DNA from: Buxus sempervirens | Taxonomy: Eukaryota; Streptophyta; Magnoliopsida; Buxales; Buxaceae | Assembly (NCBI GenBank): GCA_947561395.2 | Contig: OX387194.1 | Span: 17,780,048 to 17,844,047 of the forward strand | Direction of reading: 5' to 3' | DNA length: 64,000 nt | Shown here: positions 1 to 64,000 of the stretch, piece after piece | Layout of the letters: each line of letters opens with the position of its first letter | How positions within the stretch are numbered: position 1 is the first letter of the stretch | Made by a program: the position numbers and the translations under genes | The notes under the pieces: generated by a model | The model's database searches: none | Told to the model about the DNA's origin: nothing | Seen by the model: only the letters and a program-made list of their open reading frames with translations

Positions 1-539
1 GGTTTGGGTCAATTTAGAATTGGATTTGGATGATTTTAAGGCAAATGGCATACTTTTTACCGAAATTCCCGGATTTGCCTCAACTTGGTTTTAGCCACTT
101 TTACTTTGATTTCCATCTTTTGAAATACTCCAGAAGTGATATTGACATAAGAGAAGATCTAAAATCCATTTAGATCTTCATGTGAAAATATCATACATTG
201 TTCCTTTTTCAAGGCTTTTTCATGATTTTTAGCAAGCTTTCTTACTTTGTTTTTTGCATGAATATACACTTGGCAACCACTTCGTGTGGATGAATGGGGG
301 TGCCTAATACCTTCCCCCGTTCATAATCTAATCCCCTTACCCATCTCTGGATTTGATTTTCAAGTAGGATTATTTTTATCCTAGAATGTTTCTTTTGGCT
401 ATTTTTGCTTACTTTTGAATCTTTGGTGTCCATTCTCACCCCAAAATCATGAATGGTGGCGACTCTCCCACTTTTGCGTTGAGCCCGTGTGTTGACGGAG
501 GGACGATCATCTTCCGGTGATTTTTTCCCATGTCTCACA
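1..539 (+). mobile_element. 3' part of a Tat/Ogre-like Ty3/gypsy LTR, cut by the window edge
   Basis: The segment ends in TGTCTCACA. From about 241 to 539 it carries the block ending (TTGGCAACCAC, CCCCTTACCCATCTCTGG, TGGTGGCGACTCT) also found at 20500-20738 and, reversed, at 59752-60010. The sequence from 1 to 240 matches the reverse complement of about 60020-60260, so this is the same family as the minus-strand LTR near the right edge. No primer binding site follows, so it is a solo LTR or a 3' LTR. CCCCC follows, but the left flank is outside the window, so no target duplication can be tested. Confidence 0.8.
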
Positions 540-1469
540 CCCCCTCAAATAACACTAAAGTACCTCTATTTAACACTAAGGTACCCCCTAGTATGCCTTA
601 GGTACCCCCTAGGGTTTTAGTGGAATAAAAGCTTTGTTTATGGGCAGATTTGAAAGACCAAAAGTTGGGCATATAAAAGGATGCCTTAACTAAAATATCT
701 AGTGTTTTGAGAACCCTTCCTCTTATCTTGGACATATAGAACAAGAGAAGAAGTTGTGGGAGCTTGCTTGAAAGCTTTAAGAAGAAGGAGAGGAGAGCTT
801 GAAGAGAAGTTGTGCTTCTCCATTACACAAGTAAGTAGCAAACCCTTCAAAATAAAATGTATTACAAAAATTTGTATTCTCTTTCTAGGGTTTAATTTAT
901 TTGAAGAAATGATCTTGCATGTTTGTTTTTGCTTCAAAAATTCGTAGGTTTTGGTTGTATAACACTCTTGTTTTGTTTTCTATTGATCTGCTATGGGTTT
1001 GCAACCTAAATTGATCTTATTTCACATTTTGGTTTGAGTTTTGTGTTTTGAATGAGGTTTCATGTGTTAGATTTGTGTTCATGTGAGTTTGGGATGAATC
1101 TTTGTTTTGGAAGGTGTTTCTAAGTATGTTGGGATGATTTATGATCATTCCAATCATTTGGTGTTGGAAAGGATTGGAATGATTTGTATGAGTTTTGTGT
1201 AGAAAATAGCCAAAAATATTTGAAAACCCGATGTGGCGATTAATCCTGTGCCAAACCTCCCAAAAATCAGTTTTTGTTAAGGATAGGATTAGTCTCGCGA
1301 ATGTCCAAGAGCACGCGCGAACATCAGGCACTTTTTGTCCTGGAAGCGCAAATGTCCATCTTGAACGCGCGAATGTCAAGACTAATCACCCTTAGGCAAT
1401 TAATCCAGGAACTAATCATGGGTGTTGTTTTTGACAATTCTTCACCCTTTTCTTCCCCAAACCTTTCCC

Positions 1470-1775
1470 AAACAACCTAAGCCTCCTACACAGCACCCTT
1501 ATTACATGAAAGACAAATGTCCTGTGTATTTATTGCTCAATTTACTTAAGTCTTTACATGTAAGTAAGGTTTTACCCTCCATTTGGAACCATTAAAAATA
1601 CTCCCAAGAACCAATTCCCAACCAATAAAAAGTCTACTTTCCAGTTCATGCTTAAATTTCCAGTTTTCCCGATTTTCATCAAAAACCACTTTTTGAGTTT
1701 GATACCCAAATGAGTGATTCAGAAGCCCAAAAAAATTCCTGAAGATTTGTTTACTCTTCATTAGACTACAACTAG
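1470..1775. repeat. Segment homologous to the U3 region at about 4700-5010
   Basis: The two stretches share a run of matching motifs in the same order and strand: CTACACAGC, AAATGTCCT, TTTACTTAAG, TTACATGTAA, ACCCTCC(ATTTGRA), CATTAAAAATA, AATAAAA, a CTTTC(C/T)AGTTCA block and a TTCCxGTTTT block. The copy near 4.7 kb lies in a truncated Tat-type LTR. This copy may be a fragment nested in the family A LTR or an exchanged U3 piece. Confidence 0.55.
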
Positions 1776-2319
1776 AACTTGTGCCTGAAACCCCTCGTGG
1801 TTTTGTCTAGAAAAATTATATACCCAAAAGTCAACGTTTTTAACCAGACTTAGAATATTTTTTAGGTCCAAAACTTTTTATCTCGAAATCCATTGATTTT
1901 TTGTATGGTGACCTTATTGGGAATCCTAAGACTATCTCACTCATCCAAAATGTGTTTTGAAGATTTTATGACATTCGTTTTGATTGATTTGGATTTATGA
2001 AAGCGAGGTTGAGAACTCTTTTGTGATTGAATGATGAAACTGAGGCTTCTTATGGACTTGCAAAGGGGCTGAGAGCCCATGATAACCCGAAAGGCAGTGA
2101 GGCCTAGGGATTTAAAGGAAAATGAACATGAGGTTCACTTGATATGGTTTTGTACTTTAGGCAAGTGGTGCCTTTATGAGATTGGTTTTATAAAAAATTG
2201 TTTTAATGGTTTAACATTAGTTTGTATTGAGTCTAGTGGGCATAGAGATGGTTATGAATCCATGGTCAATCTAGTTAGTGTATTAGTGATGGCTTGTCGA
2301 GATAACACCTAGGCCACAT

Positions 2320-2545
2320 TCGCGTACCACCGTGTGGGATCGGTGAGGCTTTCTTGTGGGATAGTGAGCTACGACAACCAGTACCGCCATATGGGATCAG
2401 CGAGGTCTCCTTATGTGTGTGGGTGTGTGGGTGTTATGGTCGCAGTTGACTGGGTTGTCTCAACCCATACCATCGTGTGGGATCGGCGAGGTTTCCTTGT
2501 GCATGTGCTATGGTTGGATGGTTACAGTTGACTGGGTTGTTCTTG
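2320..2545 (+). repeat. Diverged tandem units inside the LTR
   Basis: Three units begin near 2328, 2383 and 2471 with CC(G/A)(T/C)CRTRTGGGATC followed by (G/A)G(T/C)GAGG. GACTGGGTTGT closes two later units at about 2449 and 2531. Unit spacing is irregular. The reading frames here are short and unrecognised, so I treat this as non-coding repeat. Confidence 0.5.
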
Positions 2546-3358
2546 CCTGCCCATGCGTAAGTGCTCCACTTATGGCGAGGACCGTGCACGGCTTCTACCT
2601 TCGAGGCATGAGGTGGCAAATCGGCTAGGGGTGGTTATCTCGATTTACAGACACATTAACACACGAGTCCGACCAAGACATGCTTACACTATTTGATTGT
2701 ATTTGTTGATTTGATTTCATGGGTTATCCGATTGAGTTGTTTTAGTTTACATTAGGTACTATATATTTGTGAACATTATCATGATATTATAAAATTGCAT
2801 AAATTGTTTCTATCCATGCATGTTTGCTGCTTACTGGAACTTTAGGTCTCACTCGTGTTTTGTTTTACCGGATTTGTTTTCAGATTCGCTTGTTTAGCCA
2901 CGTACTGGGGCAGACATTGAAGGTGAGCTTGAGTACAGGCTAGAGGACTACTACCACCCATAGTAGGATTCTCTTTATGATGTTGTATTCTATTCTGGGG
3001 ATTTGTAAATGGGATGTAGATAATCATTTTGGACTTAAACTCTTGGAAGATACCTTTTGTATATGTCTATATATATTGAGAGGGATTTCGTGAGCATTTA
3101 GTTGCCTTAGTTGTAAATGTGTATACACAGATATCATATCTTTTGGAGTTGTTATACAAGCGATCTTTTGTTGGATGAAAAATTTTTATTCCATGCTTCT
3201 TTAGTTATGCACTCTGATGATTACATTGTAATTGCCCAGGTAATTGTGTTTATCAAGTTCTATTGGGCCCATAAGTAGGTCTCAGGGACGGGTCGGTGCC
3301 GTGATAGGGCAAACCCAGATCTGGAGTGCTACACTATGGCAGTGTCACTCTGATAGAT

Positions 3359-3877
3359 TGTTGAAACAAACAAATGAAGAAGAAGAAGATGCAATAGCAA
3401 GAGGGTTTCTGTTCGAGAGCAGAAGATGCTCTAAACCCTCGATTTTTCCCCTTTTTAAAACAAGGAAGAGAAAAGATGAATCGTTTTCTCTTCATAACGT
3501 TAAAATGTTAATAAACATTAAAAAAGTTAATAAACTTAATGGTAAAAAATTAGATTAAGTAAATGAAAAACAAAAACTAAGGTAAGAAAAATTATCACAA
3601 ATTAAAGGGAAATGAAAAATTATCACACACACACGCTCGCTTGCCTCACCACACCCGACCAACCAGACCGGTGGTGGCGCGCGCGTGAATTAAAGGCACC
3701 CCAGCTCAACAACAACATATAATATCTCACTTTAGGGGTTGCACCCCTTTAGGGCTCACTATTCTTAATAAACACAAGGAAGTTTTGTTAAATTTGCAAT
3801 GTGAGACTATTGTTCCCACATAAGACAAATACAAGGAGACACAATTTTGAGCCCTTTAAAAACAACAAAACACAACA
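3359..3877 (-). mobile_element. Candidate Ty1/copia LTR with TGTTG...CAACA ends
   Basis: A 519-bp block begins TGTTGAAACA and ends AACACAACA on the plus strand, the terminal form common in copia LTRs. Immediately to its left, read on the minus strand, is ATCTATCAGAGTG, which resembles a primer site for initiator tRNA-Met (usual form TGGTATCAGAGC). A copia integrase fragment in minus orientation lies just to its right. Both neighbours fit a minus-strand copia element, but their arrangement around a single LTR implies rearrangement. No target duplication was found. Confidence 0.45.
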
Positions 3878-3942
3878 GAGCTCCTAACCTAAGGCTCTAC
3901 TGTAGGATGCTCCCCCTGCTCAACACTCTCAAGCAGAGTAGA

Positions 3943-4356
3943 CTACTCTCCCTGCTCAAATACATCATCCTCATCAACAACTGGCTCATCTCCATCTTTA
4001 GTTTGCATCTCTTCCCCATCTGTGGCACTATGTGGAGATATAAAGATTGGTGTAAGGTCAAGAACACCTTCAACTTCTTGTCTTGGCTTCTCAACTTTCT
4101 CAAAGTTTGCCAAGGTCTGGTCTTCATGTAAAACCACATCTCTACTTCTGATGATTTTCTTCTTTTCTGGATCCCATAGCTTGTAGCCAAATTCTACATT
4201 TCCATAGCCAATAAATATGCAAGGAATGGCTTTATCATCAAGCTTTGTACTCTGTTCCTTAGGCACATGTGTAAATGCCTTGCACCCAAACACCTTCAAG
4301 TGAGAATAGGAAACATCCTTCCCTTTCCATACTTTCTCTGGAGTGTGAAAATCCAA
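3943..4356 (-). pseudogene. Ty1/copia polyprotein fragment, end of integrase
   Basis: The open frame shows the copia integrase C-terminal signature: H-T-P-E-K-V-W near its start, H-L-K-V-F-G-C-K-A-F, a D-D-K-A-I-P-C-I-F-I-G-Y motif and G-Y-K-L-W-D-P, then an acidic low-complexity tail. In a complete element this leads into reverse transcriptase, but here it stops and LTR-like sequence follows. Upstream it is cut abruptly near 4352, where sequence changes to a Tat-type LTR. It is a fragment of a dead element. The copia assignment is firm. Confidence 0.85.
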
Positions 4357-5289
4357 AGGAACTCACCTTGAATGCTTGAGAACTTGAGTGGAGAATTGGG
4401 CAGAGGTTCCCTTTTTTTTCAAGAGCTCTCAATCTTCAGAATTCCAGCCCTTTGCTAGAGGAGAAACCCTCTATTTATAGGCAAGAGCGAAGGCACGGAT
4501 ATCCCAAGGGTAGACACAAAAGTGTGTCTAGATCCTTCCAATTCAAGTCTAAGGCATGAATTGAGGGAATTTGGTTATACATAATCAAATATATGTATAA
4601 CCAAATAAATTTTCGGTTATAAATAAAAAATTCATGACCGAAATTTAATTTTGGTTAAATAAAATTGAGTTTAACCGAACTAAGTTTTTGGTTCAGGATA
4701 AAAATGACTGTCTACACAGCTTCTATATAGCCCTGACCCTTACCTGCACAGGCAATACTTATTTACATGTAATATTGTTTAAGTAAATGTCCTCGTATTT
4801 TTTAATCTCCATTTACTTAAGATATTACATGTAAATAAGCAAACCCCTCCCTCCTCCATTTGAATCCATTAAAAATAGTTTCAAACTCAAATTCCAAGTG
4901 AATAAAAGTAAACTTTCTAGTTCAAGGCTAAATTCCGGTTTTTCAGGTTCGGTAAAAAAATTCAACATGTTAATACTAAAGTATTTGTCAAGATTTAAAG
5001 GCTCAAAAAATTCATTTGTGCAATAACATTGCTAAAAACATAATTACCGGGAAAAATTATCTTGAAATCTTGCCTTAAAAAATATTTCATTTTTTGGGTC
5101 AAAAGTCAACAAAATTCAACCGGAAAAGTTTGACTTTGCGAAAAAGATTGAATATGGGCCTTTTCCTTTATGGTTTTGGATTCAAATGGGTTAAGGATCT
5201 CAAAGCCAATTCTAAGAATTGAAAATTTCAATAAGATATTTCTTTTCATGAAGATTTATCAAAAATCGTGCAATTTTGGGGTGTCTATA
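4357..5289 (-). mobile_element. Truncated Tat/Ogre-like LTR (U3 and R)
   Basis: Read on the minus strand this runs from a TGTCTA terminal motif near 5289 (compare TGTAGACACCCC at 62230) through U3 and a TATA box at 4472-4479 to a splice donor AAG/GTGAGT at 4366. The paired statement 'TATA box, short exon, donor about 100 nt later' holds in all Tat-type LTRs here. The R-U5 half is missing because the sequence breaks into copia coding DNA near 4352. The left terminus is therefore a rearrangement junction, not an LTR end. Confidence 0.65.
4758..4839. repeat. Long hairpin in LTR U3
   Basis: An arm of about 32 nt (CTTATTTACATGTAATATTG and onward) pairs with a reverse-complement arm at 4810-4839 ending ACATGTAAATAAG, with a few mismatches and a loop of about 20 nt. 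It lies about 280 bp upstream of the minus-strand TATA box at 4472-4479. Confidence 0.8.
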
Positions 5290-5663
5290 GTGGCATACAA
5301 AAATCTCGTGCATTTTGCCATGTGGTAGCTGCAACATGTAAAAATTTATAAAAATGCCATCGAGACTATTTCGGCCATATCTTTTTTATCCGGACTCCAA
5401 TTCATGCATAGTCATTGGCTTTGTAATCCTCTTGAATCCCTCCTTTCAATGGTGATGAAATTTATGACCAAATCAGCTTATTTTTAAATCACATTTTTGG
5501 CTCTTATGTCTGCCAGATTATGACTCTCAGCTTAGTAAGTTTTGATGTTGAAAATTTTGGTGCTTAAAGTAAGAATAATTTCGTTTAATTAACCCTTAAA
5601 GAAGTCAATTAAAATATTATATCAAATATCATTAGTTTGCCATCTCCTATCAATTATTTGTCA
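5290..5663. other. Unassigned AT-rich sequence
   Basis: I see no coding frame, terminal repeat or RNA gene. It lies between a truncated LTR and the GTACA target duplication of the next solo LTR, and probably continues at 8814. Confidence 0.5.
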
Positions 5664-5668
5664 GTACA

Positions 5669-8600
5669 TGTAACGCCCCGGTTCCAAGTCAATATTTCCC
5701 GACCCGAGGATTTATTAAATGTGGCCAAAGCAACTAAAATATAGAATAATTTAAAACTTATACTAAATTCATTATCAGAGTAAAATGCGGAAACATGAAA
5801 TAAAGTTAATTAATAATTAAGGTTTAACATCTACAGTTCTTCTCAAGCTCATAAACTACTTTACAACAAAAAATACTACCCCTTTTACAAACTAGCCCAA
5901 AGCTTGTTGTCCTCACCAAGAGTACCTGAAAATTGGGGAAAACTGGAGTGAGAATAAATCTCAACAAGTAGCAATGTGCATGAGGTAAAACAGTCCATAA
6001 TTTTCACAAAATAAGTCATGAGGTGAACGATAAAACAAAATCACGATAACTATATTCTAAGCAATCATCAAACCAAACCAAACATGTGTGACATGACAAG
6101 ACTCATGATCTGAAACCATTTAATAAGGTATTCCTGCCCCCATTGTCGCCAACTCACGGTTTACTTGATAATGGAACCGAGAAAAACACGGTTCATCCAT
6201 TCCTCCGTCAACCATCAATGTGGATCACCCCCGAAATACACGGATAGGCTGGCACGTACAATCCAATTAACTGCAAATAAGTAACCCAGGGAATACCAAT
6301 CTAATCATAGATATATGGATTCTCAACAAACACGGCTAATACTAGTGCATGTGCAAGTCACAAATGAACTACAAGCACGGCCAAAATATAGCTCTCATGT
6401 GCGAGTCACAAGTAAACTAAAACATGACCAATATAAAGCTCGTGTAAGCTGATGTCTCATTAAAGCACACGATGGTAACCCAAAATAAACCAATACCGAA
6501 CAAACTCGGCTAAGACCAGGTCGAGATAACACGATGGTCTGGATTGCTGCCTTCGTCGAAAAACACGACGAAATGCATACTAGGGAAAAACTAACAGGTA
6601 TAACTTACCAGACAATTTCATTTCACTTCCTAGCTAAGCTATGGATCCATACTAAGCACTGCCCGCTAGACACAACTCACAATAAAAAACATTTAATAAC
6701 TTGATAATGCATAAATCAAGAACAAACCCCCCATACGAGGAGACATAAACATGTCAATAAGAAACCCCATACGAGGAGCACCAACGTGTCGAATAATGTG
6801 TCCACAATCATCACCAAAATCTTGGTTGCAAACCAACAGATATTTAAAATAACCAAAATCAGGTCTTAAACAGAGTTCCAAGTCTTTAAAACAAGATAAG
6901 TATGAAACCATGTCATCTTTACCAAAATATGTCAAATTCTTTGATTAATTATTAAACTGTACTTTTATTAGTGTGAACACTCCTAATTTACCCATATGGA
7001 AGTGTTAGGTTATTGGTCAAATCAGTATTTTATGATTTACTAAGATTCATCCCCTAGTTGGTTATTATTCTAGATATTCACTAAAGAATACCCAGAGTTC
7101 TCCTTTTAAGAACCTAAGGTGTCAAAATTTATTATCTTTGATTTTTAACTCTTACAAAGGTAAATCTAGGTCTGTGGTGAAGTTTAGGAATAGGTGGAAC
7201 TGCCCAAAATTAAATCTAAATAGGTTGTGAGCTCTTTCTACTCATAACCTCTCCAAAAATTTATTCTTTACAATCATCGTCCCAAATTACTATCCTTTAA
7301 TCCAAATTTAATTCTGTCACTTCCTACATCTCACATTACCCTAATTGCAAGTGTTACAACTTTAAAATTTCAAGAAAAATCATTAAAAATGGATTTGAGC
7401 TCGAATATCAAAAATCTGGAAATTCTGACAGAAGTCGCTTGAATGGGCGCTCGAGCGGTCTATCGGGCATTCTATACTGGTAAGTTCCTTCTTCTACCGT
7501 TCGTAATGTCGCTCGAGCAGTCTATCAGGCATTAAAGAATTGGATTCTGTTAAAAATACACAGGCGGGGCGCCTGTGTTGGCGCTCAAGCGATTTTTCAA
7601 GCACTCGGCCAAATTTCTTAGTTTTTTCTAAGTTTTACATATTTCCGAAATATCTAAATTTTCTATAGTTTTAATTTGTCTCTAAACATGTGAACTATAT
7701 TCTAAACTACTTCTGAGACAACCCTAATCTAATCCCATTAACTATAAATTTATCTAGGTTTTTCTTTCTAAATTTAATCTCTCATGATTAATACTTTTCT
7801 AGGTTCTTAAAGAAGGTACAAAGCAAAAATCAAGTTTGTAAATCACCCAACTCTTCAAACGAAATTGAAATCAGATTAAACTATGATTAGACATCTGAAT
7901 CACATGAAAATCATGCAGGTTCTCCAATTTCAAAGAGGTTTGCTACTTGCCTCATTGTATGAAGTCAGATCTGCCGAAAATCCCTAACTGTGCACCCATT
8001 TTCTGAGCTCGATCACACCCCTTTAGACTTCTTCAAATCCAATCTCCACCGTTCAGATTGAAGTCCCTCATGTGTAAATCAAAACCTCAAAATTTCAGGT
8101 CGATCCAACGGCTGGATCTCTCTAGATTTCCATTCGAACTTGGCTGGTTGACCATCTGCATCACAACTTCTTCCTAAAACTCTCTTTTCTTTTCTCTCTT
8201 CTTTCCCCTATTTTCTCTAGACCTAGGCACGAATTTCCCTTCTCTTTTTCCTTCATTTTAGTCTATTTCCAAAACCCTAAACTCCTCTAAACTTCTCTTT
8301 TTATAGTCTAACCATTCAGCAACCCTAATTAGGTTAGCCTTTCTTTAATTTCTAAAACTATTTCTTCATTTACTCCTCTTCCCAATTATTTCCTTTAAAC
8401 TCTCCTTTAAAGAGTTTTCTAATTAATTTTGTACTAATTCTCATCCTTAAATTTTAATTTTAATTAGACACTTGTTATTCTCCCATATTACCAATATTAA
8501 GGACCCTAAATAATATAATTACCAGTAGGTCCTCATTCCTTCTCTCAAACCTTAAATTCACTATTTTAAATTCAACTAAACTAAAATTTAATCTAGTTTA

Positions 8601-8808
8601 GTTTATTAGCTTAATAATTAATTATTTTATCCCTTTAATGAATTTAACAAATTGGAAATGACCAAATTGCCCTTCTCCTTAATTTCCTTACTTAACCTTT
8701 AAATTTCTTCTCGATTCTTCAACTATTATTACTCTTAGTATTTTCTCTAATTTATTCCTTAATTAATTAATTATTTATTTTATTTTTAGGAAAATCCAGG
8801 GTTTTACA
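5669..8808 (-). mobile_element. Solo LTR, gypsy family A, TSD GTACA
   Basis: The block begins TGTAACGCCCCGG and ends GGGTTTTACA on the plus strand. It is flanked on both sides by GTACA (5664-5668 and 8809-8813), a perfect 5-bp target duplication. It has no coding capacity, so it is a 3140-bp solo LTR. The minus orientation follows from the TATA box at 8298-8305, the splice-donor-like GCAAGTAGCA at 7950 and the TTTTCAG acceptor at about 5936, all on the minus strand. A CpG-rich inverted-repeat cluster lies at about 7435-7600. It sits about 950 bp downstream of the methyltransferase gene. Confidence 0.92.
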
Positions 8809-8813
8809 GTACA

Positions 8814-9759
8814 TACCCTTGTAAGCAATAACATCGATTAAATATCGATATAAAATAACATCCATGCCTTTAGCTAATAAGATTAAGAGTTGTTCATTAA
8901 GATGATATGTTGAAGCCATTAATTGCAGAAGATTTCGGCCGGTATATAAATTTGGTTTGGATTCATTTAACATGAACCAAAATGATGAAGAATGATCAAC
9001 CCAAAAGTTATTACACCTATAAGGAAGCCAACTTTGGTAAGAAGTCAAGGTTGAGTTCAGTCTAATTAATCTAATTTCTAATTTAGACAAGGCATAGGAT
9101 GTTACAAATCAAATTAATACAATTACAAAATAACGAAATGCTTTATCCCTAGTAGTTTTAGTTAGTAATACTAGTGGATGGCACGTGCATACTATACATG
9201 CTTGTAAGTGCATGCATGTAATGTGTTATATGTATTGAAATTATGTCCTATCAAACTATTTTATTATGTTAATTAAGACTTTTTGGCACTAATTGAGCTA
9301 AGCTTATATTAAGAATATTATGATCATTCATATTACCTAATTGGGCTAGGAAAGATGGAAGGTTGTTCAATGCATATTGCCTACATGAGAAGTATTTTTA
9401 TAGAAAATTTGCTGAGTATTTTTCTAGAAAGATCATCATGAAAAATAGAAAAAAAAATTAAAGGACAAATACAGATTATATTTCCAAGCCTATGTATGCA
9501 TGAACATTGGAACTTCTTGTCACCTAACATTTATTATTCAAGTCACTAATATATAGTAAAGGGAAAAATTAAAATTTTGTTTATTATCCATGTCTACATA
9601 CATGCATGCATAGAGGCTACAACTTCTTCCTAATTAACAACACAATGGTTAAAAGGAAAAATATTGAAGCACATACTTTATTTTACAAGTCCATACACAC
9701 TAGTATGGAAATTGCAACTTCTTGTTGATCAAAATAAACACATAACAAAGGAAAGGGCT
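8814..9759. other. AT-rich intergenic sequence downstream of the methyltransferase
   Basis: A minus-strand open frame at 8767-9090 has a faint ankyrin-like rhythm (G-R-N-L-L-Q-L-M, then L-L-I-L-L-A-K-G-M-D), but it crosses the solo LTR boundary and is not convincing. The rest is AT-rich with no recognised feature. Confidence 0.45.
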
Positions 9760-12547
9760 CTAATTCATAAAGCCATGTAATTTCTTCTTCATCAGAACAT
9801 GAGAACTCATCCATTCTTCACCATTGTTGTATCCAAATGTTTCTGCTGTCATAATACCGTAGAACCTCCAATACTTAGTCATTTTTCTAGCATCTTCCTT
9901 CTTGCCAGAGAATGTTCCAAGAGCAGTATCCGCATGAGCGTCCAGTCTCTTAAGCCACTCAATGCTGTAAGATATTTTAGTAATTAGAATAATGTTATTA
10001 TTAACCAAGAACCAAGAAAAGAGATGAATAATATAAAGTAATATTCATGTTCTCTCTCACCAAGTACGCTGATAATTTTTCCCACTCAAAGTCCAATGGT
10101 TCACAACAGACAAGTCATCCTGTCAAGCAAAAGAAAAATTCCAAGATGAAGTTAAGGACCTTTATTTCCTTTAACCACCCCTTAAAAAGTGATGGAATGA
10201 ACATTTTGAACTTATAATGCAATATTAAGTACTTAGAATTGGGTATCTCACCTGAAAATACAGTAGCAAGTTGGCTGAAGGTACAAGTAAGGTTCCAGGA
10301 GGGAACATACATTCAAGGTGCCAATCATCTCCTTGAATCTGCTATAGCATAATTTTTTGGGAAAGCTTAAATATTATCTTTTCGATAATAATAACATTCA
10401 ACATAAGAAGGAAATTAACATGAAATTAAAAGAAAAAAATTAGGTGGAAATGTTAGCAGGAATTTGGATTAATTATTGCATAAATAACTTAGCGCACCTC
10501 GCCATTATTAGCAAATGTTTTATGACAGATATGTTGCACGAAAAGAAGCCCATCATTTGTCATCCATTTTGATATCCTTCTTAGAAGCAATTCATAGTTC
10601 TTCATATGCTGAAAAAAAAAAAAGAAAAGAAAAAAGAAAAAAAGAAGAAGAAGAAAATAGATGGTTTTGACTCCTTTCACTCTTAGATGTAATGCATTAA
10701 TTCCATTAGAGAGAAGAGGCACAAATGTACCTCAAGAACCTCGACAACGAATACTCGATCGAAAGTATTGTCCATTTCATGTGTTGAAATATCTGCTAAT
10801 ATAGCCTTTACATTTGACAAATTAAGAAGCCTGAAAGATTTTCAAAATCAATTATTAAATAACAAAGACTATAATGTATTTTAATATCTTTTAAACGAAA
10901 ATCAACATGTTTAGTTCAAGCTAATAAAAAAAAATAATCATACAAATGAAACAGACTTACTTGCTTCTTTGTTCCACGAACTCCTTTTGCGTGATCGAAT
11001 TCGTAATCGCTGTAACATGACAATTTTTGTATTTTTGAGCAATATATATTGTCACAGCTCCCCATCCACAACCAAGGTCAAGAATATGCTGACCATCTTT
11101 TAATTGTGCCCTCTCACAATATAGATCCATCATTGCTATCTCTGCTTCATCTATTGTCATTGATTCATCTTTGAAATAACAGCAGCTGTAAATATTAATT
11201 GAATATACAATAGGTGAAAATTAGGTAAAATCTCATATTTTATCTAATGTAAACCCCCTAAAAAAAAGGATGAGATTAGCTCATCTATACTATCATATAA
11301 AGCCAACCCCATTTTTGCCTGACATTTTATACCCAAAATGTCCTATAATGTTTTCCCAATTTCCTTCAATACCAAGGTTTGTTACTGCCACATATACGAG
11401 TATTATAACTAATTTCCTGCATAACATAGCATTCCCAAAAGGCCCTTCTTTGTTTCTAATTCTTTTGCCACACACATAGCGCTTGCATTCCCCTAGTACT
11501 AATTAAAAAGCCAAACCCATGTTATGTCCTGCTGACTTGAAGGTGAAAATTATGCTTTTGCTTCTTTTGGATTAGTATTGGCCAATAGTGTTTTACATTC
11601 AAAACCTTTTCCATCAATGGGTCCTAACAAAAGTTCATAAAATTTTTGTGATTGAGACTTGGTAAATTAGATTGAAAGATAAACCAATTTACTGCAGGTG
11701 TGAGCAAGTTGGCTTCCGTAAATAAGCTACAATTAATATATATGTACAAAAATATGTTAGGAGAGAGCTTGATGCTATTTAAGTTCCCCAATTATATGGT
11801 TCTGGAGTATCATAGCTTTGGATTTTAGCCAACAAAATGGCTTCAGGAACCCATCAACTTGTTCCCACAATTCTAGCATCTGCCACAAACATCTGAGAAA
11901 TCTTAAAAGGGACAGAAGAGTTATCACAGTATCAATATATAAGAAAGAAAATGATGAACAGAATTTGAATAAATTTTTTTTTCTTTTTTTTTGGTAGAAC
12001 AGAATTTTAATAAATGAATCAACAGGATATGATGGAGATAAGAAACGATCAAAAGAATTAACCTGTCTTTTAAAGTACTCCCAAACACACTTTTCATCAA
12101 GGACATGGGCATATCATATGTATGTGAATTCAGGGAATCCACCTCACATGCGATGTCCATCTGCCGAAGAGCTGCATGGTGAATCCATTAATTCAGTGAA
12201 AATTTGTGAAACCATTGCTTCTACTTCCAACCCAGTAAAAATGAAGTTAATAACAGCCCCAAATATGTGATCTATCAGTAGGTCTTTGAAAGACTTGTCT
12301 CTCTATTTAGGGAAATTCTTTTGCCACCTGGCAATTATGGCTCTAAACTGCGTAAAGTTGAGAGAGAGAGAGAGAGAGTACTTTTCACCAGTTTGAGCAG
12401 CTCAGCTAGTTGTTGGGCGTGGGTTGGCTTATAAGCAACACGGAGACGTTTTGCACACTGATTCCTGAGAATCCGTCGGAGCTCATCGTCAGGAACGAGC
12501 CCCTTCTGCATGAGATCGTTCACCATGTTTTTTTGCTCGGCATCCAT
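9760..12547 (-). CDS. Coclaurine N-methyltransferase-like SAM-dependent N-methyltransferase, eight exons
   Basis: Exons (minus strand): 12547-12382, 12171-12063, 11185-10961, 10830-10731, 10608-10498, 10338-10252, 10119-10061, 9964-9760. All seven introns are GT-AG and phases join without a stop, giving 353 residues (family about 350-361). The ATG at 12547 starts a family-like N-terminus; the in-frame ATG at 12649 overlaps the TATA box and was rejected. Motif I ([10 protein letters not shown], residues 126-135) binds S-adenosylmethionine. E197, E200 and H201 in the E-V-L-E-H-M-K-N-Y stretch match the catalytic Glu/Glu/His reported for Coptis CNMT. The C-terminus keeps F-G-Y-N-N-G-E-E-W. The family is cytosolic and methylates the nitrogen of coclaurine, tetrahydroprotoberberine, pavine or similar amines. 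The exact substrate cannot be read from sequence. No other alkaloid gene is in the window. Divergent positions: C at 286 and the short lysine-rich tail. Confidence 0.9.
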
Positions 12548-12626
12548 GGCGTCAAGTGTGTCAAAAAAACAGAGAGACAAACAGAGAAAAGCAGGACGCG
12601 GTGCAGCGAACGGTGATTCCTCTGAA

Positions 12627-12633
12627 TTTATAG
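12627..12633 (-). promoter_or_regulatory. TATA box of the methyltransferase gene
   Basis: TATAAAT on the minus strand lies about 80 bp upstream of the chosen ATG. A start site near 12600 would give a 5' leader of about 50 nt, normal for a plant gene. Confidence 0.6.
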
Positions 12634-12772
12634 AAAAAATTTCCCACACGATGACCTGTGTGGGGAAATTAAATTTTAGTGATACTTTCTTGACATAATT
12701 AATATTCAGTCAGTAACTCTTGGAGAAATTTTTAAGAAACCTTTATTAAAATAATTACATTTTAGCGACTTT

Positions 12773-13121
12773 GTACTATAACCAACAAAATTCTTCCAAG
12801 AATGCCCTTATACACTCGTTCGCATGACAAATCAATAAAGCGGCTTATACATGTTAATAAAATGATTTATACCTTCTATCAACACCATGCACTAATTTAT
12901 ACAACCATTTGAGCGTGTGATATAAGTTTATTCTTATTGGAAGAGTTGTACTATAACCAACAAAATTCTTCCAAGAATGCCCTTATACACTCGTTCGCAT
13001 GACAAATCAATAAAGCGGCTTATACATGTTAATAAAATGATTTATACTTTCTATCAACACCATGCACTAATTTATACAACCATTTGAGCGTGTGATATAA
13101 GTTTATTCTTATTGGAAGAGT
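12773..13121. repeat. Tandem duplication of a 175-bp unit upstream of the methyltransferase
   Basis: The unit at 12773-12947 is repeated at 12948-13121. By eye I find one substitution (ATACCTTCT versus ATACTTTCT). Near identity suggests a recent event. It starts about 225 bp upstream of the ATG and about 140 bp upstream of the TATA box, so it may include promoter sequence. Confidence 0.92.
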
Positions 13122-13139
13122 TGGTTTGTAGTAGTAAGA

Positions 13140-13545
13140 TGTAGGCATGATAATGGTCCAGTTTTGACAAAAAGCAAAACCAAACCAATTAAATATACTC
13201 CAAACAAAAACCGAATCGAAAACGCCATCGTTTTTTAAGTGTAAAACCAAAACCGAATCATTACTGATTATTGCAAACCCGAAACCACCTTAATAGATAC
13301 GGTTCGATTGAGTTGATCGGATTTAAGGATCAACCGAACAATCCCCATATGATGATCTAACTTAATCATATGTAATGTATAATTGGTTCAGTTCGATTCG
13401 GTTTGGTCTTAAAACCAAAATTGGATTAAAACCGTATCGGTTATATATAGCATAAACCAAAATAAAATCGAAACCATTTAAGGACAACCCAAAACCAACC
13501 GTAATAGGTTTGGTTCAATTCGGTTTACTGTTGTCATTCCTAATA
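13140..13545. repeat. MITE-like element rich in AACCGAA-type motifs
   Basis: The interior is built from repeated AACCRAAACC and GGTTYGGTT motifs. The ends are imperfect inverted repeats (TAGGCATGATAATGG on the left, TAGGAATGACAACAG read inward from the right). Such pieces are common in plant genomes as non-autonomous DNA transposons. I found no matching 8-bp flank, so limits are approximate. Confidence 0.4.
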
Positions 13546-14258
13546 AATTTTTATTAAAATTTAATTATGTTGATAAACGTTTAGCACACTGAACTGACTG
13601 AATTTTAATTGTTTTCAAAAAATATCACTAAAAGTTAATTTTCCCTTCCACCAATCAACGGTCTTCGCATGGTGGTTACACAAACCGAAAGTCTTCGCAT
13701 GGAGGTTACACAAATGATTGAATATGAAGTGGTGGGTCCATATGCATACCTAACATGTAGACGTGGGGTTTCTTTTGTTAAATTATTGAATGCAATATTC
13801 AACTTGAAAAACAGCTCAAACCTTTTGGTACGTCCTTATCATTTTCATTTAACAGCTCATCCGAGAGTGATTTGTCAGCCTTTTCTTGGCATGATTCGAT
13901 GAATCTTTCATGTAGCTCCACAAAAACTCTTACGGTACGTACTAGCAGGGTCTCACAAAAGGTCCTTGGAATCTTCAGCTTCAAGTAGGTTAGTGACTTA
14001 TGGGAGTGATTGCTCTCAAATCTTTTTTCTTTTTAAGACTCAAATCTTCAGTTTTTTTGTTTGGAAAACACAAGAGAGTTGCCATCATAGACAACTCTCT
14101 CACTTTTTTTTTTTTTGGTAATGATAGACAACTCTCTCACATGCCAACGGAGGAGGAAGCTTGGCAATCAATGAGACTGATAAAGGCAGGGACAGAAGAT
14201 CTTATATGATTTGCTCTCATGATTTGTAAGGATGTTTCCAAAAGGAACTCTGCCACTA
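13546..14258. other. Intergenic sequence between MITE-like repeat and hAT element
   Basis: Two short direct repeats are visible: GTCTTCGCATGG(T/A)GGTTACA at about 13661 and 13690, and TAGACAACTCTCTCAC at about 14086 and 14125. The open frames here are short and unrecognised. No gene is supported. Confidence 0.5.
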
Positions 14259-14669
14259 ATTGAGACCAAGGTTTACTGATTTATTGCCGTTGGGCGTGCC
14301 GCCCAGGGCACCGAACGACATTTTGGCGGCTTTGCCGAAAAAATGATTTTCCGGTGAATTGAGAGAAATTTCCGAAATTTTGCCAGAAAATTTTTTTCCC
14401 TGTTTTTTAATCCAAAATGAAAGATTTGCAACAATAATATGTGAAATAATTGCATTTGCATGTACAATTGCACTTAAATTACTACAAATAGCAGTTATAT
14501 ACTTCAAAAAATCATGTAAACACAATGTGACATGTAAATGTAATGATCAGTCCCATCGGGGTAAAGCTGTGCACTGTGCTTAAATCAAAAATGACAAATA
14601 TGATCCAAATTTTAAATTAAACTAAAACAACAATATATAGAGTAAAAAACATACAATCATACCGTCAAA

Positions 14670-15604
14670 TCAGCAATGAAATGAATGATGCGGCTCAAGC
14701 CCTGCTCTTTCGCTAATAAAATGACAGTAACGCTTCCATCCCATCCGAAATCTGTACTCTCTCTGATATGAATGGACATGCTGTTCATACTCCTTCAGTG
14801 TCATGTGAGCCATGATACCAACTAGAGGGAAATCATCATAATAGTAGCAGCGATCTGGCTCTGGCTGTGGTGGTGACGGAGGAGACAGCGTAGGATAACC
14901 AAGATGCTCGTATGGAAGGGCTACTACTACAGCTTTAATAATAATAGGTATAGGTATATCATAATAACCATACGAATATGGGTTCACTGGAAAGATCCCA
15001 AATGGATCAAATATTTACATGTGTGCTCCAGGATATCTGTATGATGTACCGTAACTATTACTATCTGATGAATTTGCTGGCCCAATCTGCTGAGGATAGT
15101 AGACTGGATAGTGTCCCTGGCTCAGCTATGATGGATACTTCTCTCCATAAGAACTCGATGATCTTCCAACATCTAAAGATCTAAAACTCTGTGCTACAGA
15201 GGACGAATCATCATGCATCCCTGTATGCTGTCTTTCCTTGCCTTTCTTCCTCTGAAAGGAATATGCCTCACTCTCATCATAACCTCTAAGCCCATGGTCA
15301 ATATCCTGTGTGGCATGATGGAAAGCCGCCTCTCCAGTAAAATGGCTCAAACCTGGGCCACTGGTGCCAATACCACCATGAGTACCACTAGTACCACCAT
15401 CTCCATCATCATCATCTGATGATCCGGACTCATCATCCTCATCTGTCTCCTCCTCTTCTAATAATGATGACTCAACATGTCTATGGGTTGGGATTGGGTC
15501 TGATGTCATCGCAGTAACGGAGGAAGGAACAACTCTAACGTATCTATCTAGTGAGTCTCCGCTAACCTCTCCCCCCCCCCCCCCCCCCCCCCCCTCTTCC
15601 ATAG
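14670..15604 (-). pseudogene. hAT transposase, C-terminal part
   Basis: This continues the frame that breaks off at 45331: rejoining the two sides across the LTR gives a continuous reading D-V-N-G-A-M-E-E-G. It encodes a glycine run (from a C tract on the plus strand), an acidic D/E/S-rich stretch, a tyrosine- and proline-rich linker and a charged C-terminus (R-F-R-M-G-W-K-R-Y). In-frame stops occur near 15126 and 15020, so it is not functional. The C-terminal extension after the dimerisation domain is variable in plant hAT transposases. Confidence 0.75.
15571..15594. repeat. Poly-C tract of 24 nt inside transposase coding sequence
   Basis: An uninterrupted C run on the plus strand encodes about eight glycines on the minus strand. 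Length in the assembly may be unreliable. Confidence 0.95.
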
Positions 15605-16756
15605 CTGCATGTAAAATCCAAAATTTTTAATAATAATTAAAATTTTGATTTTTAAGACTATTAATTTATTTAAATGATGAAAGTTCAGAAAAAAAAGGGG
15701 TTAAGTGGTTAAACCGGAATTCTCGGATGAATCCGGGTAGAAATTCTAATTATAAAAATAAGAAGCAATAATTATATTGTAATTTATTGGTTTAGGGTGA
15801 AGTGTCACAAAGGCAATTTGGAAATTTCAGCAATTCGAAGATTATGTAAATGTGGGTAAGAGATGTCATGTTATAGTCTCAATAGTCAATAATAGTGTTC
15901 GGAAAATTTTATTAGATATAATTAAATGGTGTTATATTTGGTTGGGTGGCAAATCACTTGATCAAGGGCTAATGGAATGTCGGGGTAGGAATTTCGATGG
16001 AGTTGCACTGCGGCGGATCATAAAGAGGGAGTTGAAGAGTTTGAGAGAGCATGTGGTGTTTGGAATTCCATTGCTGTTGGGGAAGTGGATTTTTAGAGTC
16101 CCATTTGGTTGCTGGAGAAAAGTAGAACAGCAGAAGATTAATCAAAATCTGAGTAAAAAATCAGATCTTCAAAAGTGAGTTTAAATCTATCGGATCTGAA
16201 GTAGCGAAAGGGAAGAGAGGATTGTTCATGGAGGAAGGGGGTGTCTGATCTATTAGATCAGAGATTTAATCCAAATATCATTTCAGATTCAAATCAGGTA
16301 AGTTGATTAATGTTAGATTAGGTTAGTTTGATTCTTTTCCATCAAAATTTTGTGGAGGATTGGTTCAGATTTAAAGAGGATTAGTTCTGAAAATTTTCTG
16401 CAGAAATTTCAGATCGTGGAGAGGTTCTGGTCGTGGAGAACAATCGATTTTCATTGCTGATCTTGGTGAAGTTGGATTCCAGCAATCAAAAGGCAAGTAG
16501 CACCTTTGGTTTGTCATGTTTTTCCTATGGTTTGAGATCATCTAAAGATCTGGAAATGAATTAAACGAAATTGTTATATTTTGGTCATGAAAGGGGCATT
16601 TGATCCATGAGTCTTATGAGTTCTAATTTAATTAAATTAGAAAAGGTTTAGATGTGTTATTTGGATGTTTATCAGGGTGTTAGAAGGGATTTGAATGGAG
16701 GAATAAGGTTCAATTCATGAAATTTTTTATTAGCCGCAAGTTGTTCATGAAATGTG

Positions 16757-16875
16757 CTTGGCGCCAAGTGATGCCAAGGTGTGCTGACCTCTTTGAGGTC
16801 AGCGCTAGTTCATTTTTTTTGGGTGGGCTGATTGGCGCCAACCTCTCCGGGTCAGCCCCGAGTCAACGCCAACAC
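16757..16875. repeat. CpG-rich inverted-repeat cluster in solo LTR leader
   Basis: The cluster contains CTTGGCGCCAAG, GCTGACCTC/GAGGTCAGC and GGCGCCAACC-type modules. It lies about 260 bp downstream of the donor-like GCAAGTAG at 16493. Confidence 0.75.
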
Positions 16876-18079
16876 TAAATCTAAGAACCATGTGCGGCTG
16901 AGTTTGTATTAATTGAGATTAAATATAGTTTAGGCTTCTCAAACTTGTTTACATGAGTTCATCTAAGTCTTAATTAGCATCTATACTCAGTAGAATCTTA
17001 TGGAAGCCAACTTAGTGCTATGGTTTAGGAGAATTATTGGGAGAGATAACACTAAAGACATGTCATAATTTTCTGCAGCACATTAGTTGAGATTCTTTTG
17101 AGTTTAAATTGTGTCAAATATATTTTATAACCCCACTTGAGTTACTCAAGAATTTAATGGAGAAATTTAGAACTGTTAGTAATCTATGCAGATTTATTTT
17201 TGACAATAATGTCTATGGAGTAGTATATATTGAGATCACTTAGAGGATGATAGCAAATCTGAATTCTTCATATAGAGGATTAACTAATAGGGGAATACTG
17301 GAGCAGATTGTATCCTGTATCTAAATGGGATTCCAGTACAAATGTAATAGCAATTGGGGCTGATTTTGTTCCATTAGTAATTAATGGTTTTAACTTGAAA
17401 ATGCTAACCTATGGGGACTATCTATGTAAGACCCCGAATTTTCCTAAATATAAAAGTAAATTAATAATTAATATTCTTGAGGATTATTATTGATAGAAAT
17501 ATTTTATTAATGTAGGTGATATTATAATTAGTGGAGATCCAGAGTTGGGCGCAGATCCAACCATCTGATCATGAGATATCGAGGTATGATCAATAGTTTA
17601 ATTCTGATGAGTTGTGATTGGGCAAGGTACATTGAGTTTTATATAAGTATGTTGCGTGGGATAGGAGGTATATAAATACATTAAAATAACCTAAAGGAAT
17701 ACGAATGGTATTCTAAGCGTATTGCTCGTATTCGTAAGCCGCAAGAGAGAAAGAGAGAGAGAGAGAGACCGAGAACGATCGGAGAAGAAGAAGAGAAGAA
17801 GAAGGAGGAAGAAGGGAGGACGTTTGTCTTGTGTTCTTCATCATCTGGAGAGTGCCTTGCATCTGTGAGCACTACAGTTTAGAGAAGGAAGAGGAGAACG
17901 CACGATAGAGGTAGGTAGCATTGTGTTTTATCGCTCATTTTGTATTCACGATTGGTTTAATCCCTATTGCATGTTTTTGTAGTGTATAATCATGTATTTA
18001 GTTTGATAACAACCTTATAAGTATGTTAGAATGATCTTGAACGTGAAAAATCAAGTTTTGAAAAACTGTATGTTCGTTT

Positions 18080-18215
18080 TTGGGAGACCGCCAAGCTTAT
18101 TGTGCTCAGCGCTCCCAGGCGCTCATTGAAAAAATTAGACCGCCCGAGACCGCTTATTGACTTATCGTGGGCGATCGAATTTGAACTACCACTTACCCTA
18201 GACTGCATGAGTGAT
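18080..18215. repeat. GC-rich repeat cluster in solo LTR leader
   Basis: Short modules AGACCGCC, CAGCGCTC, AGGCGCTC and AGACCGCCCGAGACCGC recur in direct and inverted order, about 170-300 bp downstream of the donor at 17911. Confidence 0.65.
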
Positions 18216-18948
18216 CCTGAGCGCTCTGTGTAGAAAATGCAGATTTTCGTATTTTTAACCCCTGATTCAATTCTAAACTATTTTTAATCAATTTTAACCT
18301 TTAAATAAGATGTTTTATGACCAAAATAAATTACCAATTCCCTGTTTTATAAAAGGAGAAAAATAGGAAGGTACTTAGGGTAATTAGTGGCCAAGATTTG
18401 TAAATAGCAAGAAACAAAAGTTTGGATGAACTGAATTTGTAAACTTGAATTAATTAATTAAGTGACATGTAAATTTATACTATTAACCAGAATATGATAT
18501 ACAGGATTCCATATCAGATCTTGAACCCAGTTAACCCAATAAGGAAGGAAATTACAGATATAACCATTATATGCCGCTAGGCATTATTACTTACGGAAAT
18601 ATTAGTCCCTAGGGATTGTTGGTGTCTAGTGGGCATAGCTAGTTATGGATCCATAGTTTTGGCTAGATAGCTAAGGGATATTTCATTTGGGTTGAGTTAC
18701 TCCCTGTTGCGAACGTGCTTCCTTTGCAAATTGGTTTGCCCTGGAGGATCCTATGCCTGGAGGGACACCCCGATGCTCCGCTGGTGATTCCCTATACATG
18801 TGAATAAGCGACCATCTCCATGTAATGATTCTGGTGCTGCATGCTGGTGGTACTTGCCAACTCGGTTGAGTTCATGTGCAATAAGTCGATGACTATGGCT
18901 CTTATCTAAGGTGATCTTCGCGGGTTTGGATATCATTAGTAGCGTCGC

Positions 18949-20738
18949 AGTAGACACCCCAAATTGCACTACAAAATGAGAAAATAATTGAAAATATGTA
19001 ATTGGGATTTGAAACAGGTCAAAAATGCACAAAATTTCATCATATAGGCAGTGCCCGTATTGTATCTGCGGGCTGGTAGCGCCCGAAATTAGTGTGCAGG
19101 CATGCAATGCCCGTATTAAGAATGCGGGCAGCACTTGCCCGCAATGTATATACGGGCGCAAGGTTTTTGTTCGAATTTTATCTTTGCTCGATTTTTGAGC
19201 CTTATCTACATCCAAATATCTCTCTAGATAAGCAAATTCATTTATTTATTTATTCGAATTATACTATTTATCCTTGTTGGCCATGGATTGGCATTATCCC
19301 TATTTTTCAATCCAATTTGGGGGATCATGGTATATCCTTCTGGACCAACCATGCCCCTGGGTTTGCCTATAAATAGAGGGCAGATTCTCAAGCAAAGGGC
19401 CATTAATTTTGAAGTCTGAAGAGCTCCAAGTGAAGAAAGGAATCACTGCTGCTCTGCTTGCTCAATCCAGGTAAGTCCCTTTCCCTTTTATTTTCTGTTT
19501 TCAATTCTATAAGTAATCTTATCTTCTCCATTGCTATAGAATAAAGCCTTCTTATACTTGTATTCCTAAACCTGTCTCCAAGTACCTCAAGAATCCTCTT
19601 TAGCTGTAAAACGTGAAGAGAGAGCTAGGGGAAAGGGGAACAGGTGGATCCCTAGAATAGCACCCCATAATCTGTTGTTCTTATTTTCTGTAGAATAAGG
19701 CCTTTTTTGTGTTTTTATACCCAAACCTATCTTTAAGTATCTCAAGAATCCTCTCTAACCGTAAAACATGAAGAGAGAGCTAGGGGAAAAGAGAACAGGT
19801 GGATCCGTAGGGTAGACCCCCATGTGCTCTGATCTGTGAGATATGGCTGCTTTGAATATCCTGTTCATGTTTTAATGGTTTTATGTTGAATCTGAATGAA
19901 TCATATGAATCCATGATGTTTATAGCATGAGATCCCAATTTTTTCTAAAATTTGGATTTTCACATCTTTGCACCTACAGCACTGTTTTCTCGATTTTTGT
20001 GATAATAGGCTAAGATCCTGGATCTATCATGACCTATATGATAGATCTGGATTCAAAAGCCTGAAAATAACTTCTAGGGTTTCATGAGGTGGTTTTTGAG
20101 TCCTTTTTCACTTTTGAGAGAAGACCCTACAGTCTAAGTTCTCCCCTTTTGATGTTCTTCATCAACGTGGGTATTTTTGGTTTTGATTTCTTGATCTTAT
20201 GTGAAATTTGGGCTATATTTATGTCCTGAACTGTTCAAGTTCAATTGTGCAATATTTTATAAAAGTAATATTTTTTCTCGATTTCCAGAATTTAACTTGA
20301 AGCCAGATTTTTTATGTTTTCACTTTAGATTTGTTTTCTTTATCTTGATTTCAGTCAATCATGAAACCCAAGTAAATGGCTCTTGTTTTCATACGAAGGA
20401 CCCAGAATTAATTGGATCATTCACATGGAAAAAAGCCATACATTCTTTTATTTTTCTTTCACTTTTGTTTTGATAAGCAAGCCTTTGTTTATTTGAAAAA
20501 CATGAACAATGCCTGGCAACCACCTTGTGTGGATGAATAGGGGTGCCTAACACTTTCCCCTGTTCATAACCTAATCCCCTTACCCATCTCTGGTTGTTTT
20601 TTTAATAGGGTTATTTTTACCCTAAATTTGCCTTTTTGTGCTTATTTTTACCCTAAAAAGAATGGTGGCGACTCTTTGTTTTTAACCAATCCCGTGTGAT
20701 GATTAGGAAGTCATTAAATTGATTTTCCATGTCTCACA
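18949..20738 (+). repeat. 5' LTR of the Tat/Ogre-like element
   Basis: 1790 bp. It starts AGTAGACACCCC, where relatives have TGTAGACACCCC, so the terminal T has changed. It ends CATGTCTCACA. A CpG-rich palindrome cluster lies at 19052-19162, a TATA box (TATAAATA) at 19368-19375 and a splice donor CAG/GTAAGT at 19471. An internal duplication of about 135 bp (about 19522-19655 and 19681-19815) carries CTCAAGAATCCTCT and GAGAGAGCTAGGGGAAA. Confidence 0.92.
19052..19162. repeat. CpG-rich palindrome cluster upstream of LTR TATA box
   Basis: Modules GCCCGTATT...CTGCGGGC, GGGCATGCAATGCCC and TTGCCCGCA...TACGGGCGCAA form overlapping imperfect hairpins. The same block recurs in the 3' LTR at 36849-36960. 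Confidence 0.85.
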
Positions 20739-20740
20739 AC

Positions 20741-20758
20741 TGGCGACTCTGCTGGAGA
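20741..20758 (+). other. Primer binding site
   Basis: TGGCGACTCTGCTGGAGA begins two bases after the LTR end, the position of a gypsy primer binding site. Ogre-type elements are reported to use tRNA-Arg; I did not check the complementarity to a tRNA. Confidence 0.7.
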
Positions 20759-22006
20759 CTTGTGGATTTCAGCCTTTTGGTGTATTTGTTCATGTTTTTT
20801 ATGTTTTTTATTTGCTTGATATTTTGTGTTCTTTGAGCATGTTTGGTATGTTCTACGGTTTTGCTTGCTATTCTGTGATCTTAAGCATGTTTGCTATGTT
20901 TTAAATCTAAATTATTGCTTAAAAGTTCATGGGGGTAGAAACATGCTTAATTCTAATTTATTGGATTGTTTCTAGAAACATGCATAGGGGAGGTTCGTTT
21001 TGCTAAACCATGCTGATTTCTTGCTGTATTTTAATAATAGCATGCTTTAATTTTCAACATGTTCTCCATGATGTATTTTGGCTGTATAACATGATCATAT
21101 GTTTGCATGTTTGGGTGATTCTTGTGAGCATGTTTTAGGTGCTATAGGATTTCTTTGTTTCCTTGTATTAGTTTACTTTGAATGTGCTTTCCTATTATGC
21201 CTTGGTTTGTATATGCATGACTGCGAAAAGAGTGGCAAGGGATTGGGACGTTGTGAATGCACCTATTGTTTATAAATGCACTGTGCACATTTATCTTTTA
21301 CACAGCCTCCCCATAACCTATAGGAAGTTGAACCCGAATGTGTGTAGCTTGGCGCAACGAGGTCGATACTTCGGAAAGCGAAAGTGGAAACATTCACCTT
21401 AGAACTTTGGGCTAATGATGTGATGACAATGTCGATCTGTGATTCAATTATGGTCATCACTAGGCTTGAGTTCTAAGTTGCCATTAAGCCAAAACCCAAA
21501 ACCCTTACGCTTGAAGGTGGAGATACACGTTTTTGGCTAAAGTACACAATTACGTTGGGATATGGGTTTGTAATTGAAGGAAGGCCGTTTGCATGGTTCA
21601 CAAGCCAAGGCATAATGCGGATGCCATATTGAAGGTAAACAAGGTAACAAGGTAGCCTTAAATTTTGCATTATTTTGATGTCATTGGGTGTCATGGTGTC
21701 CATCTGTTTGGGATGAAATTGGCCCAAATAGGCATGTATCCTAAAATTGGTGTAACCCATAGGAAGAGTTTCAACTCTTATCAGAATTAATCATACCCTG
21801 AGTTCATATGAGAGGCAACCCAAGGTACCAAATTCTGAGCATGGTGTCCAATTTGGAGGGAACATGTGCCCTCATGAAGCATTCATGTAAATAGGACCAA
21901 AGTCCACTGTGGGATGGTTTAGAAGCCTTGCAAGGGTGAACCGTATGTTTGGATGAGCAATCAAAGTAATCAAATCATGTAAAAACAGAAAAAAAAGAAA
22001 AAAAAG

Positions 22007-22120
22007 CTCCGTAAACCGCATTTAGTATACGGGCTGGTCTCGCCCGTGTTGGCTATACAGTCACGGCTCGCTCGCAATTTAAGTGCGAGCAAGGCCAGAC
22101 CGTACTGTATATCCGGTTTT
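22007..22120. repeat. CpG-rich palindrome cluster in the leader
   Basis: Hairpin-capable pairs include GGGCTGGTCTCGCCC, ATACAGT...ACTGTAT and CTCGC...GCGAG. Style and size resemble the clusters in the LTRs although the sequence differs. Confidence 0.75.
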
Positions 22121-22283
22121 TGTGGAAAATTCAATTTTAACAGTTTTTTTCCACCAAATCTTGTTCCTTTCACCTTTAAGTGATGATAAAGGGAAATGAG
22201 TTTGAATAAAATGTTTCAGAAAGAAAAACAAAAACAAAATAAAATAAAAATGTGAAACAAAATTTCTTGAAAAAAAAAATCTT

Positions 22284-22955
22284 TGGGCCTCTGAAAGCCT
22301 TTGAATTTCAGATTTTTTTCTTTAGGCCTTTGAAAGCCTTTGAATTTCAAACCTTTTTCAAAAATCTTTGGGCCTCTGAAAGCCTTTGAATTTCAGATCT
22401 TTTGGGCCTCTGAAAGCCTTTGAATTTCAGATCTTTTTCTTTGGGCTTCTGAAAGCCTTTGAATTTCAGACTTTACCCCTGGGCCTCTGAAAGCCTTTGA
22501 ATTTCAGATTTTTTTCTTTGGGCCTCTGAAAGCCTTTGAATTTCAGACCTTTTTCAAAAATCTTTGGGCCTCTGAAAGCCTTTGAATTTCAGATCTTTTT
22601 CTTTGGGCTTCTGAAAGCCTTTGAATTTCAGACTTTACCCCTAGGCCTCTGAAAGCCTTTGAATTTCAGATTTTTTTCTTTGGGCCTCTAAAAGCCTTTG
22701 AATTTTAGACCTTTTTCAAAAATCTTTGGGCCTCTGAAAGCCTTTGAATTTCAGATCTTTGGGCCTCTGAAAGCCTTTGGATTTCAGACTTTTCTCAAAT
22801 ATCCCTGGGCCTCTGAAAGCCTTTGAATTTTAGATCTTTTTCTTTAGGCCTCTAAAAGCCTTTGAATTTCAGACATTACCCCTGGGCCTCTGAAAGCCTT
22901 TGAATTTCATACTTTACCCTTGGGCCTCTGAAAGCCTCTGAATTTTAGATTCTTT
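22284..22955 (+). repeat. Tandem array of 17 units of about 32-48 bp, each with a hairpin core
   Basis: Each unit has a core GGGCCTCTGAAAGCCTTTGA followed by ATTTCAGA and a variable pyrimidine spacer. The core holds a perfect 7-bp inverted repeat TCTGAAA...TTTCAGA. Four spacer types follow in a repeated order (T-rich, TTTTTCAAAAATC, TCTTTTTC, CTTTACCCC) across units 6-12, so the array has a higher-order period of about four units. It lies wholly in the leader. Confidence 0.93.
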
Positions 22956-22965
22956 TCTCTTTTTT

Positions 22966-23085
22966 GTGGGACCTGTTGGAAGCCCTAGAATATTCCAACA
23001 AACCTTTGGTTGGTATTTTTCGTACCAATCAATTGAAATTTTTGTGGGACACTTGGAAGCCCTAGAATATTCCAACAATTATAAT
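22966..23085 (+). repeat. Direct repeat pair flanking the end of the array
   Basis: Two copies, at about 22966 and 23042, share TTTTGTGGGAC and TTGGAAGCCCTAGAATATTC followed by CAACAA. Inside each, TTGGAA and TTCCAA form a short inverted repeat. Confidence 0.85.
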
Positions 23086-23201
23086 AAAAAAAAGCAAATA
23101 AAGAAAAAAATCCAAACTCGTGTTCACCTAACCTGCATATAGGCATTCATAGGTATGCGACTGAGATCAAATTGGTACTGATATTTTCCTTATTTTTCCA
23201 G

Positions 23202-25611
23202 GTACCAATACACTTGCAACCATAGCTCCTGTAACCAGATCAAGAGCTCACACCATGAATCCCATTGAAAATGAAAGCTGATGTTCCTAACCCAGATGTT
23301 GCCCTGCTACAGGAACAAGTGGTAGGACTAGCCCGAATGCTAGAGAACTTACTTGCGGTGCCGGCCCAACAAGTTCAAGCCCAGAACAAGGCATCCACTT
23401 CCAACCAAGCACCTCCACCCCAAATCAACATTCCACCTCCGGTTCAACCTATGCCTGAACCCATTTATGAACCTATGTCTCATCCCTGAACCTATACTGA
23501 TCAGGGATGAGATAGTTGAGTCTGAGAAAGAAAAAGAAAAAGAGGGAATGAGTGGAGGTTGAAAGGAAGTTCATGCATAGACTGGAAATGATCCAAGATG
23601 AACTGAGGGAGGTAAAAGTGGTGAACAACTTTGGAGGCACCAACTTTGAAGACTTGTGCCTATACCCTAATGTTAACCTGCCAGCCAAGTTCAAGAGCCC
23701 GGACCTGGACAAATATGACGGCACTGGCTGCCCCATGAACCATCTGAAGTTGTACTGCGGGGCCCTATGTCAATTCGGTCAGGATGAGGGCATTCTGAGT
23801 TAGCTCTTCCAAAGGAGCTTGACTGGAACTGCTTTGAGGTGGTTTGCCACCTTAGACCATTGAAAGATCCGAAGATGGAAGGACCTAGCAGACGCCTTCC
23901 TAGCTGAATACAGGTTTAATTCAGAGATCGTGTCAGATAGGTACGATGTAATGAGAATGAATAAGGGAATGGATGAATCTATAAGGCAATATGCCAAGAG
24001 ATGGAGGGAGACAGCCTCTCAGGTCAGGCCACCTATGCTAGAGCAAGAGATGATTTCCACTTTCATCAGTACACTAGGTCAACCATTCTACAGCCACCTT
24101 GTGGGTCAGACCACCACTAATTTTGCTGCCTTGGTACAAGTGGCCGATCGAATCGAAGACGGGATTAGGTCGGGTAAAATAATTGACCATTCTGCTATGG
24201 TCAGTCAGCAGGACCCCAATCTGAAGAAAGGAAGTGGGATAAAAAAGAATGAGAATAAGAAAGAGGGGGAGGTGAACATGGTGCAGCCACCATCTGGCCC
24301 TAACAAGCCCATACAAATCAATATACCCGCTCATTTTTCTACTCCATCCGCTCCATCTACCCAGGCCCCCATGAGGGTTAATGTTCCAGCAGCACCCTCA
24401 GACCAAAAGAGGGCTTTTACTAAAGAGGAAAGGGATGCCTATTTCGTAGCAAGGAGAAATAGGGTTTTCACCCCTATTCCAATGTCCCCTCCCAGCTGCT
24501 ACCAACTTTATTGCAAGCAGGCTATATTACCTTAAGAGCACCAAATCCGAATGTATCCGAGGGGAGAAATTTTGACCCTTCCACCACTTGTGATTTCCAC
24601 ATGGGTGCACCTGGGCACCCTACTGACAAGTGTTGGCCTTTGAAACATGCCATTCAAGACTTGCTTGACCAGAATACCCTGTCTTTTAATACAGGGGCTC
24701 CCAATCCTCCTAGAACGGACATTGGCCAAAACCCTTTGCCTCAGCATCATGGGGCAGGCCCATCTAATGTAATAGGGTTCATTTCTGCTGATAAAATAAC
24801 CTTTGACCCATCTCAGTTAATTGCTCCTATAGGGACAATGGTCAAAGTGTATTTTGACAGAGGAAATAGGGACAAAAAGGTAAACGTGATTTCAAAAGGG
24901 AATGATCGTACTACCGAGAACATTAGCTCCTCGTTAGACCGGGTCTCATCTCTCATGGCCCAAATGAATATAGCCAAACCGCCTTTGGTTATCAATTGCA
25001 GTCCATCCACTTTTGCTTCACCCATTCAGTCCAAACTACCACTGGTCATTAACTGTGACCATCTCACTACGTCAGTTAACCCTTCGTTCCCGCAACCAAA
25101 GCAAGTTCAACCCTTGGTTGTGGATGTTCCTCCTACTCAAACTTCCTCATCCAAGTCCAAACTTCCCCCACTAGTGATAAATGTCCCTAAGCTTTCCTAC
25201 TCTGAATCAGCTATACCATGGAACTATAGCGAAAGCTTCACCACCACATTTCCTACAGTTGAGGTAGAAAGTAAAAAAGAAGTGAACCTCATGATGAGCT
25301 CAGGAGAGTGTGTAGGTGAGGGAGAGAAACAAAAGGAGACTGAGAAGGAAAGGGAAGAAGCCAAGAAAGAGAAAAATAAAGGAAAGGCCAAGGTAGGGGA
25401 AGATTCCCCTCAGGTAATTGACATTGAGGCTGCTGACCTCATCAAAATCATTAAAAAGAGTGAGTTCAATGTTGTCGAGCAGTTAAACAAAGTCCCTGCC
25501 CAGATCTCAATACTGAGATTATTTTTAAATTCTGAAAAACATAGGGACTCTCTGTTAAGGGTACTTAACAGACCAACTAGGCAAGATGGTTGGGCAGATT
25601 TTATCCCATAA
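23202..25611 (+). pseudogene. gag of the Tat/Ogre-like element, frameshifted
   Basis: Gag packages element RNA in cytoplasmic particles. The start carries T-R-S-R-A near 23240. The core, in frame 2 from 23552 to about 24520, reads like the retrotransposon gag domain (K-Y-D-G-T-G-C-P-M-N-H-L, then W-F-A-T-L, then F-N-S-E-I-V-S-D-R-Y). Stops interrupt it at about 23801 and 23860, and shifts occur near 23275 and 24520. Frame 1 from 24511 then gives a zinc-knuckle-like C-x2-H-x4-G-H-x4-C and a long lysine/glutamate-rich tail. It cannot give one protein. Confidence 0.85.
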
Positions 25612-26974
25612 TGTCATAACTTTTTCTGAAACTGAGATCAGCCCAGCAAGGTACCATCATGTTGATCCTTTGCAAATAACTGTGCTCAGTAAGGGTTGTA
25701 GGATAGCCCGGGTCTTGATCGATAATGGGTCGGCTCTGAACGTCTGCCCGCTAATTACCTTTGTAAAGCTCGGTCTTGAGCAAAATAAAATTAAACAAAA
25801 TGGGAGAATCATAAGAGCCTTTGATAGCTCTAAAACATACTCCCTGGGGGTGGTTGAACTGCCGGTCACTATTTGACCGTATATTTTTAACATCACATTT
25901 GAAGTGATGGATATACCGGTGACCTTCAACCTACTCCTAGGAAGGCCGTGGATTCATATGGCTAGGGCTATACCATCTACCCTCCACCAAAGAGTCAAAT
26001 ATATTAGAGGGCAAAAGGTGATTACAGTTCTAGCTGAAAATTTGGTTCCTCTCATGTGGTCCCCTGATGTACCCTACATAAACATGGAAATGACTGCAGA
26101 CAAGATGGCATTTCACTCTTTCATGTTTGAAACTATCAATTTTATACCTGGGGGGTATCAGGAAAAAGAAGAAAAGTTGACTTGTGCTGAGAAAATGGTC
26201 AAGAAAGTGCTGGGAAAGTACAATTTCCACCCTGTAAAAGGTCTGGGGGTTAACCTACAAGGAAGGATAGAACCGGTAAAGGTTAAGAAGCTGGTCCTTA
26301 GAGCAGGATTGGGGTCCAAGCCAAGAAATTGGAGAAGACAGAAGCAGATGGAAGACATGAAATTCCCTCATATCAGGGAAACTTTTCCTAAACTTTCTCA
26401 TATGATTCAACTGTCTCCACCCCAGGATCAGTCCAAACCTCCAGATTATAACATTAACCCATTCCAAAAACCCAAATCCCCAACCTCGCAACCATATGTT
26501 CCACCTTCACCTCCACAAGCATTGGGTGAGCCTGGACCGCGGTCAGAACAGGGGCAGGATTTTTTTGAGGACGTTGGAGCCTTCTTTGCCATGACTGAAG
26601 GCAATCAAGAAGAAGGAGCAGATGAGCTACCTTTCATTGACTGGGCTGCAGTAGAAGTTCCATCTGGGTCGAACCCTACAGCAGAAGCGGGCGATGCAAC
26701 TCACCCAGTACTGGTGATTTCGGATGCGGACCCTGAGCTTGGGGAGCAGGCTTGTGTTATTACCCCTGCTCCAGATATTTTTATCTTGAACAATTGGGAG
26801 GAAACTCCCCTTATTTTTGAAGCTGCGTTTGTTTGGCAAACAGACATGGCTTCCAAAAAAAACTCCATTAGTGGAATGCCCTTTCCTGAAGGTTTTAATG
26901 AGCCTTCGTCTTCAGGAAAAGATTTTTTAGAAGGCTCTCAAAAAACAAAAAAAGATTTTCCCATTTTTTTCTAG
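25586..26974 (+). pseudogene. Aspartic protease region of the element
   Basis: Cleaves the polyprotein. The catalytic loop reads V-L-I-D-N-G-S-A-L-N-V, retaining the Asp and Gly of the retropepsin D-[ST]-G type loop with Asn between. A stop at about 25874 separates it from the continuing frame L-L-G-R-P-W-I-H at 25904 onward. The rest to 26974 is a proline- and acid-rich linker. The frame changes relative to gag near 25590. Confidence 0.8.
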
Positions 26975-27199
26975 AAAAATTAAATTTTTCAAAAAGGTCC
27001 AAACCACTTATGAACCCTATAAGCAAACGGAATTGGATCAGGTTGAGTATGACTTCAACCTCGAGCTCGACTTTGACCTAATGGGGGTTGAGGAAGAGAC
27101 CAAGGTCGAAGAAGACGACCTTCCAAAAGAAATCACATATCAATTGGAGCGTCATGAAAAGGGGGTCCAATCCAATATTGAGGAGACCATCTAAATAAA

Positions 27200-28660
27200 T
27201 CTAGGTACTGAAGATGACCCAAAAGTAGTGAAGATTGGGGCATGCCTATCTGAGGTGCAACGTGATAAAATGACACGGTTCTTGGCTGATTATGAAGATG
27301 TATTTGCATGGTCGTATCGGGATATGCCAGGGTTAGACACTGATATGGTTGTGCACAGGCTACCAATTCTGCCAGATGTTAAGCTAGTTAAGCAGAAGTT
27401 GAGAAGGTTGAAGCCTGAATGGACATTAAAGGTCAAAGACAAAGTGGTCAAACAATTCCAAGCAGGATTCTTGGCAGTCTCCACGTACCCTGAATGGCTT
27501 GCAAATATAGTGCCAGTACCAAAGAAGTATGGAAAGGTCAGAATGTGCGTAGACTACAGAGACTTGAATAAGGCAAGCCCAAAGGATGATTTTCCACTTC
27601 CACACATCGACATTTTGGTGGACAACACTGCTGTACATAGCTGTTCTCGTTCATGGACGGCTTCTCTGGGTTCAATCAGATTAAGATGGCTAAGGAGGAT
27701 CAAGAGAAAACAGCCTTCATTACACCTTGGGGTACTTTCCACTGCACTGTCATACCATTTGGGCTTAAGAATGCTGGGGCAACCTACCAACGGGCCATGA
27801 CAGCCTTATTCCATGATATGATCCATAAGGAGATGGAGGTCTATGTGGATGATATGATAGCCAAATCATGTAAAGAAGAAGACCACTTAATCAACTTGAA
27901 GAAGGTGTTTGACCGACTCAGGAAATACAGTCTAAGGCTTAACCCTGCAAAATGTATCTTTGGGGCCACATCAGGAAAATTGTTGGGATTTATTGTAAGT
28001 AGAAGGGGAATTGAGATTGACCTAGCTAAGGCTAAAGCAACCATTGAAATGCCATCACCTAGAACGGAGAAGGAAGTTCGTGGTTTTCTTGGAAGGATTC
28101 AGTATATAAGCCAGTTCATAGCACAACTCACTGCTATATGTGAACCAATTTTCAAGCTTCTTAGAAAGAATAACCCAACGATCTGGAATGATGATTGAAA
28201 AGAAGCCTTTGACACAATAAAGGAATATTTATTGAACCCACCTGTGCTAGTGCCACAAACTCCAGGAAGACCACTGATTCTTTACTTTTCAGTTTTGGAG
28301 ACATCAATGGGGTGTGTCTTGGGGCAGCATGACGACACAGGCAGAAAGGAAAGGGCGATTTACTATCTAAGTAAAAAGTTCACGGAATATGAAGCAAAGT
28401 ATTCCCTTTTGGAAAAGACTTGTTCTGCTTTAGTGTGGGCAATTCAGAGACTAAGGTCTTATTTCCTTAGTCATTCCACCTTACTAATATCCCGAATGGA
28501 TCCTTTGAAGTATCTATTTGAAAAACCGGCTTTAACTAGCAGAACGGCAAAGTGGCAGCTGTTACTCTCTGAATTTGATCTCACATACATCACTCAGAAG
28601 GCCATTAAGGGTCAAGCCATTGCTGATCACTTAGCTGGACATCCTTTACCAGAATACCAA
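27200..28660 (+). pseudogene. Reverse transcriptase and first RNase H of the element
   Basis: The RT runs from the lead-in D-V-F-A-W-S-Y-R-D-M-P-G near 27300 through V-D-Y-R-D-L-N-K-A-S and the catalytic Y-V-D-D-M near 27840 to the L-G-F-I-V-S-R-R-G-I thumb. A frameshift sits near 27640 between the L-N-K-A and F-x-D-G-F-S-G-F-N-Q motifs and a TGA stop at 28196. RNase H 1 follows (E-R-A-I-Y-Y-L-S-K-K-F, then Y-S-x-L-E-K). The catalytic pair of Asp is intact, but the reading frame is not. Confidence 0.9.
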
Positions 28661-28699
28661 CCTCTTAAGACAAATTTCCCTGATGAGGCAATACTATTT

Positions 28700-29130
28700 A
28701 CTGAAGAAGAAGAAGGTGAAAGCTCTTGGCAAATGTTCTTCGATGGGGCCGCCAACATGAATGGAAATGGAATAGGGGCAGTCTTGATCAAACCGGATGG
28801 GTCACATATCCCAATCGCAGTAAAGTTGAGGTTCCAGTGCACAAACAATATTGCAAAATATGAAGCATGCATAATTGGGTTACAAGCAGCCTTAGACCAT
28901 GAAGTGGAGGAACTTGATGTATATGGAGATTCGAGTCTTATCATCTTCCAAACAACTGGCAAATGGAAAACCAAGGATCACAAATTGATCCCCTATCACC
29001 AGTATTTGGAAGAAATAAGCACTAAATTTACTCGAATTTCCTTCAACTATATGCCAAGGGCCAAGAACCAATTCGCAGATGCTCTAGCAACATTGGCTTC
29101 AATGGTCAGTATGCCAGAAGGTGTTGATAT
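28700..29130 (+). pseudogene. Second (archaeal-type) RNase H of the element
   Basis: A second RNase H follows the first in the same open frame: F-D-G-A-A-N-x-N-G-x-G-I-G-A-V-L near the start, N-N-I-A-K-Y-E-A-C-I-I-G-L in the middle, Y-G-D-S-S-L near 28925 and A-D-A-L-A-T-L-A-S at the end. The D, E, D, D order fits an active site. Dual RNase H is the hallmark of the Tat/Ogre lineage. The frame itself is intact here (28232-29848). Confidence 0.9.
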
Positions 29131-29249
29131 TAGACCACTGGAAATTGACATCAGAGATGAACCTGCTTATTGCCTCGTTCTAGATGGAACACCAGAAGAA
29201 GAAGCACCATGGTTTCAAGACATTAAGAATTTCTTGAACGATCGAAGTC

Positions 29250-30456
29250 TGCCAGAAAATGTCACTTCTACAGAGAAAAGAACAATACAGAGGATGGCAA
29301 GTAAGTTCCTATTAAGTGGTGGACAGTTGTACAAGAGATCACACAACGATATCCTACTCAGATGTGTTGCCAAGATTAAGTCAGAAAGGTTAATTGAGAC
29401 TGTACATGGAGGAGTTTGTAGACCCCATATGAATGGGCACATGCTTGCCAAGAAGATTTTGCGATTGGGATATTACTGGTCGACGATGGAGCACGATTGC
29501 TATATACATGTCAAAAGGTGCCATTTATGCCAAGTGTATGCTGATAACAAGAATGCACCTCCAAATGAGTTGCATAATATGACATCACCGTGGCCCTTCT
29601 CTATGTGGGGTATAGACGTCATTGGAATGATCTCTCCAAAGGCATCGAATGGACACAGGCTTATACTTGTAGCAATCGATTATTTCACCAAATGGGTAGA
29701 AGCAGCTTCATATGCAAACATCACAAGTAGCCACGTTCTTAAGTTTTTGAAGCACAACATCATTTGTCTCTATGGTTTGCCAAGTGCCATAGTATCAGAC
29801 AACGCTTTAAACATTAAGAACAAAGATATGAGGAAGATGTGTGAGTAGTTTCAGATTACCCACCACAAGTCAGCTCCGTACAGACCAAAGATGAATGGGG
29901 CAGTGGAAACAGTTAATAAGAATATAAAGAAGATCATTCAGAAGATGGTAGTGAGTTTCAAAGATTGGCATTAAATGCTGCCACTTGCTCTACACGCCTA
30001 CGGAACCTCGATCCGAACTTCTACTGGGGCAACCTCGTATTCCTTAGTCTATGGAATGAAAGCAGTTTTACCAGTGGAAGTGGAAATACCTTCACTAAGA
30101 GTGCTAATGGAAGCTGAATTAAAAGAAGGTGAATGGATACAGTCAAGACATGATCAACTCAATCTAATAGAGGAAAAGCGTTTAAAGGCGCTTTGTCATG
30201 GCCAATTGTATCAGAAGAGAATGGCCCGGGCTTACAATAAGAAGGTGAAGCCCAGAACTTTCCAAGAAGGAAATTTAATATTAAAGAAAATCTTACCCTT
30301 TTTGGAAGACCCTCATGGAAAATTCAAACCAAATTAGGAAGGGCCTTATGTTGTCAAGAAGGTCTTATCAGGGGGTGCTCTCATCTTAACAAAAATGGAT
30401 GGGAAAGATTTTCCTGAGCCAATTAACTCTGATGCAGTAAAGAGGTATTTTCCTTG
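29250..30456 (+). pseudogene. Integrase of the element
   Basis: Inserts cDNA into the host genome. An H-H-C-C zinc finger is visible (H-G-G-V, H-M-N-G-H, C-H-L-C). The catalytic triad is G-I-D-V-I-G, S-D-N-A and G-A-V-E. Stops interrupt it at 29846 (TAG for an expected Gln), about 29972 and 30336 (TAG for an expected Trp). The frame ends R-Y-F-P-stop at 30456. The two TAG changes fit C-to-T decay of methylated DNA. Confidence 0.88.
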
Positions 30457-31389
30457 ATTGAATATTACTAGGAAATGATCCGAGGCCATTTTTTCTTTAT
30501 TTCCCAAAATTTTCATCCCTAGTCAAGCCAATTTAAGCCTACTTGTCTTTTGATGAACCTAAACTGGACTTACAGTCTTATACTGGGGCAAAGCCAATTG
30601 AGGCAAAAAGAAAAAAAAAAAAAAAAAGAAGACAAAAAAAAAAAGTGGCAAATGAAAGCCAAATACAAAAAAAAAAAAGAATACATTTTGAGGAAGGGAG
30701 TCAAATTCGTCACGACTGTAAGTCCGGTGGACCTATTTTCACACTTAGAAAATTTTGAGCCTTTAATACCTTTTCTTTCATAAACCGAGCTTAGCCTTTG
30801 TTTCGTCCTATTCTTAAGCCCTCGGTGATTTTAGTATATTCATTAAACTTTCAGAATAAGATTGGTGATAACGGAATGTAGAAGCCGGCCTTAGTGAATA
30901 CCGTAATTGGCGCTAGGGGCAATATTGGCAAAAAGAAAAAAAAAGAAAAAAAAGAATCAAGGGTTGAATTGATCATGTGGTCTAAGTTTGAAATCAACAT
31001 GATCACTAGAAACTGAGCAAATTAGCAGGGTCAGTCATGGAGGAAAAGCCAATTGGGGATGATTCTAAAGGTCACAGGATAGATGGATTTGGTCTCTCCC
31101 TATTGCTTGGATTACCCTTTTCATTATTCAACTTGATTTTAATTCCTTTAATTATATGTGATTAAGTGTTTTGGATCAGCTTTCAAAAAAAAACTATACT
31201 TTGGCCAGTGATGAGAAATCAAATACTTTTCATAAAACTTTTGTTTTTACAAGCATCTGAGAATTCTGAGGCCAATAATATAAAACCTACTTTTGAATTA
31301 AATTCTGTGTCTTTCCACTATTGGAGTTTGCTTTTGTATAAAAGTATGAAAAAAAAGAAAGAAAAAAAAAAGAAAAAAGAAAAAAGAAT
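30457..31389 (+). other. Non-coding spacer between pol and antisense genes
   Basis: A-rich tracts (30605-30680, 30935-30955, 31348-31386) and the phrase TACTGGGGCAAAGCCAATTG are present. A related phrase TTCAAGCCTACTTGTGTTGATACTGGG reappears in part at about 36485. No supported gene. Confidence 0.5.
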
Positions 31390-33073
31390 CTAATCCCTAT
31401 TCCCTAACTGCTCTTCAAGCTCCCTAATCCAAGCCGCCTGAGTTGCAATGATTCTAGAAGCTCCCTCTACATCTGGATCGCTCAAAAAGGAGATGACATC
31501 ATCTGAAAGTGATTGCTTGATCTTCAATGCCCTAAGGTCAGCCAGGGAATCCAGATATTTCTTCCACATCGCTCGAACTTCAAAGTGACGAGCTTGTCTT
31601 TGTTCCTCAAGTTTCTTCTCCATAGCAATGCGGCAAGACAGCTGCTCTTCAAGTCACCTCTCCAGATCAATACCTTTTATTTTGAGTTCTTGGGCTTCTC
31701 GTACCCATATTTGTTGAAGCCGCTTGTGGGTTGCCCTTTCAGACTCTAGGATGTCTTCATAAGTAGGGGAAGAACTGCAGGAGGATCCTCTGGTACTGGG
31801 GCATGACTCTGCACCTGCTTTTTGATCCAGAAATGATAGTCCTTCACATGGGACTCAGAAAAGATCGGACCCCGCAGAAAGCGAGCATAGGACCACTCAT
31901 TCATTAACCGAGCATTTAGCCCCATGGTAGCTGGTGTAAGTGGCCCAAGGAAGTTCTCATATCCAGTTGGGATCGTGATCCCCTGGGTCGCTCCAAACTG
32001 CCAAAGAACCCTCAAAGGAAGATAGAGAACAGCAGATTTCAAGCCTGCTAGAACCAGAAAGTTCCTATCTCTGAAGCTGATCACTGTCTCTGGATTGGGC
32101 TAATAAGTGCCAGGCCATCTCACCTTATCATCCTGGAGAGTACCCAAAAAAGTGAACCAACCTTGCTTGCCACCTTGGATGTTAGGACACCCCTTGTTGC
32201 TCATCAAAACAGGAACTTTCAATCTTGGAAAAGAAGCGGCGAGTTATCTCTTCAACCTGACTCAGGTGGTCAAGCAACCAAAGCTACAGAAAAGGGGAGT
32301 ATTTTAATTTATTTCAAAAGAAAAGAAAGAAAAGAAAAAGAGAAAAAAAAAAGAAAAAAAATATTTTTCTTTTACCTGTAGGATAGGGGCACATGCAAGG
32401 AAACGTTTCTTCTTTCTGAAATAGCAGTCAGTCAAGGCCTGGTATATCTCTGCCAAGATCATAGGGGCCAATCTGTCACGTTCCCTAACCTGGCAAACAA
32501 CTGAGATGAGAGCCAAGTCGACCTGGTCGTCACCCCGTGGAAAGAGCAACTGGTTGACCATTATCAAAGTCAAAGCATTAAATCGGGCATCCTTGTCCTC
32601 ACCCCTTAGAAGTTTTTCAGTCAGAAAGGTCTTGGACAAGGTCAGCAGTGTGTTAGAACCCCCTAGGTCCTTCTTCCCTATACCCAAGAAGGTGGATGCC
32701 TCCTTTTTGTAGCTAGGCTTAAGGGACGAGTTCACAACTTTTTCAGAAAACCTTAGGCCAATGATGGTTTCAATTTCTTCAATGGTAGGAGTCATCTCTT
32801 TGTCATCAAAGCGGAAGAGATTCAATTCAGGTACCCAGTGCCCAATAAAAGCCTCAATGATTTCCCACTTAAAGGGAATTTTAGGGATGTGTAGGATGTG
32901 GCCTAAGTGGATGGAATCCCAGCGAATTTCCTCATCAAGGTCATAGAGTTAACCCACCTATCATAGAAGGAATCCACAACATTATACCTAGTGAAATTAT
33001 GAGGTTTTGATCTAACAGGTTGTCTTGCAGGAGGAGCTTCATCAGCAGAAGAGAACTGTGCAAAGGAAGCCAT
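31390..33073 (-). pseudogene. Antisense gene 2: retroelement-associated plant protein (DUF7745/plant mobile domain-like)
   Basis: Read on the minus strand it starts M-A-S-F-A-Q-F-S-S at 33073, shifts frame near 32950, then gives F-R-F-D-D-K-E-M-T-P-T-I-E-E-I-E (from about 32825), a block typical of plant mobile domain-like proteins found in gypsy elements. A splice donor (CAG/GTAAAAG) is at about 32376. Later exons hold a tryptophan-rich part (31746-32084) and a coiled-coil-like R-Q-A-R-H-F-E-V-R-A-M-W-K-K tail (31390-31623). The molecular role is unknown to me. The domain name is from memory of family patterns and should be checked. Confidence 0.65.
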
Positions 33074-33159
33074 GGAAGCACCAAAGAAGCTAAGGAAAGC
33101 AAAAAAACGGAGGGCTCAGGGAGTTTTCAAACTATTAAAAACGTCACAATGATGTTCCC

Positions 33160-33355
33160 CATGAGTTTATATAGAAAAATCGAAAAAGCAATAAAATCCG
33201 TATTTACAATACGAGCACCGCGTGCCCATATGGAAAGTGCGGACACCGCGCGCCCGCAAAGAAATTACAGGCACCGCGTGCCCGCAACAAAATTATGGGC
33301 ACTTGCGCCCGCATTAACATTACGGGCACTACTTGTTCGTAATATAAATACAGTT
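33160..33355 (-). promoter_or_regulatory. Palindrome cluster and TATA box of antisense gene 2
   Basis: On the minus strand a CpG-rich cluster (33200-33355) with repeated GCGGGC, GGGCACGCGGTGC and GTGCCCGTAAT modules is followed at about 33162-33170 by CTATATAAAC, then by the ATG at 33073. The arrangement matches that in the LTRs. Confidence 0.65.
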
Positions 33356-33526
33356 TTTAAGAAAAAAATGCAAGAAATGGGGAATTTCAATTTTAATGCT
33401 TTCCCAGGCTTCACCTGTCCCTACTTTAACATATATCATGCAAGAAAAAGCTAGAAATGAAAGAGAAAAGAGCATAAATGAAGAAAAATGAATCAAATTT
33501 CTTTTATATATATATGAAAGTGTACA

Positions 33527-36187
33527 TCAGTCTGTCTGTCCAGGTCCACCCCTGCGGCCACAACCACGTCCTCTGCCTCGACCGTTGCCTGAAGGACGCC
33601 GGCGCTCAAAAACATTTGCCACAAGGCGACGGGCAGTGCTACGAGTCATCCAGCTCAAAATAGACTGAACATCATACCACATATATAAAGGCACAAGGCC
33701 AGCAGTGGGATGATCAAGAGGAACGTACCCCGAGGTACCTACATATCCCGCAGACTCCACATCAGAACTCGCAAGGACGGGCCCAGTCACAGGATCGGCA
33801 GCAGGCTCTGCACTCCCGCTAGCCGCAGACTCGAGGGCAGGAACAGACGCCCCAGGGGCATCAGCATTAGGCCTAGGCTCCACAGGCTCAACAGAGGCCT
33901 CCTCTATCACCACAGCCTCATCGATAGGCTCCACCACAATAGCATCCCCGGCCGACTCCATATCCATCTCAGCAAGCGCATCAGGAGCGGTCTTTGGTGC
34001 TGGAGCAGACTCTGGCACGTCCTCGGTAGTAGGGGCAGCAGTAGGTGCAACCTCGGTCTCGATCTCAGACTCTGCTACAGGCACCTCTACCGATCCAAAA
34101 GAGGTCACAAACTCTACTCGTGCCACGAAGAAAACCTCGCCACGAAGATTCATAGGAAGTGATGAAGCACGTGACCTAGAAGGGCTGGCTGGATCATCCT
34201 GAAAATAAGAAGAAGAATTCTAATCAGAGCAGGATAAGCAGATATAAGAAGCAGAAATTGAAAAGGGTGAAAGAATTAACCTGAGTATGAGACGGACCCG
34301 CCAGGTCCTGTGCACCAGAAGGACCCGCCTGGCCCTGTGCCCTAGCAAGCTGGCCCCTGAGGTCGGCAATGGTGATAAAGAGAGCGTCCCGCTCAGAAAT
34401 AGCGGCATCTCGCTGTCACTCTATATCAGCATACCGAGCTCTAATCTCTGCCAACTGAGTCTCCTGAAATAGAAGAAAATGTGTCAGAAATACCAAGTCA
34501 GAAAGAAGGAATAGTATCCGGAGGGATGGCAGGAATCCGAGACTCTCCAATGTGCTGATAAAAGAAGCGCTCGCCACAATACCAGATGCTGCCCATCTGA
34601 CCAATAAAGAACCGGTAGCGCTGACGTCTCTGGTCAGGGGCAAACGCATCATCCCTAGCCACATGCAGGGCCAGCACCTCATCAATGTCCTCCATCTGGG
34701 GAACTACCAGATGAGAGACAAAAAAGAGTATTAGGCATGTGATTCCGGAAAGAAAAAAAAAAGAGAGAGAGAGAGGAAGAACTAAAGAGGCTTACCTCGG
34801 TCCGATACAGCCTGTCCAGATGAGCCCGGGCAGACCTAGGCCGACTCTTCTCAGAGTCATGCTCCACATGACACCATCTACGAGCCATAGGATACGTCTC
34901 CTCTAGCATCGTAGAGGTAGGGCGGAAGAAGGGAATATAAACCCTAGCAAAAAACTGCAAAAGAAGAAAAAAAAAGTCAGAAGAATAACAAAGGAGAAAA
35001 AGAGAAAGAAAAAAAATAGAGAAATAGGTATTTCACCTACAAAAAAGGCAAGAAGAATCTGCACCCAACTCCGGCTCCTCAAGAAGTAGAGAGGCCGCTA
35101 ACTGATCGGCGCAGGCCAGCCAGAATGGTGCCAAAAATAAGCGGGCCCCAAGCGTACCTCCTCGCCCGCTGCAGATCTCCCAATAAACTCAAAAAATGAG
35201 GACTGAAAAATGTCGTGTCCTCTGGGAAGAAACAGGAGCCCATCATGTACAGGAAGATGAAGCGGAAGGCAAAGGGGAAAGATGTATGACTGGCAGCAAG
35301 CTGGCCAAGCTGTCTCCTCCGGAAGGTCTCTGTCAACCAAGTCAGAGACAATCTAGGTCTCCCTCTATCTCAGGCCTCCGGAGGCAATACCACATATCCG
35401 AGATAGGCAGCAATCTCTGCAGCATCTGGCATCACCATCTCAGGGATAATATCTCCAGTCATCCTAATCCCTGTGATGAGCGTGAAGTCGGACGGCCGGA
35501 TCCCGATCTCAATATCTAGAAAATGGAAGCTCAACGTCTCTGGGAAGAACCTCTCGAGCATCGCTGCAATAAGAGCTCGATCCAAGCATACATCCGGGAT
35601 GGTGATGAAGAGGCCGAAACCATACAAGCCCAACTCTCGGCGAAAGGATGAACTGCAGTCTCCGAGAAATCTAATGAAGTTGGCCCAGCTCCCTCGGTAA
35701 TGAGATAGGGGAAACACTAAAGGGATATCCGCCTTAATACAGGCTGATGGATGAGTCCTCAAGCCGTGTAAAAGGTCAATATCCCTAACCTGTGCTGCGA
35801 CCGCCTCAGGAACCTCAACCCTAGTCCGAGCCTCCTCCCTGCCACGGCCTCCTCTATGGCCCTTATCACAGCCTCCATCTCTACCTCCACCTCATCGCCC
35901 GCTACGGCCTCCACCTCTGCTTGGAGCCTCAACTGCCGGCTAAGGAAATAATTGGAAGGAAGAAAGGATCAAGGCGATGAATTTTGAGAAGGAATTTGAA
36001 ATTCAGAAAGGTTAGGGTATACCTCTGGGGTCGCCTCACGCGAATCCCTAGAAGGAAGATCTAGGATATCAGAATCAGAATCCCTCGCTGCTCCCGAAGA
36101 AGATGCCACATCAGTGGGATCCCTCCGAACCCTAGAGGAAGAGGGCTCATCAACAGGATCCCTAGGAGCTGAACGAATGAAAGCCAT
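33527..36187 (-). pseudogene. Antisense gene 1: plant mobile domain protein (PP7 long form/MAIN-like)
   Basis: Exon 1 starts M-A-F-I-R-S-A-P-R-D-P at 36187 and ends at a GTATAC donor near 36022. Exon 2 (about 35932-35079) has an Arg/Gly-rich lead, then the plant mobile domain: R-F-F-P-E-T-L-S-F-H-F-L-D-I-E, a W-L-T-E-T-F stretch and R-A-R-R-Y-A-W-G-P-L-I-F-G. Exon 3 (about 34960-34797) has M-A-R-R-W and L-D-R-L-Y and exits at GTAAGC. Exon 4 begins after CCCCAG at 34695. The C-terminus (33527-34153) is an acidic Ala/Glu/Pro-rich linker ending in an R-G-R-G-R-G-C-G-R-R-G tail. One in-frame TGA (about 35370) breaks it. Otherwise frames and splice sites are well kept. The host relatives act in chromatin and cell division, but a role here is not known. 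Confidence 0.75.
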
Positions 36188-36827
36188 CTGCAGGTTCCAA
36201 ACAGGGAGATGATGTGTTATTTCTTTCTGTAAAATTTTATTGTTTGTCCTTCATTCTAACCAAGTTTAATTGTTTGCAGGATTGAACAGTGAAAAGTAAA
36301 AAAGGAAAATGTCTCAGAAGTACAACCGAATCGAGATTCTACCAGAAGGGACTTCCTTCAGGGCTCCAAAATTTTATTTTTTGGGAAACTTTATTATTTC
36401 TTTTTGGGAAAAGAAAAATGTTCATATCTTTTGTATTCCTAAAATACCTGATCATCTAATTTTATTGGGTTTCAGAATAGAAGTTCAAGCCTACTTGTGT
36501 TGATACTGGGCTAACAGAAGAAATGCAAAATTCAGAAATCTATTATGTTCATGCCGGAACAGTTGGATAGGATGTTTTAACATCAATTGGATCAGGGACC
36601 AGTTCATACCAGGCTATACAAGTGTTCAACTCAAGCTAAGGTTTTTGAAGCAAAAATCAGGCATTGATTTGCATTTGCTACAATCAGAACATTGAGATGA
36701 ACATGAAAGCATGTACAGGTGCAAACAGCATGCTAAGTGAAATTGGGTCATCCAAGAACAAGTCAAATCAAGCAAATATAGTTCATGCAGCAGAGACTTT
36801 AAATACACTCAAAGCCAATGACAATGG
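36188..36827. other. Spacer between antisense gene 1 and 3' LTR
   Basis: No coding frame of note. A purine-rich run GTGAAAAGTAAAAAAGGAAAA at about 36290 could be an old polypurine tract but is about 540 bp from the visible LTR start. The true polypurine tract seems lost. Confidence 0.45.
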
Positions 36828-38553
36828 CAAATTTCATCATATAGGCAGTGCCCATATTGTATCTGCGGGCTGGTCGCGCCCGAAATTAGTATACGGGCAT
36901 GCAATGCCCGTATTAAGAATGCGAGAAGCACTTGCCCGCAATGTATATACGGGCGCAAGGTTTTTGTGCGAATTTTATCTTTGCTCGATTTCTGAGCCTT
37001 ATCTGCATCCAAATATCTCTCTAGATAAGCGAATTCATTTATTTATTTATTCGAATTATACTATTTATCCTTGTTGGCCATGGATTGGCATTATCCCTAT
37101 TTTTCAATCCAATCTGGGGGATCATGGTATATCCTTCTGAACCAACCATGCCCCTGGGTTTGCCTATAAATAGAGGGCAGATTCTCAAGCAAAGCGCCAT
37201 TAATTTTGAAGTCTGAAGAGCTCCAAGTGAAGAAAGGAATCCCTGCTGCTCTGCTTGCTCAATCTAGGTAAGTCCCTTTTCCCTTTTATTTTCTATTTTC
37301 AATTCTAGAAGTAATCTAATCTTCTCCATTGCTATAGAATAAAGCCTTCTTATACTTGTATTCCTAAACCTGTCTCCAAGTACCTCAAGAATCCTCTCTA
37401 GCCGTAAAACGTAAAGAGAGAGCTAGGGGAAAGGGGAACAGGTGGATCTCTAGAATAGCACCCCATAATCTGTTGTTCTTATTTTCTGTAGAATAAGGCC
37501 TCTTTTGTGTTTGTATACCCAAACCTATCTCTAAGTATCTCAAGAATCCTCTCTAGCTGTAAAACGTGAAGAAAGAGCTAGGGAAAAAGAGAACAGGTGG
37601 ATACGTAAGGTAAACCTCTATGTGCTCTGATCTGTGAGATATGGCTGCTTTGAATATCCTGTTCATGTTTTAATGGTTTTATGTTGAATCTGAATGAATC
37701 ATATGAATCCATGATGTTTATAGTATGAGACCCTCATTTTTTCTAAAATTTGGATTTTCACATCTTTGCACCTACAGCACTGTTTTCTCGATTTTTGTGA
37801 TAATAGGCTAAGATCCAAGATCTTTCATGATCTATATGATAGGTCTGGATTCAGAAGCCTGAAAATAACTTCTAGGGTTTCATGAGGTGGCTTTTGAGTC
37901 CTTTTTTACTTTTGAGAGAAGACCCTACGGTCTAAGTTCTCCCCTTTTAATGTTCTTCATCAACGTGGGTATGTTTGGTTTTAATTTCTTGATCTTATGT
38001 GAAATTTGGGCTATATCTATGTCCTGGACTGTTCAATTTCAATTCTACAATATTTTATAAAAATAATATTTTTTCTAGATTTCTAGAATTTAACTTGAAG
38101 CCAGATTTTTTAAATTTCACTTTAGATTTGTTTTCTTTATCTTGATTTCAGTCAATCATGAAACCCAAGTAAATGGTTCTTGTTTTCATAAGAAGGGCCC
38201 AGAATTAATTAGATCATTCACATAGAAAAAGCCATACATTCTTTTATTTTTCTTTCACTTTTGTTTTGATAAGAAAGCCTTTTTTCCTTTGAAAAACATG
38301 AACAATGCCTGGCAACCACCTTGTGTGGATGAATATGGGTGCCTAACACCTTCTCCTATTCATAACCTAATCCCCTTACCCATCTCTGGATGTTTTTTTT
38401 AATAGGGTTATTTTTACCCTAAATTGGCCTTTTTGTGCTTATTTGAGATTTTGGTGTCTATTCACACCTAGAAATAATGGTGGCAACTCTTTGTTTTTAA
38501 CCAATCCCGTGTGATGATTAGGAAGTCATTAAATTGATTTTCCATGTCTCACA
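36828..38553 (+). repeat. 3' LTR of the Tat/Ogre-like element, left end missing
   Basis: It matches the 5' LTR from AAATTTCATCATATAGGCAG onward to TGTCTCACA, but nothing like the first 80 or so bases of the 5' LTR precedes it. Palindromes lie at 36849-36960, TATA at 37165-37172 and donor at 37268. Near identity over 1.7 kb was judged by eye. Confidence 0.9.
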
Positions 38554-39240
38554 GTCGCCCATAAGTCGTACGGTGGTATAGCATATCGTTTATGGTCATC
38601 TCAAACGCGTATCCTTCTTTGTGAGTCCTACAATGATACTGAGATCACAAACACTTATTGTAAGCACCTCATTTTTGCACTCCCAGAAGAGCCGAAAATG
38701 TAAAACCCTAGGCATAAAGTCAAACCCTAAGGGGTGAAAATTTGACTTTTTGATCAAATGATAATTGGCCACCTTGCTTTATCTTAATGGATAGAGAATT
38801 TTGACACGGTTCCAACGCAACTGAGTTTGCTGGAATCGAAGTCCGGATGAAGGATCTATGGGCCAGTCAAACTTGAGGGGGAGCCGAAAGTTGACTTTTT
38901 GCCGAACCCCGAGCCAGGTGCTTAGCCCTATGTCATTGGATAAAGGGCTCCGATACGGTTCTAACGCAACTAAGTTTGCCCAAATCGGTGTCCGGATGAA
39001 GAAGATATAAGCTATCGAAGTTTCCGAGCAGCAAAACCCAAAAAGCTACACACCTAGCAAAAGGCTGCACACGTGGCGAGTGGCGCAGGAAAATATCTCG
39101 GGGGGCAATCTTTAAATATCCAAACATGTCAAATATCTCAGGGATCAAATCAAAAATTTGCAGGGACCAAATCTGCTAATATTCAAGTGTATCGGATGAA
39201 TTTGCAAAAATCCAGGGACTAAATCTGTAAATATCCGATT

Positions 39241-39487
39241 TGTATCCGACATTAAATGTCGGATACACACTCTTCTCTTTATATCCGGACTCAAATGTTG
39301 GATACAAAAGATTTTCTAGCGAGATTCGCGCCGATTCCCTGACAAATTCACGGCGAAATTGAATTTTCAAAATTATTATGTCTTGTATCCGACATTTAAT
39401 GTCGGATACAAGTAAAGCCTAGTGTATCCGGCCTTGGAGGACGGATACACATGGAATATAGTGTATCCGGCCTCCAAGGCCGGATAC
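39241..39487. repeat. Series of near-perfect palindromes just upstream of TATA
   Basis: Four strong hairpins: TGTATCCGACAT with 3-nt loop (39241-39267), CTTGTATCCGACAT with 3-nt loop (39382-39412, 14-bp perfect arms), GTGTATCCG...CGGATACAC (39422-39450) and GTATCCGGCCT with 3-nt loop (39463-39487, 11-bp perfect arms). A fifth weaker pair lies near 39280-39305. The last ends 12 bp before the TATA box. Confidence 0.95.
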
Positions 39488-40782
39488 CATATGTTTGTCT
39501 ATAAAAGGGGCAGCACCCCCTCTTGCCCGAGGTTGGCTCCTTTTGCTGGTTTGTAGCTTTCTTCCCCCACCTGTTTTGGTGCGAACCTCCCTCTTCTCAG
39601 CTCCCTTAGCCCCCATTGCCTTCCCACTCTCTTCCAAGACCATCCCACCCTTGTTTCCTTCTTCTTCTTCACTTTCTTAATCAAACTAAAGGAGGTTTGT
39701 TGCTGTTGGAGTAATGCCTGTGCACCAAGGGACTTTCTGGCTGCTGTCCAGCTACAAGGAGGTGTTTCCACACTGCTCCAAAGCTCAAAAACCACCAGGT
39801 GAGGTTCCTCGCCACTTTGTATTACACATATATTAAAATGAGAATTTTCTGAAATGTTTTTTAGTTGGTCTTCTCCCCTAGCATGAATCTGTTTTAAGAT
39901 CTGTATTTCATGAGTATTCTTTCATTTTTTTTGGTAGCATGGAGGTTTCCAAAGGTGAGGGAGACCCATGCACGACCCCATGGGAAGATGGGAAGCTTGG
40001 TCATTCCATGTTAGGCCACCAAGTTTGCTGTTGGGAGATCCTTGGTGATTCAATAAAGGGGAGCTTGTTCCTCTATCACTTCATCCAATGTACCCCTATA
40101 TTAAACCCCCACTTCCCTTCTTGATTTCTTTTTTTTTTCTTCTTCTCTCTCACTTTTTCTCACAATTTTTCTGGGAATTTTCTCTGCTGGCCGTACCTCT
40201 CTTTGTTTGCTGTTCTTGATGGTAGTTATAGCAAGCATGTAATCTCTGCTTGTTAGTGTCTTTCCCCCTTTATTTTGCTGCTGTTGGAAATGCCAAGCAG
40301 GGTCCCTCCTTCCCTTAACTTGCTGTTTTGCTGTGTCTAACATGCTTCCCTTACCCTTCTAATCTACTGTCTTTACAAATGAATGCATGCTCCCATCCCC
40401 CTGTAACTTGCTGTATTTTTTCTTTGGTATGGACGCGTGTTCCCCCTCCCGGCTTGCTGTTTTTTTATATATGTATAGCATGGTGAGCCATCGTCATGCT
40501 CCCCGTACTGTGATCCAGTTGAGTTGCTGCTGGAGACAGTAGCAAACTTTCACTATTTGCTGCTGTCCCAGCAGGCCTGAAGCCTAAGACCAAGCCCAGC
40601 CCATCAGCCCATTACATGCATGCACCCCTCCCCCTAACATCCATGTATTTCCAGCCCCTATTACATGTTAAACCCCCATTTAGTCGACGCTGTGCCTTTA
40701 CCTACAGCAGGTTTTTTTTTTAATATTATCTCTTAATAGTGCATGCATGAGGTGCCTTTATTTTATTGGATCATTGTGAATA

Positions 40783-40786
<4 letters not shown>

Positions 40787-40814
<28 letters not shown>
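40787..40814. repeat. Poly-C tract of 28 nt in solo LTR
   Basis: Uninterrupted C run following TATGTG. Length may be affected by sequencing. Confidence 0.95.
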
Positions 40815-43800
40815 ACCATTTGCTGTTTTGATCCTGGACCATGTCCCCACACCCGCAGACCCCTGTGGTGGCCCATGTGAGCTGCTGCTGTAGGCAGCAG
40901 CAGTACCCCTATCCCTTTTCATGCTATCTCCACCATGAGCATGAACCCCTTTACCCCCCTTTATTTTTGCTGTTTGAGCCTTCCCAAAACCCTTGTTGCT
41001 AGCTGCTGTCCCAAGATCCCCAGCAGGCCAACCCAAGTGCCTAGGTTTTCCCCAAGTTTATTCCTTTAACCCAGGAAAGCATGCTCCCCTCCCCCTCTGT
41101 CTTCGCTGATTTCTAGCATGCATAAAACCACCTGGGGTAGCATCTGTCTTAGCAAGATTGGCTATCAACTTGCCTCCCTAGGATGACCCCAAGGCCTATG
41201 TGTGAAGGTAAACCCTCCCCCACCTACCCTATGCAACCCTCACTCACTTGGCAATGTCTAATCCCTTCATATTAACTGCTTTTTTTTTATTGCTGCTGTT
41301 CCACGCTTTACAGCATGCTGATTTTGTGATTAATCTACATAGCATGGAGACCTAGCCGATTGACTTTGAGTGCTTGTTGGTTAGTAGCCCAGAAGTGCCC
41401 AGGTAGGGGTGCCAAGGCCCCTACCTTATTGCTATATGGTGTTGAGAAGAAGTGAGGAGGCAACAGCTATATGACCTCCTTCTTCCCACTTGCTGTAGTT
41501 AAGAAACCCCCTAGGAAGGCCATGAAACCATCCTAATTGCAAAGCCCTGAAAAGGTGCCATTTTAAGGTGATCCGACAACTCAGGTCGGATCACCTAGGG
41601 CTTGTGTGTAGCCAACAAGTAATGTCGGCTACATGGTAGAAATGCCATTTTGGAATATCTTGTGATCTTTGCCATGTTTGAATGATATTTCCAACCAAAC
41701 TTGATGAACCAGTAGGGTTTCCGGGTCACCCAGAGACCCAACATGGGACATGGACCGCCGATCTAGCGCGGTACATCAGTGGGCATTCCAACGGGGCCCA
41801 CCAAGCCCAACAAACCCTGAAGCATGAAAATAAGCAACTTAAGCAATCCAACCCAACCGGGCGGGCCAAACCCAATGCGGCCCACCCGAACTTGATTTGT
41901 GGAATGTAATGTGTGATAGATAGCATGGTTTGGCCGAGACCAAGGGCTAGGGCCTATCAGACCCGCCAAGCCCATTAACCGAACCGAGTAAGGGTGCAAT
42001 CCCTAAGCTTCAAGGAATTTGGGCTTTCAAGCCCAAAAATTGACCACGGGCCCCAAGCCCAATGTCTAGGGAACTTTGGCAAATTTAAACAAGATAATCT
42101 AAAAATACTTTGGCAACCATCATGGGGCCCACCCAGGGTCCCGCATACCAATGCCGACCCACTTTTGCATGAAAATCACTTAAAACCCTAACTTGAACAG
42201 ATAATTAAAATCAATTCATTTAACTTAAGCCCAAAGGGCCTCCTAGGACTAGACAGAGGCCCACCAAGGGTACTTGGGCTTGACTAAGCCCACCAAAGAC
42301 ACCGTGGACCTTCCAATGGGGCCCACCCAATCAGACTCAGATCACCTAATTAAGCAAGATAAAAGCAATTAAAGGGACCCACACCACTCAGGTGGTCCTG
42401 CCAGACTCAACCAAATGACATGCTGGAATAGGAATCGGGTGAGAACCAAAGTGAGTTGACTTAAACCAGGGAACCCACGGGACCCGTCATCTGACGGGGT
42501 GGTCTGGGTGTCTACGGACTTCCCCAGACCGCAACCGAGACCTTTCTCAGAATCTCAAGCCGCAGACCAGCCCAATGGACAAGATTAGGCACCCAGGTGT
42601 CCGCCTGCACCCCATCAGGCGGTGGCGACTCCCTTTTTCCCCGTTTTACCCTCCCAGAGGCACGCAAATCCATGCGCCCCGCTGTGCGACCCCGCACACA
42701 CTTATTTCTGATGTTGTTCACATGCAGGATGCATGTATTGGAATGTTATGGTTGGATGTGACTGTTTAGTACATCCAGGATTTATATTGGATTCTATTAT
42801 TGATTTCTGAATCATGATCTTGATATACTTTATCTGTTCACAAATACTTAAACTGTTTTACATGCTGATTTGTGTTCCATGATCGATATGAATGTTTATA
42901 CGAGCCTGTTTACTCAAAATTGCTTATTCGAGCATGAAAATCTATTTTATTGATTATGAACTGTTTATAGCATGCATGTGTTGTCTACTGAAATATTTGT
43001 ATCTCACCCTACTTCTTTATGTTATTTTCAGCTAATATGCGAGAGGGGGATCATAGTGGTGATTACCAGAGTGATCTTGTGGGCTATACTCCGGAGGATT
43101 ATTTCTACCCATATTTGATTTGAGGTTGAGGATAGATGATATTTTTATGGAGTTATTTGATAGTTGATCCTTTTATATTCGGTTTTAATATATCTGAGAG
43201 ATTGAGAGTTTAGTACCTTTTTATACCAGACTTGAACCCGTTGACTTGGATTGGATTATTTATTTTATGATGATGTTAGGCTACACTTCCGCACAATAAT
43301 GTTTTCCGCACTCTGATAGATATTGAATAAAGGATTATTTAACTTTTCAGTCTGGTTATTTATTGATTATTATTTGATATGGGCCAGTAGCATCTCAAAT
43401 TCGGTTGTTGGGCTGAATTCGGGTTGTTACAGTGACGAACCGGATTTAGGTCAAGGTCGGTTTTTCATTGACCCAGCTTTGGGGCGTTACAATCTAAGTG
43501 TGAGTATAATATTATGGTGGATGCTAGTTGATTATTTGTGTAAGCCAAACGTAGTTGGCGCCCAGTCCCTATTTCATAATCAGGTGCGGCTATTGCTATT
43601 GAGTCCAAAATTTTCAGGTTGCTCTCCTTTGATACCAACCCATGCAACCTTGATAAACCTTAGCAATATGTTGTAGGGGCTTTTTAAGTGAATTCCTTCT
43701 TCCAAGTTAATATGGGGCAAACCACCAGTAGATAATCTGGTTGGGTTTCGGTTTTCAGCGATGATGTAATTTAAGTCTAATTCACTAAATTTGGTCGATT

Positions 43801-45330
43801 CATTACCAGATTTGCCAATAACAATCATGTGCGGCAGATTTGTCTTTTGAGTATCACTAAATTTCTAGCTTGCTAATCCTATCGAATTGAGTTAATCTAG
43901 GTTCATTTGGCGTCCAAGTGTTAGTAGAAACCTATAAGGGATAATTTAACAATAAGGATTTAGAATTAACTGGTATTGGGATAAATAATTAGAAATTAGC
44001 AAATCTGAAATTATACATTAAGAGAATTGGTAATTTAGGAAACCCTTGAGATAATTTAACCGCATTGTAGTAGCTGTAATTATGGCATGACCTAAATATT
44101 ATTCTGAATATGTTTTCTTAATAAGTCACTAGTTATATTCTGTGGGTTGTAAATTGAAAGGAAATTGATGAAATGAGTAAGTTAAGAGCTGTTATTTTTG
44201 TTTTGTGTTTAATCAGAAGTTTCAATGCTGGATTTATTTTCTAAATAATGTGTTTAACTTAAGAAACTCCAGATTTGAAGTGTTATCTATTTTAGTGGAA
44301 TTGTATTGAAATTATTGTGCTGAGCTAGATTTGAATATATTGATTGTTTCACGAAGGCTTTAATTGAGTACTGTCTGCATATCGAGAGTTGGTATTGCAA
44401 TTGCATATTATGCTTGATCACACTTGTCTGTATGTTGCTTTATTCGACGAATTACTTTTGGTTTGAATTGAGACCTTTGTTTATTTGTTGGTTTAATTTT
44501 AAGCTATTTATGGCTTAGCTCGTTATAAATCCATAATTTAGCTAGTAAGTGAAGTCCGTCTAATTTGTTTGGTTAAAGTCTAGCTTCCTTCATGCATTTC
44601 CTTTATATGGAGAAGCCTTCCATGAGGGAAGTGCTGCAAATCAAATTACCCTAGTGTGTTTCCTCCATATAAAGAGGCCTTCCATGAGGGAAGTGCTGCA
44701 GCAGCTCCCCTTCCACCCCAAAGGGGCTGAGGTTTATTATTGACGGCAGATTTGTCAGTGCAACAATGGTTCTCAAATTGGAATGTTATCCCTTTCCACC
44801 CTAACGAGGGTGAGGTATTGTGATTTCCACCGAGAGACGATGATATTGGAATCAGTTATTGTAGAGGCATCAAATTATGCAGAGGCATCAGTTTTGGTAA
44901 AGGTTCCCAGACTGGAACTATTTGGAGCTAGAACTTAACCTTACAAATTGGTTAAATTTCACGAGTCCCACCGTACTATGTGGTTTGATATTGCTTTGCC
45001 GAATTAATCGGATTATCTGTGGTTAATCGCCGAGTTATATTTTTAATCGTGCATGTTTTAGAAATAAAATAAAATGAATTGAGTATGCATGTGCTACTTG
45101 CTGACATATTCGTATCTCACCCGTTTTGTTTTGTTTTCAGATCTCGGAAAAGACGTTACCGACGGGTATATGCTTGGCTCAGGTGAGTTGGGGAATTTTC
45201 GTTGACTCTGATTATATTATTGTTTATTTCATGCTTTCCTTCACTCTGATATAGCGATCCTGTGTAGAAAATTAACCCTTCGGAGACAAGTTATGGTTTA
45301 TTTCATGTAACCCGGATCCGGGGCATTACA

Positions 45331-47913
45331 CTCCATTCACATCGATGCCCATCATTGCAGTGTATGCAATGACTGGGCTATGACTACCATTATGCTCATC
45401 CATCTCAACACATCTAACCCACTCTGCGAATGGATCCTCCTTACCAACTTCATTACTGAATAACACATCTAAAGGATCCTTCACAGTCGTAGCGGTGGTG
45501 CGCTGCTTTATCTCTAACTGCCTCGTCCTTAGCCTCATGTTGTAATGGCAGAAGACCAACTTCTATAACCTCTGATATGCTAGCCGATTCCTTTGCTTCA
45601 TATGCATGAGTGCAAATGTACTCCAATTGCGCTCAAAAGCAAAAGAGGATGCTGTCTGAGCCAATATTCGACATGCTAGCTTCCTCATTGTGGGGGCATT
45701 TGTGTCATACATCGCCCACCATTCACCTGGATTTACAAATAAAAAATATTAACATTTTTTGAGAAATTAGAAATTTAAAATATTAATATTCATAATCCCT
45801 TGTCACTTACACCCCATCATCTGCGTCCTCGATGCAATCGCCGTAGTCAAACCGAACGAGCCCATCACATCTCTAAATTGTATCAACTGGTAGTAGAATA
45901 ATTTGAAAGGGTTAATACTTAATATAACTATTAAGAAGAAGTGATATGCATAACATAAGTCAAGTTAAATGCTACGGCCCTACCTCGTTTCCAAATTCCC
46001 CAACTGATTCTGAATAGGGCCCCAACTTCATGAAGACCTGGTGGACCGAAGCGCAAAGGTCGCTGTGTGTGCCAAGGTTCTCCTTATAATGATACTTTGG
46101 ATTCAAATAATATGCTACATTGACGATCACAAGAAAAAACATTAGTATAATAATTAAAATATAATTATAAACATGATTGAACATAAATGATTCAAATAGA
46201 ATTATAATTATACCTGTTGAATGCAGAGGATGAGCTAGCGACTTGAACCATCTATCCTTAACAATCTTGAGTACCCACTGATATGATTTGGGTGCAGCGG
46301 CCTTAATCTGAGATTTCATCACCGCCATACACTTATATATGGATCCTACCGTAGAATAGGCATCTGTGTCAAGTATCCTCAGTACACAGTATATGGGCTG
46401 TAGTATATCAATCAACTCTCGCACATGCTTTCAAAAAGTGCTGGACAAAACAATGTCCTCTACTCTCCTCCCCATATCTTTGCAACTCTAAGCACATCTC
46501 GTCCAATCCTCGCTAGTAAATAGAGATCTCAATCCCTGCCTGTGGCTTAGAATACTCTCCAATGCAATATAGTTCGTTCCTAATCCGGTAATCCCTAGCC
46601 GAATTATGTCCCCACCACATCTCTCTCTCATCTTCGCTAGTACATAATTGTGGTTGTACACAAATGTGGTGAGTGCTCGTGCATCCCTCAATGTCGTAAG
46701 CACATTGCTTCTCTTGCCAATCTCCTCTAGCATCAATTCAATGCAATGTGCAGAACAAGGCACCCAATAGAGGTTATACCGCGCCTCTAATGTCTCGTCA
46801 GCTTTCTTGAATGCACTGGCACTATCTGTCACAATCTGAACCACGTGCTCAGGGCCAACCTCCTCTATCACCCTCTCTAATAAGACAGTAATATAGGGCG
46901 CATCCTTGATATTGTGTGATGCGTCAACAAATCTCAAGAACACTGCCCTGCCTCTACAATACACAATGAAATTAATGATGGATAGTTTAGTAGGACCTGT
47001 CCATCCATCACACATGATGGTAACTCCAAACTGCTGCCAATGGGGTTGTAAGGATGTAATAAAATCTCTCATCTCTACCTCCTCCTCATCCGAGTACATA
47101 CCCATAATCTCCCGAGGCGTAGGAGGCAAGACTCCCTGACCCAACTCCTGGATAGCATCAACCATGTTCTTGAAATGTGGGCTCGCTGCTGCATTCGCTG
47201 GAATGTGATTGAAGATAAAAAAAATTTTGGATATGAATTTCCCCATCTTCTGCCTGACATTGCCCTTGCTCCACATTTCCTTCAATCTCTTCTGCTTGCC
47301 ACCAGCTGAACGCCACATACTCGGCTCCATAGGATAATCGGGCATCCTGGTGCTCTAAGAACAAGTGAGTCCAGGACCAGCCCCAGCCCTATGTCTAGGA
47401 GCATCAACATCAGCTGCATCTGCATCTCCTCTAGAGGTACCACCACTGTGAAATCCGTACCTCCCAGTCTCTCTCCTCTCAAACTCAGATTGCAAAGATG
47501 CGCACTGAGACTCTGAATGCTGCCCTCTCTGCCTCTATCACTATATCGTCTGGGTACACGGTGTCACCATCATCATCATCATCAGCCACAGAGGGTCGGA
47601 AAGGCTCTGCCAATCTACGTCTAACCTCCTCCCATGCATGCCTCTTCTCCTCCCTAGATGCACTCCTTAACTCTAAGTGCTCTATCATCTGCTTCTTAAC
47701 CTCTGGAGGGACTCGAGGACAGTTGGCCACATTCTTGTAGCCGTGCGCCAAATGCTGCTTCAACTGTGATACTCCACCACCCTTTATGATTTGCTAGCAA
47801 TAGTTGCAGACAGTCTTATTTCTGTCTCCCTCGAATCTGGTGCCATGGGCCCAGCCAATATCCTGCCTCCTGCCACTAGGGTGGTCCCCTCCACTACCAC
47901 TGCCAGATGCCAT
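45331..47913 (-). pseudogene. hAT transposase, N-terminal and core parts
   Basis: Starts M-A-S-G-S-G-S-G-G at 47913. A BED-type zinc finger follows (C-N-Y-C, then L-K-Q-H-L-A-H-G) but a TAG stop splits it near 47792. A DUF659-like core (46488-47345) shows M-C-D-G-W-T-G-P-T, D-S-A-S-A-F and W-V-P-C-S-A-H-C-I-E. Two more stops occur between 46488 and 46424. Introns separate L-N-P-K-Y-H-Y (about 46100) from the C-terminal hATC dimerisation domain (R-K-L-A-C-R-I-L-A-Q-T, F-E-R-N-W-S-T-F, 45580-45740). The frame runs to the LTR junction at 45331 and resumes at 15604. It is inactive by its stops alone. Confidence 0.88.
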
Positions 47914-49321
47914 ACTGTCTGTCTCTAACAGGCTAACCAAGAAGCGCTACACACTGGAATCCGAACCCCTGCATAGTGACAGAGTACAACAAAAAATTAT
48001 GATTATTAATCCACATTCCACAATACTAAAATTACCAATACCAACTAATTATATTTTCTTATTTATAATTTATAAACTATATTAACTTTTAGATTTATTC
48101 CAATTCTTTGCCTTATTTTAATATTTTTAATAATTCAGAAAAATTTAAATATAAAAAATTATAAGAACTTCTATTCTTCAAAATAAACTGTTCTATAATA
48201 AACAAATTAATTTATGAATTTAATAATTTTAATTAGAGTAGTTATCTATTTTTATTAATTTTATGAATAATTTATTAATTTTCATAATTATATAAAAATT
48301 TATAAAAACTCTGATTCTTCAAGATAAATTGTTCTATAATAAACAAATTAAATTTAGGAATTTAATTTGAGTCGTTATCTATTTTTATTAATTTTATGAA
48401 TAATTTATTAATTTTCAGATTAATTAATTCAAAAAAATCATAAATATATAAAAAAAATTATATAAACTCCGATTCCTTAAAATAAATCATTCTACAATAA
48501 ATCAATCAAATTTATGAATTTAATTTGAGTACTTATCTATTTTTATTAATTTTATAAGTAATTTATCAATTTTCGGATTTAATAATTCACAAAAATAATA
48601 AGTTTTTTAAAAATTAATCCGGGAACACCCATTTATAGATCGGGTGTCCCGATATATCATATATAATTATCATAATATAATACAATGTTTATGTAATTTT
48701 AATGAATTAAAAACAAATTATATAAATTTTCGGATTTAATAATTGCTAAAAAAATAAATTTCTTATAAAAAAAATAAAACGCCGACACCCATCTGTAGAT
48801 CGAGTGTCGGACTACCACATATCATGAAATCATAGCATTTGATGAACTGTAGATCAACAAAAATAAAAAATAAAAACGACATTCAAAAATCATACCTAAG
48901 GTGAGCATTGCAAGATGGCTTGAATCCCCTTTAAATCCACACAAAACACTCTCAAATCACTCTAATCATGTAAAGTAATGAAAATAACATGAAACAGAGG
49001 TTGAATCTGGCTAAAATCGGACAAAAAATGGCCTCCTAGAAGCTGTTCGTCATTCCCCTCTTCGTCACTCGATTTGGGCGAAATTTCACCCAAATCGAGC
49101 GACTTTTCTTCTAAAGTTGCTCGCACGCGTGCGATGGCACACGTGCGAGCGATTTAAACGATAAAAAAAAAAACGCAGAAACTCAAAAAAAATTCGCTGA
49201 GTTTCGACGAATTTTCGCTAAGAATCGCCAGGGAAACTACCCTGGCGATTTCCCCCGGCAAAACACATCGTCGGGGGCCAAAATTCGAAATTTCAGCAGC
49301 ACGCCAAAACTTAAAACACTG
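47914..49321. other. hAT 5' non-coding region with several short palindromes
   Basis: Very AT-rich from 48090 to 48900, with diverged direct repeats of about 140 bp containing TTATCTATTTTTATTAATTTTAT (in part). Palindromes: GGGAACACCC...GGGTGTCCC (48621-48658), CCGACAC...GTGTCGG (48780-48814), CTCGCACGCGTGCGA...ACGTGCGAG (49106-49137), ATCGCCAGGG with 6-nt loop (49224-49249, 10-bp perfect arms) and CCCCCG...CGGGGG near 49251-49277. The transposase promoter should lie here. Confidence 0.7.
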
Positions 49322-49627
49322 ATTGAGACCTTTCTAGCAAGAAAAAAAGTTGACTACTAGCGAAAGAGTTATTATTAAATAGGGAAATTTGTAGAAACAC
49401 CTCTTGAGGTTTCTGACAAATACAGTCAGACCCCTTCAAGTTTAAAACGATCACTAACCTCCCCTGAAATTCGCGCATTAGACACTTACACCCCCTACCA
49501 TCACTTAAACAACTAACGCCTTTTACCACTTGAAAATAAAGACCCAAATGCCCTTAGTTTACCTACATGAGTTATTGCATCTATTCTTCTATATTAGATC
49601 GGAGCGGATCTTTCTCTTCTTCCCCAT

Positions 49628-50270
49628 TTGATGATTCTCAATCGTGATTTGTCATCCATGCCTCCGACAATGGCGGCGCTGCAGTCTACAACTCTCGCCG
49701 TTGTTATATCTTTCCCACTTTTCCTTCGCCTGACTATCACGACCAACGCATGTTCTTCACCACCAAAGCGATCTCCATGTCCACCGTTTAGCTTTACTCC
49801 AGAGTTTCCCTTTGCTTCATCGCCTAGCTGTGGCCACCCCTCTTTCCAAATCAAGTGCTCCTCACCTCATGCCGTCATCTCCATTAACGACTTATCCTTC
49901 TCTCTCCTTCGTCATGACCCCAACTCCAGCTCCTACTTCCCTCCCCTAATAACCCATCTATTAATGGTGCCGCTCGTTCTAGGTGCTCTTCTGAATCCTT
50001 ACTCTCTTCTATTCCTAATCGTTCTATCAACCTCTCTGGCTCTCCTTTTCGATTCTCTGCTCCTTCTTGTTCTCGGCTTTCGCTTCTCCAACCTTGCCGT
50101 CCTCTCATTCTCCCAAATTGCAATCTTTGCCTTGGCAATGCGATCTCATCAAGCAACCACTTCGTCTCTTGCCTGGCTACGAACGTATGCATCACTCAAT
50201 CTTGGAGGAGGGATGCCAAGTTGATGTCTTGGATTATCTAGATAACGTTCTGAAACTGGGGATTGAACTG
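49628..50270 (+). pseudogene. Captured LRK10L-type receptor kinase fragment, extracellular part
   Basis: After a hydrophobic leader comes a cysteine-rich wall-associated (GUB_WAK) pattern: C-P-P-F-S-F, then C-G-H-P-S-F-Q-I-K-C, then I-N-D-L-S-F-S-L-L. After frame changes the WAK C-terminal pattern L-I-K-Q-P-L-R-L-L, H-S-I-L-E-E-G-C-Q-V-D-V-L appears near 50150-50240. In intact proteins this ectodomain precedes a membrane helix and kinase. Here it stops at a junction with PPR sequence at about 50270. Confidence 0.75.
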
Positions 50271-51410
50271 ATTGAATCAGGCACCATGCCTCCACTCTCA
50301 ATCTCCTTGAACAGCTCAATGGCTTCTTTGCCTCTACCATGATTGCCAATCCAGATATAATTGTGTTCCAAGATACCAAGCTTCGCACAATCATCCCCTT
50401 GAAGACAGCAATTGCCTTATCGATGCAACCACAATTGGAATACATATCGATGAATGCATTGCACACTGCGGTGTCTACATCAAGCCTATTCCTTTCCACA
50501 TAATCCACTCCCCTGATTCTAAAGCACATGATTGAGCGCAAGCTGGAAGCACATTGATCACTATGATCCTATCAGACCTCAACCCGATGAGCTGCATTCG
50601 ATGAAATAGAGCCAGAGCTTCAGCAGGCATTGAAGCAAGAACCTAGGAGGCAATCATTACATTCCATGTTGGGGGAGTCTTTGTAGGCATTCCTTGGAAT
50701 AATCTAATCTACTGGCATCGTTAAACTTACCGATCTTTGAGTATCCACAGACCATGACATTCCATGACATTCCATGACTGCTCATCCTTCTCAGGCATCT
50801 TGTTGAAGAGTTCCACAGCAGCCTTGATGTCCCCCTTCCTTGCCTACCCAGAAATCATGGCATTCCAAGTTGCAGCAGTCTTGTATTGCATCTTATCAAA
50901 TAAGCTCCTCTTTGTCTCGACATTTCCCTAGGCAGCACTAGCATAGATGTTAGCCAATGATGTGTAAACAATGGACATCAGAATCTGGTATCCCAAACAC
51001 CACACTTTGGGCATGGACTACACGCCCAAGCAAGCACAATTAAGAGTCAGCACTGCAAGACTTAATGATGAAAGTGAAGGTGTAGTTATTGGGTAGCATG
51101 CCTCGCATTCTCATCCTTGTGTACACTGATACAGCTTGGTTGGTTGAACCAGTACTGCATAGTCTGATCATTGTATTCCACATAAAACAAGTGGGTTCTT
51201 GAGATATCTGCTGCTCAGAGACAAGCATGGCATAATCGAAAGCACTTGTGGAAGGAGAGTCAGATTTAGTGCATAAGAGTTAGAGCTTGGCATAGAGATA
51301 CTAAGGTAGATCATTACGAATAATGCAAGCATGGATTTGCTTGGATTGTTTTAGAGAGCTGCCACTTGGTAGGGAGGATGTTACTGTTTGAAGCCAGTTG
51401 GTTAATTCAG
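50271..51410 (-). pseudogene. Captured PPR gene fragment
   Basis: Minus-strand pentatricopeptide repeat motifs: an N-terminal L-K-Q-S-K-Q-I-H-A-C-I-I-R-N near 51340, F-M-W-N-T-M-I-R-L...A-V-S-V-Y-T-R-M near 51150, N-A-F-I-D-M-Y-S-N-C-G-C-I-D-K-A near 50440 and S-W-N-T-I-I-S-G-L-A near 50370. The style is that of the PLS class, which edits organelle RNA. Stops and shifts break it. It lies inside the captured receptor kinase, so it was added separately. Confidence 0.8.
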
Positions 51411-51479
51411 CTGGGTGAGCGGAGGAGCTTGATAGTGCTGCCATCTATTTTGAACCTCTCCTTGCTCTGCTTCTGGACG

Positions 51480-51665
51480 AAACTTTTCCTCTCATTTGCG
51501 GGTTCGCTCTCTTTTTCTCTCACAACATTATCCTACAGTAACCACTAACCAAGTTGACATCTTGGTTACTATAGCGATAAGGGGACTGCTCCTCGTTTAC
51601 GACTACGTCCCCAACGGAACCCTCGCCGACCATCTTCACGGTTCAAAGAGACACTTACAAGGGCA
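51480..51665 (+). pseudogene. Captured receptor kinase fragment, kinase N-lobe
   Basis: The frame includes L-L-L-V-Y-D-Y-V-P-N-G-T-L-A-D-H-L-H-G, the hinge region typical of LRK10L kinases. No catalytic loop follows; the right terminal inverted repeat begins at about 51714. It belongs to the same gene type as the piece at 49628-50270. Confidence 0.8.
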
Positions 51666-52389
51666 GAAGGTGTTTGGTGTTTCTTAGATGCAAGTGACTC
51701 ACGCAGAAAACCCAAGGGCGTTTGGGTCCTTATTTTCAAGTGGTAAACAACGTTAGTCGTTTAAGTGATGGTAGGGGGTGTAAGTGTCTAATGCACGAAC
51801 CTCAGGGGAGGTCAGTGATCGTTTTTAAACTTGAGGGGGTCTGATTGTATTTGTCAGAAACCTCAGGGGATGTTTCTGCAAATTTCCCTATTAAATATTG
51901 TTATTATTTTTTCACTCTTTATTTCAAGATTTAGCTGCTCAGAGATCCGTCCAGGGCATGAAATGAAATTTAGACCGTAATGGTAGAACTAGAGCTAACA
52001 ACGGGTCGGGTTCGGATCGGTTCAATCGGGTTAGAAGTTAATCGGGTCGGTTCGGGTTGAACCCGATTAACGGCGGGTTGGAAAAAACCCAACCCGTCAC
52101 TAATCGGGTTCAACCCGATTATTTTTTTTTTGCAAAAAAAAATAATAAAACACATTGAAAATCTGCTCAAGATTTGCAGCTCGAGCTCAAGACAATCTCT
52201 TCTATATCTTCCAACTTCGACCATTCCCCGGATGTCCAATTTGATCCATCCACGTCATCTTCATCCAATTTGAGAATTCCTCCCCAAGAGTTGGGTATTC
52301 GAAATTTGTAAGTTCGGGTGATAGCTTCCTTCTTAGACTCGAAGGAGCCGATCTCGAATCTTCCTCTGCTAGGAAGCACGAAGCAGAAA

Positions 52390-52660
52390 AGAGAAATTTT
52401 TGAAAGATTGAATCTGCAGATCTTTGAGGAAAAGAGAAATTTTTTAAAGGATTAAAGCACAAAGCAGAAATTTTCTTAAGGATTGAAGCACGAATCTACA
52501 AAAATTTTTGAAGCACGAAGCAGAAATTTTCTTAAGGATTGAAGCACGAATCTGTAGAAATTTTTGAAGCACGAAGCAGAAAGTTTCTCTTTAGAAAAGA
52601 GAAACTTTTGAAGGATTGAATCTGCAGATCTTTGAGGAAAAGAGAAATTTTTAAGGATTA
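52390..52660 (+). repeat. Interspersed short repeats within the hAT-type element
   Basis: Units such as TTTTTGAAGCACGAAGCAGA and TTAAGGATTGAAGCACGAAT recur two to three times each. The block GATTGAATCTGCAGATCTTT with GAGGAAAAGAGAAA occurs near 52405 and 52613. Confidence 0.85.
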
Positions 52661-52745
52661 CCTGCTAAAGTAGTTTGGGAATCACGTATGAAATCTCTTG
52701 CATCAAGAACAGAAACCGGGCTCGAGTTCTCCAAATTCCACTCTC

Positions 52746-52891
52746 AACACCACGGCCAGACAGGTGACCTTCTCTAGAAGGAGAAGAGGGCTTTTTAAGA
52801 AGGCTGAGGAACTATCAATTCTTTGTGACGCTGAGGTTGCTCTCATAATCTTTTCTGCAACAGGAAAAATTTTCGAATATTCCAGCTCGAG
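52746..52891 (+). pseudogene. Captured MADS-box exon 1 (SVP/JOINTLESS-like)
   Basis: The frame reads [19 protein letters not shown], then [18 protein letters not shown], then G-K-I-F-E-Y-S-S-S. This is the DNA-binding MADS domain from about residue 13 on, closest in pattern to SVP/AGL24/JOINTLESS factors. The first dozen residues including the start are missing; similarity begins abruptly at AACACCACGGCC. It ends at the normal exon 1 donor (GAG/GTGGCT at 52892) and some intron follows. No K domain is present. A chimeric reading frame opens at 52698. Confidence 0.9.
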
Positions 52892-53423
52892 GTGGCTCTC
52901 TGTCATTTTCTTCTTCCCTTTCTTTTTTTTAGTTGCCTTCGTTATGATCAACATCTGCTTTCTGTGATCTCTGAACTCACCGTGTTACATCGAGAAGAGT
53001 TATGACCTGTAAGAAATAGAAATCTACCGCTTGGTCCGCTTCCCTCATGTTATACTGAACTCAAACATCTCTTGCAAAATATCACGAACCAGCTATAAAA
53101 AACTGTGTTTCAACTTTCTTGCTCTGCTACTGGCGACTGGCGAGACCGCGAAGAGGAAGAAGAGGGCGATCGGCGACTGGCAAGATAGCGAGAGGCGAAG
53201 ATAAAACGATTTTGGAGCAGCGGAAGAAAACCTAAATGTTTGTCAATACTTTAATCGGGTAACCCGTCAGGTCGACGGGTTGTAATCGGGTTGACCCGAT
53301 TACGGGCGGTTTGGGAAAACCCCAACCTACACCTAACCCAATTAATAAACGGGTCAACCCAACCCGTTTATAATCGGGTTGACCCGTCTGTTCGGTTCAC
53401 TCTTTACCGGCTCTAGGTAGAAC

Positions 53424-55640
53424 GTCCAAAAACATATAAAAGTGAGTGTTTTTTTTTTTTTATGGAAATTGTGTTTGCGCCATTTGTAATTTCGTTTGAT
53501 TTGGACAAAATTTCAAGTGTTTGTCTATTTAAATAGGAAAACATAAATTCTTTTTAAAAAAAAAGTAGTGTTTTGCCCATTTTGCTTGACATTTCGTTCT
53601 ATTCTACTCATGCTACTAGAAATATTGCTCGATTTGTAACAGAGCAAAATAACCCCATGAAACGTGTCACAAGGACTGTCTGGAGCAAAATATTGCTTGA
53701 TATAGTTTTTCTCGCTTCATCCTCCTTGATTATATTTACAAATACTTTTGTCTGGCAACAAACATAACAATCTTCATGATTTTTTCACTATAAAAGAAAA
53801 AGAAAAAAAACGACAATTAGGAGTGGATAATTGTGGGATTAACAACGGTGATTTTTTAAGAACCACTCCTAAAACTTAGTTTTTCTCCTCTTGGTGCCTT
53901 TTATGGTCTGATTGGCGAATATGTGATTGAGAGACTAATTTGGATTCTATGGATCTGATTCTTTCTTTGGGTCAATCTTTGAGCCTTCGATTTGGATAAT
54001 ATTTGATTAGGGAGGTGCTCACACATCACTTGGAGTTAGTTAATTAAAATTGAAACCATGCAGAAATAATGATAGAACTGCCCTATATAAAAGTAAAATG
54101 CAAATGAGCAATTTACACTCCGCCCATAAGGGCCATTAGGTCCCTCCCCTAATGGGCAATTTGCTTTTAAAATGGGCAATTTACACACTCACATGTCCGC
54201 TTCATTCCTCATGATCTCCTCGTCGTGCCTCCCTGAAAAATTGTCGTGAATCGTGTAACGTGCGTGAATAAAAAAATAGAGATGAAGAAGAAGAATAAGA
54301 ACTCGCAGTTTTTAAATCGTTGGCAGTATGCCTATGTCCACTGTGTACGGTAAAAATTCCACTAAACCTTAAATTACACTCCACCCATAGAGGCCATTAG
54401 GTCCCTCCCCTTTGGACCCAGAATATGAGCCACTCTTTTCAACAAAATTGGACATAAAGCACCATTTTCATGCAAATATATCAGGATATATTGACCCCTT
54501 CCAAAAGTACATCATATGAATGATTGTATAAATTTGGACATTGGATTTCCTTCATCCATAAAGCATCTTAAAGGGTCTTGGAACCTTCCCATGGGTAAGT
54601 ATTGTATGAAATGATGAGAAGATTTTTGGGAAAATGAGAATTTTCAGATTAAATGGACTCTTTAGGTGAACTCAAAAGCATATTTCAACGGAATCACACC
54701 AAATATAGCAGATATAATTCAATTTATTTCCTCACAAAAATACTCATATCATGCCACAACTTGATTGAATTTTAATAACCCCTGCACAGCATATGGTTTG
54801 CTTTTGGCCGAAAAACATATGTAATTAATTTGCATCTTCATGGATGGGTTTGTGTTTTGGCTTAAAGGTCACCTTAAATCTAGTGCATGAATAGAAGCAC
54901 ATTGTTAGCTGAAAATTGAGTTGAATGCTTTCACTTTTGTTTTTTGAAGAGACAACCTTGATGAACCAAGCTGCGTACATCGGGGTTTGATCATAATTGA
55001 GTTGGATGATTTTTCTAATGGGCTATACAAGTGCTCATGTGTATTTAAAAATGAAGAACAAGACAAAGCTACAAATTTATCTTGCAACCCAAGCCAAACG
55101 ATCATTAACAAAAGAGACAGTATGATATGAATATCAAAATGATTAAAAATGGAACAATGCAAGAGAATTGAATATGTACATGAATTAATCACAAAATCAA
55201 TCAAATCATGAATTAAATCATCCAAGTCACCGAACAATTAATTAAAATAATGAATGAATGTCATAGTCAATGTAAATTTGAAGAAAGCAAAGAATTAATC
55301 CAGTGAAGTTGTCAGTCAAAAAGCATGAGACTCGTAGATCTCCATGCATCTTGTATGGTGTAAGCACCAAAATTTTGCATCCAGGATTGAGCACAAAAAT
55401 CGAGGCCCAATTGCTTCTTAAGCATTGGCCCACTTGATAGAATGTCTCCAGACGAGTGCAACACAAAAATCTGTGCTCGAATTGGAGTCCAAATTGCCAA
55501 GTTATGTATTAATCAAGACCAAGGAACATAATGGTCATTTTTCAGGTGAAAAATCTCCAAAAAAGTGCTAATTCACACTATAGTGGATCCAAAATGAGAG
55601 ACAACGTAAAAAAACCATGCTCCAAGAAGCATTTAAAATT
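53424..55640. other. Unassigned AT-rich sequence with one direct repeat
   Basis: A direct repeat with TTACACTCC(G/A)CCCATA and GGCCATTAGGTCCCTCCCC occurs at about 54112 and 54373. A possible LTR start TGTAAGCACC (as at 38659) is at about 55361. No gene is supported. Confidence 0.45.
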
Positions 55641-56043
55641 AAGCATGAGAGGCCAAAATGAGAAGAAGGGTTTATATAATGGGTGCGAAATGTTGGCCCC
55701 AAATACTCTTTAATGGAGTTACGTGTTCGTATTTCGTCTTCTTGTCAGGGCACCACACGAATACCATCCTTTTTTCTAGTTCGTTCTCCAAATAAAAAAC
55801 AAGAGTCCTTTCTTTTTCCTTTTTTCTCTTCAATGATGGAGCCGCCACCTCTCTCCTATTTCTCTTACTTTTTCAAAAAACAAAGCCAATGCGCATGACA
55901 CCCTAAAAAATATGGGTCCCACATGAAGCCACCTTATGTGGGCTGGACCCCACTACAATCTCCCCCTCTAGCCCACAAAGGAAGGAGACTGTACTCTAAC
56001 TAGCTAGCAAGATTAGGTGCCAGCCAATCTGGCACAAAGTTCC

Positions 56044-58530
56044 TGTAACGCCCCGGATCCGTGTTGTTCAATAAAGATATAACACGTCTCACGGAGGTTA
56101 GGCAAGGATCGCTTATCAATTATGATCGCTGGATAATCATCTAGCTAAAACCTGACAAAGTGCACAATTTCATTTATCCAAAATTGTAACATTTAAAACT
56201 GAACTAGAATCATATGGTTCAACCCCAATTAACTTTAACACATCTCAATTATTCAAAGTTCTCAAATTCAGAACAAGATAACCTACAAGTCTAAGGAAGG
56301 TAATAGTAATCCTCCTCCCTATAAGCCTCAGTAGGATCTACCCCAGTAATCGCCTCACCACGAGTATCTGAAAAACAAACAAAACAAAACAACGGAGTGA
56401 GATACGAATATCTCAGCGAGTAGCACATGCATGCAGAAATAGTTGACCACAATTTTAAACTATGCATCGACAAACACTCAATACGGTTAAACAACCAACA
56501 TCAATTCCCAAGTTGAAATCAAAACTTGTTCTAATCAAACACATCACATCTCAGTTAAGTATGGCAACACATCGATTGGTCAATGTCATGACTATTGTTT
56601 AGTTGATAAATTAAACATGCCAAGTAGACACTCCACACCTCCATGTACACAGTTCCGGCCTACTCAGGGTTTCGGAACTCTGAAATGACGGTCTACTCAG
56701 GATTTCGTCATCCAATGCAGGCCTACTCCCCGGGTTTCTGCATTGACAACCAGGCCTACTCAGGGTTTCTGGCTGCTCTACACCGGTCGTGGCAACACAC
56801 AAGGCCATGCAATTCCAACAACCAACAATAACATCACATTACTAAGCTTAAACATCTGGATCCAGGACAAGCTAGACCAAAACAGTAAAACATCGTATAA
56901 TCACAATTCCAATATCAAAGTAAAACCATTCATTCCACATCATGTAAAACCCATCACAGTTCATCACCTGTCCCTCTGGACCAAGCAGTACCTCAAGTAC
57001 TTTCAGCATTTTCTCATTTCCGTAACACATGCCATTTAGAAACAAAACTCAATTCATTCATACCAAGGAAATCTTTACAATACATTTAAAGTTTCCAAAC
57101 AAGTGAAACCAGAATAGAATAACTCCTCAATCAAAACAGTGTATAAAACAGAGTAAATGTAACTGGTAACTCTTAGTGGTTTGGTATCCGGCACAACACT
57201 CATAAATAACCTAAACTCAACTTGGAAGCTTTTAAGAAGTTCACTAAATTTTCCTCTAATAATTTCATAGGCAAAGTAGATTCCAAGGTTCCCAAACAAG
57301 TGAATAGTGAAGTGGTTTAACCCTTAAGACACCCAATTACTCTTGGTTAAATCACAATTTCCATTTCAGTAAGTATAATAGGGTATGCGCTCACTTCCTG
57401 AAGTGGGTGCCAGGTGAACGTCGGTCGGCGGTAAGAAAAACAGGGTAAAATGTACCTTGCGCTCACTCGACGCTAAGTGAGCGCGAGATAGGCGCGAGCT
57501 GAGCACCGGGTTCGCGCGAGCTGAGCGCCGGGTTTTCGAGTGCGCGCGAGCTGAGCGCCGGGTTCGCGCGAGCTCAGCGGTAAGAATAATCTTAACTAGG
57601 CGCCTACCTCCTAGGTGAACGCAAGTGAGCGCCAGGTTCGCGGATACCAACTGCGATTTTCAGTTCTCTGTATATTCGAGATCTCCAATTCTGGCTGGTT
57701 TGTTTAGGTCTGTTATTGCTCCAATACCCTCCTAATACTCCCAGAAGACTTCCCAATCACTTTTGGATTTAATCTAAATAGATTTAATTTCAAGATAAAT
57801 CTCAGTCTCCGACTCTGTTTCATGTCGTTCCAGAAAACTAAAAAAAACTCAGAGATCATTTAAACTACAACCATGCATCAGAATAATCTCGTGAAAACAT
57901 AAAACACAAAACCCCAGTTGTAAATCAGTGCTACTCACCTGAAAGCGCTTATTCCAGAATACTAAAACCTCGGCCGATCACTACTCCGGCCACGCACGCG
58001 AATGAAAAATCTATTCAAACAAATCTTCTCGAGCAGAGAGAAATAACCCACTGAACTTCAACTCCAAAATCCTTCCCTTAGCCCTTGCGATGCTTGTTCT
58101 TCACGAGCAGAGCCCTAATCGCCACTCCAGCCGAAATCGCTCAGTTCTCCTGATATCCAGACTAACGAAAATATTTCCGTAAGTATGGTACGCGTATTCT
58201 CATAAACCCCAAAACCCTACTTTCCCTTTTTAGTATACTTACCTTGATACATACGCCGCTCGATCCCTCTCCCATTTCCTTGATCCCATGCACGCTGGCC
58301 CACTGAAAAACCCTACATGTTCCGCATCCACTTACGTTAATAAGCAGACTCTATACTTTAATAATAATAATAATAATAATATAATTTTTTCAGAAAAACG
58401 GCTATATAACGCCTGTACATACGAGTATGGGCTAAGCCCTCAAACCACAAAAATCACCTGATAAAACAGTTTATATATCAAAATAAATAACTAAATAAAT
58501 AAATAACTCACCAAAAATCAGGGTCTTACA
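56044..58530 (-). mobile_element. Solo LTR, gypsy family A, TSD GTTCC
   Basis: Starts TGTAACGCCCCGG and ends AGGGTCTTACA on the plus strand, flanked by a perfect GTTCC (56039-56043 and 58531-58535). 2487 bp, no coding genes. Minus orientation: donor CAG/GTGAGTAGCA at 57938, acceptor TTTTTCAG at about 56368, then a short frame ending E-E-D-Y-Y-Y-L-P-stop at about 56295-56320. A GC-rich repeat cluster lies at 57390-57645. Confidence 0.95.
57390..57645. repeat. CpG-rich repeat cluster in solo LTR
   Basis: GCGCGAGCTGAGCGCCGGGT recurs about three times, with inverted partners GCGCTCAC/GTGAGCGC and AGGTGAACG. It is among the most CpG-dense stretches of the window. Confidence 0.9.
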
Positions 58531-59751
58531 GTTCCAGCTTCTCTCTAGTAACAATCTTTGTCATCATGTCTACTAGATTTTTCTCAGTATGAATCTTCCT
58601 TAGCAATAACAACTGTTCCACAATTGCCTGGCATCGCCAATGATATCTCACATATATGTGCTTTGTAAGTGAATGATAAGTAGCATTCTTGTTTAAGTCT
58701 AAGGCACTCTGACTATCATAATGAACCACATACGCATCATGCTTCAACAAATCTTGGAGAAACCGTTTCATCCAAAGCATCTCTTTCGTTGCTTTTGTAG
58801 CTACAATATACTCAGCTTCTGTGGTAGATAAGGCAACACACTTCTGCAGTTTTGATTGTCATGAGATAGCTCCCACCGCAAAAGTAAACAAGTGCCCTGA
58901 AGTTGATTTCCTACCATCAAGGTCACCTGCCATATCTACATCTGTAAAACCCTCCAAAACTGGTTTTGAACCGCCAAAAGTCAAGCACATCTTCAAGCTA
59001 CCTCTCAAGTATCTAATAATCCATTTCACTACTTGCCAATGATCTTTGCCAGGATTAGAAAGGAACATGCTAACAACTCCAACAGCATAGGCAATGTCTA
59101 GACGTGTGTAAACCATAGCATACATCAAACTCCCAACTGCAGAGGAGTAAGGAACTGCTGCCATGCTATCTTTCTGTTCCTTGGTAGAGATACAAGCCTT
59201 CTTACTTACTTTGAAGTTACCACCAAGAGGTGTACTAATTGGTTTGGCTTGATTCATGTTAAATCTTTCAAGTACCCTCTCAATATATTTCTCTTGTGAC
59301 AACCATAGCTTCCTAGCTTTCCTGTCACGAGAAATTTTCATACCCAAAATCTGTCTTGCTGCACCAAGATCTTTCACATATCAAAAGACTTAGACATCTT
59401 TACCTTCAAACTGCTAATCAACTAAACATCTTGTCCCACTATCAACATATCATCTACATATAACAAAAGAATAATGAACTTACCGTTAGGGAACTTTCTT
59501 ACATACACACAGAGATTTGTCTTTAACCTAGTATAACCATGACCCACCATGAATGAGTCAAACTTCTTATACCATTGCCTTAGAGCCTGCTTTAACCCAT
59601 AAAAGCTCTTTTTCAATTTGCAAATCATGTACTCTTTCCCCTTTACTTCAAATCCTTTTGGTTGAACTATGTAGATTTCTTACTCCAAGTCATCATGGAG
59701 AAACGCAATCTTCACATCTAACTATTCAAACTCAAGATCTAAGTTAGCTAC
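58531..59751 (-). pseudogene. Copia reverse transcriptase and RNase H, broken
   Basis: Motifs in order on the minus strand: L-K-K-S-F-Y-G-L-K-Q-A and Y-V-D-D-M-L-I-V-G (59422-59628), M-K-D-L-G-A-A-R-Q-I-L-G-M (59377), S-T-P-L-G and Y-S-S-A-V-G-S-L-M-Y-A-M (about 59150), D-x-D-M-A-G-D-L-D-G-R-K-S-T-S-G (about 58910), then D-S-Q-S-A-L-D-L and H-I-Y-V-R-Y-H-W (58526-58780). Shifts occur near 59400 and 58850, and two stops lie before 59640. Dead copy. Confidence 0.9.
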
Positions 59752-60729
59752 TGTGAGACATGGAAAAATCACCGAGATGATTCCCTCCGTCAACACACGG
59801 GCTCAACAGAAATGGGAGAGTCGCCACCATTCAATTTTTAAGGTGTGAATGGACACCCGAAAGATTCAAAATAAACAAAAGGAGCTAAAAGGCAAATACT
59901 AGAGTAAAAATAACTCTACTTGAAAATCAAATCCAGAGATGGGTAAGGGGATTAGATTATGAACAGGGGAAGGTGTTAGGCACCCCCATTCACCCACACA
60001 AGGTAGTTGCCAAGTGTTATTCATGAAAAAATGAGAAATCTTGCTAAAATAATCAAAACCTTGAGAAAGGATTAAACAAATGTGTGATACCTTCACATGA
60101 GAAATCCAAATGAATTCCAGATCCTCTTTTATGTCAATATCACCTCTGGAATATCACCAATAGATGGAAATCAAAGCAGAAATTGCACAAAACCAAGTTG
60201 AGTCAAATCCGGAAAATTCGGTGAAAGATAGAGCCATTGTCTTGAAATCATTCAAATCTAGTTTAGATTGAATCCAACCAAATCCATTTGAAATATTATG
60301 ATAAATAGAAGACTCATGCAAATTTTCAACTAATTCCGGTTAAAATCCTAGGAGTTATTCTCCTTTGAAATCTGCTGCAGGAGATAGTTAAAAGTGACAA
60401 GTGGGCAAGTTTGGAAAATCATTTAGAAAAATCGGCTCCATATAAATCCATGAAATTTGGTGTGAATGAAGTATGTATGGCCATCTTTCCAATAAAACTA
60501 GCCTCATACAAAAATTCATTCGGATGTGCCTTGGGTGGTCTCCCGAACAGGCTCCAAAGATCACAGATTTACCCAGAAAAGTGTTGTTGAGCAGTTTTGA
60601 GTAAATCTGTTACCAACGACACAAATGGAGTCAAAAAATTATGAAACCAACTGGATATGAAATTAGACTTCCAAAGGAAAACTCAGAAATAAGAATCACT
60701 CGAATTGAACTTAAAACGAACACATGGCG

Positions 60730-60794
60730 CTCAGTCGAAGTGACAGGTTCTACAATCAAACCTGAACTGACCTATCAACTTCGACTGAGAGGTG
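60730..60794. repeat. Hairpin in the LTR leader
   Basis: CAGTCGAAGT...ACTTCGACTG arms with inner AGGTT/AACCT pairing. A TG microsatellite lies further on at 61300-61318. Confidence 0.8.
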
Positions 60795-61984
60795 TCAAAA
60801 TTCCGCTAAATAAAAATTAATGACAATTTACAGGAATAAACTAGACAGCCTCACCTTTCCAATGGCTCTAGAATCACTCCAAAATTCATCCGAACGATGA
60901 AGTTACGAGTGTCCGAAGTTGGGGTACAGCTGTTGTCAAGTTAATCCTTTTTAAAGAAAATTAACTCAAAACAGTAATAAGGTGTGTGGAATCCGTGCAA
61001 GATAAATCAAAATCATTTTAAAAAGATATTGAAGAACCTCTAGGAAGAAATGGGGCACAAGTTTGGCTCACCATTCTCTCCGATTAGAGAGAATATGCCA
61101 AAACCCCCAAAAGTGAGCAAAAATGCCCAAAACCGAGAGGTTAGACCTAGAGGTCTTCAATACTCAAGATAAGCTTGATTGAAATCAATTCAAAAATCAT
61201 TGAAATATATTCTAGAATTGCTTGGGGCTATTCATTCCAGATCTATCACAATGAATGCAATAAATCCGAAATATAAGTCGAATCCGACAAAACAAGTGCT
61301 ATGTGTGTGTGTGTGTGTAAAAATCCATTCTTCAATAATATAACAACATATAGCATGCATTCATGTCAATCAAATGGGGTTCTAGAACAACCTAGGGTTC
61401 CGTTCCATTCTCGTTTCCCTTAGTTCTCTCTCCCCGTTTAACGGTTCTTCGAGATAATCTTGGGGTACTTTGAATATGAAATGGTTTTCATAGAATCAAA
61501 AGGCTTATTCAACAAGGTTCTAACACTAGGATCAATCCTCAGTCTCGTTTCCCCTAGATCCCGCCTTCACGTTTTATGGCTAGGGGGAGTCTCGAGGTAC
61601 TTTGAGTAGAGGAAGGGTTTTTATACACACAGATTAGGCCTTATTCTACAGAAAGATAGAAGAAGAGAACTAAACCTAGAATGTAAGACAGAAAAATTAA
61701 AGAAGGTTTTAGGCTTACCTGGGTTCTTGGAGCAGTGCGGCAGCGGTTCCCTTCTTCACTCGGAGCTCTTGAATCTCCAACTTATTGGCCATTTGCTTAA
61801 GGAGGAGCCTCCTATTTATAGGCAAAGGCTAGGGTTAGGGTTTGCATGATGGTAGACACAAAATAATGTCTAGAGCCCACCAACCTTAACCCTAAGGCCA
61901 TTTCCGAGATTTCCACTCCTTTAATGAAGGATATGATGGTAAAAAGTGAAAACTCTCGGAAAACCATAATTTTGAGCAAAAATC

Positions 61985-62132
61985 TTGTATCCGACATATC
62001 AGGTAGGATACACGAGCACCTATATGTATCCAACATATGTCGTCGGATACACTAATGCCTACTTGTATCCGACATAAGTTGTCGGATATAAGGGGATATG
62101 CTTGTATCCGACCTGAGTTGTCGGATACAAGA
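61985..62132. repeat. Palindrome cluster upstream of the LTR TATA box
   Basis: Four units of the GTATCCGAC...GTCGGATAC type with 4-8 nt loops, the same theme as at 39241-39487 in a different family. It ends about 165 bp upstream, in element sense, of the TATA box. Confidence 0.92.
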
Positions 62133-62230
62133 AGAAATGCATATTTCTCAAATTTTGTGCTGGTTTCAAAGGAAAGAATGATTTTGGCCAATTATTCATC
62201 ATTTTTACTGTGCAATTTGGGGTGTCTACA

Positions 62231-62248
62231 ACTGCCCCTCTTTGCGGG
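62231..62248 (-). other. Polypurine tract
   Basis: Read on the minus strand, CCCGCAAAGAGGGGCAGT abuts the LTR start. This primes second-strand DNA synthesis and fixes the orientation of the element. Confidence 0.8.
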
Positions 62249-62743
62249 AGTTGCAAAGCAATGAGCTGCAAAGATTAGACAAGCCCAAATTGCACTCCCT
62301 TAACCATGATTTGCTTGGTTCGATTCAATTTTGCAAAATAATTTTTGGGTGAAGATTTGCCAAAAAGCCCTAACTTTAAGGGGGCATCTCTCCAAGACAT
62401 CTTAAATTCCACTGAGCTCTCGTGGCTATGAAGTGGATTTTAAGCCCAAAATGTGATCTTTGAAAACTGATTTTTTTCATCAAACCAAGTAAAAAATTAA
62501 ATGAATACTTTCCTCTTGACCAACACATTTCCCCAAGTTGTCCCAAATTTCACAGAGCTCTCGTGGCTATGACGTGGATTTTAAGCCAAAAATAGGGTTT
62601 TTTTGTGAAAATAGCAGACTTTGTAGCACCCTTTTTTCTTTTTCTTTTTCTTGTTTTTTTTTTCATTTTTTCTTTTTCTTTTTTTTTTCTTTTTTCTTTT
62701 CTTTTTCTCCTTTTTTTTCTTTTTTTTTTTTTGTTTTTCTTTT
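62249..62743. other. Internal region of the right-edge element, with long pyrimidine tract
   Basis: 62629-62742 is almost only T and C. A repeat pair with CAxxGAGCTCTCGTGGCTATGA and GTGGATTTTAAGCC occurs near 62415 and 62556. The lysine-rich frame on the minus strand is an artefact of the tract. Confidence 0.6.
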
Positions 62744-62822
62744 GTATCCGACGTAGCTCGTCGGATAAGAAGACCTCTATTTGTATCCGACATACTTCGT
62801 CGGATACACCTATTTATATAAG
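62744..62822 (+). promoter_or_regulatory. Palindromes and TATA box of a plus-strand (element-antisense) transcript
   Basis: TATCCGACG...CGTCGGATA (62746-62768) and TGTATCCGAC...GTCGGATACA (62782-62808) are followed at once by TATTTATATAAG (62811-62822). The arrangement matches the promoter of antisense gene 2 in the central element and points away from the 3' LTR, as antisense genes should. Confidence 0.65.
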
Positions 62823-64000
62823 TCGCGCGAGACCGCGACTCTTCCTCTTCTTTTCTTCTTCTCAGATTGCAAACCCCAGAAACATCTCTCCTTCTTCGAC
62901 TGCGGCATTCAATTCCCTTCTTCTCCGGCAACTTCTCTAGATTCCGGCGACTCCTATTGACACCGCCGACGCCTTTGACTCCGGCAATTTCCTGGTGAAC
63001 GCCCATTCACGACAGTGGCCGAGCCCTAGCTTGTTTCCCTTTTTTTCTGATTTCCGACGATTCCACCACTCAGCATTGGAGTGCAAACCTCCGGCGATTG
63101 CTTGAGCTCTACTCACCATTCTCTACCATCAAGTTTCGGTTTCCACTCTAACAGTGGTAGTAAGCAATCCTTCGGCAATACCAAATTCCACCTGATTTCA
63201 AGTAATTTTTTTTTTCTTTCGATAATTGATGCTTACCATGTCTTCTGTTAGAATTTTAGCCAAACACTGCTAGCATTTACTTGAGAACACTTGCAAAATT
63301 TGAGATGCCTTAAACATGTCAATTCTCTCTTGTAGCTTGGTGTTGCCATGCCGAACTTGATTTACTGGTTGCATGTTTTGTATACTTCTCATGCTTTGGT
63401 TTTCTAGATTGCTGATTTTCTGATTGCATGCTAGAACAAGCTTTGATCTCCCAATTTTGATCCAATTTGCTGCAATTCTTTAAGATTGTCCTGCTGGTGA
63501 TATTTCCTCATTGTTCCTGCCGAAATTGACAGTGATCAGCATAATTTTTCTTTTTGCTGCATTTTCTCTTTTGATGCTCATCCGAGAACTTGAGCTTGTG
63601 GTTTTGATAATCTCTGAAATTTGTTTGCAAGCCTATGTCTTTATCTCAAGAACATTGGATTACCCGTTCTAATTCCCAACTGAATTGTTCACGGCATGAT
63701 TTTGCATTTCCAATATTGCTGATGATAGAATTTTTCAGACTTGATGCCATGTCTGTTTTCCTGAAATGTGCTTTGACTTTCAAGTTGATCCTGCCCCTTC
63801 CTAAGGTGTGGTTTTTTAACACTGACTGCCGGTGGTATTTATTGAATTGCTGATTGCATGGCCTTTTTACTTTGCTTTTGCATTACTGGTGATGAATGCT
63901 CATGGCATGATTTTCCGGTTTTGCCAAAGCTTTTGATGAATTATTGATGGTGGACTGCCCACTTTTAATACACTGTTGTGAAATTTTTTTTTTCCAATTC
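62823..64000 (+). other. Probable leader of the antisense gene of the right-edge element
   Basis: CT-rich, CCGGCGA-rich sequence (62830-63120) followed by T-rich sequence resembles a 5' untranslated region and intron. No recognisable protein domain is reached before the window ends. Confidence 0.45.

Follow-up and report, generated by a model that had tools for sequence, protein, structure and literature searches.

Five Mobile Elements in Four Layers

Five mobile elements, one inside another in four layers, occupy the locus described here, which lies in a 64,000-nucleotide stretch of the Buxus sempervirens genome (C21:17780048-17844047, in an assembly of 676.5 Mb and 247 contigs); this whole stretch is what we call the window. 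At the base is a hAT DNA transposon that contains an outer solo LTR, which in turn contains an inner solo LTR, and the inner LTR holds a Tat/Ogre-type LTR retrotransposon and a 4-kb solo LTR assigned to a second family of that type, with 105 bp between the two (Table 1). An earlier note had described this arrangement from five pairs of matching flanks, all of which were located as claimed, and the lengths that it restored to the three hosts (about 5.3, 3.65 and 2.41 kb) agree with the own lengths in Table 1, computed by subtracting the inserts and one duplication copy.

Table 1. Features of the stack, in window coordinates
Feature	Position	Strand	Remarks
hAT transposon, layer 1	14267..49321	- (transposase strand)	35,055 bp as found, 5,329 bp own sequence
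hAT target duplication	14259-14266/49322-49329		ATTGAGAC; 8/8
hAT C-terminal transposase tail, severed by outer LTR	15126..15608	-	open frame in phase with piece right of 45336
hAT C-terminal dimerisation piece, Dimer_Tnp_hAT (PF05699)	45566..45748	-	E 1.1e-11
hAT transposase ORF piece with DUF659	46488..47345	-	E 3.5e-42
Outer solo LTR, layer 2	15610..45330	+	3,649 bp own; TGTAAAATCC...GGGGCATTACA
Outer LTR target duplication	15605-15609/45331-45335		CTGCA/CTCCA; 4/5, one mismatch
Inner solo LTR, layer 3	17425..43491	+	2,410 bp own; TGTAAGACCCC...GGGGCGTTACA
Inner LTR target duplication	17420-17424/43492-43496		ATCTA; 5/5
Tat/Ogre-type LTR retrotransposon, layer 4	18949..38553	+	19,605 bp as found, 3' LTR damaged
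Tat-type element target duplication	18944-18948/38554-38558		GTCGC; 5/5; single copy in relatives
5' LTR of Tat-type element	18949..20738	+	start set by empty site in relatives
Primer-binding site (PBS)	20741..20759	+	TGGCGACTCTGCTGGAGAC; 2 bp after 5' LTR
pol pieces: RT, RNase H, second RNase H (RVT_3), integrase	27653..29848	+	domain matches
Antisense ORF	32304-32825	-	DUF7745, E 5.8e-16; Plant Mobile Domain (PMD) below cut-off
3' LTR of Tat-type element	36829..38553	+	without its first 83 bp
Solo LTR, second Tat/Ogre-type family, layer 4	38659..42700	+	4,042 bp
4-kb LTR target duplication	38654-38658/42701-42705		CTTAT; 5/5

A chance baseline for the flank matches was obtained from random position pairs within the region (200,000 draws each), which matched at 5/5 with a frequency of 0.0014, at no fewer than 4/5 with 0.019, and at 8/8 with 0.000045. 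Taken alone, the 8-mer around the hAT transposon is weak boundary evidence because it occurs twice more, at 29393 and 44467, within the 13.5-50.5 kb scanned. The boundaries have independent support as well: relatives of the host elements show single-copy sites there, and in the hAT and LTR families other copies have differing flanks outside the same ends. Chance was rejected as the source of the duplications because these single-copy sites yield the same boundaries. Containment gives the order hAT transposon, outer LTR, inner LTR and then the two Tat-type insertions. The fixed order of events in the earlier note therefore stands for the host layers, which precede the Tat-type inserts; nesting gives no relative order for the two innermost insertions themselves.

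The neighbouring sequence has features of its own. Beginning 52 bp past the hAT duplication is a Pack-MULE-like element (49382-51888) with 204-bp terminal inverted repeats that are 88% identical and an exact 9-bp target duplication (TATTAAATA). Inside it, the minus strand carries fragments of pentatricopeptide-repeat genes, and the plus strand has a match to GUB_WAK_bind (wall-associated kinase) below the cut-off. At 12771-13123, a 175-bp sequence is duplicated in tandem, with 99% matches.

Single-Copy Sites in Relatives

Each junction was examined by aligning its left and right flanks separately to copies in the same genome, without joining the letters. Relatives were obtained by searching the 676.5-Mb genome with one stretch per host element. 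For the hAT transposon the best 8 of 42 matches were kept, one of which is the window itself; for the outer and inner LTRs the best 30 of 40 matches each were kept, again including the window once in each set, from 235 and 3585 first-look candidates, respectively. The sample thus consists of best-scoring copies and is non-random.

All 29 inner-LTR relatives run continuously through the site of the central Tat-type element, 28 exactly and L046 with a 1 bp overlap. At the site of the 4-kb LTR, 27/29 are exact, L064 has a 4-bp difference, and L049 is interrupted by another LTR. At the junction of the hAT transposon and the outer LTR, four of the seven hAT relatives (L002, L004, L005, L007) read straight through without gap or overlap, and the other three (L003, L006, L008) leave the junction uncovered. 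On C4, the matched ends of two hAT relatives are 5233 and 5239 bp apart, against 5304 and 5260 bp expected for the same points under the nested model. Two hAT relatives of ~5.2 kb lie tail to tail, ~100 bp apart, at C4:14096996-14107568 of this genome (G000).

The junction between the outer and inner LTRs is continuous in 3/29 outer-LTR relatives, exactly in L011 and L012 and with a 4-bp gap in L010; the remaining 26 do not align there. In several relatives the alignment ends at 15609 or 45330, in support of the outer-LTR boundaries. Some of the nonaligning relatives have a spacing across the junction close to the nested-model prediction (986 bp against 989 in L016, 990 against 993 in L017, and 987 against 994 in L019), and six others (L021-L025, L028) have 708-719 bp, ~280 bp below the prediction. 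The earlier note had staked the nest on host elements aligning to other copies across their junctions; the alignments were run at all four junctions, and the stack was not refuted. The left part of the outer LTR (15610-17424) looks mosaic, with L010 and L011 ~72-91% identical to it left of ~16900 and 96-100% identical over ~16910-17410, a pattern that would fit an exchange of LTR segments among subfamilies.

The hAT Transposon and Its Severed Gene

Assignment of the base element to the hAT superfamily in the earlier note is upheld by the PF05699 dimerisation domain and DUF659, together with an 8-bp target duplication. Six relatives with differing flanks (L002, L003, L005, L006, L007, L008) begin with the same CAAGGTTT. 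The 3' ends were inspected in three copies: L003 has the same ends as the window (3' end CACTG) and its own exact 8-bp duplication (ATCTCCAC), L070, which is the far end of the L002 copy, has no clear duplication, and L069 has lost its 3' end. Compared as short terminal inverted repeats, the two termini of the window element, CAAGGTTTACTG and CAGTGTTTTAAG, agree at 7/12 positions. A search for a BED zinc finger at the N-terminus gave a match below the cut-off at 47797-47913 (E 0.083) and no match at 47701-47793.

The transposase gene is divided by the stack, with the DUF659 and dimerisation pieces to its right and the tail to its left. The frame read into the junction from its right side continues as the open frame to its left, and a single frame crosses the junction site in all four continuous relatives (L002, L004, L005, L007), with a frameshift in L004 and L007 a few codons past the junction in a G-rich stretch. 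The restoration of the reading frame described in the earlier note holds at the junction. It does not extend to the whole gene, which has an in-frame stop in the interval from the dimerisation piece to the junction and another, apparent one that divides the N-terminal piece. The hAT gene in the window is broken beyond the insertion itself.

The Outer and Inner LTRs

The outer and inner families are supported as retrotransposon LTRs because the sequence beside some of their relatives includes a PBS or a purine tract. In the inner family, the LTR is followed in L047 and L064 by TGGTATCAGAG, a PBS that we take to be of the initiator-Met type, and L063 is preceded by the purine tract AGGAGGGGAGGA. 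In the outer family, a PBS of the type seen in L047 and L064 follows L032, and a purine tract precedes L017; L027 has both ends and an exact target duplication (CCTGA). Both ends of the inner LTR are present in 16/29 relatives, which span 2,298-2,439 bp, and the flanks match with at most one mismatch in 12 of these 16. In L067 the flank pair has two mismatches, with no PBS or purine tract noted. The two LTRs may belong to the Chromovirus Tekay/Del lineage, whose full-length copies would carry a chromodomain integrase; the features seen here are LTRs, PBS and purine tracts.

The Central Element and the 4-kb LTR

The central element has the arrangement expected of the Tat/Ogre type. A single ORF carries RT_RNaseH (11-115), RVT_3 (170-288) and rve (455-538), so that the domains are in Tat order with a second RNase H between RT-RNase H and integrase, and the target duplication is 5 bp. 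The Tat-type call of the earlier note is borne out by this double RNase H and, for the 4-kb LTR, by a similar PBS beside 2/15 relatives. The integrase matches fall below the curated cut-offs (31.2 bits against 32.6 for rve; 20.8 against 25.5), as does a G-patch match (21.4 against 22), and gag gives a very weak match (E 0.1). The PBS (TGGCGACTCTGCTGG) begins 2 bp past the LTR and may be of the tRNA-Arg type, which is the type given for Ogre in one report (PMC9289625). The antisense DUF7745 ORF is located between pol and the 3' LTR. PMD and G-patch domains are among the commonest extra domains of plant Ty3/gypsy elements according to that report (PMC9289625). A tandem array with a 39-bp unit occupies 22280-22958, after the PBS and ahead of the ORFs on the gag side.

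The first base of the 5' LTR differs from other copies, in that 36/38 among the matches listed begin at base 2 of a query starting at 18949. Damage is found at the other end. Among the matches listed there are 36 relatives of the internal region; the one on C11 reaches 36833, and in the other 35 the match ends at or before 36750. In copies on C1 and C19, whose internal and LTR matches were taken as belonging to the same elements, the LTR starts ~4.9 and 1.3 kb beyond that point, compared with 78 bp before the truncated LTR here. The 19.6-kb element is incomplete: the beginning of the 3' LTR is missing, as is internal sequence next to it. The damage is likely a deletion that followed insertion because the lost part includes the expected site of the polypurine tract. 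The dating of this element proposed in the earlier note was carried out and gave an LTR divergence (K2P) of 0.049 +/- 0.006 from 56 transitions and 25 transversions over 1705 sites. At substitution rates of 1.3e-8 or 6.5e-9 per site per year, which are general background values, its age would be ~1.9 or 3.8 Myr, respectively, and the enclosing elements must be at least as old.

The start of the 4-kb LTR is given by the empty site in inner-LTR relatives and by a start common to L063 and L068. With a query ending at 42700, the match runs to the final query base in 22/39 other copies among those listed; the LTR therefore extends at least to 42700, but this does not fix its end. Its end is shown by the empty site together with the 3' flanks of 15 relatives, which differ except that they are shared in two pairs. 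The terminus is CGCACACA in the window and CGCGCACA in 10/15 relatives. Directly after the LTR end, 2/15 relatives (L074, L077) have a PBS of the TGGCGACTC type, like that of the central element, and it is this PBS that supports the Tat/Ogre-type assignment of the 4-kb LTR. Three copies of its end are found at C1:31815662, 31853598 and 31891534 in the same genome (G000), with a spacing of exactly 37,936 bp that suggests either a recent triplication in tandem or an artefact of assembly.

How the Stack Would Have Formed

The ends, the target duplications, the single-copy sites in relatives, the containment order and the family types are all observed, and a nested-insertion history running from the hAT transposon through the outer and inner LTRs to the two Tat/Ogre-type elements is, in our judgment, nearly certain. 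The hAT transposon would have inserted at 14266/49322. An LTR retrotransposon would then have entered its transposase gene and later been reduced to a solo LTR by LTR-LTR recombination, and another retrotransposon would have entered this outer LTR and been reduced in the same way. Two Tat/Ogre-type retrotransposons would then have entered the inner LTR 105 bp apart. One would remain as the 19.6-kb copy, later losing sequence where its 3' LTR begins, and the other would persist as the 4.04-kb solo LTR. Against the full model stand the mismatch in the outer target duplication, the junction support from 3/29 outer-LTR relatives (one of them, L010, with its 4-bp gap), the shorter spacing in L021-L025 and L028, the hAT 3' ends of L070 and L069, the flank pair of L067, the sub-cut-off integrase, and the choice of relatives by best score.

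That the three LTRs became solo by recombination after insertion is inferred, as are the dates and the later deletion at the 3' LTR; no internal sequence lies beside the three LTRs in the window, and so the recombination event itself is invisible. They could instead be fragments, or noncoding elements that end in TG...CA by chance. We consider this very improbable given the PBS and purine tracts beside relatives of both the inner (L047, L064; L063) and outer (L032; L017) families, the flank agreement in 12/16 both-ended inner relatives, which is as expected of solo LTRs, and the Tat-type PBS after 2/15 relatives of the 4-kb LTR. It is, if anything, even harder to credit that part of the stack was made by joining separate repeats during assembly. 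All of the parts do come from repeat families, and poly-C runs at 15571-15594 and 40787-40814 suggest hard-to-read spots. A misjoin, however, would not yield target duplications around every element, host sequence that resumes beyond all four junctions and a hAT gene in phase, and an assembly artefact was rejected on these grounds.

The nested-insertion history leaves the closeness of its last two insertions to be considered. Two Tat-type insertions only 105 bp apart, and a Tat-family LTR inserted within the same 105-bp stretch in relative L049, would fit a local preference for this part of the inner LTR in place of chance. The alignment breaks in other relatives are scattered on both sides (for example, L040, L045, L055 and L065 on the left and L050, L053 and L061 on the right), and the inner-LTR relatives were chosen with a query adjoining the 105-bp stretch, which biases them for this question. 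A hotspot was examined informally and set aside on these two points, and we regard local preference as improbable. The broader idea that Tat/Ogre-type elements in this genome prefer LTRs of the abundant inner-layer family near one stretch, such that stacks of this kind recur, is similarly improbable.

Relation to Known Nested Transposons

Nested LTR retrotransposons were reportedly described in maize by SanMiguel et al. in 1996. The stack here resembles the maize nests in having insertions within insertions with the oldest at the base, and it differs in that a hAT DNA transposon forms the base and solo LTRs make up three of the five members. The same arrangement, with the oldest elements at the base, is described for maize in a further account (PMC2773423), and another (PMC2672092) presents a tool that uses nesting to work out the order of insertions. 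For wheat chromosome 3B, 30,199 nested insertions with up to 8 layers are reported as reconstructed (PMC4290129). The wheat clusters represent the same phenomenon, and the four layers here are well inside the 8-layer range given there.

The central element shares with the Tat/Ogre/Retand group of Ty3/gypsy a double RNase H and a long post-pol region with an antisense ORF, and its PBS looks Ogre-like. A TRP28 domain is reported for Retand in one source (PMC11963269); in contrast to Retand as presented there, the antisense ORF here matches DUF7745 and, weakly, PMD, not TRP28, and the 3' LTR is damaged.

The stack is a clear but ordinary example of plant genome growth because nesting of up to 8 layers has been published for wheat. 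It leaves knowledge of nested transposons unchanged and serves as a clean worked example in which single-copy sites in relatives allow every junction to be checked.
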